The notes beneath the pieces were generated by a model, which saw only the letters and a program-made list of their open reading frames with translations, ran no database searches and was not told where the DNA came from. A stretch of DNA of 64,000 bases from Sphaerolaimus hirsutus (taxonomy: Eukaryota; Nematoda; Chromadorea; Monhysterida; Sphaerolaimidae), in NCBI GenBank assembly GCA_964036195.1, contig OZ038459.1, forward strand, positions 12,893,206-12,957,205, written 5' to 3'. Numbering within the stretch: position 1 is the stretch's first letter; each line of letters opens with the position of its first letter. Positions 1 through 64,000 of the stretch are shown here, in pieces. The translations under genes were made by a program, and so were the position numbers.

Positions 1-306
1 AGGCGACATATCTCACTTTTCTCTTTGCTGATTGCCATTTTGAATGACAAATCAGAAAAATCCGCTGAATAATAAAAAGCACCCTCCAATAGTGGAGTAA
101 AAATAACAAAAACACGAAAAAGCGCTTTGTATTAGGAGAAAGTGAGAATGGATAAATAAGGACAATAAACAGGAAACACACCTTCAGGAATGACCAGTGT
201 TGGCACAGTGCCAGTTGGATTCATTAGTAAATAGCTCTCGCTTTTCTGTAATTAAAGCTCGTCTAGGTAAGCAATAAAAAATGTGTTGAAAACGCGTCAT
301 ATTTAC

Positions 307-498
307 CTGCTCGCTCTTCAGAAGATTCACAGCACGATAGTCATAATCGATATCCAGCAATGCTAGGGCTGTAAAAAGAAACAAAACGAGTTTGGCAAGT
401 CGCCAAAAGCTGACGAGAGCTAAAACAAACCGACCAGCGCGCACGCGCCACGAGCACGAACTGCGCCAGTAGGAATACAAAATCGGCTTTCCCGACAT
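307..498 (-). CDS. GSTZ1: Zeta-class GST / maleylacetoacetate isomerase, first two exons (partial)
   Basis: Zeta GSTs isomerise maleylacetoacetate in tyrosine breakdown using glutathione. Exon 1 (498 down to 435) starts MSGKPILYSYW and contains the family's active-site signature SSCSWRVR. Exon 2 (368 down to 307) reads ALLDIDYDYRAVNLLKSEQ. The intron (369-434) ends in TTTTTACAG; joining G to CC keeps the frame and gives the usual spacing between WRVR and the ALAL segment. The donor of exon 1 (GTCGGT) is weak, and exon 2 ends at a better donor, GTAAAT. I chose the ATG at 498 because upstream in-frame residues do not resemble the family. No further exon is visible in 1-300, so the gene continues off the left edge. 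Recognition is by family motif; the splice sites are inferred. Confidence 0.8.
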
Positions 499-689
499 CG
501 TTTTGTAACCTCGATCAGGAAAGCTGTTTTCCAACACAAAGAACTAAGTAATGGGCGAATGCAGCACGCAAACCGGTTACAAAGAAGGCAGAGTATTTTC
601 TTTTTTATGAGGAATGTAGATTTGGATACAACGAGCTTCCTTCAAGGAGCAAGGACCGGAAATTGCAATGCTTCAAGACTGTTCCTGAG

Positions 690-1667
690 CAGGGTTGGTT
701 TTATAAAAATCATTTGTATACAAATTGTATAAAAATTTTATAAAAAGGTATTTTATTTTTATTTTATTCTTGTTTCATTTTATTCCAAAAATTTTACAAA
801 AATTTTACAGAAATTTTACAAAAAATCAGAATCTTGCATGCAAGGTCAGAAAAATGTGATAATTAGACCTAAACATAAAAAATGTGTGACAAATTTTTCC
901 ATTACTTTGCAAAAGTTGCATGCAGTAGGTATTGTTAGCTAGTTGCAAGTGTTAAGTTACAATTATCAAAAAGAATGGTTTGCATTTTCAGTAGAAGGAT
1001 TACTGGAGTGTGCTGGGCGCATTTGTAAAACATCATGCAAAGTGTCAATTGTCATGGCAAATGTAGTAAAGAGTCAATTGGCATCTCAAATGTCAAGCAA
1101 AGTATAATTGTCATGACAAATGTTGTGCAGAGTGTAAATTGTGTATCTGAATCTTATGTTTTGGTATCCAAACCTTATATTTTGGTATCCAAATCTTATG
1201 TTTTTGTATCCAAATGTTCACATAAGATTTGGTTACAAAAACAACAATATTTGGATACAAAATATAAGATTTGGATACAATTTGCTTTACAGTTTCCACT
1301 TTAATTTATATTTGTCATGACAATTGACACTTAACTTAACATTTTCATGAAAATTGACACTTTCCATTCCATTTCATAAGACATTTTGACACTTTATATG
1401 GCTTGGGACTGCCCCAGCTTTGCGAATGAACAGGTTGAACTATAAAGGACAGAAAATTTTTTTACAAAAAATATGAATTTTTATACAATTTTTACAAAAA
1501 TATGAATTTGTATACAATTTTACAAATTTTTTTCTAAAATTCGAATTTTTATACAATTTTTATTTTTATTTTGAAATTTTCCATTTTATTTTATTTTATT
1601 TTATTCTTCAATTTTCCATTTTATTTTTATTTTATTTTTATTCTTTTCTGAGATTTTGCCAACCCTG
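690..1667. mobile_element. hAT-type MITE, CAGGGTTGG family, copy 1
   Basis: The ends are inverted repeats CAGGGTTGG...CCAACCCTG, flanked by a perfect 8-bp duplication TTCCTGAG (682-689 and 1668-1675), which is diagnostic of hAT-superfamily insertion. The interior is A+T-rich with inverted blocks built of TATGTTTTGTATCCAAATC-like and GTCATGACAAATG-like words. It has no coding capacity. A second copy in opposite orientation lies at 18425-19373. Confidence 0.85.
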
Positions 1668-2302
1668 TTCCTGAGTGAAAAAGTTGCAAAAATTGAAAAA
1701 AAGTCAATACGAGAATTATTGCAGTTGTATTATAACAGTAACTTTCCAGTAAGTTTAAAACAGTAAGTTAAGCTATATTTAAATTGAACACCTCGTTCCA
1801 TACTTTGAGGGGATCGGGTCACGTATGAGAACCTGGCCGTCAGCCCAGTTATTAGTTGCGTATTATACGAATGCGAGTGAAAGCTCGAAGTTAGCTCAAA
1901 ATCGCTAAAATTTGGACCACCTTATAAATTTGCACCCTCATAATCGCTATTTTCGTTTAGGTATATACATGGTTATACAGCTAGTGTTAGCCTATCTTAT
2001 TTATAATTATACGGATTTCGAAATTTTGGCCAGCTGCCAAGTTCTCATATGGGGACTCCTCCTTTTGGGGGTACAAGAGCCGTGGCTGGGAATGCTTATT
2101 CTCAATGTAGTAGAGCCACCATGAAGTATTTCGATTTGATTACATCTTGAACGACGAATCAATGTCGTAATATGAACAGATTTCAACTTTTACGCAACTT
2201 GTGTTTAATGGAAATTACATAAACAAAAAAAGATCGCCCTCTTTGGCACGATGCCAACCTACTGATTTCATCTAATAAATGAACGATTTCTCCTCTTAAA
2301 AC
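1668..2302. other. Intergenic, no gene seen
   Basis: Unique-looking A+T-rich DNA between the MITE and the SLC22 start codon. Short open frames here show no recognisable motif. It presumably contains the SLC22 promoter, but I see no clear core element. Confidence 0.5.
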
Positions 2303-5300
2303 ATGGACACGTTTGACATTGATGGTGCATTGAAGGCCGTTGGCGAGTTCGGTTCATCGCAGAAAATATTTTGCGTCATACTCGCATTAGCTGCGGTAAG
2401 TTTTCAGAAGTGGTTTTTGGTTATTTTCAAGTGCTGCCTAAAAATAGCCACAAAATGCGTAGATTCCAATGGCGACACAGTTGGTGCTGATGGTTTTCGT
2501 TGGACACGAAGCCAGTGCATTTTGTAAAGGTTCTCAGAACTTATCGACTGGTTTAGACGTTTGCGATAGGAATTTTTGTGCAGAAGCAGTCGTCAAAGGG
2601 AACGAGTGGCCTTCTATTGCAGACGAGGTTAAACGATTTGTTTTGATCTTCTTAACACTTTGAAAAAGTTTCACGTTTTTGTGTGGTCGGAGTTATTTAG
2701 GTATATAATTTTACTAATCACCGATTTTATAAAGCAAAAAAGATCTATTTGAAAACCAGTATACTCTAGTGACGTGATACTGCACGCACAGTTATTTATG
2801 TCTCACGTTGGAAGCGTGCAAATGGTTTGATGTTTGTAAAAATATGACATTTGTTTTGTTATGAATGCGTTAAAAAAACGTTATAACAGCATTGATTTTT
2901 CCCCTTTTTTATTCAAGTAGCATGCGTTAAATATTGTTGGAAATGCTTTCAGCGTGAACCACTCTTTCAAAGTGTAAAGTCACTGGAGTATAGCTTGATT
3001 GCTCCATGTAAAAACAACTAGCGCACTTAAAATCAATTGGACAATCAATTTCCAAAGTCGAATCAATCCAACCCAAGACATCGCCTAGACTCCGCCCACC
3101 CCTGCAGTTCTCTCTAATCTGCGATCGGGCGTACCTGGCCGACATGGCCCAGGCGGTGACCATGTTCGGCGTGTTGTTCGGCTGCGTCCTGTGCGGCCCC
3201 CTGTGCGACATTTTCGGCCGCAAGCCGCTCATCGTCGGCTGCACCATGTTGGTCGCTCTGAGTTCCGTGTACGCCGCCGTGTCTGTGGCTTTTGTGGACT
3301 TTGCTGCCGCCAGACTTGTGGCTGGCGTTGGTCTAGCTGGTGGGTTTTTGTAATGTTTGTGAAATTCATAGCTGTTTTTTAAGGAAAGTTTTGGAAAATT
3401 TTAGGAATAAATCAAGGATCTACCCAGGAGGCGCCCCCTTCCCAATTTTTAGTAAGAATTCTGGCAAAAAAATTTTATAATCGCTCCGTATAGCTAGACA
3501 GCTGTGCTATTTTGAGGGGGGTGTTCAGGTAGGGTTCAAACGATATGACTTTTCGATATCGATATAGGGTTCAAACGGGATCCCGATCCCGGATCCCGTG
3601 AAATTCCGGGATTTAGCAGTCCCGATCCCGAAACTCCAAAGTCTGGGATCCCGATCCCGGAAAAATTAATGGAAATTATCACAAGTGAAAAAACGACGTT
3701 TTTGCATGCAAAAATGTGAACGCAAACCCCCAGCGTTCATTTTATGCCATGTTTCTGGCATCCAACAGTGTTTTTAGACCTTTATGAACAACTGTGAATG
3801 CCAGAAAAATGACCAAAATCTCTATCCCTAGAACCCAATCCCGATCCCGGAAAAATGCCTATCCCAATCCCGATCCCGATCCCGTGACCCCAATCCCGGC
3901 CAATCCCAATCCCGATCCCGAAATCTCAAAAAGTGAATCCCGATCCCGATCCCGAAAAGTCAATCCCGTTTGAACCCTAGGTAAACTTTATGATCTCAAA
4001 ATTATGCCATCACAGGAACAAAAATAGTCAAAATTTTCAATTTTTAAATAACCCCAAGAAAATTTTTTAATGGAGGCATTTTTGGGGTATAGTTCTTTAC
4101 GCAACTTGGAACCTTAAACTTTCCTCTATAAAACACCCTAAACCAACGTGTCAAGTTTGACACAAAATAACAGCGAAAAGTGCATTTTAAAATTTAGGGT
4201 TTGGGATAGGGAATAAATATTGAGGCGTCGGGATTAGTGATGGAATGGCGCCATGACACTGACACCATTTAAGAAGGTTTGTAGCGCTTAGCGCCATTTT
4301 CATGTGGCATTAGTGGCACCTGACGCCCTTTTTCAAGCCTTAGCGTAAGAAATAAACTGAGGGCCGGACCTGTGCGGGACAGTGAAATCACCGCAATTTT
4401 TTTCCACATGTATGGCGACCCCCTCTATACTGAGTCGCCGCTGCCCCATTTTTTTATCAGGGATAGTGGGGGGTTGCACCTATATACCCCACAAGTATTA
4501 GCTTTCCACCCCTCCCACAACCAGAGATAAGGCGTGCGAAGTGAAAATAAAAATAGGGGTCCGGACTTGATCGGGAACGTGTTTATATAAATATTTCGTG
4601 AAGTGCAGCATTCTTAAAACAAAAAATATATATAAATATCAACATATATCATTTATAACATTTAATCACACAGGAATAATGAGTCTAAATCAGACCAAAT
4701 CCCATTGACAGAACTGAATCTGTCCGACAGTACAGAAGATTTACATTTGGGCATATCCATCGATGGTGCGCAGAACACTGCGGAGAAAGGAATGTATGCA
4801 TTGCGTGAATTTTTCACAAACAGAGTTGCCGCGTGCCTGCTACTTGTGCTGATGTTCACATGGTATGCCCACTGACTTATTGCCCACTTCTAACTTTTTA
4901 TCCTCAGCCCTGAAAAAGGTTTACGACAATTAATGGATTATAGACTTTTAAAAATCAGTGCCCACAACCAACTTACCATCTTTCTTGCGGAGATCTCCAC
5001 AAAAAGGAGTGGACTAATCGCTTCTTGTCTGGTAAATACAGCATGAAATTATAAAAATTTTTTTGAAAATTGTCGTAATTGCTCCAAGAGCATCCAAATC
5101 TAACACTTAAAAACGGGGAAGGTATCGTCAAAAATATTTAGAAAGTGAAAATTTGCGGCACCAATTCTACCTTCCGTTTCCATGGCTAACTCAATTTTCG
5201 AAATATTGACTTATCGACTTTTATCAACGTCTCACCCCTCATATCCAAAGGTTCGTTTCCTCAATGACTTACTACGGGGTGACAATGGCCAGCGGACATT

Positions 5301-6987
5301 TGTCAAACAGTATACACTTGTCAGTGGCGCTTAGTGGATTGATCGAACTTCCTGGGTATGGGATTGTGGTGTTATTTGAGAAACGGTTAGTAAACTGCCT
5401 GCGAAAACTGCGTGAAGTTGCGCGTTTGTGAATAAACTTTTTGCAAACTCCTACGGAAAAAGGACTAAACATTTTGGCTGACGAGAAAAACAACGTTACT
5501 GAGCTTGTGAAAACCTAGTGAATGTGTACTACAAATCCCTGTTATGCTTTTGTTGATGAAACTTTTGCCAACAACAGGAGCAACTCAGCCCTTTCGATGT
5601 ATCAATAATAAAATAGATTTTCACTTACTTCAATGATAAAAATTCACCCAGACTCTGAACCCCGCAGTAGGGTTCAGATGGTATAACGTATCGAATATCG
5701 ACTGGTTTTTCATATCGAATATCGATATCGACAATTATGAGAAAATATCGAATATTGACCATTTTCGAATATCGAGCATTTTTCAATAGTGTCGAGTCGA
5801 GCATCGAGTGTCCATATCGTATTGATATCGAATATCGAGTTTCAGCAAAAAAGATTTAATATCTATATAGAGTTTAAGAAAATTTTTCGAATATCGTTAT
5901 CGAAAAGTCATATCGTCCGAACCCCTCCCCCCCCTCTCAGCACGGGCCGGAAGCCATTCATCACGGTGCCCATGCTCTTCGGCTGCGTGTGCCTCTGGCT
6001 GCACGGGGTGTCGTCGTTGCCGCGCTGGCGGTGGCTGCTGCCGCTGGCGGCCAAGTGCTGCGTGTCGGTCGCCTTCGCCATGGTGTGGCAGCAGTCGGCA
6101 GAGTTGTTGCCCACCCCGCTGAGGTCGGTCACCCTGGGCGCCTGTTCCATGGTGGCCAGGGTGGGAGGCGTGCTCGCTCCGTTGGTGGCTGAGGCGGATA
6201 AGGTTGGTAGATCAGGGGTATCTTGAATTTTGACCCTCCGAGTGGTTGGATAGATAGCAAATCGCTCCTCCGGAGGGATAGATAGCTGGAAAATTGTTTG
6301 GGGGGGGGTTGTGGTGGTTCAATATAGGCTATTTCAGGGTGTAGAAGGAAGAAAAGGGAGAAAAATCGCTAAAAGTAGGTGTAAAATTGCTCGAAATGGG
6401 TATACAAGAGCATATACTACTAAAATAGCTGAAAATAGGCAGTTAGACGCATGAACTAGTGATTTTGGAGGTGATCATCTATAAAATGGTATGAAAAATA
6501 GCGATTTTGGGCGACAATAGGGGTCGGGTTTCTCAAAAATCGCTCCAGTTAGGTAGATAGCTGAGCGATTTGGGGGGGGGGGGGTAGGGGGTAGTAGGCC
6601 AATATTTTGCCTCCGGGATAGATAGATAGCTGAGCGGCCTCCGGGATAGATAGATAGCTGGGCGGTTTGGGCGGGGAGTAACATTTGGGAGTAATTCATT
6701 TGGATACCTTCGTCACCATAGACGCCGCATTCTCCTGGTGGAACTCCCAGGCCCTATAAAATGCACTGTTAAATGTAAGATGTCACGCAAAGTGTCAAAA
6801 GTCATGAAAAATGCCCTGCAAAATGGCAACTATACAGAACCACCTCCTACCGGCGCACATGAGCGAGTTTGGTGTGTATGCGGTTGCCATGCTGTTGGTG
6901 GCTTGCCTGTACAGCTACGTGCCCGAAACTAAGGGCACCAGATTGCCGGACACCGTGCAGCAGATGGTTGATTTGAAAGCCCGTTGA
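2303..6987 (+). CDS. SLC22-type organic ion transporter, spliced and apparently incomplete
   Basis: Major-facilitator transporter of the plasma membrane. Exons that join in phase: 2303-2395 (FDIDGALKAVGEFG, the SLC22 N-terminus; donor GTAAGT), 2481-2627 (first extracellular loop), 3108-3339 (ICDRAYLADMAQ and the MFS signature DIFGRKPL), then 4674-4862 (LREFF..., TM7 lead-in), 5251-5385 (SSMTYYGVTMASG, ALSGLIELPGY), 5941-6202 (TGRKPF, AELLPTPLR, CSMVARVGGVLAPLV) and 6838-6987 (YVPETKGTRLPDTV, stop TGA). These match SLC22 landmarks in order. The exon or exons encoding TM3-TM6 and the PESPRW region are not found between 3340 and 4673, and the phases of 3339 (1) and 4674 (1) do not match, so either an exon is lost or the assembly skips one. 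Several donors have T at +3 (GTTAAA, GTTAGT, GTTGGT). The exact substrate cannot be told. Confidence 0.75.
3565..3979. repeat. Repeat with TAGGGTTCAAACGGGAT ends, GATCCC-rich
   Basis: Terminal inverted repeats TAGGGTTCAAACGGGAT and its complement enclose many GATCCCGATCCC words. It lies in an SLC22 intron. A related element with the core word CGAATATCGA is at 5668-5924. No coding capacity. Confidence 0.7.
3980..4673. other. SLC22 intron, no gene seen
   Basis: A/T-rich DNA with a GCGCCA-containing remnant at about 4245-4335 (the same word family as 7079-7380) and a fragment at about 4420-4520 resembling the foldback repeat at 16552. I searched it for the missing SLC22 middle exons and found none. 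Confidence 0.5.
5668..5924. repeat. Repeat with TAGGGTTC ends, CGAATATCG-rich
   Basis: Begins TAGGGTTCAGATGG and ends TCGTCCGAACCCC, so the ends are loosely inverted. The interior is built from TATCGAATATCGA words. It lies directly before the 5941 exon of the SLC22 gene, and its end is only about 16 bases from that splice acceptor. Confidence 0.6.
6225..6690. repeat. GATAGATAGCTG-rich repeat, related to 12299-12802
   Basis: Starts CAGGGGTA and contains several GGATAGATAGATAGCTG words and runs of G. It is the same sequence family as the complete hAT-type copy at 12299-12802, but I cannot find a matching right end or target duplication, so it is probably truncated. Confidence 0.6.
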
Positions 6988-7078
6988 GGTACTGAATCCC
7001 TGAACCCTGAACCAGATACCTATACGCTATATGTTTTGCAATTTTAAGATTGAACCAGATTTTTTATATTATGCACAA

Positions 7079-7380
7079 TAGTGATGTAAAAGCGCCATGG
7101 CGTTGGCGCCTGGCGCTAGCGCCAAAGCTAAAAGCGCCCTGGCGCTTTCGGCGCTTGGCGCTTTAAGTCTGTGGCGCCATTGGTGCTTGGCGCCATACCT
7201 ATGAAAAGCGCCATGGCGAACAAAATGCCTGGCGCTTGGCGCTAGCGCCAAAGCAAAAAGCGCCATGGCGCTTCTGGCGCTTGGCGCCATTTTGCTCTGA
7301 CGTCATTGGCGCTTGGGGTCGGAAAAGCGACATGGCGCTTTTGGCGCTTGGCGCCAAAGTCTTGGCGCTTTTTACATCAC
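7079..7380. repeat. MITE with TAGTGATGTAAAA ends, GCGCCA-rich
   Basis: Ends are TAGTGATGTAAAAGCGCC and GGCGCTTTTTACATCAC. The inside is a mosaic of GCGCCATGGCGC palindromic words. Shorter relatives lie at 8592-8748 and in degraded form near 11600-11695 and 49646-50010. Confidence 0.7.
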
Positions 7381-8591
7381 GTTTCACAATATTCGCATTT
7401 ATTTGGCAGCTTCTGAAATGTGATCTTTTCCATTAGGCGGCTGTGATGTCTACATAAAACGTGTTGAAAATTTTCGATAACATGACCAAAGTTTCTCTGT
7501 TGCTACATCACTTTCCTTTCTAATACTTCTTTTTATCTCACTGTATTGTGGACATATCATAATAAGTTTACCCAGCATTTTCAAGGTTTTTCTTGTGTGT
7601 TATTCTAACATCCACTTTTTCCTGTTTTAATCATGTACATATTTTTTCAAAATCTGCAAACTGCATTGAATCCGGATACCAATATTTTCAATGAAGTGTT
7701 TTTTAACTACTGTTTGTGCTTCTAGATGATGATCCAAAGATAATCTGTACTTTGTATACCCGGCAGACACGATACTCTACAAACAGATAGGAGTTGTGTC
7801 TTCGGCTGGCAGACGGCCAGCCGAAAACTTATGAAACAACTTCTTCTTTTTTAACGCCGGAACAAATCGGAACCTGCGAAAATTGACAAATTTGCCAAAA
7901 GTGATGATGTCATGATGGAGTGTTTCCTCCGGAAAAATGTACGGCATCATGTCATCCGAGTATAGTTGCTTCATGACCATTATACATTTCAACACGGGTA
8001 TATAGGTCAAATGGCGTTGAACATAATTGGTGCCGTTAATTACACTGGAATGGCGGCAGGAGTAGGAAAGGGGAGAGGTAACCCCTCCCCCAATGTGCAG
8101 CCTATCTATCCCGGAGTCTGCTCGGCTATCTGGAGCGATTTATGATAAATTTAACCTCAAGTTTTTCTCAAAACCGCTAATTTTCATACCTTTTTATAGA
8201 TGTTTACCTTAACGATCACTAATTTGTGTCCTATTGCCTATTTTCGGCTATTTTTTTACTACCGTATTTCCTCGAAATACCCCCCTCGAAATACCCACCC
8301 CCATCGAAATACCCACCACCCCCCCTCAAAAATTCCATTCTGACAAAGTAAACCCCTCCCCCGGGGTAAATATTGTATATATCTGTGCTTATATACCTGT
8401 TTAACTATTTTTCACCTATAAATATGCGCCCACTACCTCAGAAAAATGGGGTAACATAAATACGACGCACCAGGACGTTGTGCCCGTTGGCGCCGTAAAT
8501 TAAAATAAGAGCGTTCCACTAATCGTGGCGACGTTCTGTTTATATCTAAATATTTTGATTTATACTTCATGTCAGCTGTCGCTGTCAGGAC
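7381..8591. other. Intergenic, repeats only
   Basis: No gene recognised. Position 7745-7790 carries a copy of the TATACYCGGCAGACAYGATACTCTAC word that recurs at 50303. Around 8040-8100 is a CTATCTATCCCGGAG fragment of the GATAGATAGC family, and 8262-8360 is a fragment of the ACCGTATTTCCTCGAAATACCCC family. Confidence 0.55.
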
Positions 8592-8748
8592 TAGTGATGT
8601 AAAAAGCGCCAGGCATTTGGCGCCAAACGCCAAAAGAGCCATTGCGCTTTTTACATGGATGACGTCAAACACCAATGGCGCCACAGCATTTCAGCTGCCA
8701 TGGCAATTTTTGCTTTGGCTCTAGCGCCACAGCGCTTTTACATCACTA
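8592..8748. repeat. Short MITE with TAGTGATGTAAAA ends
   Basis: 157 bp, beginning TAGTGATGTAAAAAGCGCC and ending GCGCTTTTACATCACTA, with GCGCCA words inside. A compact member of the 7079-7380 family. Confidence 0.75.
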
Positions 8749-11241
8749 ATCACGACGGTTAACTACATTAGGTATATTTATATTATAATACACCTAAATA
8801 CATTTACTCAATAATTATCACGCTGCTAACAGTACATTAATTTGAAATGCGTTTACCAGCTAATAGCAAACGACATCGGGGGATGCATATTTCATTCGAT
8901 ACACAGCAACTCTGCTGCGGGGGTGTGGAATCTTGATACAGCCGGTTTTTTCCCGCCGCGCTAATGCGCACTCTGGCTGGCGACGGAAATCGCTGCCAAA
9001 GACTCTGCTAGCGCTCGGAGAAACCCGTGTAGCAAACCCGGTCTTCGTTGGAATTCGGGTTATTATGCGGGAGTGGTTTATTACTTGCAGCTACTCTGGC
9101 TACAGTTTTTTCTGCATCAAAGCCGACCTAATACTGTACTCTTCTGTATTCTAACTGACTGTATCCAAATTACTTTTCCACCTAATATTTTCTGATCCCG
9201 GGTTAAGTTTCCAGACTTTCAGCTGTGCCCGGATAATGCAACTTAGAACGCGTGAATAGTGCACTTTCCTCTCTTCAGGAGCCGCGGATTTGACTCGCAA
9301 ATCACATTGGCCTAAAGATGTTTAACGCGTTTTACAATCCATCCTGTTAGGAGGAAATTTATTCACAAGTGTATTTTTATGAACTGTGAAGCTTTATTTT
9401 CTGTATTTTACCCATGCCTGTCGAGTATAATATTTAGTTGATTAAAGCTCTGCAACTAATTTTAGTTCAGTCACACTGTTACCGAAATTTGAAAGAATTT
9501 ATAAGCTATAAATCAGCTTTGAACGCGTTCGAGTTTACCATAATGCGGTTCCGTCTACCACTGCTGCTGATTAAAAATAACTCATTCCGGTAAACTCAAA
9601 TGTGTTCAAAGCTTATTTATGAGTTTTCCAAAGTTATACAATTTTAGTACAAAACTCGTCTGTGTAGATAGGATGTAAATGTGTTTTCTATGTGTTTTGA
9701 AAGTTCTGCATCGCAGGGCAAAGTATATTGCTGTAAATTGATGACGCATTGCTTTGTCTCCCAGACGTTTTTCCATACTGCAAATACACACTTCGTTATG
9801 ACACCCTGAAAATAAAAAGTTATCGACTGCCCCAGGTTTATATTCAGGTATTTTACTCAATACAAAACATGAAACATCCCTTCTCCCTACATTTTCAATG
9901 GCTTTTTGTTGTGTCTGTTTTTGTGAACTCAGCTGACTTTGGATTAGAAGCGCAGTCTCAATATTTTGCGCACTCATGTGTGAGTGGCCTGCACAAATAG
10001 CACGCGTAGCGATTTGCAAATTCAGTGTCAAAAAAGTTTCTGTGTCAGTGTTTTGTGCAAGCCGGCGTATTTCCCTGGTGGAATTTGTTTACCTTGTCTG
10101 AACTTATTTGCGCGTTTTTGTCGTTTTTTCAAATGGTTTTTGCCATACTTGGTATACATTTTTATTCATTATGTATTTACATTATCATAATTCCAGTAAC
10201 CTATATTAAATTAAAATGATATGCGGGCACAGACGAAAAAAGCGAATCAATAAAAACGTTATGTTTATTTACCTATGCATGTTTTACTGTAAAATGCATG
10301 GAGTGGCTGTGTTCTTTCAGTTATTAGGCTGGCAGTTGTACCTTGCACATGAAATACTAAACTTGTAAATACTCAGCATGGTTATTGGCATAAGGAATGC
10401 TTAGCTTCCACAATGGTGAAGAATGAAATCATTTTTCGAAGATATTCTAAATTATCGGTGAAATAACCATATGTTTGTGTGTGTCCTGTATAAAACAATG
10501 TGCTCATTATTGTAGTGCTTCTGAATGGCCAGTGGGTACAACCCAGGCTGGCCACAACCCAGGCTGGCCACAAACTTTCTTCACTTTGTGTTTATGAAAC
10601 GCGCTTCACCAAACAGTTTGCACCCTAAAGCGGGAAATTATTGTATGCCATTGTACATTACCATTTTTTCCAATTGGAACCTACATGTTCATGTAAATAT
10701 GTTTCAAATATATTGTAATAACTTGTTGGAGTCTTGTAAGCCTTTGAAAAATATTTCACACAGGTGCAGTGCGCACAGTATACTCCGGTTACTTTACACC
10801 CTGCTCGCGTAGTTCCCGCTGGAAGTGTGCCAACGATGGTTAACGCGTCCGAGTTTCATAAAAAGATGACAAAATTAATTGTTGTTATAATGTTATTCAT
10901 TAACATATTCACATCGATGAATTTTTGTCATATTTTTACGGAGATCGCATGATTTGATAATCATTGGCACGCTTCCAACACGAGACATGAATCAGTGCGA
11001 GGGCAGCGTATCACGTATGCCGAGTATACTAGTATTTCTCAAAAATTTAAGTATATTATTGTAAGTGGCAATTACATGTTGCATATTTTTAAATAAAACA
11101 CTTTACGCAGAGCCTCCATTATATCGCAATACTCTATTTATGACACATCATACTAGCCCCAATGCCCCAACCAAAATAATACTTAAACTCAAAATTAAGA
11201 ATTTTTTCTTTCTGAAATATCCCCGATATTTGCTGTCTAAA
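8749..11241. other. Intergenic, no gene seen
   Basis: Short frames show no motif. Position 9515-9615 is an imperfect inverted repeat around the words TTTGAACGCGTTCGAGTTTACC. Position 10545-10575 has a short tandem duplication of CAACCCAGGCTGGCCA. Position 10783-11035 is a separate MITE-like repeat. Confidence 0.55.
10783..11035. repeat. TATACTC-family MITE-like repeat, copy 1
   Basis: Begins AGTATACTCCGGTTACTTTAC and ends GCCGAGTATACT, with inner inverted words CTGGAAGTGTGCCAACGATG and ATTGGCACGCTTCCAACACG. A close copy is at 26648-26910. The right-end module of this family is the unit amplified in the tandem array at 21676-22663. Confidence 0.7.
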
Positions 11242-13217
11242 ATGACAGAAAGGAATAGAAAAATTCTGGGGCCTCTTCTCAGGGACATCAGTCAGATCAC
11301 TGATTACATGTTTTTGAGTGGTTTTATGCCTGTGAACGACTACAACCTGAAAGATTTGAGCATCACGTGTGTTGTGGATGCTACTAATATTCCAAGGAAA
11401 ACGTGTGATCTATGTGAGTTGATAAAGGTTGGTGGGGGTTTTTTCTTTTTGGACCTTCAGATATAAGTTGAAATATTTAATTGAAGTGTATTTTTTAAAT
11501 TTCAGTTAATATGGGTTCATTTAATGGGGTTGCTTTGTGGATGCTGTTTGTGCTTGTCACCAGTGCCATGTCTTTTTTCCATGCAAATCATTATGCCATG
11601 TTTCATGGGCATAATGCCACAGCAAAATGTTGCAGACTGCTGAAGGTGCCATGGTGCTTTGGTGCTAGCACCAGCACCATGGTACTTACATCACTAGGTG
11701 GGCTATGTTGCTATCAGCCAGCTGTTGAAAAGGTGTTGTCTAAAAAGCCACAATTTTGGTGTCAAGTGTTATGGTGCTTTTTGCCACATCCAATTGGATT
11801 GGCTTAACCACAATATCCTTCAAATTACCACAGGTAATGCAAAAATTCTGTTGATGGGCCTTTCATTTACTTCAAGGTAATGTGAAAATGTATTAAAAAT
11901 AAGATTAAATTAAATAGATTACTGTTCTTCAACATTTTTGATGTGTAGTACCCTCACATTTTGTCATAGCAGCCTCTTATTTCATCTTCACATTGCAAAT
12001 ATGAAAATTTGCAAAATAATAACAGTTAAAAAGCAGCAAAAACCACATTTTCAGGTGCCAGTAGATGACTCAGAGTTTGCCAAGATAGGTGTCTATTTTG
12101 ATGAAGTTGTGGCAAAAATGCACAAACATCGCACTTCAAATGGCCGAATATTGGTGCACTGTGCTGCAGGAATAAGCAGGTCAACTTCGATATGCCTGGC
12201 ATACATGATGAAACATGACAATATGAACCTGAAGGATGCATATTTGCATATTGTGAAGAGAAGACCAATGGTTGGTGAGATTTTAATGTCACTGTAAACA
12301 GGGGTTTTGTAGATTTGGACCCCTGTGGGGGTTCATATAGATAGCAAATAGCTCCTCCGGAGGGATAGATAGCTGAAAAATTTTCTGGGGGGGTTGGGGG
12401 GGGGGTTTGTGGGGGTTCAAAATATAGGCATAGAAGGGAGGAAAAGGAGAAAAATCGCTAAAAGTAGGTGAAAAATGGCTAAAAATGGGTATCAAAGGAC
12501 ATATAGTACTAAAAATAGCTGAAAATAGGCAGTTAGACACATGAACTAGTGATTTTGGATGTGAAATAGTATATAAAGGTGTGAAAAATAGCGATTTTAA
12601 GCGAAAACTGGGTGTAGTTTCTCAAAAATTGCTCCAGATAGATAGATAGCTGGCCGATCTGGGGGGGGGGTTTAGGGGATAGTAGCCCAAAATTTTGCCT
12701 CCGGGATAGATAGATAGCTGAGCGGGCCTCCAGGATAGATAGATAGCTGGCGGATTTGGGGGGGTAGCCCCCCCCAACCCCCCCCCCTCTACTGAACCCC
12801 TGACTGTAAATTCTGATGAATACATTATCCATTTCCATGAGCCCCTTTTGTCAAATTGCTGTAAAAGTAGAAGTCTTTATTTATAAAAATACCTATTGCA
12901 AATTGTAATCAATTTGCATTCTATTTTATGTGCTCCAACAAAACACTGTTTCTAGACATATTCTTCATATAGGTGTCCATCACACACAGGCATGTCCAAA
13001 CAATGGCTTCTGGAAGCAACTCATCGAATATGAACGTCAGATTTTTGGCAAAAACTCTGTAAAAATGATAAATATACATGGTGGAAGCAGACCAATGCCT
13101 GATGTCTTTTTGCACAAGACACGAATGGCCAAGCAGGATGAAAATCAGAATTCCAATGAGAGTAGAAATGCAAGTGAAAGTGTTTTGAAATCAACAGAGT
13201 CTGTCGGAAGTAGATGA
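11242..13217 (+). CDS. Dual-specificity protein phosphatase, three exons
   Basis: Cys-based phosphatase acting on phospho-Tyr/Ser/Thr proteins. Exon 1 (11242-11427) encodes ISQITDYMFLSG and VVDATNIP, the conserved start of small DUSPs. Exon 2 (12055-12270) holds the catalytic loop HCAAGISRS and the general-acid stretch starting VPVDDSEF. Exon 3 (12990-13217) has NNGFWKQLIEYE, then a polar tail and TGA. All junctions are phase 0, and both donors are GTTGGT, unusual in having T at +3. The total is 209 residues, near the size of the DUSP14/18/21/28 group; I cannot choose among these. A hAT-type MITE sits in intron 2, 20 bases past the exon end, and appears harmless to the frame. Confidence 0.85.
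12299..12802. mobile_element. hAT-type MITE, CAGGGGTT family
   Basis: Inverted ends CAGGGGTT...AACCCCTG with perfect 8-bp duplication ACTGTAAA (12291-12298 and 12803-12810). The interior has GGATAGATAGATAGCTG words and G/C runs. It is inserted in intron 2 of the phosphatase gene. Confidence 0.85.
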
Positions 13218-13814
13218 CAATTGTTTGTATAAAATTATAGTTTAAAAAAATGCTTTTAAAGTGTACATGTGACATAATAGTATTCAAAACCTAAATTATC
13301 CAATCAAAGTAAGCTTCCACTATTTTGCATTTGTGTACTGTTTTATGCACATGTTGGATGATGTGTTTCCGCTTTAAGAGCATGTTGGATTTCGGGTACA
13401 ATTGTCTTTTTGGTTGGTGTTTATTATGAAATTGAAGTTTTATTTTGTAAATTTGAGTTGAATTGACTACTACCTGTACAATATGTATACCTTTTTAGGT
13501 AAATGCGGGCTGCATACTATGTCACAAATATTTTTTTGTATTGATTATTGTACCATTATACCGACCGATTTATGTAGCTGTTGTCATCATGTATAAATGA
13601 ATTACTGTATCACCTCGAATTACCCCCATGGGGGTTTATTTGTTGGTCAGCAAAATTTGAGGGGGGCTGATTCAAGGGGCGGTTTATTATTCCGTCAGAA
13701 AGTTTTGTGACATTCATAGTACAGAATGCACTTTTACATACCTAAACTGGTAATAAACGTCACCAAATACGATAAATTGGGACATATAAACATACATCAA
13801 TACATAAACTAGCG
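13218..13814. other. 3' flank of phosphatase gene, then repeat fragment
   Basis: Nothing coding is seen. It probably contains the phosphatase 3' UTR. Position 13600-13690 is a fragment of the TACCGTATTTCCTCGAAATACCCC family. Confidence 0.5.
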
Positions 13815-14276
13815 TACCGTATTTCCTCGAAATCCCCCCCCCCTCGAAATACCCCCCCCTCGAAATACCCCCCCTCGAAATACCCCCCCTCAAAATGGAC
13901 ACTATGAACTTATAAACCCCCCCCCTCGAAATACCCCCCCCCAAATTTAGTGTATAGAGAACGTAAATGACAAAGGCTGCGGTTTGTCATCTGGGTAATG
14001 CAAAACACACGTTAAAAACGATGACTCTGTTATGTGAGAACAGTGATTATACGTCTACACACTTATACAAGTCTTTAGAGTTTCATAAATGGCGATTTTT
14101 GTTGCATTTCCGACGTCTGCGTACGTTTCAGACGACAATTTAGTACTTGGTTTTCAAAAAATTTCTGGCGAAATAATAAACCCCCCCTCGAAATACCCCC
14201 CCCTCGTTTAACCCCCCCTCAAAATTCTCACTCTGAAACAATAAACCCCCCGGGGGTATTTCGAGGAAATACGGTA
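13815..14276. repeat. MITE, TACCGTATTTCCTCGAAAT family
   Basis: Inverted ends TACCGTATTTCCTCGAAAT and ATTTCGAGGAAATACGGTA enclose runs of CCCCCCTCGAAATA. Relatives: about 14345-14440, 15135-15240, 15272-15369 (a 98-bp minimal copy), 25805-25860 and 27965-28408. Confidence 0.75.
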
Positions 14277-15271
14277 TATGTCTGGCTGCGATGCTAACTG
14301 GCATCCATCAATGCATCATGTACATTGCATACATGATGTACATCATTCAAGCGGGGGGGGGGTATTTCGAGGGGGTATTTTTTCCTCAACTCGAAAAGAC
14401 CTGGGGTATTTCGAGGGGGTTAATTCGAGGTAATACGGTATCTAGAATGACCAAAAAAAAAGAAAATATTTTCAATAAAGTAGAACAATGCGGTTCGCCC
14501 TAAAATAAATTTGTCGATGATCAGGCATGCAATTTTCGACGACAAATTTATTTTAGGGCGTCAACGTAAAATTGATTTGTCAGCGGACCATTCTTTATCC
14601 AACGTTTTTCATTCAAATTCGAATTCAACGTCTAAATAATTACACCAAAACACCATATTTACGACGGTGATACCCTAATAAATAGAGAAAATTAGAGCTA
14701 ACACCGTGTAGTGATGGTCATTGGTCAAGGTACCGGGAAATATGGCACCGCACCACTAACGATGGCAAACAGTCAAAAAGAAAGTATTTAAATTTTTAAG
14801 TGTTTTTTTCTGAAATGAATTTTCGAAATTTTTTCCAAAATAATTTCCGAATTTCGAATTAAATTTTCGAATTTTTTTGGCTAGTTTTTTTAATTTTTTC
14901 AAATAATTTTCAATTTTTTTTTGGAAAAATATTGAATCTGAAGCTTTAAACACAGAATTTGGACTGTTTTCATGTTCTGCTCAGTTTTTATAACCTGATT
15001 TTTACTAAATATAATTGAGCCCTGGCGCTGGTGCTTGGCGCTGGGGTGTTTAGTGGAAAACAAACTTTTTCCAGATCTCTCATTTTCATTGACACCAAGC
15101 AAACCCACATAAAGGAATATTTACATTTAATCATACCGTATTTCCGTGAAATACCCCCAAGGGGTTTATTGTTTCAGAGTGCAGATTTTGAGCCGGAATT
15201 TCAGGGGGGGGGGGCTTAATCGAGGGGGGATTATTATTTCATCAGAAATTTTTGTTAAATTCATATTCAAT
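14277..15271. other. No gene; repeat fragments and a hairpin
   Basis: Position 14345-14440 is a fragment of the GGTATTTCGAGG family. Position 14497-14562 is a clean hairpin with arms GCCCTAAAATAAATTTGTCG and complement. The rest is A/T-rich with many AATTTTTT words. Confidence 0.55.
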
Positions 15272-15369
15272 TACCGTATTTCCTCGAAATACCCCGGTGA
15301 TTGTTTCCGAGTGAGAATTTTGAGGGTGGGGGTTAAACGAGGGATGGTGGGTATTTCGAGGAAATACGG
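15272..15369. repeat. Minimal 98-bp TACCGTATTTCCTCG MITE
   Basis: Begins TACCGTATTTCCTCGAAATA and ends TATTTCGAGGAAATACGGT. It is the smallest copy of this family in the window. Confidence 0.75.
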
Positions 15370-15785
15370 TTTTTATAATCACTCATCACGCGGCACACTG
15401 CGCCAGCCCCAAGTGTGCTCTGCACCTTTGGCAGGACTGTTTAGAGTGACGGTCGCAATATGTAGTGCAACCAGGCTGTCAAAAAAATTTTTTTACGGAA
15501 AACGGAAAGGTTAAAAATTTTCACTTTACGGAAAACGGAAAACGGAAAGGTAAAAAATTTTCCTGCGGAAAAGCGGAAACGGACAACGGAAACGGAAATT
15601 TGACACCCTAAGTGCAACCACGGATTTGCGCCAGCTGGGCAAAGTCCACGTCACGTCCAATACTTGCTATGAATGATTATGCGCACTCCCTGTGATTTTA
15701 GGTCACGAGCCACTGGGTCTTCTGCTGTGTTGTGCCTGTGTTGTGTGTTTTTTGTGTGGGAGGTGATTTTTGGCACGGTTTGCAG

Positions 15786-16287
15786 CATAGTTGTTAATAC
15801 GTATTTACGTTTACTCGATAAATACGTATACTCGAGTACAGAGTAAATATGTTTACGTTTCCTCCGAAAAAAGTTCCTGTACTCGCTTTTACGTATACTT
15901 TTTCAAAATACGCGAGTACAGAAAACGTATTTCAGATAGTCTCTTATGGTGATTTTTTGAAGGCATAGAAGGGAAAAAGGAAAAGAATATGCGAAAAATA
16001 CTGGAAAATCGTCAAAAATGGATATATAAGTACATAACTAGCGAAAAAGTGCTTAAAATCGGCAAAATGTTATAAAAATTGGCGGTTTTGGGCGAACATT
16101 ATGGTGACTTTTCTCAAAAATACTCACATTTACGTTTTCCAGAGGAAAAAGTACGTTTACTCACGTTCATTCATGAGTAAAAGTAAAAAAAATTACTTTA
16201 CGTTTTCTGTACTCAGGGGTGAGTAAAAAATAAATACTTTACGTTTAGGTATACTTTGAAAAAAGTTCGGTACTTTTAACAACTCTG
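15786..16287. mobile_element. hAT-type MITE, AGTTGTTAA family, copy 1
   Basis: Ends CATAGTTGTTAA and TTAACAACTCTG, with perfect 8-bp duplication GTTTGCAG (15778-15785, 16288-16295). The interior is rich in ACGTTTACTC and GAAAAAGTAC words. It is the same family as 19477-20026, 28754-29308 and the copy split by the Polinton. Confidence 0.85.
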
Positions 16288-16551
16288 GTTTGCAGGCGCA
16301 AAAATTTGTGATGATTTGAGATTTCATTTTGGGTGATCTAATGAGTCCGCAAATGTAAAATGATGAGAAATTTTGGAAAGTGGTCAAGCATGTGACTATA
16401 TGAGTCAGTCCACGAGTCAATAGCCACACCAGGCCTAAACCTTGGACACCTGAAAAAAATGTAAAAATGTAAGAAAATTGTAAAAATCCAATGGGATCAG
16501 TGAGTCAGAAAATACATGTGAAATTTTGGTTATTGGATACATACATGATAT

Positions 16552-18006
16552 AAACACCTTCCCGGTCAAGTTAGCCACCCATTTTTTATTTCACTTCGGA
16601 AGCTATATCTCGGGCTATGGTGGGGTTATAGAGCCGAAACTTTGTAAATATATGGTTGTAACATCCCTCTACTCTGAATCGATGGGGGGAGGCATGGCGA
16701 CTAACTACACGGAGGGTCGCCCTATATGCAACAATTTTTTGCGGGGTTTTCAGTGTCCCAAACAAGTTCACCACCCACTTGATTAGCTACACTACAGGGG
16801 CTGTATCTCCAGTTGTGGGGGTGGTAGAAAGCTGAAATTTTGTGGGTGTAGTGGCAACACCCACCATTACCATACACCAGTGGGGCAGCTCCCGACGACC
16901 CACTACAGTGTGGGTCGCTGTGTTTAAATTTGTTGTTTCTTTAAAAAACGACCCAAGTGTCCTGAACAAGCTCACCACCTAAATGCATTTAAAAAAGCTT
17001 TGAGAACATACCTGATATAAAAACTTAATCAGGTTTTAACCCTAGTTCAGCTAATAAAATTTTTTTTCTTTGTTTAGCCACCCCCATCAAAAATGCCAGA
17101 CCAAAAATTTCACTTTAAACCAATTTTTTGTTTCACACTTTAGAGGTTGGTTTACAAAGGTCAGTAGGGGAGAGTCTAAAGTTCAAAGTGACGTAAACAA
17201 CATGCCCTCCAAAATGGCAACATAAGAAAATTTATTTGGGGTGAATTCTGTGATGTCATAATGATGTCATTCCAGGAACAAAATTTAACAGATTTTTAAC
17301 TTTTTCATTCCACCCAAATAAATTTCTTTATGTCAGCATTTTGGAAGTTATGTTGTTTACATAACTTTGAACATTAGACTCCCCCCTACTGAACTTTGTA
17401 AACCAACTTTCAAAGTGTGGAACAAAAATTTGGTTAAAAGTGTAATTTTTGGTCTGTCATTTGTGGTGGGGGTGGTTTAACAAAGGAAAAAATTTCAATT
17501 AACAGAACTAGGGTCAAAACCTGATACAGTTTTTATATCAGGTATGTTCTCAAAACTTGTTTTAATGTGTTTGGTGGTGAACTTGTTTGGTACACTTGGG
17601 TCATTTTAAATATAAAAAAACAACAAATTTATACACAGCGACCCACACTGTAGTGGGTCGTCGGGAGCTGCCCCACTGGTGTATAGTAGTAGTGGGTTTT
17701 GCCAAGACACCCTAAAAAATTTAGCTTTCTACCACCCCCACAACTGGAGATACAGCCCCTGTAGTGTAGCTAATCAAGTGGGTGGTGAACTTGTTTGGGA
17801 CACTGAAAACCCCGCAAATTTTTTTGGCGGATAGGGCGACCCTCCCTGTAGTTAGTCGCCATGCATCCCCCCATTGATGCAGAGTAGAGGGATGTTACAA
17901 CTATATATTTACAAAGTTTCAGCTCTATAGCCCCACCATAGCCCGAGATATAGCTTCCGAAGTGAAATAAAAAAATGGGTGGCTAACTTGACCGGGAAGG
18001 TGTTTA
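16552..18006. repeat. 1.45-kb foldback (long inverted repeat) element
   Basis: The left arm begins AAACACCTTCCCGGTCAAGT and the right arm is its complement, ending ACCGGGAAGGTGTTT. The arms are about 700 bases with roughly matching sequence throughout (for example GGAGCTGCCCCACTGGTGTA in both orientations) around a short centre near 17280. No coding capacity and no clear target duplication. Confidence 0.8.
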
Positions 18007-18424
18007 CATCACATACACGAATGGAATTTTTTTAAATTGGGCATTTCTCACATTATTCGCCATTGGTCAGCCAACTATCAAGGCATTATATCTATATTTT
18101 ATATCGTTGCGTAGCTGATAATGTTCTCTATCAGAAACCACAAACTTTTATAGGGGTTCCCCAGAGGTTATTTTATACCAAAGAAATCCGGATTAATTTT
18201 GAGTAAATTTTGAGGGTTCAATCAGTGTGTTAAGTATTTTTTGACATTATTTGTTGTCATTCTAATCTTTGTGCATAGGAATCGCTGTAAAATTCAGCAA
18301 CATTTTTAAAGTGCTAAACCGTCAAAATCAGTTGATAATTTACGGAAAGGAGCCATCGTAACAAACTACTCGATAATTACCTCAAAACTTCCAGCCAATT
18401 GTGGCGCCTTTCTGGTGCTAACAC

Positions 18425-19373
18425 CAGGGTTGGCAAAATCTCAGAAAAAAAATAAAAATGAAATGGAAAATTTTACAATAAAATAAAATAAAATGAAAAA
18501 TTTCAAAATAATAATAAAAATTGTATAAAAATTCAAGTTTTTGTATTTTTTTTTGTAAAATTGTATAAAAATTTGTATTTTTGTAAAATTCTATAAAAAT
18601 TCCTATTTTTGTAAAAATTTTATCTCGTTGCTTGAGTCTGTACCTTTTTATTCGCGGAAATGGGGGCAGCCCTGTAGTGTCAAATTTCATGTAACATGTC
18701 ATGCAAGGTGTCAATTGTCATGACAAATGTAAAGTGAAGTGGCAATTGTCAAGCAAATTGTAACCAAATTTTATGGTTTGTATTTTAATCTACTGTTTTG
18801 TATCCAAATCTTATGTGAACATTAGGATACAAAAACATAAGATTTGGATACAAAACATAAGCTTTGGATACAAAAACATAAGATTTTACTACACAAATTA
18901 CATATTGCATGACATTTGTTATGACAATTGACACTTTGCCTTATATTTGACATGACACTTTACATTTGTCATGACAATTGACACTTTGCATAACATTTTA
19001 CAAATGCACCCAGCACACTCCAGTAGTCCTTCTACTGAACATGCAAATTATTGTTATCGATAATTGTAACTTTACACCTGCAACTAGCTTACAATACCTA
19101 CTGTATGAAACTTTTTGAAGTAATGGAAAAGTTTGTCACTTCATCTGTTTTTCATGTTTAGGTCTAATGATAACAATTTTCTGGCGTGGCATGCTAGATT
19201 CTGATTTTTTTTGTAAAACTTTTGTACAATTTTTGTAAACTTTTTGTAAAATGGTGTCATTTTATTTTATTAACGACTTTTAGGAATAAAATAAAATGAA
19301 ACAAGAAAAAAATTAAGATAAAATACATTTTTATACAATTTGTATACAAATGATTTTTATTAAACCAACCCTG
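18425..19373. mobile_element. hAT-type MITE, CAGGGTTGG family, copy 2
   Basis: Inverted relative of 690-1667, with ends CAGGGTTGG...CCAACCCTG and near-perfect 8-bp duplication GCTAACAC / GCAAACAC (18417-18424, 19374-19381). Confidence 0.85.
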
Positions 19374-19476
19374 GCAAACACCTGCAACTTGATGGCAGTG
19401 AATTTGACAACTTGATAATGTTCATAATTATTCACAGACCTGCCATCAGTCCACAGAATGATCACCTTTTCTCCTC

Positions 19477-20026
19477 CATAGTTGTTAAAAGTACTGAACT
19501 TTTTCAAAGTATATGTAAACATAAAGTATTTATTTTAGAATCACCCCCTGAGTACAGAAAATGTACAGTAAAATCAAAAACTTACTTTTTAAATTCATTT
19601 AATCATAAATTAAAATTTACTTTTACTCATGAGTAAATGCGAGTAAACTTACTTTCCCCAGAAAATGTAAAAGTGATTTTTTTGGATAAATTTTTCCCCA
19701 ATTTTCACTCAAATCTTCAATTTTCATACATTTTAACCTTCAAATTTACTATTTCATATGCTTTCATTGCCTACTTTCGGCTATTTTTGTCTATATATGT
19801 GTTAATACACCCATTTTTGGATATTTTTCAGTTGTTTTAGCTTTTAGCTTCTAGATTCTATGCCTTGAAAAAGCCTGTCTGATGTATGTTTTCTGTACTT
19901 GTGTACTTCAAAAAGCATATGTAAAAGCTAGCACAGGTACTTTTTCAGGGAAAACATAAATGTATTCACTCAGTACTTGAGTACATGTATTTATCAGGTA
20001 AAAGTAAATATGTTTTAACAACTATG
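19477..20026. mobile_element. hAT-type MITE, AGTTGTTAA family, copy 2
   Basis: Ends CATAGTTGTTAA and TTAACAACTATG, with 8-bp duplication TTCTCCTC / TTGTCCTC (19469-19476, 20027-20034; one mismatch). Confidence 0.8.
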
Positions 20027-21675
20027 TTGTCCTCCGATTTCTTAATCATTTCTTCCAGAAAGGCCACTGAATGTAAAATGGATGGGAAGCAGGTAAATGT
20101 TAAATACATCACTGAAATGTTAATATTTTTATTTTCCAATATTACTTCATGTAAAGATGGGTTTACAGCATAACGACAAATAAAAGGTAAAATGACAAAC
20201 TCAGTGTTGACAAATTACAAATACCGCTGGGGCCAGTCCCGCAAGTTGACAACAGAGTTGTTAGGTCATAGGGGATTTTGGGGGCAGCTTTTTAGGTAGG
20301 GGGTCGGCACGTGCCGAGCACGTGTTTATAACTCGGGAACGGTTTGGTGAAAAATGTTTAAATTTGGATATATTATGGTTTCAGGCCGGGGCTGATTACA
20401 AGTCCGAGGAAATTTCGCTACAACCCCCCTGACTTGAGATAGGGTGGGTCTATAAAAAGGTGGTCATTTTCGAAATTTTTGGGTGTCCCTCAGAATATTG
20501 AAATTTTGCACCGCTATAACTGGGCGGTTTCTCTACCGATTTTTATCGTTTAACTTTTAAAATGATCGCAAATGTTTGGAGAGTTCATCTTTGGGGTCAA
20601 ATTGTAAACATACAATATTTTATATATCGATTTGGCACAATTTCCGAATGCAAAATTTCCTGACAAAAAATCTTTTTGAACATGCGATCTTATATACTCC
20701 TGATCGAGAGAAACTCAAAAATAAAAAAATAAGATCGATATCTCGTTCCAATCAAAAGTAATAGCACATCAAACTTTTCCCTCCCATCCACATACACTCC
20801 TGGAAAAATGTCTTTGTCCTCCTAACCGGGAACAAAAAAATTCAATGTCTCCCCTGCTAATGTGCGACCCATGTCGGTGTATACACGGGATGAATTCTTG
20901 TAGATGAAGGTGCCACATGTCGATTTTTAGGTTTCTGGGTGCCTTGCTGCTCATTTGACAGCGATCCAAAGTCAAATTTCCGGTGGAAAAAAGTCTTTAT
21001 CCCTTATGCTAAAACGTTCAAACAAAGAAGAAAACCTGGGCTGTGAGGTAGACAGTCAGACTGGGTGCACTGTGAGGCACAGTGCCAGAGCAACTTAGAA
21101 TCATTTCATCTCAACTGCAGGATGTCTACACAGTTGAGCTTGCAAGTGTTTTAGTATCAGGTGATGAGATTTCATTGCAGAGTGCTCCGAAAGTTGATCT
21201 TCATTGGCATCCTGTAAAAGCCACTGGAATTTTACCACCAGTAACTAAGGTGTTTCAAGCACTTGCAATTTTTTGGTTGGTTTGGTTATAAATATTCTAG
21301 TTTGCCACTGGTCTTTAAACAAACATACTGAGGTAAAGACTGTGGGCCAAATTGAACCCTGCAAAGAATATGTTTGTTGCCTCGGCACCCATGGCATGAT
21401 GATATGCCCCAATAGGTGCAGCCATCACTCACTCTCCAACATAACAAGCCATTAAGCTCGATTGTTACAACTGGAAATGAATTCTAAGAATCATTGAAAC
21501 ATATCGGGTGGGCGCGCCAGCGCCATCCCTCGCTGCCGAGGGAGGGCGCAAGCGACCCACCCATAATATGGTCAGACACACCAAAATGCGGAAATCGCAA
21601 ATTTGAAATCGCAATAACTTCGGAATGCAATGCACTAGTTCAGAACCGACTACACCATTAAAAAGCCCGTGTCGG
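20027..21675. other. No clear gene; one possible exon
   Basis: Mostly unassigned. Position 21117-21248 is a possible plus-strand exon: it follows CTCAACTGCAG, is open for 44 codons (DVYTVELASVLVSGDEIS...) and ends before a GTG donor-like site. I recognise no family, so this is only a candidate. Confidence 0.3.
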
Positions 21676-22663
21676 AAAGTATACTCGGCGTACATGATAC
21701 TCTGCCTTCGCACTGATTTGTGTCTCTTGTTGGAAGCGTGCCAATGATTCTTCTTCTTCTTCTTCTTCTTCTTCTTCTTCAAGTATACTCGGCGTACATG
21801 ATACTCTGCCTTCGCACTGATTTGTGTCTCTTGTTGGAAGCGTGCCAATGATTCTTCTTCTTCTTCTTCTTCTTCTTCTTCAAGTATACTCGGCGTACAT
21901 GATACTCTGCCTTCGCACTGATTTGTGTCTCTTGTTGGAAGCGTGCCAATGATTCTTCTTCTTCTTCTTCTTCTTCTTCTTCAAGTATACTCGGCGTACA
22001 TGATACTCTGCCTTCGCACTGATTTGTGTCTCTTGTTGGAAGCGTGCCAATGATTCTTCTTCTTCTTCTTCTTCTTCTTCTTCTTCAAGTATACTCGGCG
22101 TACATGATACTCTGCCTTCGCACTGATTTGTGTCTCTTGTTGGAAGCGTGCCAATGATTCTTCTTCTTCTTCTTCTTCTTCTTCTTCAAGTATACTCGGC
22201 GTACATGATACTCTGCCTTCGCACTGATTTGTGTCTCTTGTTGGAAGCGTGCCAATGATTCTTCTTCTTCTTCTTCTTCTTCTTCTTCAAGTATACTCGG
22301 CGTACATGATACTCTGCCTTCGCACTGATTTGTGTCTCTTGTTGGAAGCGTGCCAATGATTCTTCTTCTTCTTCTTCTTCTTCTTCTTCTTCAAGTATAC
22401 TCGGCGTACATGATACTCTGCCTTCGCACTGATTTGTGTCTCTTGTTGGAAGCGTGCCAATGATTCTTCTTCTTCTTCTTCTTCTTCTTCTTCAAGTATA
22501 CTCGGCGTACATGATACTCTGCCTTCGCACTGATTTGTGTCTCTTGTTGGAAGCGTGCCAATGATTCTTCTTCTTCTTCTTCTTCTTCTTCTTCAAGTAT
22601 ACTCGGCGTACATGATACTCTGCCTTCGCACTGATTTGTGTCTCTTGTTGGAAGCGTGCCAAT
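21676..22663. repeat. Tandem array, ten ~101-bp units with TTC tails
   Basis: Ten head-to-tail copies start at about 21676, 21780, 21881, 21982, 22086, 22188, 22289, 22392, 22493 and 22595. Each begins AAGTATACTCGGCGTACATG, ends TTGGAAGCGTGCCAATGA and is followed by 8-11 TTC triplets. The non-TTC part is nearly invariant. It matches the complement of the right end of the TATACTC-family MITE at 10783-11035. Confidence 0.9.
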
Positions 22664-22991
22664 GATTCTTCTTCTTCTTCTTCTTCTTCTTCTTCTTCTT
22701 CTTCTTCTTCTTCTTCTTCTTCTTCTTCTTCTTCTTCTTCTTCTTCTTCTTCTTCTTCTTCTTCTTCTTCTTCTTCTTCTTCTTCTTCTTCTTCTTCTTC
22801 TTCTTCTTCTTCTTCTTCTTCTTCTTCTTCTTCTTCTTCTTCTTCTTCTTCTTCTTCTTCTTCTTCTTCTTCTTCTTCTTCTTCTTCTTCTTCTTCTTCT
22901 TCTTCTTCTTCTTCTTCTTCTTCTTCTTCTTCTTCTTCTTCTTCTTCTTCTTCTTCTTCTTCTTCTTCTTCTTCTTCTTCTTCTTCTTCTT
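22664..22991. repeat. Long (TTC)n microsatellite
   Basis: About 325 bases of nearly pure TTC directly continuing the last unit of the tandem array. It creates spurious long open frames of single-residue runs on both strands. Its purine/pyrimidine strand asymmetry could form triplex DNA. Confidence 0.95.
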
Positions 22992-23385
22992 GTTCTCCCG
23001 ACAATCTTCAAACTGCAATAACTTCCTTGAAACACGACCGATTTTCATGGTTGATGGCTCATATGAAAGAGCATATGATGCCATTTCTTATTTTCGGGAA
23101 TTTTTTTCACAGGCTCCGCCCACTTTGGGACGGTATCTGTTTGAAATTTTCAAACCTCAATAAATTTAAAATTTGAATACAAATGCAGCAATAAATAAAA
23201 TTTGTTGATGTGCGCCATGACTAGAGCTTTGAAATGAGCCAATTTTTGGCGATTTTGGTTGAGATTTACAAAAGTGATTCAAGTTTGCTTGTTTTGTGTA
23301 AAATGCACAAACATGCCTGAACTACTGCTTGATGTGATACTGAGCATGTGACCTTGCATGGTGATTACTATCAGGTCATAAATGT
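22992..23385. other. No gene seen
   Basis: Unique A/T-rich sequence between the TTC tract and the TGTCAAGT minisatellite. No coding or repeat signal recognised. Confidence 0.5.
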
Positions 23386-24255
23386 CTAGTGGTTAATGTC
23401 AAGTCAAATGTCAAGTTATAAATGTCAAGTCAAATGTCAAGTGATAAATGTCAAGCAATAAATGTCAGGCCAAATGTCAAGTGATAAATGTCAAGTGATA
23501 GATGTCAAGTGATAAAATATTAAGTGATAAAATATCAAGTCAAATATAAAGTGATAAATGTCAAGTGGTAGATTTCAAGTGAAATGTCACATGAAAAATG
23601 TCAAGTTATAGATGTCAAGTGATACATTTCAAGTGAAATGTCAAGTTTAATGTCAAGTGATGAATGTCAAGACAAATGTCAATTGATAAATGTCAATTGA
23701 TAAATGTCAAGTGATAAATATCAAGTGATAAATGTCAAGTGATGGATGTCAAGTTATAAAATATCAAGTGATAAAATATCAAGTCAAATATCAAGTGATA
23801 GCTTTCAAGTCAAATGTCAACTGATAAATTTCAACTGAAATGTCAAGTTTAATGTCAAGTGATAAATGTCATGTCAAATGTCAAGTCAAATATCAAGTGA
23901 TCAAATATCAAGTCAAATGCCAACTTATAAATTTCAAGTGAAATGTCAAGTATTAAAGTTCAATTGAAATGTCAAGTCAAATGTCAAGTGACAAATTTCA
24001 AGTTAAGTCAAATAACAAGTCATATGTCAAGTCAAATTTCAAATGGTAAATGTCAAGTCAAATGTCAAGTTAAATATCAAGTGATCAAATATCAAGTCAA
24101 ATGCCAACTTATAAATGTCAAGTCTAAAGTCAAGTCAAATGGCAAGTAAAAAGAGAAGTGAGAAGTGAATTGCAAAGAAAATCGGCAGAAGTAAAAAGAG
24201 AAGTGAGAAGTGAATTGCAAAGAAAATCGGCAGAAGTCAAATGAGAAGTGAAATG
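23386..24255. repeat. TGTCAAGTGATAAA minisatellite
   Basis: Roughly 850 bases of degenerate TGTCAAGTGATAAA / TGTCAAGTCAAA units (7-14 bp sub-units). At 24130-24250 they grade into two ~58-bp copies of a GAAGTGAGAAGTGAATTGC segment. Similar GAAGTGAGAAGTG words occur at 59080-59240. Confidence 0.85.
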
Positions 24256-25804
24256 GCAAGTAAAAAATTGAATTGAAAAACTTTGATAAATGGATACTGA
24301 ACTGTGATCCATATTTCTAGTTAATCATTTTTTGTGAACAATCACATCATGCTATTTGTCACAAATATGAGTTGTACATAGAAGCATGAACCAATTTTGT
24401 TTAAGAGACATTTCTCAATGAGTTTTGGATATGTCATTTAACACATAGCATATGCAAATATCATTGGCACGCGTTGGCACCATGCCAGCCGATATTTGTA
24501 GGATGAAATTCACCTGGTCACATATAAACTTGGCCCACATCCAAGTTATGGGTTGCATATTTTTGATCAAAATATAGTGCTGTTTGATGTGATACTGCCA
24601 CTATATGGGTCTTCAAGGGTTATGATTTCAAATTGTGCAATTTTATGGAGTGGTGCCATCTACTCGAAAACGGTGCCATTTTCATGGAGTGGCACCAACT
24701 ACTCCAAAATGGCATCATTTACGTGGAGTGGTGCCATCTACTCCAAAATGGCAGTACCATCTACTCCAAAATGGCACCATTTTTGTGGAGTGGCGCCATC
24801 TACTCGCCAGCATATATATTGTTCAGCAAGACACCTACTGGGTGTCATTTGGGGAAGCCTGGGCCACTGGCCACACAAAAGAAGTATATCAGTAAAAAAA
24901 TGGCTAAAGCCAAACAAAAAGTGGATGCTGCCTCGACAGCAAATAGACATGAAGTGTGTCATGAAGCTCACGCAGCTGTGATAAACTTGAGTGAATTTTT
25001 TTCCTTTTTGTCTCACATAGTTGAATGGTGTGAAACTTTTTTTACATGGATGTGTACGTCTAACACTGTAATCTGCCTTGAAAACTATTGAATAAATAAA
25101 AGTCTGGGTTCAATGTGAGACATTTCTCACAATGCAGATGTAATGATATATTGCTTTTGTGCATTTAACAGTCAATACATGTAACTCTTGTGATGTAATA
25201 CAAATAGTTTCTTTATTCAGGTGGGATATGTAACCACAGTAAAGTGTGTTATCAGTGAAGTGTATGCCATTTTCTAAGCAATGATATATTTCTTTTGTGC
25301 ATCCAATATATATTAATGTCCATTTGAGAGACGCACTTCATGTCCATTTGAGAGACACACTTCATGTCTATTTGCTGTCGAGGCAGCGTCTACTTTTTGT
25401 TTGGCTTTAGCCATTTTTTTACTGATTTCTGTTAGGTTCACAGTGCAATACAATGGCTACAATACAAATATGTGAATTACATACGTAGGTACATTGTATA
25501 CATATTTATTTGCACAACAATGTGAACATTGAATTGTAAATAGGGATTGCCAGCGCTTTTTCAACCGCTTTTTTAAAGAAGCGCATGCAAATTTTATTTC
25601 TAGACTTGGTATTTTGGTCACGTTTTGGTTGATTGTGGTAACTCACCCTTGCCCTAAAAGCTCAGGCTAAATATCTACTCCCATTACTCAAACTATCGAA
25701 ACACCTTCCAAATCAAGTTTACCACCCAATTTTTTTCAGTTCTGGTGATCTATGTGTGGTTGTGGGCGGTTAGAAAGCTGAAACCAGGTGGATAAATATA
25801 TGTA
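24256..25804. other. No gene; short repeats and an inverted repeat
   Basis: Position 24635-24800 has five partial copies of a TGGAGTGGTGCCATCTACTC word. Arms 24889-24961 and 25355-25428 are inverted copies of a segment containing ATGGCTAAAGCCAAACAAAA, enclosing ~390 bases. No convincing exon. Confidence 0.5.
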
Positions 25805-26647
25805 CTGTATTTCCTCGAAATACCCCCCCTCGTTTGAGGAAATACTTTAACTCCTCCCTACTCTACATCAATGGGGGGGAAGTGCAGCTACTCACTGCAG
25901 GGTGGGATACCATATATTTTACATCAAAAGTTAAATAAAGAATATCAAAATTTTGAAAAATGCCGCATGTCGATTAAGAAAAGTGACATCGTTCGAACTC
26001 TACCCCTATCCATTGATCCTCTTATTAAACTAAAAGAAACGATGTTTTCCCAAGTATTTACCAAAATGGTCGTTAAACATACGTTTTTCCCAACCCTACA
26101 CGTAGAACACATCCGAAAGAAAGGAACGGCTAGCGCTATGTATTCCCGGTCCCATAAAAGCTGTTGGCATGCCAATGTTGTTGTTCTTGTTCTTGTTCAG
26201 TCATTTTAAAATATGCAATAACTTCTCAGTAACACAACGAATCTTCATCAGTAATGGCTCATGAATCAATTTTTTCTCTCATCACATACCATTGCTTGTG
26301 TTTGCAATTTTAAAATGTGTTTACATGTATTTTCTTAACACATCACTGCCTGGTAGTTGTCATTGTGTTTATTACACAATCTTACACAAGTTGGTATCTA
26401 AATATCAGTCCTTATCCCATGATAGACACGTTTTCGTTTGTCATCGTCAACGATCGAGAAAACACAGAAACCCATTGAGTTTCTGTGTTTTGTTTTACAC
26501 AGAAACTCACAAATTTTAAAAACTCAAAGCTCAAATTATTTTTTTTGGAGAACACAGAAAAAGAAAACGCAACAAATTTTTTTGTGTTTTTCATCAAAGT
26601 GATTGAACATTGAAGGCACATGATTACAGTTGGAATAAACAACATTA

Positions 26648-26910
26648 TGTATACTTGTATACTCCATTTACTTTACACCTTGCACGCGTGGTTCCCGCTG
26701 GAAGTGTGCCAACGATGGTTAACGCGTGCTACTTTCATAAAAAGATGATAAAATTGATTGTTGTTATAATCTTATTCATTAACATATTCACATCGATGAA
26801 TTTTTTCATCTTTTTCGGAAAATCGCATGATTTTATAATCATTGGCACGCTTCCAACACAAGACATAATTCAGTGCGAGGGCAGAGTATCATGTCCGCCG
26901 AGTATATGGA
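26648..26910. repeat. TATACTC-family MITE-like repeat, copy 2
   Basis: Near-identical to 10783-11035: begins GTATACTTGTATACTCCATT and ends GCCGAGTATATGG. It holds the same central block with TTGTTGTTATAAT and CACATCGATGAATTTT. Confidence 0.7.
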
Positions 26911-27383
26911 TAAATACCAAATTTGTTTGAATAGTTCTCCCCTTGAATGACGAGTGAGTGAGAGTGAAGAGTGAGTTCTAAGACGAGTGAGGAAATAATA
27001 ATTCCCTTTAAGAGATTCTATCAATTTGTTGTGCCCAACATTAACAAAAATGACATGTTTTTGTGTTAATGAAGCGTATTTTGTGAACTGAGTTGATAGA
27101 ATTATGTTTGAAAATTGTAACGAAATAATAATTTTCCCCTTGAATAATTTCCGCTCTAATAAATAGCCCCCCCCCCCCTTAAAAGTCTGACAAAATAATA
27201 ATTCCACAGGGGCAATATTCAAGCAAATATGGTTAGAGAATTATTAGATTTCAATAAACGTGTATACCTATTAGGTATGCACTCTAGCATAGCAACTCAT
27301 TTTCACTTTAAAGAAATCACTGTGAAATCTCCATCCTCATTCCTCAACACATTTCAGCAATATTCATACCACATTCATAAAGA

Positions 27384-27879
27384 ATGGAAGAAGATTATGA
27401 ATACCTTAATGCTTCATCAACATGTTTTGAATACGACGATGAATTCCAAAGGAGAATAACAAAGCTGATTTGCAATGTGATTATTGCCACACCGTTGCTC
27501 CTTTTTGGTATTATTGGGAATTTCGCCGCTGCTGTGCTCTTTACCAGGTTTGTCTCTTTATCCTTTCTCACTTTCGAGACTCAAACTTTTTGCAGAGACC
27601 TGTACCTACCTACTTCAGAAAGTTCCCGCTGTCTGGCATCAGCATACTTAACGCGGCACTGGCAATTTATGGAACATTGTTGTCATTCGTGTGCCTCCTG
27701 TTCAATGTATTTTACACCTACAGCACATACTTCATGTGGACTAAAATGTACCATATATACATGCGCAATTATTTGGTGCTGGTGCCAATATTACAGTGGT
27801 TATTTACTGGAGAAACCTATATGACATTGGTTGTGGTTTTTGGAGGGCTGCTTTCTGTACTGTGTGCTAAACTCCAGAG
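27384..27879 (+). CDS. Neuropeptide-receptor-like GPCR, exons for TM1-TM3
   Basis: Rhodopsin-class GPCR candidate resembling FMRFamide-type receptors. Exon 1 (27384-27547) has an acidic extracellular N-terminus (MEEDYEYLN) with one Cys, and TM1 containing the class motif GN (IIGNFAAAVLF). Exon 2 (27598-27879) has TM2 and TM3. The intron is 50 bases (donor GTTTGT; acceptor TTTTTGCAGAG); using AG|A keeps the frame. The position normally holding E/DRY at the end of TM3 reads FGGLLSVLC, so the G-protein contact motif is absent. The next recognisable exon is at 29382 and the phases do not join cleanly, so an intermediate splice site is missing or misread. Identification rests on the hydrophobic pattern and short motifs. 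Confidence 0.55.
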
Positions 27880-27964
27880 GTGCATTTTTATACCTGTTCC
27901 TTTTATACTTAATGTGAGCATTGGTGGCCCCCACACAGAAACACAGGAGACAGAGAAGCAAGAT

Positions 27965-28408
27965 TACCGTATTTCCTTGAAATACCCCCGGGGGTGATTG
28001 TTTCAGAGTGAGAATTTTGACGTGGGGGGATTAAACGAGGGGGGTATTTCGGGGGGGGGGGGCTTATTATCTCGCCAGAAATTTTTGAACTTCCCATACT
28101 AATTTGTTGTTTGTGACGTACGCAGTCGTCGAAAACCGCAACAATAAGCACCATGTATAAGAGTCTATAGACTTAAATAAGAATGTAGATGGTATCAAAC
28201 AGGTGTTAACGTAACATAGTCATTGTTTTTAACCTCTGTTCTGCATTGCGTGGATCACAAACTAGCTTTTGTTATTTAGATTCCCTTTACACTCAAAATG
28301 GGGGCTATTTCGATGGGAGGGGGGGGGCTAATAAATCCATAGTGCCCATTTTGAGGGGGTACTTCGAGGGGGGTATTTATAGAGGGGGTATTTTGAGGAA
28401 ATATGGTG
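27965..28408. repeat. MITE, TACCGTATTTCCT family, in GPCR intron
   Basis: Starts TACCGTATTTCCTTGAAATA and ends TATTTTGAGGAAATATGGT. Runs of G and GGGGTATTTCGAGG words lie inside. Same family as 13815-14276. Confidence 0.7.
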
Positions 28409-28753
28409 ATCATTAGTCAACTGAACGTTGATTTGAGACATTTGGTCAATTTTGGGTTGGTGGGCGGAGCTTAGGCCGCCATTTGCATTTTTTGCTAGTA
28501 TGAACATTTGCAAAAGCATTTATATCAAATACAAAAAGTGAAAAATGATGCAGGATGTTATTTCCTGAGCTTCCACATTCTTCGACTTCAATCCACTCAA
28601 CATTTCCTCTTTCTCTCATGCAGATCTATTGGCAGTAAGGCGGCCCTGGTGGCAATCCCAGACCCTTTAAAACGTCAAATGTCATGCAACGTGTCAAAAG
28701 TTGTGTAAAATATGATGTAAAACATGTGTTTGCTATTTACCAGTGCATTTTGC

Positions 28754-29308
28754 CACAGTTGTTAAAATGTATTTACATTTACTTGAAAACTACATATACT
28801 CACATACTTTGTAGATACATATACATTTACTTTTAAAAAGTACCCGTACTCACATGTACACATACTTTTGAAAAGTACATGTTTACAGAAAATGTATTTT
28901 TTGTCACTAAAATAGCAATTTTTTGTTGCTAAAATAAGAATATCTTGAAGAAATCATATTAGTTTTCAGAATAAATATTTAAAAAATCTCTAAAAAAGTA
29001 CATCTATTATGCCTTCCAGTGTAAAAATCGCTCTCATGTGTGAAAAAGTATAAACATTTACATTTTCCATGAAAAACTACCCACTTATACATATTCTATG
29101 ATGAAAAGTACTCCTTTTACATTTTCCCAGGGAAAAAGTATCCGATCTCACATTTTCCTTGGGAAAAAGTACTTTACTCACATTGTACTCATGAGTACGG
29201 GTAAAAAAGTATTTTACATTTTCTGTATAACGGTGTGAGTAAAAAAAGTATTTTACTATACATATAAGTAGGTACTTTGAAAAAAGTTCAATATTTATAA
29301 CAACTCTT
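28754..29308. mobile_element. hAT-type MITE, AGTTGTTAA family, copy 3
   Basis: Ends CACAGTTGTTAAAA and TATAACAACTCTT, with perfect 8-bp duplication CATTTTGC (28746-28753, 29309-29316). It sits in the GPCR intron before the TM4 exon. Confidence 0.85.
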
Positions 29309-29381
29309 CATTTTGCATGACTTTGTACACTTTGCATGACATTTGACCTTCTACCGGGCATTTTAAACGGTCTTGGATTAG

Positions 29382-29560
29382 CACCTGGTGCTCGAGCCTA
29401 TCATCATACTTGTTGTGACAATATTCTCCCTGTTGTTCAATTTGCCACACTTTTTCTGGAATAGAGTTGACGAGCTAGAAAAGTGTCCTGACAACTCGTG
29501 GAATAAGTACATATTGAGGGCAGTTGTACAGCACAACAGTGTCCGGGATGTAGTCGACTG
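29382..29560 (+). pseudogene. GPCR TM4/ECL2 exon, left half, broken by insertion
   Basis: Open frame after acceptor GGATTAG, with a TM4-like stretch (IIILVVTIFSLLFNLP) and an extracellular-loop segment ending ...NSVRDVVDC. It stops making sense exactly at 29560, where a hAT-type MITE begins. The same exon resumes in frame at 58307 after the duplicated 8-mer GTCGACTG. The exon was therefore continuous before the MITE and Polinton inserted. As assembled, this allele cannot encode a normal receptor unless ~28.7 kb is spliced out. Confidence 0.65.
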
Positions 29561-29901
29561 CAGAGTTGTGAAAGTGTATTTACACTTACCCGAAATACCC
29601 GGGTAAATGGGTATTTATATTTACACTTACACTTACACTTTCATAAAATACCCATACACTTTTTTACACTTTCCGGAGCAAAATACCCGGGTACAGAAAG
29701 TGTATTTTTTTCTTTCACATGGCTTATTTTGAGAAAGCATAAAATAGGGTCATGTACAAAAATTACTGCACAGTGCACACATGCAGTTATGCATTGAATG
29801 TAGAAAATATGGCAAATGTACAAACTAGCATTTAATCTCTAACCTTTGATCAGTACTCATGGTATTCTACAGTTTCATCATACTTTTGTAAAGAGGACAA
29901 A

Positions 29902-30045
29902 AGTAGTGTATATCACCATAAGAGCTCACCTTTTTTCGCTATTAAAAAAAATATAGGCACCAAAAATACTTTTTAAGAATAATTTAGGTACCACGGAAAA
30001 CATTTTCATACTTTAGGTACCACGGAAAGCCTTTTCGTTTTTCAT
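29902..30045 (+). repeat. Polinton left terminal inverted repeat
   Basis: 144 bp matching the complement of 57720-57862 with few differences. It contains two direct copies of TTTAGGTACCACGGAAA (29983-29999 and 30012-30028) 29 bp apart, which are possible protein-binding sites at the element end. Confidence 0.95.
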
Positions 30046-30050
30046 GTTTA

Positions 30051-30491
30051 TTAAACGTATCCTGTTGAACCGAATCCACTAATATCACGAGTATGTTTGC
30101 AACATACTATATTAATGTTATGTATATTTGGATTTTTGAAGCATTCGCAAATAAGTTGAGCTATTCTATCACCGACACATACATGATACCATTCGTTTGA
30201 ATGATTATATAAAATCACTTTTATTTCACCATTGTAATCTGGATCAATCACTCCTCCTCCGACTTCCAATCCATGGAACATGGAAAGACCACTTCGTGAA
30301 GCTAGGCGACCGTAACAACCAGATGGCAATTGTATTTTCAAGTGCGTATTTATAACTGTTCTTTCTTTTGGGGGAATAGAATATTTTTCTGCACTGCAAA
30401 TGTCGAACCCCGCCAAATTGCATGTTCCTTTTATTGGTATTTTTGCAAAATCACTCATCAACTCAACTTTTAGGTATTCATTGGACGTCAT
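30051..30491 (-). CDS. dut: dUTPase
   Basis: Hydrolyses dUTP to dUMP and pyrophosphate, keeping uracil out of newly made element DNA. 146 residues with all five trimeric-dUTPase motifs in order: AGFDICSAE (motif 1, catalytic-site Asp present), RLASRSGLS (2), GGGVIDPDYNGEI (3, with Asp/Tyr), GDRIAQLI (4) and SGFGSTG (5, C-terminal nucleotide lid). I take the ATG at 30491 as start; upstream codons are non-ATG. It is last in the minus-strand block, 8 nt after the stop of the 224-aa gene. A polyadenylation signal AATAAA overlaps its stop codon and touches the TIR. Confidence 0.93.
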   Translation of the reverse strand: MTSNEYLKVELMSDFAKIPIKGTCNLAGFDICSAEKYSIPPKERTVINTHLKIQLPSGCYGRLASRSGLSMFHGLEVGGGVIDPDYNGEIKVILYNHSNEWYHVCVGDRIAQLICECFKNPNIHNINIVCCKHTRDISGFGSTGYV

Positions 30492-30499
30492 CTGCAATG

Positions 30500-31174
30500 T
30501 TAAATAACAAATGATCGATATGTAATGATTGATTCACCGACATGACCAAAATGAGTAACGACGTGTATACCATCGCGTGATGGATCAAATTTAGTATTTA
30601 ATGCATATTCGTAATCAGTATTGTCTCTACAATAGAAGTAATTCATATTTGCACCATTTAACCATAATGAGTATATCATAATTTTTTCAAAGAAACCCAA
30701 AGTAACATCTGTATCCTGTATTAGCAAAGTAAAGTGTACTTTATTTTTGTATGTGGAAATTAGGAAATTTTCAAGTCTCAATTCGTGACCGTCATAATAC
30801 ATTTGACCTACATGTCTTGTACTCCCAAAAGGAGGTGGAATACTCGGTAAAATATGCGGCGGCAATGGTACGTCAATGTAACCACTACTAGATAGTAAAT
30901 TAAAAAGTTCATAAAAATTATATGGAATGATATCATAATCACCAGCTCTGTATAATAAATCTTTTATTGTAACTTTTTTATTGAACTTATATGTAATTTC
31001 ATGCTCTGTGTAATAAATCTTGTAATCATTCTTGTTCTCTAAAAATGTAACATTATCTAATACAGGTAAGTGTGCTGGTATTGTGTAGATGCCAAAGGTG
31101 AATTTCGTAATTGATTTAAAAATCTTTGTATTTATTATATCGTTCATATCTGTGTATTCAAATTTTTTATACAT
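30500..31174 (-). CDS. Unknown Polinton protein, 224 aa (WLNG family)
   Basis: Not recognised. The start ATG overlaps the end of the preceding gene by 31 nt. It has a mid-protein proline-rich stretch (PLPPHILPSIPPPF) and near the C-terminus a stretch IMIYSLWLNGANMNYFYC, which matches the pattern IWLNGINLCNFC of the neighbouring 183-aa protein, preceded in both by a beta-like VHF/FHF segment. The two look like diverged paralogues. No membrane segment. The compact setting with dUTPase suggests a shared transcript from the 33.1-kb minus promoter. Confidence 0.75.
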   Translation of the reverse strand: MYKKFEYTDMNDIINTKIFKSITKFTFGIYTIPAHLPVLDNVTFLENKNDYKIYYTEHEITYKFNKKVTIKDLLYRAGDYDIIPYNFYELFNLLSSSGYIDVPLPPHILPSIPPPFGSTRHVGQMYYDGHELRLENFLISTYKNKVHFTLLIQDTDVTLGFFEKIMIYSLWLNGANMNYFYCRDNTDYEYALNTKFDPSRDGIHVVTHFGHVGESIITYRSFVI

Positions 31175-31695
31175 AATCTATTAGCATCAATTGCAGATGT
31201 ACAGAAATTACACAAATTTATACCATTCAACCAAATTGTAAAATATTTTAAAACCTTTTTACTAATTTCATCATCACCATATTCTTCAATTAAAGGTGTA
31301 TTGTACTGTCTGTGAATAATGAAATGAAAATTACTGTTTACAGAAAGCGGTTGTACAAAATACCTCAACGTCAAAGTTGTAGTTAATTTTTTAACCAAGT
31401 AGGAAAATATATTTAGCGGTATCAATCGTAACGTAGTTAATTCACCCAATAATTGTAATACAGGCATGTTATGTGAAACTTTTCTATCAAAGTTTATTTT
31501 TATAGAGTTTTCTTTAGGTAATGTATTTATATTGGATAGAAAATCTTCATTTAACATTGGATTGCGATTAAAACAGGTACTATATTTTGAAACACTCCAT
31601 TTTTGTTTCAAATAACTTTTTTTCCTTATAGTTCCGAGCCTCATGGATTGCATGTCATACCCCATCTGAGAATATGAATGCAATTTATGATACAT
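31144..31695 (-). CDS. Unknown Polinton protein, 183 aa (WLNG family)
   Basis: Not recognised. Overlaps its downstream neighbour by 31 nt and its upstream neighbour by 11 nt. The N-terminal third is basic; the C-terminal part holds NFHFIIHRQYN followed by LKYFTIWLNGINLCNFC, resembling the 224-aa protein. No catalytic motif seen. Confidence 0.7.
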   Translation of the reverse strand: MYHKLHSYSQMGYDMQSMRLGTIRKKSYLKQKWSVSKYSTCFNRNPMLNEDFLSNINTLPKENSIKINFDRKVSHNMPVLQLLGELTTLRLIPLNIFSYLVKKLTTTLTLRYFVQPLSVNSNFHFIIHRQYNTPLIEEYGDDEISKKVLKYFTIWLNGINLCNFCTSAIDANRLCIKNLNTQI

Positions 31696-32077
31696 CTTCT
31701 GTCATATATTTATATTCTTCACAATCTTTTAAGCGTATAATGTTCAAAGATTTACGTGTATACTTATATAACACCAAAAATGTTTCAATGTTTTCATCTT
31801 CGAGTAAGACGTTATCAACGTTTTCTGTTTTTTCCTTTTTATCTGCTAATCTCCTACACATGAAGTTTATTGCACATGACTTTGTATTGAATTGAATAAT
31901 TTTTGGATTTTTTAAATATTGTTGGAAAACGTTGATACGTTCATTATCATTTTTATTGAATATTTCATCCCAATTAATTTCAATTAAATATCCTTCATAT
32001 TTGTCATCAATCCCGTGGTTTGATGTAATAAATCTTTTTAGTTCTCTCAATATTTTTCCCTTTTTATTGTCGCTCAT
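31685..32077 (-). CDS. Unknown Polinton protein, 130 aa
   Basis: Highly charged, rich in Lys, Glu, Asp and Asn, with no Cys pair or membrane segment and no recognised domain. Starts at ATG 32077, 24 nt after the previous stop. It belongs to the six-gene minus block that runs from 32972 to 30051. Confidence 0.65.
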   Translation of the reverse strand: MSDNKKGKILRELKRFITSNHGIDDKYEGYLIEINWDEIFNKNDNERINVFQQYLKNPKIIQFNTKSCAINFMCRRLADKKEKTENVDNVLLEDENIETFLVLYKYTRKSLNIIRLKDCEEYKYMTEDVS

Positions 32078-32101
32078 ATCTATAAAGTTGGTTGGTTCAT
32101 C

Positions 32102-32440
32102 TTAATTAACGTAATCGATTGAAACATCTTTTAATTGGAATTTATATATACAATGGAATCTGTAGGATGAGTCACAAAAATCAAATGGTCTATTTAACAT
32201 ATATTGAGATGCTGCTTCATAAGAATCAAATATTTTATTAGAAAGTCCTAAAGTTGGGTGACATTTTTCAACTATAGTATCTAATTTTCGCAGTTTTTCA
32301 ATCTCATTTTTACTAGTAGAGTACACTTCTGGGACAATCATAACAGACAATACGTAAAAGCACTTGTTTTCATGTTTTTCTAGCATTCTTTTTGAAATTT
32401 CAGCTTCCAGTTTTTCACGACGACCGTGTGATTGTCCCAT
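32102..32440 (-). CDS. Unknown Polinton protein, 112 aa
   Basis: Basic N-terminus (MGQSHGRREKLEAEISKR), then a mixed alpha/beta-looking body. No known motif. Starts 10 nt after the stop of the 173-aa gene, supporting co-transcription. Confidence 0.65.
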   Translation of the reverse strand: MGQSHGRREKLEAEISKRMLEKHENKCFYVLSVMIVPEVYSTSKNEIEKLRKLDTIVEKCHPTLGLSNKIFDSYEAASQYMLNRPFDFCDSSYRFHCIYKFQLKDVSIDYVN

Positions 32441-32450
32441 GTCTGAAGTA

Positions 32451-32972
32451 TCAAAGTGATGAAGTTACGCTGTCACTAGAAGAACATGTGTAGTCGATAT
32501 CAGATGTTTCTTCATCATTGAACCAAGTGAATATAAATAATGGATTCCGCAAGTTTAAGTAAAAGTTCATATCCTTGACTAAAAATGACAACAGAGCTAA
32601 TCTTGAGTTACTGTTTTCATCCCTTTTTTCTATATAGAAAAATACTCTAATTTTTATGGTTCTATCTTTATGTTTACAAATGTTAATTACTTTTCCTAAA
32701 GGCTCTTTTCTAACATGAGTTCTCAATAATACATCTAGTTTTAATGAATTGGGTAATATTCTACATGCATCTCTTATTCTTACTGCCAAACGACTCATTG
32801 AAATTTTCACTGGTATATTATATAAAGTAAAAGTATCAATTTGTACGTGGTAAGGGTTATTGTAAAAGAGATCAGTGTAATCTGATCCCCTTACTTGACT
32901 ATGAACAAATATATCTCCGCTTAACGTGAGCATCTCAATCTCAATATCTCTCACTGGTACGTATGGCAGCAT
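32451..32972 (-). CDS. Unknown Polinton protein, 173 aa, first of minus block
   Basis: Not recognised. Beta-rich-looking, with VRIRDACRILP and, near the end, a segment (IRVFFYIEKRD... LRNPLFIFTWFNDEE) weakly similar in order to the VHF...IWLNG segment of the 224- and 183-aa proteins, so possibly a third distant paralogue. Ends in a Ser/Asp-rich tail. It is the first gene behind the TATA box at 33145-33152. Confidence 0.65.
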   Translation of the reverse strand: MLPYVPVRDIEIEMLTLSGDIFVHSQVRGSDYTDLFYNNPYHVQIDTFTLYNIPVKISMSRLAVRIRDACRILPNSLKLDVLLRTHVRKEPLGKVINICKHKDRTIKIRVFFYIEKRDENSNSRLALLSFLVKDMNFYLNLRNPLFIFTWFNDEETSDIDYTCSSSDSVTSSL

Positions 32973-33418
32973 CTGGAAGTATGTTTTTCTTATAAACCAA
33001 GTTTACTCAATTTTTCCAAAAAATCTAACCGTTAAAGGACGACCTTGTTATTTTGGTGTCAGTTGACCGAAAATGTGTGGCTCTCAATATTATTGTTTTG
33101 TGAATTTGTATTCAAGTGAATTGATCTTTGCATTGTCTACCCATCTTTTATACTGCCTGACGTATAGATTGATAACACACCGACCTACTAACCTACTGAC
33201 ATACTGACCTACTAACCCAATGACCTACTGACCTACTGACCTATTGACCTACTGACCTACTGACCTACTAACCCAATAACTTACTAATTCAATTACCTAC
33301 TAACCTAATTTTTATTAAACATGATTGACCTAGTGACCCATTTTTGTGTAGTCTGCAACATATAAAATCAGCCCACTGCATGTAGACACAATCAAATGAA
33401 AACAATTTTCATCCAAAG
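32973..33418. promoter_or_regulatory. Divergent promoter 1 with AGGTCA-type repeats
   Basis: Between the minus block and polB. TATA boxes face outward: TATAAAAG on the minus strand (33145-33152) and TATAAAA on the plus strand (33361-33367, 52 nt before the polB ATG). Between them (33181-33345) lie many TGACCTAC units (complement of GTAGGTCA), six of them in an 8-bp tandem run at about 33220-33268, so neighbouring half-sites are spaced as AGGTCA-NN-AGGTCA. A further TGACCTAGTGACCC lies near 33324-33340. Confidence 0.8.
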
Positions 33419-36400
33419 ATGGACAAATATAGCGAATACAAACTGGTAGATAGCCCACCACCTCCTGCACAAGATCAACACTCTGTTGAATTTTCTTCAG
33501 ATGAGTTGAATGAAGATGATGACGTTGTACAACAGCATGAAATACCAGAAGAAGTAAATTTGAATTCTCATTACGAGTATTTAAAAAATAACATAAGAGA
33601 TATGGAAGAGCATGAACCGCTTTGGCAAAAATATTTCAAAATCGAAGAACCTTGGTTAGAAAAAAATGGTAAATTTTATACAAATTATTACGTGTACAAT
33701 GTAAAATTTGTTAGCCATTTAGAAGACAAAGTAAATGACCCTATAACGTTTTTGGAGTATATTTTAGCAAAGTGCCTGGAAAAAGTGTACATAGATTTTT
33801 TTACAGATCAAGGAGAAGATGAAAATAAAAAATTATATATAGGTATAAAGGTAATGTCAAAAAGTTTTGATCGTGGATACATATTGTCTAAAATCACCCA
33901 TATACAACATGTTTCAATAGAATCAATATTAAACAGAGTGGAAATGATCTTTCAATCAGCCAGCTTAGAGGAAGATAATTTACTTAACGGTTTTTCAGTA
34001 AACATTACTACAGTGGAGAAGAAAGATATGATTGCTAAAGGGTTTAATTCATTAACAAAGCTTTTACCAGATATCCAAAGTAAAATTAATTATCACAGGC
34101 GTGCACTTTATAACCCACCTAGTATAAATTCATTGACTAATCAATGTTTAGACATATGTATATTCATGGGGCGTCAAAATATAATTGCAAATTTATACAA
34201 AAAAAATAACTTTTTTAAAAGATTTAAAAGGAGAAGTAAAAGTGGAAAATTCAACATGTTAGAAAGACATGTCAACCATTTTATTGCATATGCTACACTT
34301 CATTTTAAATATGATAAATGTAAAAATGAATTGAATTCAAATGTAAAAATTTTGATGAAAGCTATAAATAGTTTTCCACCTGTGCTGAAACAATTGAGAT
34401 ATGGATGTAGAGTGTGGTCTATACAAAATGGTGGTCTGGAACTTATTTTGGAAGAAGCATCAAATAAAAACGTAGCATGGATTGATTTGTTACACGATAA
34501 AGATCACGTTGTTTTAATTAGATCAATTAGTACTTTAGCAAATTGTTATCGTGTAACAGATTGTTGCAATAAAATAATGTTTAATAAAGACACCCTATGT
34601 AAGTGTGCCAAGTCCACTTGTCCAATGTGTTACGCATCATCAATATGCCCAATCGAGAAAGGTAAGAATACAATAGTATGTGATTTGTGCAATAGGTTTT
34701 TTTATAATAAACAGTGTTATGAAAATCATTTAAAAAATGTTTTTCCAGATAAATCAAATATACCTATAACAAGGATTTATGATTCAGACAACACATCTGA
34801 AGAAGAAGGTATTAGTGTAGATGAAATGGATATTAAAAAATCAAGTGGCGACACAGACCCATCTTGTAAACCTCTTACAGTTTGTCAGTGTGTACAATTT
34901 TGTTTAGAATGCAACAAAAAAATAATAATGTGTCAAAATCATGAAAATTGCGGATTTACTAAATGTATATATTGTAAGGAATATATTCCGAAAGAGAAGA
35001 ATTTTAGGGATCACCAATTTGAATGCTATTTTCAAAAACCCATACCTTTTGAATTTAAAAATCCAGGCAGACGGTTTGAGTTAATCTTTTATGATACTGA
35101 AACTTTTCAAAAACCTATGAATATAAGTGAAGGTAATCAAGTCTTTGATGGTAAAGTGTCGTCAAGTGGGTCGTCAAAAAATGGTGTTGTACGTATGGTG
35201 CATTCGACTTATGCAATTTATTGCGTTAAAAGGTGTAATAATTGTTTATTTGAAATTAATGCATGTGAATCATGTTTAACGTGTGTGCAGTTTTTTTATG
35301 GTTTAAATGCTATTCAAGATTTTTATTATTTTTTGATGGATTATAAAAAACATTCAAATTTAACGGTTATTGCACACAACTTGAGTTTTGATCTTTGCGA
35401 AATTTTAGCCCTTTTTATAAGGAATGGACAAATACCAAGTATACTATTGTCAAATGCACGTAGGATTTTTTATATGAAATTGAATAGTAAAATAAGCTTT
35501 TTATGTTCATTAAAGTATTTTCCAATGAGTTTGTCGCAGGTTGGAGCGGCGTTCAACTGCAATGTTCGCAAAGGTAATTTTCCACATGGTATTATTACCA
35601 TGTACAATTTGAACAGCGTTTATGAAACGTTACCATCTCTGGAATATTACGATTATGAAAATATGAAACTTGACGAAAGGAATACCTTTTTGGACTGGTA
35701 TGAAAAAAATAAAACAAACGAGTTTGACATCAAAAAAGAATGTTTTGAGTACATCAAGTCAGATGTTTTGGTTTTAGAAGAAGCATTTTGCAAGTTTTCC
35801 AAAGAAATTTATCAACATTTTAATATTATTCCACATTTGAACTCTAAAAGTTTGAGTTCTTTAGCAAACTTTATATGGAAATGTCAACATTTGGATCCTT
35901 ACACAATTGTACATACACCACCCCATAATAGTTTTAGCATAGCGGATAATCAATCCATATGGGCGATAAGAAGTATAATCGCCTTGTCAAAATATTATAA
36001 TTATCTGTATATACAATATTCTAGATCTCAGGGTGGTGAAAAAATTATACCGTGCTATGACAATCAATTTAACGTTTTGAGAAACTTTAAAGTGGATTGC
36101 GTTGTTTATAAAGACGCAGAGAAAAATGAAATTGATTTCTTTATTGAAATGCTAGGATGCCCTTTTCATGGATGTAAATCTTGTTTCAAATCTAGATATG
36201 CAAAGTTTTGACAATCTCATTTATCACATAAAGAAAATTACGATTATACCATGCAAAGAATTGGTATGATTGAAAGAGAGACGGGAAAACGCGTGGAAAA
36301 ATGGTGGACTTGCGATATAGATCAGTTGAGGAAAGATAGTTTAAAATTCGCCAAAATTTTTAATGCAATTAAAATTAGACCACCGTTAAACATGAGAAAT

Positions 36401-37921
36401 GCTTATTTTGGGGGTAGGACAGAATTATTTAGCTGCTTTGCTTCCACAAATCCATCAGGTGATTTATTTAAAGATAATCTACCACTTCAATTTAATGAAA
36501 ATGATACTATAAATGCCATAGATGTGGTTTCCATGTATCCCACAGCTATGAAAAAATTTCCAATGCCGATAAAAGCCCCCAGAGTAGTAACCCAAGAAGA
36601 GTTGAAATTTCTCAAAGGATATAAAAATAAAAAGTTACCATTTGTAGCTGGTGTTATGCAAATTGATATTTTGCCACCAAGTGATTTACTCATACCATGC
36701 TTACCAATTAAAATTGATGAATTTTCAATTTATACACTGTGTTATACGTGTGCGCAAAAATATGTGAAAGGTAAAGAGGCTCTACCTCCTCCAGAAGGTT
36801 CATACATGTGTACATGCTCAAAAAAGCAAAAAAAACTTTTCGGGACGTGGTCTGTAAATTGTATCAATATGGCGTTAGAGAGAAATTATGAAATTTTAAA
36901 TGTATACGAAGCTTTGATTTATGACAATGTATCTCAATGGACGCCAGATTCACCTACTGATGGTATATTTAGTACATTTATTGATAAAATTTTTGCCCTA
37001 AAAGTTTTATCATCTAAACATAATTTCAAAAGTTATCAGGAAAAGGTTGATTTTTGTAAAAAGTTTTATGAAATTGAAATGTGTTATTTAGATCCTGATA
37101 AATTTGAAGAAAACCCCGCCAAAACGAGAGTATGTAAGTTGTTATTAAATAGTTCATATGGGCAGTTGGGATTAAATTCACAAAAATCAAAATACGTTTT
37201 TATAAAGGACCCTACCAAGTTTATGAATACAGTATTTTCACCTGCAAATGAAATTGATGAAATTTTTATAATGAACCAAGATGTAGCTAGAGTAAAATTA
37301 AAAGCATCAAATGAATATATACAAAATTCTACAAATTCTTGTTTAATTTTAGCGTTATATATCACTAGTTATTCTAGAGCAATTTTACAACGTTTATTGG
37401 AACAGTTTTCATATAACCAGTTATTGTATTCAGACACAGATAGTTGTTATTATGTAGCTAATAATAAGGCTGGTAATTTTCACCCAAAAACTAATCCTGG
37501 TTTTCTGGGTGAATTGAGTTCTGAAGTTCCAGAGTCACAATTTGTAAGCGAATTTGTTGGTATCGCAAATAAATTTTATTCAATGACATATCGCTCAAAA
37601 GAAAATCCAGAAAATGCATATACTGTTTTGAAGGCAAAAGGTGTTAGAATGACAGCTAAAAATAAGTATTTATTACAAAGTAATGAGCTGAAAAAACAGT
37701 TAATTTCATATTTTTCACCAGAAAATTGTTCGCCATATTATTTATATACAAAAAATCTTCAATTTAGGAACAATCCCAACCTCATGTCAGTTACTACAAA
37801 TACAGTTGATAAAAAGGTTCATTTTCAGTTGAAAAAAAGATATCATTATTGGTTTGATAATCGTCCATATTCTATACCTTGGGGGTTTTCCAGCCCGCAT
37901 AAATTACCGCACAATGTCTGA
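33419..37921 (+). pseudogene. polB: Protein-primed family B DNA polymerase with in-frame TGA
   Basis: Replicates the element. About 1500 codons in one frame, interrupted by TGA at 36209-36211 (codon 931). N-terminal ~540 residues include two Cys/His-rich zinc-binding-like clusters (about 385-435 and 485-545). 3'-5' exonuclease motifs: FYDTETF (~555), AHNLSFD (~650) and YIKSDVLVLEE (~778). A GCPFHGC segment before the stop and WWTCDI after it belong to the insert typical of Polinton polymerases. Polymerase motifs: DVVSMYP (A), LLLNSSYGQLG (B), YSDTDS (C). All catalytic acidic residues are intact, so the only visible lesion is the TGA. It could be a real inactivating change, an assembly error or a readthrough site. 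The end overlaps the ATPase start by 8 nt. Confidence 0.93.
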
Positions 37922-38663
37922 TAGATATTTTAATGAAAGTGAAATTAGTTTCGCAAATTATGGCCAATCGTATTTAATAATTGGCCCAAGTCAATCGGGT
38001 AAAAGTAATTTTTGTCTTAAATTTTTGGAAGCCGCATTAAATGGTTCTTTAAATTTACCCAATACACCTGACAAAGTATTGGTATGTTCCGGCAGCAATC
38101 AACATAATCATCCTGTATACCAACAATTACAACACAAGTATCCTGGAAAAGTAGAAATTTTGGAAAGAAACAAGGTTCCGTCGTTGACGTCTTTAGACGA
38201 CACCAGTTTGGCCCAAATTGTAGTGTTTGATGATATGCAATTGGTATTACCACGATGGTACACAAACAGGCTTATAACTAACACAGTGAGTCACAGTCAA
38301 AAATTAATTGTATTACTACAATCACATGACCCTTTTTTGGATCATAGCTTAAAGGTGATACGTAGGAATTGTACATTTTTAGTATTATTCAGATATCCAA
38401 CTGAACATGTAGTTCAAAATCTTGGTTCGAGTTGGTTTGGTGGTAAATCTGAACAAAAACGGAGGTTTATTCAAGCATATATTGATGCAATAAAACAACC
38501 ATATGGGTATTTAATGGTATCCTTTCATCAAAATGTAAACCCCATTTTCCAGGCCAGATCAAATGTATTTAAAGAACGTGGACCTGATCAATTGGTATAT
38601 GATATCGCAGCCAACAATTTGGGTGAAAATAGTGATAATTATTTTACAGTATCACAAAAATAA
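37914..38663 (+). CDS. FtsK/HerA (A32-like) DNA-packaging ATPase
   Basis: Would pump element DNA into capsids. 249 residues. Walker A GPSQSGKS at residues 24-31; Walker B QIVVFDD at 101-107. A later LIVLLQSHD segment fits the sensor strand with a glutamine. I start at MSDRYF (37914) rather than further upstream because the extra residues overlap polB and precede no family sequence. The stop codon TAA shares its last A with the next start (TAATG). Confidence 0.92.
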   Translation: MSDRYFNESEISFANYGQSYLIIGPSQSGKSNFCLKFLEAALNGSLNLPNTPDKVLVCSGSNQHNHPVYQQLQHKYPGKVEILERNKVPSLTSLDDTSLAQIVVFDDMQLVLPRWYTNRLITNTVSHSQKLIVLLQSHDPFLDHSLKVIRRNCTFLVLFRYPTEHVVQNLGSSWFGGKSEQKRRFIQAYIDAIKQPYGYLMVSFHQNVNPIFQARSNVFKERGPDQLVYDIAANNLGENSDNYFTVSQK

Positions 38664-39013
38664 TGAATAGTGAGAGAACAAATAGAATTGTTCCAAGAAT
38701 AAGAAAATGTAAAAATAAATTGGAAAAAATTATTTCCAAGCAAAGTGATTCAAAATTGAAACGTTTCTTCAAAACAACTAGTAATAATGTGATTTGTTCC
38801 ATTTTGGATATATGTTACAATGTTGTAAATAATAGTGATTTTAAAAATTTGCTCACAAAGTCAGTTAAAAATTCTTTAAATTATTTTTTACCACTGTTAA
38901 AAGTTTTGTCAAGTTGTAAGTCTATAAAAAGGGTTAGAAAGTTACTTATAAAGCACGCATCATTACGTTTAATGAGGTTACTTATTAAAAGCGTTGTTTC
39001 AAAAATTTTATGA
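38663..39013 (+). CDS. Small basic Polinton virion-type protein, 116 aa
   Basis: Lys/Arg-rich. It has the layout of the short conserved protein that many Polintons and adintoviruses carry beside the ATPase: a segment like RFFKTTSNNVICSILDIC-NVVNN followed by a Leu/Lys/Arg-rich helix (RVRKLLIKHASLRLMRLL). The precise virion role is not established to my knowledge. Linked to its neighbours by TAATG upstream and an ATGA overlap downstream. Confidence 0.65.
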   Translation: MNSERTNRIVPRIRKCKNKLEKIISKQSDSKLKRFFKTTSNNVICSILDICYNVVNNSDFKNLLTKSVKNSLNYFLPLLKVLSSCKSIKRVRKLLIKHASLRLMRLLIKSVVSKIL

Positions 39014-40077
39014 TGGGCCACAAGTCAAATTTAAGTGTTAATGATTTTAAATATGTTTTAAAAAAGTTTGTAGATGAACAAACTGGTAAAGAACAATTTC
39101 AAAAATTGATTAGTGATATTATGAAAAGTAAACAATTAACGGAACGACAAAAGCTATATTTATTAGTTGCAGCAAGAAATAAAATTTCTAACATTTTAAA
39201 TTCAAAAGGAGTGAATAAAGCAGATGCATTCTCTACAACGTCTCCAACACCACCTCACCAATCACCACCACCTCAACAATCACCCCCTCAACAATCACCA
39301 CCCCCTCAACAATCACAACCCCCTCAACAATCACCACCCACTCAATCACCACAACCTCATCAATCCCCACCTCAATCCTCACCGCAAAATGAGGCTTTTT
39401 TTACTCCAAATACACCGGGTGATATCAAAAGCACTAGTAAAAAACCTAGCGGTGCAAAAAAAAGAACATTATACCAATCATTGATGAAAAGTAGACAGCG
39501 AAAGTTCGCCAAACTCTCCAAACCGAACCCTCAAAGCAGTTCTTTGACACCTCAGAGAGATGACGACCCCCTTTCTGTTGCAGTTAATAACCCTGTTTCA
39601 GTTAAGCGTGAATTACAGTATGATGATGATGATGAAGTTTCTGATGATGAACCAAAAATTTTAACCCCCCCACATGATCGTAATGAACCATATATACAAT
39701 TTGATGAAGATGATTCACCACAAATTATTAAAAAAATGCGAGAACTTCATAATGTTTTTAAAAGTAAAGTTCCAGTAAATATACAAAATCAAATCGTTAG
39801 TCCAAAAAATAAAAAACCGCTGGTCAATACAAATTATTCAGAAATTTTGAGATATTTGGCGAAAAAACATGCTGGTCACAAACCAAAGGCATCAAAAGCG
39901 ATTGTACCTCCACCAACAGGATTTGATGAATTTACAGAATATGTATATAAGACTCAAAGGCATACACGGGCAACTCACCAAGAAAAAATCAAGAAATTGA
40001 TTGGTAAAGGAAATACGTCGAGTAGAAGACATAGGAAAAAAAATCCGATTGCTTGGTATCAGGTAAAATGCCGTTGA
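39010..40077 (+). CDS. Proline/glutamine-rich Polinton protein, 355 aa
   Basis: N-terminal ~70 residues are helical (QLTERQKLYLLVAARNK) and resemble in layout the proteins that follow the small basic gene in other Polintons. Residues ~80-120 are a low-complexity PPQQSPP repeat. An acidic stretch (DDDDEVSDDEP) and a basic C-terminus (SSRRHRKKNP) follow. Probably a structural or scaffolding virion protein; this is inference from position. The start overlaps the previous stop, and the end overlaps the integrase start by 10 nt. Confidence 0.6.
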   Translation: MMGHKSNLSVNDFKYVLKKFVDEQTGKEQFQKLISDIMKSKQLTERQKLYLLVAARNKISNILNSKGVNKADAFSTTSPTPPHQSPPPQQSPPQQSPPPQQSQPPQQSPPTQSPQPHQSPPQSSPQNEAFFTPNTPGDIKSTSKKPSGAKKRTLYQSLMKSRQRKFAKLSKPNPQSSSLTPQRDDDPLSVAVNNPVSVKRELQYDDDDEVSDDEPKILTPPHDRNEPYIQFDEDDSPQIIKKMRELHNVFKSKVPVNIQNQIVSPKNKKPLVNTNYSEILRYLAKKHAGHKPKASKAIVPPPTGFDEFTEYVYKTQRHTRATHQEKIKKLIGKGNTSSRRHRKKNPIAWYQVKCR

Positions 40078-41117
40078 CTAAAAAACAAATATCGTTATTG
40101 AAATATATATGGTATGGAAGGTATAAAAAAGGTAAGATAAACGCAAAAAAAATAACGCAAGGACTATTATCTCGCGGAGAAGTGTTGTATAATGAGGTTA
40201 AAAAATATGATAAAAAAATAAAGCGTAAACAAGTTAATGAATGGTTGAAGAAACAAGAAGGTTACATTTTTGCCAAACAAGCAAAACGTTCAAGATTCAC
40301 GCGTCCAGTTATTAGTACAGGTTTATATGATTGTATTAGTATTGATTTGGCATTTTTAGGACCCCCAAAAACTAATTATGGAAATACAGCTGTATTATTA
40401 GCAGTATGCACTTTTTCTGATATGATTCATTTTAGGTTGTGTAAAAATAAATCCGCAAATCACATTACCCAAAAGTTTGAAGAAATTTTACGAGAAATTG
40501 AGGCGAGAGGTGGTTCAGTAGAGACCGTTTTTTGTGATTTTGCCGCCGAATTTCTAAGTAAGCAGTTTACAGAATTTCTTAAAAATGAAAGAATTACTTT
40601 CACACCATTGGCATCTTATCAGAAAAACTCTCCAGTAGAAAAAGTTATTTCAACTATAAGAATGAAATTGGCTAGGTTTTACGCAACTACCAAGAATAGA
40701 CGGTATTACTTTGCATTGTCCAAGATAGTCGATTCTATAAATAAAACTCCCAGAAAGTATTTAAATGACAAGGCACCTATTCAATTAACCATTTTTGATG
40801 ATAGAGAAATTTTCAAAAAACGATTCAGACCAAAACTTGATCGTGGATCTGTAAAAAATATTCCAAAAAGTAAAAGACCCAAAGTACAATTTGCATTAAA
40901 TGACCCAGTGAGAGTGAGAATACATAAAACATTTGGCAAATCTACAGATCAGAAATTTTCTTCAAACATATATTATATTGCAAAAATTAAAGACACATTT
41001 ATTCCATATACATATTATATTTCAAAAACTAAAGACGCGAGTCAATCAGAAATTTTACCAAAAGTATATTATTCAGGTGATTTGATAAACGCTAATCAAG
41101 ATGAAGACGAGACTTGA
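40068..41117 (+). CDS. int: Retroviral-type (DDE) integrase
   Basis: Joins element ends to host DNA, giving the 6-bp duplication seen here. 349 residues from ATG 40068. The catalytic triad is visible: D in CISIDLAFLG, D in FCDFAAEF and E in NSPVEKVISTIR, with spacing usual for the rve fold. The N-terminal helical basic region lacks an obvious HHCC zinc finger. The C-terminus (DPVRVRIHKTFGK) fits the SH3-like DNA-binding tail that follows the core in Polinton integrases. The end overlaps the next gene by 17 nt. Confidence 0.92.
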   Translation: MPLTKKQISLLKYIWYGRYKKGKINAKKITQGLLSRGEVLYNEVKKYDKKIKRKQVNEWLKKQEGYIFAKQAKRSRFTRPVISTGLYDCISIDLAFLGPPKTNYGNTAVLLAVCTFSDMIHFRLCKNKSANHITQKFEEILREIEARGGSVETVFCDFAAEFLSKQFTEFLKNERITFTPLASYQKNSPVEKVISTIRMKLARFYATTKNRRYYFALSKIVDSINKTPRKYLNDKAPIQLTIFDDREIFKKRFRPKLDRGSVKNIPKSKRPKVQFALNDPVRVRIHKTFGKSTDQKFSSNIYYIAKIKDTFIPYTYYISKTKDASQSEILPKVYYSGDLINANQDEDET

Positions 41118-41460
41118 AGAGCGACAGAACCTCAATAAACACCCATATAAAGAAACCACTACCGAGATGGTGGATGCTACTACAAATACCGAACCATTAA
41201 TTTTACATACTAGCGAAGGCAAAAAAAATTCATGCACTATAAATAAAAAACTCATGGTACAAGTGGGTATTACGTTTGTTCAATCTATTACAATATTAAT
41301 TGTATTAGTGTATTTAACCACATTTTTACCTTCAAAAACTATATATGAACAATCTCCAGACATTTTGCGAGCATTTTTAAGAGTTTTTGATAGAAAAAGT
41401 GATCAAGAACAAATTTACGACTTGATTTTTGCAAATCATAAAAATATTACACGAGTATAA
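41101..41460 (+). CDS. Single-pass membrane protein, 119 aa
   Basis: One strong membrane segment around residues 58-80 (VGITFVQSITILIVLVYLTTF), a polar N-terminus and a ~35-residue C-terminal domain. No family recognised. Small membrane proteins in this position may be virion membrane-active proteins; this is inference. It shares one base with the next start (TAATG at 41458-41462). Confidence 0.65.
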   Translation: MKTRLEERQNLNKHPYKETTTEMVDATTNTEPLILHTSEGKKNSCTINKKLMVQVGITFVQSITILIVLVYLTTFLPSKTIYEQSPDILRAFLRVFDRKSDQEQIYDLIFANHKNITRV

Positions 41461-42671
41461 TGGAAGCAAAGGCTAGTGAGTATAATATAGATATAATTTT
41501 AGAGCCTAACGAAGATTCGTTAGCTCTGAATATGGTGTATGATTTTCCGACCAATAATATTCGTTTTAACTTATCACAAAATTGGGAAATTGCATTATCG
41601 TCCCTAGCATTTTCACATTTAGATAGAACTGAATGTCTTTTGGAAAAAGAATTACCGAGTTATCACATTGTGTTTGATTACGACGGTAAATTTCATTTTT
41701 GTAAAGTAAATTTTTCAAAACTCATGGTTAATAATAAAAATTTTTTAAAAATTCCATCAAATGAGGATATAATCAAATGTGTTAAAGACGCATTTCATGA
41801 CGCTATAGAATGTAAAGATTTACATGAGTTGAAAGAACAATTGGGAACTTTTTATTATCCATATTTATTTGATGTCATATCTGAACACCAAAAATCACCC
41901 TTGACAAAAAAAATAAGTAGAAAACGTAGGCACGTACCATTTGAACCAGATATACACGAACATGATTGGTCATTGAAACAAGTGGGTAATGCAGTATATT
42001 TGTATAGCACAAACTCTCTCAAACCATCATCTAGCCCGATAGCAACAAGCCCATCAACAATAATTGATGATGTGAAAAAGATTGAAAAGAGACAGGCACC
42101 TAAGGAACCAGAAGCACAAGTAACAAGCACTGTAGCAGATGAGCAAGTGCCTACGCCTACAAAACCAGCACCCGCAAAACCAGCGCCCGCAAAACCCGCA
42201 CCCAAGAAACCCGCACCCAAGAAACCACCACCTACGTTGGATTTTGTTCAATGTTATAATGATGACTGTTTTTTGGTAAAATCAAATGTTCAATCTATAT
42301 ATGTTTCAGAATCACTGAGAAATTTACTTTCATTAGAAAGTAAATTGTTGACAAATAATACTTTTATATATCCGCATATAGGCTTTTTTCGTGGTTCTCA
42401 ACAGCTATATATAGCTGAAATTTCGTCACTTCAAAAAACATTATTTGGGTGCAATAAAGTGTCACTAGGCAATATATTTTTGAACAACTCAAAAGTTATT
42501 CAAAGCGTTGATTTTAAGCCATTAATTTTAAAGTTTTTTCCATTTGATTCAGTATACACTAATAGATTAACGTTCACTTTTTTTCATGAAAGTGGTCAAG
42601 TTGTGAAATTGGCACAAAATACTCAAATTTTTGTGTCATTAACCTTGAGAAGGAGACCGCTGTTGCAATAA
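41460..42671 (+). CDS. Putative minor capsid/penton-type protein, 403 aa
   Basis: Near the N-terminus, IRFNLSQNWEIALSSLAF matches the LxxxWEVALxE-type segment seen in a recurrent Polinton structural protein; I take it as a minor-capsid candidate. The middle has a PAKPAPAKPAPKKP repeat at about residues 240-260, followed by a beta-rich C-terminal half. It sits between the membrane protein and the core protein, just ahead of the major capsid. The assignment is tentative. Confidence 0.5.
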   Translation: MEAKASEYNIDIILEPNEDSLALNMVYDFPTNNIRFNLSQNWEIALSSLAFSHLDRTECLLEKELPSYHIVFDYDGKFHFCKVNFSKLMVNNKNFLKIPSNEDIIKCVKDAFHDAIECKDLHELKEQLGTFYYPYLFDVISEHQKSPLTKKISRKRRHVPFEPDIHEHDWSLKQVGNAVYLYSTNSLKPSSSPIATSPSTIIDDVKKIEKRQAPKEPEAQVTSTVADEQVPTPTKPAPAKPAPAKPAPKKPAPKKPPPTLDFVQCYNDDCFLVKSNVQSIYVSESLRNLLSLESKLLTNNTFIYPHIGFFRGSQQLYIAEISSLQKTLFGCNKVSLGNIFLNNSKVIQSVDFKPLILKFFPFDSVYTNRLTFTFFHESGQVVKLAQNTQIFVSLTLRRRPLLQ

Positions 42672-42675
42672 TAAT

Positions 42676-43116
42676 ATGGATAACCCGATAGCTGCGCAAG
42701 AATGTGCAAAAATACACAAATTTAATTATGGCGTTTCTAAAATGCCAGAGTCATCTTTTTACCGAAATAATATTGAAAAACAATCAGATTTTATGGGTAT
42801 GGTTGGGTTGGGGACAAATGACATTCATATAACTAGACCGCTATCGGAACCAATTATTACAAATGAAAGTCAATCACCTGTAAAAAGTGATAATAGTGTA
42901 AAAAAGAAAAAGTATAGAAAGAGAGGTAAATCTGTTGTTGGAAAAGGAATGAAAGGTAAAGGAAGAAGAGGTCGAAGGAGGGGTAAAAAATTTAATTTTT
43001 TCAAAAAAATGTCAAAAGGAATGGGTCGCCGTCGATCATCGAAAAAAATGGGAAAAGGGCGCAGAAAACGCAAAAATAAAAAGTTCCCAGTAACCATTCC
43101 CGTCTTTCCTAGGTAA
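42676..43116 (+). CDS. Basic DNA-binding core-type protein, 146 aa
   Basis: The second half is extremely basic (GKGRRGRRRGKK, GMGRRRSSKKMGKGRR), like adenovirus core proteins that condense packaged DNA. The N-terminal ~75 residues are neutral. Starts 4 nt after the previous stop. A donor-like GTAAGC overlaps the end of the frame and a TTTTTTAG lies upstream of the capsid gene, so an alternative short intron is possible. Confidence 0.65.
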   Translation: MDNPIAAQECAKIHKFNYGVSKMPESSFYRNNIEKQSDFMGMVGLGTNDIHITRPLSEPIITNESQSPVKSDNSVKKKKYRKRGKSVVGKGMKGKGRRGRRRGKKFNFFKKMSKGMGRRRSSKKMGKGRRKRKNKKFPVTIPVFPR

Positions 43117-43177
43117 GCATCTATTATAAAAGTACCGATTATTCTCATTTTTTAGTTAGTACATTTTTCTCTCAAAA
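43117..43177 (+). promoter_or_regulatory. Possible late promoter for capsid gene
   Basis: The 61-nt gap before the capsid gene, the largest in this block, contains ATTATAAAAGT at about 43121-43131, roughly 50 nt before the capsid ATG. This fits a TATA box giving a short leader. Confidence 0.4.
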
Positions 43178-44599
43178 ATGGCGGCATCTACATCAAATGT
43201 GGACGGATCTACAGTTTTTCAACCCCAAACGATATTGAAGCAAAAAGTTGACCCCACATCATCTTTTATAACTTCAAACGAGGTGTCATATTTTACTGCA
43301 CCTCAAATTGATTCAACTTTTGTTCAATCTCAGCTATTAGAGATACCATTAGCGATACAACATAACGACTACAACACATCATGGACCTTTTCGCTCGATT
43401 CCAGTCAATACTACATTGATTTATCAAATGTTTATGTTCGCATGAAGTTTCAAGTTGTCAATGAAGATGGCACTGAAATACCTAGTCTCGCCGGAGAACC
43501 ACCCGTCTCCATAGCTGAGAAAGTGGCATTAATACCAGGTTTTGGTGCAACATGTTGGCGCACAGTAAAACTTTTTAGTAAGGACGCTTTACTGGTCGAC
43601 GTGACTGATAACTATTCATATCTTACTCATTTAAAGCATAAACTATTATCTAATCAAGACAAAAACTACAAGGAACTCGAAACTGAAGGTTTTTTCAACG
43701 ATGATTATGCAAATATTAGATCACATGAAGGTGCAGGTTACAAAAAACGAGCGACACAAATTTCTGGTAGCAAAACGTGCATTACTCATTCTAAATTAGC
43801 ATTGGACTTATTTTCGAGTCGTCGTTATTGGCCAGCTGGATATAGTTTAACTTTTGAGCTAGTGAGGCACTCTGATCAATTTTGTATCGAGTGTCTAGAT
43901 TCAAATTTTCAACAGCTTGCGTCAAGATACAAAATAAAAATTATTAAAATACAGCTGTTTGCATTACATTTGCAGCCGAGCGCAGAGTGCGCTGTAGCTG
44001 TGGAGCAAGCAGCTCTAACTCGTCCATTGAAATTCCACTTTTTAAACACTCGCGTAATACGAGTAAATGTGCCAGGAGGTTTAAAACAAACCTCACAGCA
44101 GGCTATTTATGTTGGGAAATTACCTAGTTTTTGTATCGTTCAAATGTTGGAAGGAGATTCTTATTTGGCTAATGATGTATCAAAAGCAAAATTTAGCTTC
44201 CCACCACAAAAAATTGAGAGAGCGTCAATGTTGTTTGGGGCCGCCCGTCACCCACTTATGCCATATTATTTCGATTATGACGCCGACACGCCATCCGATA
44301 TGGGCTACGCTTTGGCATTTAGGGAATTGTGCCGTACACTCAAGAAAAATTTCAATGTCGAAAATTCTATAACTTTTAGTGAATATAAGAACAATATGTT
44401 CGCATTATCTTTTGATCCCGTTGTCTGCAAAGTTGATAATACTATGAGTGATTTATTTTCTGTAGGTTCACTTGGTCTCGATTTTGTATTTCAAAACCCC
44501 ACACCCGTTAACGGATTGGTTATTTTAGTTTACTGTTTCTCAATTGCATCACTACATTTACACGCTGACCGCACTATTTTATCAAATGCTAATTACTAG
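43178..44599 (+). CDS. Major capsid protein (double jelly-roll candidate)
   Basis: 473 residues. SSQYYIDLSNVYVRMKF is the family's first strand motif (YxDLxxTxLxVxxKI-like), and YWPAGYSLTFELVRHSD corresponds to the conserved LLPGVxLxIxL-type strand later in the first barrel. Length and gene position (between core protein and protease) match Polinton major capsid proteins, which are predicted to form icosahedral shells. Codon use here is slightly more G+C-rich than in neighbouring genes. Confidence 0.82.
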   Translation: MAASTSNVDGSTVFQPQTILKQKVDPTSSFITSNEVSYFTAPQIDSTFVQSQLLEIPLAIQHNDYNTSWTFSLDSSQYYIDLSNVYVRMKFQVVNEDGTEIPSLAGEPPVSIAEKVALIPGFGATCWRTVKLFSKDALLVDVTDNYSYLTHLKHKLLSNQDKNYKELETEGFFNDDYANIRSHEGAGYKKRATQISGSKTCITHSKLALDLFSSRRYWPAGYSLTFELVRHSDQFCIECLDSNFQQLASRYKIKIIKIQLFALHLQPSAECAVAVEQAALTRPLKFHFLNTRVIRVNVPGGLKQTSQQAIYVGKLPSFCIVQMLEGDSYLANDVSKAKFSFPPQKIERASMLFGAARHPLMPYYFDYDADTPSDMGYALAFRELCRTLKKNFNVENSITFSEYKNNMFALSFDPVVCKVDNTMSDLFSVGSLGLDFVFQNPTPVNGLVILVYCFSIASLHLHADRTILSNANY

Positions 44600-44657
44600 C
44601 TAGTAGTAGGTGAGAAGAGTTGGTTGTGAAGCAGGTCGAGGTGTTGGTGGTGAAGGT

Positions 44658-45176
44658 ATGGAGGTGTTAGATATTGAGCTTATTATTCAAAAAGACTCAA
44701 TTTTGAAAAATAGTGCCAAATGTATAAATTTAGATGACAATGAGATTGCTAATATATCCGTTGGTAAAGGACTCGTTTGTTTCCTAAATTATCCAGAAGT
44801 AACGTGGGGTCATTTCATTTCATTATATAGAATTTCGCATGATCATATATTCATATTTGATTCACTTGGTAGGAAAAATTTGACACAGCGAGTTATAAAT
44901 GATATTAAAATGCAGTTTTCAAGCGATTGCATTTTTTCAATAAATGAAAAAGTTTTACAAAAAAAAACTGCAGACACTTGCGGTTTATTCGCATTGATTT
45001 TTATCAAATTAATGTTATTAAGCAAAACAACAAAATCTAACAATGTTGTCTTGCAAGTGATTTCTCTCATGAGTAGACATGATATTAAACATTTATTTAT
45101 ATCACTTTTCAAGACAATTCCAATCGGGAAATTGTCAATTGGTGCGCAAAATGTAATAAATGATCACAATAAATAA
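44658..45176 (+). CDS. pro: Adenovirus-type (Ulp1 clan) maturation cysteine protease
   Basis: Cleaves capsid precursors. 172 residues from ATG 44658 (upstream in-frame codons are Gly/Arg-rich and unlike the family). Catalytic His in WGHFISLY, acidic partner in FDSLGRK, Gln in KVLQKK and nucleophile Cys in DTCGLF. Its stop lies inside AATAAATAA, so a polyadenylation signal overlaps the stop, and the next (convergent) gene ends one base further on. Confidence 0.88.
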   Translation: MEVLDIELIIQKDSILKNSAKCINLDDNEIANISVGKGLVCFLNYPEVTWGHFISLYRISHDHIFIFDSLGRKNLTQRVINDIKMQFSSDCIFSINEKVLQKKTADTCGLFALIFIKLMLLSKTTKSNNVVLQVISLMSRHDIKHLFISLFKTIPIGKLSIGAQNVINDHNK

Positions 45177-45177
45177 A

Positions 45178-46076
45178 TCAAATCCACTCTGAATCAACAT
45201 TTTCCTCCTCCTCGTGCTTTTCTTGCTCCTCATATTTGATCGGCTTGTCCCACGCCAAGTACATGTCCAAGTCAGATTGCAACTTCATCTTGTTGACGGC
45301 TGGATCGGTTTCGCAATTTTCAGCAATCGGTTCTAATACTGGACAAAAAGCCTTGTAAGATGGCCATGAACAATATGACATTTGAGCTGGTTTATACCAC
45401 ATACTGCCCCACCCCGAGGTGGTTAAATCAGCACCTGCGTGTCAAGGTATTCTACCGCCACCCAGCCAAACACCTAGTCAAAGCAACAAAAAGTAACAAA
45501 CTGTATGGAATCGGGTTCTTGCCCCCCGCAAAATCGGTTCGCGTTAAAAATTCATGAAATTCTGCTTGTTTATTCATGCAAAATCTACCTTGTATTGGGG
45601 CATTGGGGTTCGGTTCAATTAATTCAGGGAGCATGTATTTTTCCAGCACCAAGTTTGCGACATGCATACCTTTGGTAACATAAAATGGTGTCATTGAGAG
45701 ATTGAATAAGAGTATACCGGTGTTTCCGCTATAGTCGATCAAATCTGTAGTGGGAACGTGTGTTGTGTAATATCTAAAAACCATCTACACGTCCCAACCT
45801 ACCATTTATAGGCACAATACCATACCACAATGCCAAACATAATTGATTGGACACTCGCATGTATACACCATTTGGAGTCATAAATCTTACATCAAGCATT
45901 ACATAACACCTCCCTCCAGGTGGAATGTAATATTCATATGCTGAATAGACTCTAAAGCCCACTTCATGGTGATCCCAAATTGGAGCAAATGAATTGCTAG
46001 TTATTCTTTGAAAGCAAATTTGCTTAGGTCTTTCATTGCAAAAGTAATATGGTGAAGTGTGGTTAGTCATTGCCAT
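45178..46076 (-). CDS. Second dUTPase-fold protein, spliced, catalytic motif lost
   Basis: Three exons: 46076-45803, 45744-45456, 45403-45178. Introns are 58 nt (donor GTAGGT, acceptor CTACAG) and 52 nt (donor GTAGAA, acceptor GGGGCAG). Phases join to 262 residues. The dUTPase fold is visible: AP...HEVGFRVYSAYEYYIPPGG (motif 1 region), then DLIDYSGNTGILLFNLS (motif 3 region) and KGMHVANLVLEKY (motif 4 region). The motif 1 Asp is Arg, the SGLA loop is not kept, and GDRIAQLI has become GMHVANLV, so it is probably not a dUTPase. An acidic tail (EEQEKHEEEE) replaces the C-terminal lid. I take the start at 46076 because a minus TATA box (TATATAAAGG, 46115-46124) lies inside the longer frame. Possibly a regulatory or structural derivative. 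Confidence 0.7.
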
Positions 46077-46410
46077 CTTTGTATGGCTGGATGGTTGATA
46101 GACTGAATGAATTGCCTTTATATATGGAATCAACTCATCACGTGACCTCTATTTTTTCAAATTAGTCAATTAAAATGTAGGTCACTAGGTCATGATTCAA
46201 TTAAAATATAGGTCACTAGGTCATGATTCAATTAAAATGTAGGTCACTAGGTCATGATGCAATTAAAATGTAGGTCACTAGGTCATGACCCAATTAAAAT
46301 GTAGGTCACTAGGTCAATGTTTCAAAAACAGAAAATTTGAGAGGTATAAAAGGTGAGCCCATTCACTCACTTGATCATTCACTCATCAATTTCAACACAA
46401 GCAGCTGAAG

Positions 46411-46462
<52 letters not shown>

Positions 46463-46463
46463 C
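46077..46463. promoter_or_regulatory. Divergent promoter 2 with five RevDR2-like repeats
   Basis: Five 31-bp tandem units, each AATTAAAATRTAGGTCACTA + GGTCATG..., place AGGTCACTAGGTCA at 46179-46192, 46210-46223, 46241-46254, 46272-46285 and 46303-46316. TATA boxes face outward: TATATAAAGG (minus, 46115-46124) and TATAAAAG (plus, 46345-46352). A (CA)n run lies at 46416-46460 in the plus-strand leader. Confidence 0.88.
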
Positions 46464-47978
46464 ATGATGGCAGCAGCTCACACGGGAGCAAAACTAGCTT
46501 CAACTACACGCAAAGTAGTTGATGCAGTAATTGAACAAGGACGTCAGGATGATGACGTCAGTAATGAGGAAGATGAAAGACCAATGGTTATTGATAGCAG
46601 TGTCGGCGGTGGCAACAGAGTTTGTAGTGGCGGAGGTTCGTTTGCAGGTGTTTATGGTCGGAGCAAAAAAGAAATGGTGTATAAAAAGAAGAAAATGAAT
46701 TACCCCTTGATAACCATGTTCAGTTTTCGTTGGCTCGTCTTTGCGCTTTGTAGAACGTGTGAAACACGTACCAAATTTTTGACCTCAAAATTGTATAGTG
46801 ACGACAGCGTGGAAGTACAAATCAGAATGTGTACGCAGTGCCGTATACGCCACGAAAAAATGATTGAAGCAGTTAGACATAGACCCCTCGATGGTAATGT
46901 ATTCAATGAATCAACCCCAACACACAGCGGCGGTCACCCGCCCAAGCAGTTTGAAAATACCACAGCTGCAAACAATTACAAAAGACCCTACTACTAATGT
47001 AACAAATGCGCTAATTGAAAAAGTCAAAAAAATGAACGAGCAAACAGTGGACGAAAAGAAAGTGGACGAGAAAAAAGACGATGAAATGGACACGGGCAAA
47101 TGGGATAGTATCAGTGATTCAACAAATGATGAAATAAAATATATAAAAAGTAAGATGGTACCCTTTGGGATACTTTATAAATTTCCTTTCGAAGCTGTGG
47201 CGGATCTAGCGACGCCGCCACCACATTTTATAATTTGTGGTGAAGGAGGTTATCAAAAGAATGCTGCTAGGGGGTTTGATAGCAATATTGTGATCAATAT
47301 TAATAACACCAAGTAATTCCCCCTCTGCAGGAATATTCCCAAAATTCTGGTTTAATCGAAAAGGTTCAATTTTCCTTTTAACAAACCCAAAGGATTTGTA
47401 TCTTCGCGCCGATACTTCAAGCAGTCAATTGGACTGTTTACGAATTGTAATATATACCGTTATCAATGAAATTCTAGACATACGTAATATGAGTCTCAAA
47501 TCACTAATGGATTTGAATGTTGCAACACAAATTGAGTGTTTCCAAGCACTACGTAACAAACGTTGTCCATATGCCGGGCGTGCCGGCTTTCTCCTCGCTC
47601 AAAGATTCCTACACCTACAATTTGCTCTAAAGCCATTCCAAAATTCATTTCTCATGGGCGCTACATCACCCGAAAATATGCAATCCATCATAAACAAATG
47701 GCCAAAATCAGAAATAAATTTACACATTGCTAGAAATTATGTTGCGGATAAGTTTGCAGCTTTGGGAGCGAATGATATGAAAAATGGGCTATATCAAGAA
47801 TGGCCCCAAGGAGAGATTGATCCATTCGATGGCAGAGCCGCCATTGTCAAATCGTGGTTACTGGCAGGATATGCCTGCCACCCCCTATTTGATACAACCC
47901 TACCGCACTGCTACGCCAGGGATGATGAAGAAAAGGAAAATATATACTGCAATGGGACATGCCCATGGCACAGGGCCT
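46464..47978 (+). CDS. Spliced accessory protein with CxxC pairs
   Basis: Unknown function. Exon A 46464-46893 begins MMAAAHTGAK, has a Gly-rich stretch, and two Cys pairs (CRTC and CTQC, 33 residues apart) that could bind zinc. Exon B (from about 46928 or 46966 to 47239) is charged (VDEKKVDEKKDDE). Exon C (47331-47978) runs through IFPKFWFN and a region with Cys pairs ending near CPWHRAC. The A/B junction is ambiguous: a 34-nt intron (46894-46927) or a 67-nt one (46899-46965). B/C fits donor GTGAAG and acceptor CCCTCTGCAG (47240-47330). After 47978 (donor-like GTAATT) the frame enters a CCTTTTTA repeat and no further exon is identified. Confidence 0.5.
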
Positions 47979-50628
47979 GTAATTTTACCTTTTTACCTTT
48001 TTACCTTTTTACCTTTTTACCTTTCTTACCTTTTTACCTTTTTACCTTTTTACCTTTTTACCTTTTACCTTGTACCTTTCTTACCTTGTTACCTTGGTAC
48101 CTTTTACCTTTCTTACCTTTCTTACCTTGTACCTTTTTACCTTTTACCTTTTTACCTTTTTACCTTTTACCTTTTTTTGCCTTTTTTTTGTAAAAAGGGG
48201 GGCCGCGTGCCTATTTTTTACCCCTAACCTACAAAAACCTACAAAAAGCCTAAAAAACTAAAAAAACACAACCCGCACCCTCCCCTCACCCCAAAAAACC
48301 CCAAAACCGCCCCCAAAACTGCCCCCCAAAAACCCAAAACCGCCCCCTCTAGCAAAACCGTCCCCCAAAAAAACCCCAAAAAAACCCCCAAAAAAACCCA
48401 AAAACCCCCCAAACCTCGCAGTGTTCGGCCACAACGATTCCATCCAAGTTGGCAAATCCACGCAAGTGTGACAACAGCAGGGAGAATGTTTTGTGATGTG
48501 CAGAGTGAATTTTTCATCGAATTGTGATTACACAGGGTGGCCATTTTTACGTTTTCTGGTGCCAGATGGTGATTTGGTGTAAATAGTTGCTTCACGCATT
48601 CTCAATTATACAAAATGCTACACCGCCATATTTTATTTACATTTACACCACCGTGTTTTACATCACTACAAATAAATGCAAAAAAAAATCAGATCAAAAT
48701 TGGGAAAATAAATGGCAAAAAATTGATCAGATCGAAATTGGGGGATAAATGGCATGAATAAAAATTGCTGTGCACATGCGTGCTGCACTATAATTCGAAT
48801 CATGCTTTCTTTTTGCGCATGCACACATGTGTGCAATTAAACTGGAACATAAATCACTTAAAGCCAAACTGCATAACTAGAGATTGCATAAAAGTGGGTG
48901 TAAAGCTACTCAGGGGTAGGGTTCAAATGAATTTGTAAAATGTCTGGTTATCTCAAAAGTGTTGCTTGTAAAATGTCAAGTCATGCTAAATGTTCTCATT
49001 TGAACCCCATATTTATGCATAGATGTTTGAAACACCAAAAAATACAAATGAGAATTAACAGGTGGCACAAAAAACGAGTCTCTGCGAACCGCATGCTATG
49101 CATTTGCATTTTTGATTTTTTGCTTTTTGACAAAAGTAATTTTGGACGCATACTTTGCGGTCAGCCGAGTGTAGAAAAAACAGGCGGAAGGGTAAAAACG
49201 GTATAAAAAAGACCTCCTAAGTGATACCAAAAAAACAGGCGCGACACAGTGAAAAACCCTAAGTGATACCGAGTGGGGGTTACGAAATTAAACCCCAGGT
49301 GTTGCAGTGTAGACCACATGATATGCATATTTCTAAACAGTAATTTTGTTTGCATACTTTGTGGTCAGCCAGTAATTTTGTATGCATACTTTGTGGTCAG
49401 CCAAGTGATAAAAAGTGAAGAAAAACCTAAGTGATACAAGTGGGTGTGACACAAATAAAATCCAGCGCGAAATAATATGCGGACCACATGCTATGTATTT
49501 TTTCTGAAACGTTTGGCCACATACTTTTCGGTCAGAAGTGATTTTAGGTACATACTTTGCGGTCAGCCGAGAAACTGGGTGGGGGGGGAACAAGTGGGGA
49601 TTGTGCTCTAATCTTGCACTAAAAACAGAAGCGCAACAATTGCGACTAGTGATGGAAAAAGTTGGGAGCTTGTAAGCATTTTTCCATGGTGCCACACATA
49701 AATGACACCAAAAAATACTGGCTCGTTACTAAAACACATCACCATGATACCATTTTTGTGTAGCACCAAGAAAAATTTCTCCAAGTGCCATGCTTTTTTC
49801 TGGCGTCAAGAAGAGTATCACCACAAATACTTGCCGCTGAAGCGCATACTCATGGTGCTATTTTTCCTGATGCCAGAAAAAAGCGTGGCACTTGGAGAAA
49901 TTTTTTCTTGGCGCCACACAAAAATGGTATCATGGCGATTTTTTTCATGTGCAGGCGATTTTTTCATGTGCATTACCGAACCTAAGCTCCATGGTACTTT
50001 TTCATCACTATACGCGACGAAAAAACTCACAAAATAGGTGCATGTCGCACCACACCGCACAAAAACTAAACCTGTCACATAAACCGTGAAAACTAAACCT
50101 GTCGCACAAACAAGTGCGTAGCGGACGCACAAAAGTGACACAAAAAACTGCTACACAACACTACAGCTAGCCACACAAACTGCAACAAACTACAGCTAGC
50201 CACACAAAACTGCAAAAAAGTGAACACTGCAATAGAAGCACAGGTAACAAACATAGGTGTGGATCACAAAATTGAATGGTTGTTGAAAAAAATGACAAAA
50301 ATGGTATACTCGGCAGACATGATACTCTACAATATTCATTCATGGATAGACACCGAAAAAATCCTACTATTTTCATGGATAGATTCCAAAAAAATTCCAT
50401 TTTTTCTATGCTTGTGACCTGTGCTTAAACATCACGCTCAACTGAAACGCTACTCCGATCAATTACATTTTGCCGCTCAGCCACCACGTCGCATGTCACA
50501 CTGCAATAAGGGGTGAGAAGGGATGAGTTGTGAAAAAATGTCATCAAATATGACGTGAAAACGTGTCATCAAATATGACTGATTTTTACATGACATTTTT
50601 CTGAGCCAAACTTTTCCAAAAGACATCA
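47979..50628. other. Polinton non-coding region, low complexity and host-type repeats
   Basis: Position 47985-48175 is a CCTTTTTA/TACCTTT repeat; 48180-48420 has C- and A-runs. Position 49145-49570 contains four copies of GCATACTTTGYGGTCAGCC. Position 49646-50010 looks like a degraded TAGTGATG-ended MITE. At 50150-50215 CTAGCCACACAAACTGC is duplicated, and 50303-50335 has the TATACTCGGCAGACATGATACTCTAC word found in host repeats. I see no gene, so this part of the element has been colonised by host repeats. Confidence 0.5.
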
Positions 50629-50957
50629 TCAAATGATATTTTTTCCAAAAAATTCACCTGGATCACCACGCATGTTGTTGTTGTACCGCACACGGTTCAA
50701 ACTGTGCGGGGGTGCGTTGAAACTGGATGCGCGCTGCACGATTCGACCCATGGAGCGGTTGCTGGCGCCCACAAGTCTGTTGCCGGCGGCCACGTACTGG
50801 TGGCCAACGTCCACCAATGGGCCAACGTCCACTAATTGGCCAACGTTGCAAACGTCCCGCAACTGCCCGTTTTCATCGAAAAACGGATTGTTGCGGGAAG
50901 CGTTGTGGGCGGGCGCGTTGGAGGCCGGTGCGTTTTGCTGGCTCAACCGAACGTTGT
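50629..50957 (-). pseudogene. Decayed paralogue of an accessory-gene exon
   Basis: Minus-strand frame after acceptor CATTCAG, reading EFHNVRLSQQNAPASN and ending GDPGEFFGKNII then TGA. The end resembles FRPGQFFGQEM, the end of exon 4 of the 502-aa gene at 53067-55210. There the exon stops at a GTATGT donor; here the matching position reads ATCATT, so the splice site is lost. Both are Asn/Gln/Ser-rich. Probably a duplicated, now broken copy. Confidence 0.45.
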
Positions 50958-50997
50958 GGAACTCATCTGAATGGCTTTGATTGTTATTTAAAGTGGA

Positions 50998-51331
50998 ATG
51001 TCAGGTAAAGTCAAAATTAACGTAAAACGTAAAACGTTATACTTTGTATTCGATTTTACGTGACATTTTGTGATTTTTCACTTACAATTTGACTCAATAA
51101 TTGAACCCGCTGCGCTGACTCAACATTTTGACTCGATATTTTGGTTCTATACGACACGACAGACATTTTGACTCGAATCGAGCCAAAATATCGAGTCAAA
51201 ATGTTGAGTCAGCGCAGCGGGTTCAATTATTGAGTCAAATTGTAAGTGAAAAATCACAAAATGTCACGTAAAATCGAATACAAAGTATAACGTTTTACGT
51301 TTTACGTTAATTTTGACTTTACCTGACATTG
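50998..51331. repeat. Near-perfect palindrome, ~150-bp arms
   Basis: Arms 50998-51147 and 51183-51331 are complements of each other, including TGTCAGGTAAAGTCAAAATT and its complement. The centre is near 51165. A second partial copy of the arm follows at 51331-51600 and runs into the N gap. Confidence 0.9.
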
Positions 51332-51640
51332 AGCCAAAATATTGAGTCAAAATGTTGAGTCAGCGCAGCGGGTTCAATTGTTGAGTCAAATTGTAAGTGA
51401 AAAATCACAAAATGTCACGTAAAGTCAAAAATAACGTAAAACGTAAAACGTTATACTTTGTATTCAATTTTACGTGACATTTTGTGATTTTTCACTTACA
51501 ATTTGACTCAACAATTGAACCCGCTGCGCTGACTCAACATTTTGACTCGATATTTTGGTTCGCTACAACACAACAGACATTTTGACTCGATATTTTGGTT
51601 CGATATGACACGACAGACGTTTTGACTCGAATTGAGCCAA

Positions 51641-51840
51641 NNNNNNNNNNNNNNNNNNNNNNNNNNNNNNNNNNNNNNNNNNNNNNNNNNNNNNNNNNNN
51701 NNNNNNNNNNNNNNNNNNNNNNNNNNNNNNNNNNNNNNNNNNNNNNNNNNNNNNNNNNNNNNNNNNNNNNNNNNNNNNNNNNNNNNNNNNNNNNNNNNNN
51801 NNNNNNNNNNNNNNNNNNNNNNNNNNNNNNNNNNNNNNNN
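51641..51840. other. Assembly gap (200 N)
   Basis: Exactly 200 Ns, a typical placeholder of unknown true length. It is flanked on both sides by long palindromes, which probably caused the break. Confidence 1.
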
Positions 51841-52140
51841 CGAATTCACTAAATTCAATAATTGCGTAAGGTGGAGCGACACCGATTAGACGCATCGATA
51901 TCGATATCTATATGATCTTTATTCACGTATCGATATCATTATATTGATATCGATACGATGCGTCTAATCGGTGTCGCTCCACCTTACGCAATTATTGAAT
52001 TTAGTGAATTCGGTCATCTCTATATCAACTCGAGTCGACTCGAGTCGATCTACTTTATGCAATCATTGAACCTAGTCGACTCGAGTCAATATAAACGTGA
52101 CCACGTCGACTAGATTCAATGATTGCATAAAGTAGATTGA
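51841..52140. repeat. Two further palindromes right of the gap
   Basis: First: arms 51841-51899 and 51953-52012 (CGAATTCACTAAATTCAATA and complement) around CGATATCGATATC words. Second: arms 52047-52083 and 52104-52137 (TCTACTTTATGCAATCATTG and complement) with GTCGACTCGAGTC between. All these palindromes contain a TTCAATNATTG-like core. Confidence 0.85.
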
Positions 52141-53066
52141 CCCCAACCACAAACCCAAAAATTCTCAAAAGAAAAAAGCAAACCCCCCAACATACACAAA
52201 CTCAGCCTATCAACTAATTAAATTTGCCTTCCTGAATTGAACATTAATTTTGTAGACTCGATTATCGGTTGCCGGTTGCCATGAAAAAATCTTCATACAA
52301 ATGTCTTGATGGAAACCTGCGGGTGATAATAAATATATCATTCAAATATTTACACACGTGTATGAACGCGGCGGCGGTAAAATGGGGGAAAAAGATGCAA
52401 ATTCGATCAAGAGATGAATTATTTAATTAGAGGAATTGATAGCTCATTCTGGGTTGACATTTACAATGATAAGAATGTAACTGAAACAATAAAATATTTC
52501 GAAATAGTGCCTACATTTGTTCCAACATTGAATGATGTCATATTTTTATGCCTGAACTTGGTTCAAAATGTTTTTATTTTGTTATATACACTCCTAAACA
52601 TCTCTTTAAAATGAATAAAAACAATTTACCTGGTTTTTTCCTGATTTTTTTAAATGAATTCAAACATAAATCTATATAAAACTACAAAAAAAGTATGTTT
52701 TTTCCCCAGCTTTTTACAAACAGAAAGTTATTTTACACACGTAAATTGACATATTTCACTATTTTACATTCGCTAAACATAAAATACCCGTATATTTATG
52801 TATTTATCAAATTCAAAAACCGTTTGTGTGCATTTTGGTACAAGTGTGTCATTAACTTTTGAATTCGATAAATACATAAATATACGGGTATTTTATGTTT
52901 AGCGAATGTAAAATAGTGAAATATGTCAATTTACGGGTGAAATTTGTTACTTTATGTGCGTAAAAGTAAATATTAACTAAATTTTCACACATTTCATTCA
53001 TTTTTATAGGATACTGACAGGAACTTTGTTCATTTACTTGATATTACCGTAATTTATGTAACCATT
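52141..53066. other. Polinton non-coding region with a palindrome
   Basis: Arms 52741-52816 and 52858-52934 form another inverted repeat (words AAAATACCCGTATATTTATG and complement). A 66-codon frame at 52414-52614 with a hydrophobic end has no recognised homologue and may be chance. Confidence 0.5.
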
Positions 53067-55210
53067 TCACATTATGTCAACAATATTTGCCATATTATTC
53101 ATCCAAATGGCAATGATCAAAAGCAATAAATAGTGTTCCCCACAATTTAAATCAAACATGGACATATGGAAAATGCTCCTCAATCTATTCAGGCCAAATT
53201 GATCACTAGAAGAACGTAAAAAATTAGACAATAAATACTGATAAACAGGTTGTGAATAGGGTCTGACAAAAAAATCTGTCAAACTTGTCAAAACATTAAC
53301 AGTTTGAGCTCCTGAACCCCAAAAACTATTAAATATGCATTCTCTAACAGCCCTATTAGCTCTAAAAGTGTCCAATGCATGCTGAATTATTCTCATGGTA
53401 TTTTGTTGACCACACTGAACATTGGTCAACATAAACATCATAGTGAACTGTGCAACATGTCTACCATATAATGCCTGAATAGGGGGGATTTTATGCTTGA
53501 TTCATTAAATTTGAATAAATAAATACCATATTTCTTCAAATACAAGAGTGCTATTCTATTGGATGTGTCATTCTATTGGAGGCAGCCATTCTATTATATT
53601 TATGAGTGCAAAAAATTAAAACCTGTTCTATTTGAGGAAATATAGTGTGCTCCATTAACTAACAAATACTGTCACTATAAGCGTGTCGTCAATATTGTAT
53701 TCGTGTGCGTCCTCTCTAGACCAGGTCTCAAATCTCGGTATGATATAATGAGTAAACATAAAATTCAAGCTAAAATTAATTTAAAAAATAAATTTTTTAA
53801 AATATTTATATTCATTTATTTATTTTAGCTTGAATTTTATGCTTACTAATGACTTGATCTCAACAATTGGCCCAAATTTCTGAATATATTTATATTAATT
53901 ATTATAAAAAATTACAAAAACTTTAATGACTGACCCAAATCTATTGAAGCATGTTAACGTTCTCACATCCATTGTTCTCAAATATGGGTGTGCATCTACA
54001 TTTATTGCATAGTTTGGGTATAAAATAGGTGGAAATTGGTTATAAATCTGATTGAATCTTCCAAGTACAACAACTCTATTATTTGGAGTGTTTCCATCAC
54101 ACTGCCTTCGAATAGCCCTATTATTTCCATTTAAATACCTGTATACAAAAATTTATGTAATAAGCACCTAAATTGTTACTTTTTTACATACATTTCCTGT
54201 CCAAAAAATTGTCCCGGTCGGAATTGAACAATGTGGTGTGGTAAATCATACATTCTTTGATCCACGGCACTATTGTCTTGACACGTTTGAGTTTGGGGCC
54301 TTACTGTAGCAGCATTTATATTTGATTGTGTTGACACACGATTTTGAGAAGCATAGGGTGATGGTCTCTGCAAATAAAAATATGTACCATATTTATTCTA
54401 ATATAAGAACATTAATTTCTACTCACTTGATTAGGTATAACAGCTTGTATATCGCGCCTCAATTGATTTATTCTATTTAGCTGAAACTCTCTCCTAGACA
54501 TGGGAACCTCCCGATTTATAGAAAAATTATCATTTTGACTTGAGCATGAAACTCCTTCATCATGCTGTCTAGATGTAGAAGCCCCTTCATTTATCCTCAA
54601 AACATTTTTATTCAAATTTGTTTTTAAAGCGTCATTTTTATTTGACAGTAATCTCATTTCATTCTGATTAGACAGTGATGCTACCGTATTCATCGCATGT
54701 TGAACTGGGGGACTATCACCATTTTGAACAAGTAAATCTGACGAATCAATTTCATCAGGGGGTACTCCCAAACCCTGTAAAGTGTCAGATGAATTTTGGA
54801 TATTTTCTGCAGGTGTGTTTGAAGGGGGGTGTGGAGAATTCTGGTTGTTATCAGATGTATTTGTGGCTGCATTTGAAGCATTTGGGGTGTTTTGAGGTGG
54901 GTTTTGAGTATTTGATTCTGTATTTTCTATGACACTCTCTTGTCCATTTGGGTTAGCATCTGCACAATAAATACATATACATATACATAATTTTGCTAGC
55001 CAACTTGGAAAAAAGAAACCTGGGTGATTTACGAAAAAAAAGTTATCCAATTCATTTAAATCTCCATCATTGGGATTGGGTCCAGGTCTGTAAAATGAAA
55101 ATTGGTACAACTAAATAATAGTATTATTTCATATAATCTTACCCTGGGTTTATTGTCCATGCCAACGGACATAAAATCACGACCACAATTAAATGCAGAA
55201 AAAAAACCAT
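53067..55210 (-). CDS. Secreted Asn/Gln/Ser-rich accessory protein, seven exons
   Basis: Unknown function; not visible as one frame. Exons that join in phase: 55210-55143, 55087-55020, 54959-54427, 54367-54192, 54138-53916, 53879-53847, 53474-53067 (502 residues). Exon 1 is a textbook signal peptide (MVFFLHLIVVVILCPLAW). Exon 3 is a long disordered region rich in Asn, Ser, Pro and Gln. The C-terminal exon is more ordered, with a hydrophobic helix (YLLLLIIAIWM) near the end. Donors GTAAGA, GTTTCT, GTGAGT, GTATGT and GTAAGC look normal for this genome. Introns 1-4 are 53-60 nt, intron 5 is 36-42 nt (least certain), and intron 6 is 372 nt and holds an inverted repeat and a host-type repeat. The gene is divergent from the 461-aa gene across promoter 3. 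Confidence 0.6.
53475..53846. repeat. Intron 6 of the secreted-protein gene: hairpin plus host repeat
   Basis: Inverted arms at about 53753-53778 and 53822-53846 (AAACATAAAATTCAAGCTAA and near-complement). Position 53525-53650 has TACCATATTTCTTCAAATACAA and ...TTTGAGGAAATATAGT, resembling the host TACCGTATTTCCTCGAAATA MITE family. Confidence 0.55.
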
Positions 55211-55547
55211 TTTTTACGGGTAAATTGTAGAATGAAATGATTACCGATCCATCTCTGTACACTTACAGTTCCACCAAGGTCAATCAAATTAAGTGTATCA
55301 TTTAACACGCACATATTATGGTATATCTACGCAACATGATCATTTGTTAACCAGCTCAAAATGTAACCATTTTTGAACATAAAAAATGGGTCAAAATATA
55401 TGAAAAATTAGGGTCAATAGGTTGAAAAATGGGGTCAGTGTGTTATTTCTGTATTGAAAAATAGGTTACTAGGTCATGCTAAAAATAACCACACATAAAA
55501 TGAGTATAAAAAGGGCTGATCTCTTTATTAAAGTCACCATTCAAATC
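55211..55547. promoter_or_regulatory. Divergent promoter 3 with degenerate DR2 motifs
   Basis: Contains AGGGTCAATAGGTTG (55410-55424) and AGGTTACTAGGTCA (55463-55476), both preceded by A/T runs, plus AATGGGTCA and AATGGGGTCA single sites. TATA box TATAAAAAGG at 55505-55514 faces the plus gene (ATG 55548). No clear minus-strand TATA box was found. Confidence 0.65.
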
Positions 55548-57614
55548 ATGAATAACGGATATTATTCACCATCTCAGCCACCATACAAGTGAGTTATTTA
55601 TGAGTTGACTAAAACACAACTTTAATTCATAAAAATAATTCCCCAATAAATTCAAACTGAGTTGACTAGATAACAGCTGTCAACTGTAATTCATAAAAAT
55701 AGTTCCCCACTAAAAACAAATTTTTTCAGTACCATGTGCACCATGTGCATATGAGAACACCCCCCTACAATTTACAGCATGGATTCAACCGATTCGACGA
55801 CCGGCCTAAACAACTCAACCATCACCAACGACGACGCACCAAACTCCGCCGAATGTGTGACCGGTGCTTTGCCAAACCGAACCGAAGAAGCCGAAACAAT
55901 CGCTTCCACATTTACAACATTGCTTCCAATGCAGTTAGTTGCCCTGAAATGCTAACCACTTTTTGAAACCACTATATTTAAATACCCTGTAAAATGTCAT
56001 GCAAAGTGTCAAATGTCATGCAAAGTGTCAAAATTTATGTAAAGTGTCAAATGTCGTGCAAAGTGTAAAAATTTATGTGTAAAGTGCTGTGTAAAGTGTC
56101 AAGTGTCATGCAAAGTGTCGAAATTAATGTAAACTGTCTTATAAAATGTCAACATTCCAACTATTACCTCAGAATAACTGCTCCATTGACTTCCGCAATA
56201 TCTGATAACACGCCAGCAAGTCCAAATGATTCAGAATATCAACCAAAAGATGCTCTAAACAATTATACGGCAGACACTGATGGAGAAACGTGTGAAAGTG
56301 ATTCAAGTGAAAACACCGATGATATGGAGGCTGACCCCGACTACGTCGATGTAGATGGATTGAGTGAGGCTAGCGAAATTGATAATGAGGAACCTGATGT
56401 CGATGAAAATATGGCGCACTTGAAACATTCATTGGAGAAAAATTTCAAAAAAATCAAAAACTCCTTCAGAAACTTTGAAATGTTACACAAGACATTAACA
56501 GAAAACAAAAAGGTTTCATTTTTTATTTTTTACCCCTCTTCAAAATATTACAACTTTTTCATTTTATGCCAAGAACATGACATCTGCACAATACGCCGCG
56601 GGTCACTATCTACCACTAGACTTGAAAATTCAAATGGTTGAAAAAGGGATGATTAAAATGTCTGACTGTATCAGCCAAACAAAAGACATAGCAATGGATG
56701 ACGTCATGACAATAGTGATGACTGGTGAGGGTCTAAAAGATATGAAGCTAATTAGAGAGTACTTAGAAACCGAAGTTTGTTGCTTAAGAAACAGTCATTT
56801 ACATGATATATCACATGAACATTTATATCACAGTACGAAACACTCGAAAAATGGTCAATGGATAGGTTGAACGACTTGGAGGAGCGTATCAAATATTTCA
56901 ATCGAAACATTGCCAAAATTGTGAAATCAGAAGTTTTTGAAAGGAGGGATGATAAACTGCGGGAATTGAGGGCTAAATACCCTCTGTTTGAATTAGCTAG
57001 ATGTGGAAGCGATGATACACTTTGCTCAGATGGTCACACGGGGGAGTGTCTGCCAATCAAATATAGTATGTATTTTGTAGTGGACATTGGTCATTTTGTG
57101 CTGGTCATTGGTCATTAGTTTATAAACCCTCAAAACTTCTAGTTTTGGCGAAATACAAAAAACTAAAAATGGATCACAAGCGCGCAGTGGCCGCTGGAAG
57201 AATAAAATGTGAACAGTGCATTGACAGCGTGAGTGGTAACCCGGGAAGAATGTGTGAAGTTTTGCTACAATGTATGTCACCAATAATGTAATATATTTTG
57301 TTATTTAATCACTTTTATACATTTCAGTGGAACGGCATAGAATTAATGAGCTTGATGAACACAAACTGCTGTCAGTGACTGGTCACTTTGAATGCATACA
57401 GTGCGCACTGGCTGAATTTGACACATTAAATGATGCTGATATGGATGGTCAAGGCGCTGATAGTGGGCTTGTTGCTCCGCGCATTGAAGAACCAACAGTC
57501 ATTGATAATGCTAACACGGCGATCGATGCTACCGCTGTAATTGATGAGGAGCCAATCCGCGATGGTGATGCTCAAGCGGCGATCAACGACACTGAAATGG
57601 ATGATTCATATTGA
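55548..57614 (+). CDS. Acidic Cys-pair accessory protein, seven exons, 461 aa
   Basis: Unknown function. Exons: 55548-55588, 55778-55933, 56173-56512, 56574-56774, 56834-57065, 57143-57271, 57328-57614; all phases join. Introns are 189, 239, 61, 59, 77 and 56 nt; donors GTGAGT, GTTAGT, GTTTCA, GTTTGT, GTATGT, GTATGT. The N-terminal half is Ser/Thr/Asn-rich then strongly acidic (DMEADPDYVDVDG). The middle is helical (LNDLEERIKYFNRNIAK). Two CxxC pairs (CEQC and CIQC, about 47 residues apart) could form a zinc site, and an acidic tail ends in TGA. AATAAA at about 57687-57692 lies before the right TIR. It is the last gene of the element. Nuclear regulatory protein is a guess from composition only. 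Confidence 0.65.
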
Positions 57615-57719
57615 GAATTTGATACAAATTTGATACATTTTTTTACGTGTGCATTTAATACAAGCCCTCAACTGTGTGATGTAACTAAATAAACATTTGA
57701 ATCGGTGTTATTTTTCGAA

Positions 57720-57862
57720 ATGAAAAACAAAAAGGCTTTCCGTGGTACCTAAAGTATGAAAATGTTTTCCGTGGTACCTAAATTATTCTTAAAAAGTATT
57801 TTTGGTGCCTATATTTTTTTTAATAGCGACAAAAGTGAGCTCTTATGGTGATATACACTACT
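57720..57862 (-). repeat. Polinton right terminal inverted repeat
   Basis: Complement of 29902-30045, ending GGTGATATACACTACT followed by the duplicated GACAAA. It keeps both inner TTTCCGTGGTACCTAAA copies. Confidence 0.95.
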
Positions 57863-58306
57863 GACAAAATCAATGGAAATTCACCAGCTGGACACAAAGT
57901 CAACTGGCTTTGGCATTGACATTTGCTGCATGTCCATTCTTGCATTTAAACAGTGTGTATCGCATTGCTTAATCAGTAAATATCAACACTGAAAAAGCGC
58001 CATTATTAGGGAACTTCATACCACTACAGTATTTGTTACAGTCTGAAATGTTTCATAAAAGGCAGTAAAATGTGAAATGATGCATGAAAATGACAAATAA
58101 ATTGATCTAAAGGTGAAAACAGTGGTGTTTTGTAATGCTCAACAGTGAGAGCTCTTTCTACAAAAATTATTACACTTACACTTTTTTTACACTTTCCTAG
58201 GTATTTTTAAAGTACCTTACGCTTTTGGTATCCATACTAAAATTTGGAAAGTGTATTTACACTTACACTTACACTTTCCAAAAATACCAGTATTTTAACT
58301 ACTCTG

Positions 58307-58434
58307 GTCGACTGGGCCCATGTAGTCTATCGTGAATTACTGGTGCCAATTGTAACTATTATGTGGCCTTTTTATCTACTTTGGATTGTCACTGGGCTCA
58401 GTGTGGTCATAGGAGTTGCAAAGCTCTGCATCAG
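58307..58434 (+). pseudogene. GPCR TM5 exon, right half of the broken exon
   Basis: Resumes the 29382-29560 exon in the same frame after the target duplication: DWAHVVYRELL, then a TM5-like stretch (PIVTIMWPFYLLWIVTGL) with the conserved Pro, ending at donor GTTAAA. Hydrophobic pattern and the preceding loop fit FMRFamide-receptor-like proteins. TM6-TM7 exons are not confidently found downstream. Confidence 0.6.
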
Positions 58435-58559
58435 GTTAAATTTTATTATATACTTTTCAACATTTTTAAGGAGTGTGTCAGAATTCTTAATTTCAGGTTA
58501 TCTTCTACTTATAAAAGAGTAAATACAAAAGTTCCAAGGTTCAAAATTTACATTTGATT

Positions 58560-59620
58560 CCAGTTACCGTATCTCTTCTAATACAATGTCATGTTTGGCA
58601 TGTTTTTGCATGCACGAAAACAATGGAACGGCACATCCAATAGAACGGCACCTCTAATGGAACGGCATGTATTATACTTGGGCAGTGTCCCCGGGCAGTG
58701 CTCGCCATTCACGCTAGGGATAAGCTACGGTCATAAAATTTTGACAGGTTACTGTATCAGGTGTTTTGAGTTTTGATCTGAAATTTTACCCCTCTAGCTC
58801 CACCCACTGCGGAACTGTGGGGGTTACAATTTCGGTCATTTTGTACGGATGTAAATACAAATGGTGCTGTAGCTCAATGCTGCTTTAAGATGTGATCATG
58901 AAACTTAGGCTAGTGTAAGCCACCAGTGTTGGCAATGTGTCAGCACTAACCAACATTAGCTATGATATCAAAGGCCTAGTCCATATTGTCATTACTGTCA
59001 CTACTCTCACTACCAAATTCACCATTCTGCACCTACGGTTGGTTAATACAGGTTAATACCAGGTGCCAGTTCCTCAAAATGAGAAGTGAGAAGTGAAATG
59101 GCAAAGGCGAAGTAAAAGCGCAAAGGCAAAGTGAAACGGCAAGTGAATTGGCAAGTGAAATGGCGAAAGCGAAGAGAAATTACTTTTTATTTTTTTACTT
59201 TGCTTTTGCCAATTCACTTACCGTTTCACTTCGCCTTTGCGCTTTTACATCCAAACATCCATCACAGTTCCCACGTTTCTTTCACATCACCCTGATCTGC
59301 ATATTAATTTAACCTTAAATGCAATGATGTTGATGGGAGTCTTGAATACTATCAGCACATTGCCAACACTGGTGGCTTACACTAGCCAGAGATTCATGAT
59401 CACAACTTTAAGCAGCATTGAGCTAGAGCACCATTTGTACATCAGTACAAAATGACCGAAATTGTAACCCCCACAGTTCCGCAGTGGGTGGAGCTAGAGG
59501 GGTGAAATTTTAGGAGCAAATCAAAACACCTGATATCTTAACCTGTCAAAATTTTATGATCGTAGCTTACCCCTAGCGCAAATGGCGACTACAGCCCGGG
59601 GACTTTTCAGGCGGATCAAG
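58560..59620. repeat. Foldback repeat, ~1 kb
   Basis: Left part: 58564 onward has TACCGTATCTCTTCTAATAC and three GGAACGGCA words; from about 58690 to 58960 it is the complement of about 59380-59610 (for example TCCACCCACTGCGGAACTGT in both orientations). The centre (59080-59240) holds a smaller inverted repeat of GAAGTGAAATGGCAA words. Confidence 0.75.
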
Positions 59621-59791
59621 TAAATAGATATCATGTTGGGAGTGGGCTAAAACACAAAAATGGATGGCAAGGACATTGTACAGTATATTGTATAGATTTA
59701 TAATATGGCAATGTGAAGACAATAATAGTATGCATTATTACATTCAATATGAAGATAATATGACTTAGGAAATCTTTGGGTTATTTTTGCA

Positions 59792-60031
59792 GATCCACTG
59801 ACGTGGCTGCTGGCACTTTTGGGCTTATTCCAAGCGGTGCAGTGCATTGGCAAGGGTTTATATTTTCGTAACTTTATTCGGACCTCTCGATCTGACGTCG
59901 ATCAACAGTTAAATAACAATCAACTAGACATAATCAAACTGTGTGCTTCACAACATCAACAAGTTCCCCCTTTAACAGAAAGAGGGTATCACTTAAGGGG
60001 ATTGAACGGGGGTCTTAAGAAGTGGCTGTGA
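59792..60031 (+). CDS. Possible exon after TTTTTGCAG (weak)
   Basis: Follows a good acceptor and is open to TGA at 60029-60031 in one frame (TWLLALLGLFQAVQ..., then basic residues GLYFRNFIRTSRSD), which could be a TM7/C-tail exon of the receptor. The phase that joins 58434 instead gives a shorter frame ending TAA. I cannot decide. Confidence 0.25.
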   Translation, partial: DPLTWLLALLGLFQAVQCIGKGLYFRNFIRTSRSDVDQQLNNNQLDIIKLCASQHQQVPPLTERGYHLRGLNGGLKKWL

Positions 60032-61003
60032 ATGTGTGCTGCCACCATCATCGAGATCGCCCCCTCCCACCAGATTTTCGTCAAAAGCATCTTCAATAGT
60101 TGAATTATCGAACTTTTCAAATTTTTCGACCACTGGATCCAATTTTTTCGGCCCCATAGTGCCGTGGATCTCCCAGTAAAGCAATTTGGCTTCCAAACTG
60201 GCCACATTGGCTTTCAAGTTTTCAATTTCTTTTTTAGCTTCCACCAGTTCATCACTTTCATCACTAGCCGCTTGCTGACGCTCCCTGGCAGCGGCTTTGT
60301 GAGACTTGTAGCGATCCTTCAGGCGCTGATGTTTGTTCTGCAGGGCTTCAAAGCTGTCCAGGGCGGCCTGCCGATCGATTTTGGCGCCGTTGTATTTTCC
60401 CTGCATCAGCAACTTGTCGCTCTTCGCGCGAGAAACCGCCTTGCTGCACACCTCCAGTTGTTGACGCAACGTGTGAATTTTCTGGGCGGTAATTTTGGTA
60501 GCTTTCCAAATGATTGAATATACTTTTACGGAGTTAATTCTGTCAATATGGGACAGATTAAAAACGTGATGACGTAAATTTTGTCGATTTGGGGCAGATT
60601 GAAAATGCGCCACGGTGTTTGCGATACGGTGTTCCACAAGAGTTTTCGATACTGAAAAACACTTCTAGTCTTTGCTGGGAAAAACGAAAAAGCAGAAACA
60701 TGTGTCAGACTTGTATATGTCAACCAGTAATCCGAGAAAATATTCCATTATCTTTCCTTTCCACTTCACAGCTGCAGATGTCGACCAAAAAGGGAAAAAA
60801 GAACAAACATCCTTGTCATGTCCGGATTCCGTTTTCAAAGCGAAAAACTTTGCCGCGTAATCCACAGGAGCGGCAGATGGCATTTGGTTGTACTGCGGCG
60901 GGTAGTGGTGAGCCGGCACACCGGTTCCAAAAGGCTGGGCCCCAAAAACTGGCATTTGCTGGACTAAAGGGCGGCCCAGAGAATCGCGGGACAGCGGATT
61001 CAT
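59993..61003 (-). CDS. Unidentified coding pieces, Pro-rich then coiled-coil
   Basis: Piece 1 (61003 to about 60830): MNPLSRDSLGRPLVQQMP, Pro/Gln-rich, ending ...DYAAKFFALKTESG. Piece 2 (about 60507 down to 59993): long charged helix with heptad-like pattern (QKIHTLRQQLEVCSKAV..., EAKKEIENLKANVASLEAKL), ending ...PLLKTPVQSP and stop. Between them are acceptor-like sites (TTTTTCCCAG and TTGGAAAG), so they are probably exons of one gene. No family recognised. It lies downstream of the gypsy pol on the same strand; it could be a host gene or part of that element. Confidence 0.45.
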
Positions 61004-61216
61004 TTTTATTTGGTTTTTTTCTTATTGGCACTTTATACTGGCTAAATAGAGTTTTTATGACGACAATGTCAAGTGCCAATGTGTTTTTCTCAATGAAATA
61101 TCTATTAAATAACTGACATAAGGAAATGTGAATAAATGGCGCGTATCCAACATCAAACGAGAAAACACTAAAGGTTGCAAAATCAATTTATGAGTATTTT
61201 CAACTCGAATGGAAAC

Positions 61217-64000
61217 TCAATTGGAAGGTAGTTTCCACGCAAAACGTTGGGGAACTGAGAAAATTTCTCCTGATTGATCAAAAAGCAATAAAGTAGTATT
61301 TGAGACTGAAGACACCAGGTAAGGGCCGGAAAACTTTGGTACATTTTTCTCTAAAGCCAAAATTTTAACCATAACACGATCCCCTGCAGAGAAAGTTACT
61401 GAATGTTTCGAGTCAAATTGGTGTTTACATAACGCCCGATTCTTATCACTCTGAGTTCTCGCAACAACCCGGGCCGTTTGAGGGTCGATTTTGCGCGCAG
61501 CGGAGAAAAAGAGGTTCCAGTGTGGAAGATGGCCAAAAACAATGTAAAATGGGCAACATCCTGTCATGCGGTTCATGGCCATGTTATAACGCAATGTTGC
61601 CAACGGCACCAAATCCCACCATTTTTGTCCCGGGAATTCACGAGAACAGAACAAAAGAATCTCTCGAAGTGAACGATTTGCTCTTTCAACCATTCCATTT
61701 GCTGAAGGATTTTGAGCCAAAATGGTGCTGTGAGTGACACCAAAAGCTTCGCAAAGTGCCCTCACATCCGAATTCAAAAATTCCGTGCCGCGGTCGGAAA
61801 TAATGGCGCGAGGTGCGCCACAAAACATGAAAATGTTTTGATACAACACTTTTGCAATTGAAACAGAAGTTAATGATCGAACCACTGCAGTTATCATATA
61901 TCGAGACAGTGCATCGACAGCCACAAAAATTTTCTTGTTGCAGGTTTTGTCATAATGAACGGTATCCACATGAAAAACATCGAACGGCTGCGACGGAGTT
62001 TGCACATCACCAAGGGGACTCGAATTTATTCGATGGGACTTAACTGTCATGCACTCAGCGCATTGTTGGCAAAAATCCAAAATATTTTGCTTCATGTCCG
62101 GCCAGGCAAAGTATTGACACAAAAGATCTAGAGTCCTGGCCTGACTACCATGACTCGCATACACTCCCAAATGTGCTTGCAAGAGGCATGCATGCTGCCA
62201 AGATTTCGGGGGCCAAATGGCCAAATGTTGAGAGTGTACGGGTGCTCGAAAATACAATATTCCATCTATCAAATAAGCCCCCGGCACAGATTCATTATCC
62301 GATTGCAATTTGTCCATGACCTGCGATAGTTCCGGGTCAGAAGTCTGGATTTTCTGCCAATCAATGTCTGCATTGATGGACAGCACTGGATCCCTGCGAG
62401 CTTTTGCATTACAAGCCGTGACAAGTTCGGCTGGCTTTTCAAGTTCATCGTCTCCAAACTCAGTTTCTGAGATTGGATTTCTAGATAAAGCATCGGCGAC
62501 AACATTTTGGACTCCAGGTCTATGGACAAATGATGTCACCTTGTCCTGGACGAAGATAGCCCACCTGGCCAATTTAGAATGATGCGGACTGCGTAAAACC
62601 TGTTGTATGCCACTATTATCCGTGATAACCGTGACTTTTTGCCCCTCCACATAATCTGCGAACCTGCGTAGCGCCCAACAAATGCAAAGGGCTTCGAGTG
62701 ATGCCGCAGAGTATGTGGTATGCGGATGCGAGAGTCTTTTTGAAATATATGATATAGGGTGTAATTTACCATCATTGCCATATTGGGAGAGTACAGCTCC
62801 CAGACCAATTCCGCTGGCGTCGGTCTCGAGAATGAACCCCCGAGGGTCATCAAACACTGGGTGAGATAATACAGGTGATGTAGACAATAAATGTTTCAAT
62901 GTATCCCAAGCGGTCAACATTTCCTCATTCCACTCAAAAGGCGTGAATCCCGTTTTGGGAACGTGTCCCTTCAAAACAGTATAAAGCGGTGCTGAAATAC
63001 GGGAATAATTTGGGATGAAATGAGAATAATAAATGCATTTCCCAAGAAAGCGGCGCAAATCCTGCTTGGAATGAACCTTAGGCTGTTCCACCACCGCCCT
63101 GTATCTAGCCGGGGCTGGAGAGATCCCCTCCGGTGAAATGTGGTGACCCAAATATTTCAATTCAGAAGCAAAAAATTTACATTTTGCGGGTTGGATTTTC
63201 AAATTGGCCCATCGCAGGCGATCAAACAGCCTCCTCAGGTGGGAAAAATGGTCATCAACATTGAAACTACTGCACAAAATGTCATCAATATAGGCGCGCA
63301 CCCAAGGCATTGACGGATTATCATTGAGTCCTGACAAAATTAACTGCATGAGACGCATGAAAGTGGTGCCGGCATTCACTGTACCGAATGGGAGCCTCGT
63401 ATACCTGAACTGCCCTAGGCTACACACAAAAGACGTCCTCTCACAGGTCTCTTCATCGGCGAGTGGAACATTGTAATAACCATGGCGAATATCTAAAGCT
63501 GAAAACACTTTTCTGCCAGAGAATTCTGAAAGGATCTCGGAAATGCGCGGGAGAGGATAAGAATCTATTTTTGTAATCAAGTTGATAAGTTTAAAATCTA
63601 CACAAAATCTGAAGTCGGAGGTTCCCTTAGGCGCAATATGAATGGGCGAAGCCCACGCCCCATTAGATGGTTCTATGATTCCTTCTTTGAGCATGGATGC
63701 AATGGTATGAATGGCCTCTTACTTCTCGCTTCATACCTCGCCGCCTGTTTTATGGGAGGTTGAGAGGGGTCTGTAATGATTTTGTGCGCTAGCAACGATG
63801 TTTTTCCCACGTCATAATCAGCACAACTGAACACATCATGAAAATCGGAAATCAAACTGAAAAAACGATTCTTCTCTTGATCGGTCAAATTAATTTGGAT
63901 ATCATCCTTTAATTTATTCCAAATGTGCTCTGCGCGTTCCGATGGAGTGGAAGGTATTTTTTCTGGTTCTTGTATCGGAACTGTAGCATCAACCGGTGGT
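61217..64000 (-). pseudogene. pol: Ty3/gypsy retrotransposon pol (RT-RNase H-integrase), frameshifted, partial
   Basis: Runs right to left and continues past the window. Reverse transcriptase: YPLPRISEIL, LPFGTVNAGT, catalytic YIDDIL. RNase H: LETDASGIGLGAV, SLEALCICWAL, VITDNSG. Integrase: zinc-binding His/Cys set ending CQQCAEC, then FHVDTVHYD, ISDRGTEF and NPSANGMVERANR (DDE). The start of RT is in another frame (63888 down to about 63720; HKIITDPSQPPIKQAARYE), so a one-base frameshift near 63715-63725 breaks the gene. No LTR is recognisable left of the stop at 61217. Confidence 0.9.

Follow-up and report, generated by a model that had tools for sequence, protein, structure and literature searches.

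Family-specific arrays of putative transcription factor sites at the divergent promoters of Polintons in the nematode Sphaerolaimus hirsutus

EMALEs, virophage-like elements of the protist Cafeteria, can be regarded as the closest precedent for the elements described here: in the cited portions of two reports, EMALE types have distinct promoter motifs, which are attributed to different giant viruses (PMC8547959, PMC10945749). As among the related EMALEs integrated in one host, at least in the cited part of the source (PMC8547959), we found that the promoter motif is a type-specific trait; however, those hosts are protists and those motifs are linked to giant viruses, whereas the elements here reside in an animal and have divergent TATA promoters with arrays that match classes of host factors. 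The RevDR2 site of Rev-erb (NR1D1) is described, in the section cited, as an AGGTCA direct repeat with a 2-bp spacer and an A/T-rich 5′ flank, which the C-terminal extension of Rev-erb contacts (PMC10712084). Spread of direct repeats with 2-bp spacing (DR2) by a mobile element is exemplified by the DR2 retinoic acid response elements of Alu, which, as far as the cited part of the source goes, derive largely from CpG deamination in a SINE (PMC1785376), whereas the Polinton DR2 sites lie in the promoters of the element's own coding genes and are conserved with turnover.

Gene control in animal Polintons seems to have been little studied, and among the open-licence papers listed, as judged by title and opening of the abstract, none dealt with their promoter codes. 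Adenoviruses have a protein-primed type B DNA polymerase that is kin to that of Polintons. At the origin of adenovirus replication, the NFI site is TTGGC(N5)GCCAA in the cited passage (PMC1277823), a use of this palindrome by a DNA virus; in contrast, the NFI sites reported below lie in internal promoters of some Polinton families. For CDX2 and HOXB13, the part of the source cited gives sites of two forms, CAATAAA and TCGTAAA (PMC5896879).

We analyzed a 64-kb stretch (hereafter, the window; G000:C15:12893206-12957205) of the 348-Mb genome. It contains a Polinton/Maverick element that, as is typical of such elements, ends in inverted repeats and is flanked by a 6-bp target-site duplication; the inner repeats span 116 nt and are 98% complementary (29930-30045 and 57720-57835), and the outermost ends span 49 nt at 82% (29902-29950 and 57814-57862). 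The element and its main genes are as follows.

29902 to 57862, strand not applicable: the 27,961-bp Polinton/Maverick element, bounded by its terminal inverted repeats
29896 to 29901, strand not applicable: left 6-bp target-site duplication GACAAA, read from the sequence
57863 to 57868, strand not applicable: right 6-bp target-site duplication GACAAA, read from the sequence
33419 to 36211, plus strand: PolB, first open piece, used as the query for finding other copies (PF03175, E 1.2e-20)
36251 to 37921, plus strand: PolB, second open piece (PF03175, E 1.4e-15)
40068 to 41117, plus strand: putative retroviral-type integrase (PF00665, E 1.5e-4; 22.4 bits, under the curated cut-off of 32.6)
43178 to 44599, plus strand: putative major capsid protein, named from gene order
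44658 to 45176, plus strand: probable cysteine protease, Ulp1/C48-like (PF02902, E 2.4e-4, barely above cut-off)
45181 to 46148, minus strand: leftward gene of promoter 2, dUTPase-like, with open stretches in several frames (PF00692, E 1.4e-4 on 45455-45784)
46464 to 46997, plus strand: rightward gene of promoter 2 (P2R), a protein whose CxxC...CxxC core is kept across families with each of the four promoter codes

Both PolB pieces match PF03175, which points to the type B DNA polymerase expected of a Polinton, with protein priming putative. The PolB frame of the window copy is interrupted between the two pieces, whereas 47 of the 49 scored places fall within open frames 1491-1567 aa long, with a stop inside the match at one of the 47. 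Some of the other assignments (integrase, adenoviral-type protease, packaging ATPase, and double-jelly-roll capsid) are weak: for the ATPase, the element reading frames gave weak AAA matches in Pfam only, and the putative capsid protein, which is 78% identical to that of family B over the aligned part, had no sequence match in Pfam or PDB. In IMG/VR, no relative was found for the capsid protein, for a piece of PolB, or for an alignment of two capsid sequences, and Rfam (gathering threshold) and tRNA scans had no match.

A first-pass annotation of this DNA had reported AGGTCA DR2 repeats at three divergent promoters of the element: five 31-bp units matching the published RevDR2 consensus in promoter 2, tandem units with the same 2-bp spacing in promoter 1, and degenerate copies at promoter 3, with outward-facing TATA pairs at promoters 1 and 2 and a single box at promoter 3. 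All of these observations held, the TATA boxes as judged by eye, and the features concerned are listed below.

33146 to 33152, minus strand: promoter 1, leftward TATA box, by eye
33182 to 33307, minus strand: promoter 1 array with an 8-bp step, GTAGGTCA units that line up as successive DR2 half-sites and become degenerate near the 33307 end (pattern and tandem-repeat scans)
33326 to 33339, minus strand: promoter 1, one isolated RevDR2-like site, GGGTCACTAGGTCA, preceded on its 5′ side by A/T-rich sequence (pattern scan and reading)
33361 to 33367, plus strand: promoter 1, rightward TATA box facing PolB, by eye
46117 to 46124, minus strand: promoter 2, leftward TATA box, by eye
46166 to 46325, plus strand: promoter 2, RevDR2 array in which each of the five 31-bp units has TAGGTCACTAGGTCA preceded by an A/T-rich flank (pattern and tandem-repeat scans)
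46345 to 46351, plus strand: promoter 2, rightward TATA box, by eye
55410 to 55424, plus strand: promoter 3, degenerate DR2 AGGGTCAATAGGTTG, read from the sequence
55463 to 55476, plus strand: promoter 3, site AGGTTACTAGGTCA with one mismatch (pattern scan and reading)
55505 to 55512, plus strand only: promoter 3, TATA box, by eye

With one mismatch or fewer, AGGTCANNAGGTCA had 13 matches in the window, all at these three promoters, compared with a mean of 0.25 (largest: 3) in shuffled windows, and none of 100 shuffles attained 13. Seven matches fell in promoter 1 (minus strand, 33197-33339), five exact ones in promoter 2 (plus strand, 46179-46316), and one, with one mismatch, in promoter 3 (plus strand, 55463-55476); because tandem repeats inflate the counts at promoters 1 and 2, the independent facts are three places rather than 13 matches. 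The tandem-repeat scan returned 31 bp × 5.1 at 46166-46325 for promoter 2 and, for promoter 1, an 8-bp array at 33182-33273 with 16- and 24-bp rows extending to 33307. In addition to the 2-bp spacing, the A/T-rich 5′ extension of the RevDR2 description (PMC10712084) is present at all five promoter 2 units, at the promoter 1 site 33326-33339, which with its extension reads AAAAATGGGTCACTAGGTCA, and at the promoter 3 site 55463. Conversely, it is absent before the inner units of the promoter 1 8-bp run, and, unlike published RevDR2 sites, the repeats here form arrays inside a virus-like element. Promoter 3 is weak, comprising the one-mismatch DR2 and the degenerate copy.

Half-sites in the window promoters read ANTRGGTYA, which we take to be the Rev-erb/ROR form. 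Among RGGTYA pairs within 8 bp in seven promoters of families A (the window family), B, and C, DR2 occurred 42 times, a count inflated by tandem units, and all other geometries together 4 times; shuffles of the same promoters gave on average at most 0.01 DR2. Base −1 of the half-site was T in 103 of the 125 half-sites of nine nuclear receptor-type (NR-type) promoters, compared with 14 of 79 half-sites elsewhere in the window, and a preference for T before the half-site is presumably a trait of the Rev-erb/ROR group. Position −3 was A or T in 119 of the 125, but an A at −3 in the 8-bp runs is part of the preceding half-site, so that in those runs the T alone counts as independent evidence.

We also examined the motif in the host genome, with the reversed DR2 pattern as the control: the exact pattern occurred 170 times genome-wide and the reversed one 65 times. 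Among the first 100 of the 170 places (C1 to C9), 88 were Polinton promoters or internally deleted derivatives thereof, and 12 were outside Polintons or not known to be inside one (six of these were inspected: L001, L016, L031, L032, L038, and L042). Among the matches listed (100 of 170), the motif is thus concentrated in Polintons.

Polinton copies were chosen by PolB, not by the motif, with 49 scored of 299 candidates; the set is incomplete even for family A, of which copies at L007 and L040 lie outside it. Promoter 1 was read in all 49, and its 260-bp core was sorted. DR2 was present in 20 of the 49 cores and absent from 29, so it is no general trait of Polintons. DR2 is kept in a group of relatives, while related copies without the repeats, whose existence the first-pass annotation had itself named as a refutation, bear other codes. 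The codes were NR in 20 copies, NFI in 9, CDX/posterior-Hox-like (HOX-like) in 9, and TTACAC-type in 11, under a partly post hoc rule applied in the order DR2 (≥2), NFI (≥2), TTACAC (≥4), and HOX-like (≥1), for which the HOX-like and TTACAC word lists were chosen after looking. Minor matches of other codes included one HOX-like match in each of five C copies, three TTACAC-type matches in each of four E89-type copies, and two in L096. By shared 12-mers, the 49 cores fell into 15 groups.

The DR2-bearing relatives B and C share 69-71% and 74-79% PolB identity, respectively, with the window family. DR2 is kept at promoter 1 in both and at promoter 2 in B, although the unit length of the arrays changes (8 bp in A promoter 1, 31 in A promoter 2, 20 in B promoter 1, 33 in B promoter 2, and 8 and 31 in C promoter 1), and in promoter 2 of C85 the half-site is unchanged but forms IR0 palindromes, with DR2 absent. 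A changing arrangement around a constant half-site is the pattern expected of a bound site, and binding is predicted here.

For the NFI families, which carry the TTGGC-N5-GCCAA palindrome, half-sites with at most two mismatches stood at N5 spacing 29 times and at all eleven other spacings combined 17 times in eight promoters of four families (8 of the 29 come from the tandem array of E89 promoter 1). The HOX-like code is weaker than the others. GCAATAAAA occurs twice in D92 promoter 2 and GTCGTAAAA twice in D96 promoter 2, and against 300 shuffles in cores of 138-260 bp the code was clear in these two promoters (0/300 as high), weak in D92 promoter 1 (19/300) and D94 promoter 1 (16/300), and not above shuffles in D94 promoter 2 (82/300) and D96 promoter 1 (67/300). 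Published site rules fit two of the codes, NR and NFI, including the exact spacing, and fit a third, CDX/posterior-Hox, more loosely; for the TTACAC-type repeat, we know of no nameable reader.

From families A and B only, and before promoter 2 of any further copy was read, we predicted that promoter 2 bears the code of promoter 1. Promoter 2 was sought in 17 stretches (13 + 4) and located by position in 11 copies besides A and B; four stretches (L110, L113, L116, and L117) had no recognisable promoter 2, and two others, L101 and L114, border or overlap ones in which it was located. By eye, it bore the promoter 1 code in 13 of 13 pairs, where the B pair joins promoter 1 of copy L006 to promoter 2 of copy L044 (promoter 2 of copy L002 has the same array). 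In a motif-free permutation test of the 13 pairs, which come from related elements and are not fully independent, promoters 1 and 2 shared more k-mers than permuted pairs did (0, 9, and 41 of 100,000 for k = 5, 6, and 7); an earlier test with 11 pairs gave 1, 8, and 29 of 20,000. In the shuffle comparison, counts for the NR, NFI, and TTACAC codes rose above the shuffles at promoters 1 and 2 alike in each family so filed (at most 1/300 as high). TTACAC words were also above shuffles in the NFI-type families E89 (promoter 1, 3/300; promoter 2, 0/300) and E91 (promoter 2, 2/300), so the codes are not perfectly exclusive, and each family has one main code. Taken together, the sorting of promoter 1 and the agreement between promoters indicate that the promoter code is specific to the family and common to both main divergent promoters.

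The first-pass annotation had gone further, placing the whole gene programme of the element under a host nuclear receptor. Promoters 1 and 2 carry the sites and a host E75 homologue is present (see below), but promoter 3 of the window is weak, and its sole equivalent read in another family (the NFI-type E91) had no NFI or DR2 site in the 801 bases adjoining a gene with 30% identity; a code at all promoters is therefore not established. In trees from short pieces, the NFI families E91, E88, and F93 (E89 is outside the tree) stood apart (AU p = 0.015), and the NR families as one clade were borderline (p = 0.0496). The trees suggest that neither the three NFI families nor the NR families form one clade, so codes may have been swapped, with 281 columns being too few to count switches.

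Potential readers are encoded in the host. A zf-C4 search gave 30 exon matches, which we assign by DNA-binding domain (DBD) signature to E75/Rev-erb, HR3/ROR, E78, RXR, EcR, and others. The DBD exon of the E75/Rev-erb homologue (C14:15329104-15329536) had Rev-erb alpha (1a6y) as its best PDB match, and the following exon carries AVRFGRVPKKEK, which we take to be the C-terminal extension of the E75/Rev-erb DBD. NFI matches lie at three places; the genome encodes both nuclear receptors and NFI. One nuclear receptor exon lies 2.6 kb from a Polinton copy (C7:20406965) and was considered as a captured receptor; the surrounding 3.2 kb had no significant match to left-arm Polinton genes, and it was accordingly treated as a host gene.

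We propose that the repeats are arrays of transcription factor sites which, set between outward-facing TATA boxes, would switch both arms of the Polinton, and that the class of site is a family trait. In the window family and its two relatives, the half-sites are of the Rev-erb/ROR type (ANTRGGTYA, mostly as DR2 and once as IR0), and their most probable readers are the host's own nuclear receptors of the E75/Rev-erb and HR3/ROR group, of which E75/Rev-erb would repress and HR3/ROR activate; from sequence, E75, HR3, and E78 are indistinguishable as the reader. Other families carry NFI, CDX/posterior-Hox-like, or TTACAC sites at the equivalent place, with one main code at both main promoters, and the code would set the tissue or stage of family expression.

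A reader outside the E75/HR3 group, such as RXR, a RAR-like receptor, or another heterodimer, is possible but doubtful: DR2 is also a retinoid receptor site in the cited part of PMC1785376, the host has RXR and further receptors (as named by DBD signature), and C85 promoter 2 uses IR0, whereas the prevalence of T at −1 (103 of 125) and the A/T-rich flanks at isolated sites fit the Rev-erb/ROR group. We consider it unlikely that the elements encode their own transcription factor, co-evolving with its sites, even though one main code per family at both promoters and its concerted change would be expected of such a reader and many element genes are without a family match. Twenty-five distinct element reading frames held no Pfam transcription factor family above cut-off, and the NR and NFI codes fit host factor classes down to exact spacing. 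The only clear zinc-domain candidate, P2R, has a near-invariant core in eight sequences of all four codes (one NFI-type; the alignment left out E88 and F93, with tblastn identities of 32% and 45%), which makes P2R an unlikely reader, and P2R of A is closer to that of NFI-type E91 (58%) than to that of NR-type B (51%).

Codes that match helper-virus promoters, so that superinfection switches the elements on, would follow the virophage/EMALE fashion, in which types have distinct promoter motifs and one matches the CroV late promoter. However, in the same cited portions, mavirus has as its motif a short, A/T-flanked TCTA in the 100 nt before each gene (PMC8547959, PMC10945749), whereas here the sites form arrays that lie upstream of TATA boxes and are spaced as is typical for host factors, and we find this explanation improbable. 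Neutral tandem repeats expanded via slippage would agree with the tandem form of promoters 1 and 2 and with the copy number differing between copies; but slippage fails to explain a site shared by promoters approximately 13 kb apart with different unit lengths on opposite strands, the strict 2-bp or N5 spacing, and degenerate units that retain the core, and it is very hard to credit. Reading by host factors, with E75/Rev-erb and HR3/ROR for the NR code, is the interpretation that we carry forward.

More tentatively, animal Polintons may partition the host by transcription factor, each family being wired at its main promoters to a different developmental or hormonal regulator (a nuclear receptor, NFI, CDX/Hox, or a fourth), with wholesale exchange of codes upon divergence and the code setting the tissue or stage niche of an element, comparable to the role of receptor use in the tropism of viruses. 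If families are tied to named host regulators, the cells and stages of their activity would be predictable and testable with ordinary reporters. Annotators could then type Polintons by their promoter code, and the coexistence of dozens of related elements in one genome would be explained.

We found that the PolB reading frame of the window Polinton is broken at 36209-36250. Across the host genome, a single open PolB frame of 1491-1567 aa was present at 47 of the 49 places scored among 299 candidates, and many Polintons of this genome thus apparently carry an open PolB. The window copy contains two dUTPase-like genes, and features of note among its left-arm and promoter-2 genes were as follows.

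30054-30533, minus strand: clear dUTPase-like gene of the left arm (PF00692, E = 8.8e-32)
31144-31695, minus strand: left-arm gene with very weak similarity to MACPF/perforin (E = 0.015, short of the cut-off)
45181-46148, minus strand: dUTPase-like gene at promoter 2, split and diverged (PF00692, E = 1.4e-4 on one piece)
46464-46997: zinc-domain protein, the rightward gene of promoter 2 (weak Pfam match, short of the cut-off)

When eight Polinton sequences were aligned, the core of this zinc-domain protein was nearly invariant.

DR2 sites also occurred at places elsewhere in the host genome, three of which are apparently internally deleted, non-autonomous derivatives.

C3:19703800 (L036): derivative with terminal repeats of the window family (98.9%)
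C3:24407600 (L037): derivative
C9:11424000 (L049): derivative

All three retained promoter-1-like DR2 sites, and Polinton proteins were not found within the stretches read. At C4:26985094, an isolated ATGTAGGTCACTAGGTCA and two degenerate DR2 sites lay about 150 bp from a TATAAAAGG, with no recognised Polinton gene alongside in the stretch read. Additionally, at C7:20406965-20409627, the PolB of a TTACAC-type Polinton was preceded, 2.6 kb upstream, by a nuclear-receptor DBD exon that is HR96-like as judged by eye. The sequence around this exon gave no significant match to left-arm Polinton genes.

At 50997-51573, the Polinton contains a nested set of inverted repeats (about 160 bp), probably a later insertion. 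Separately, at 21677-22996 the window holds ten 101-bp units, each ending in a TTC run, and after them about 110 TTC triplets.

The gene adjoining promoter 3 (54415-55110, minus strand) was strongly divergent among family-A copies with 98% identical PolB (51% at the C15:18758886 copy), which suggests that right arms have been exchanged.
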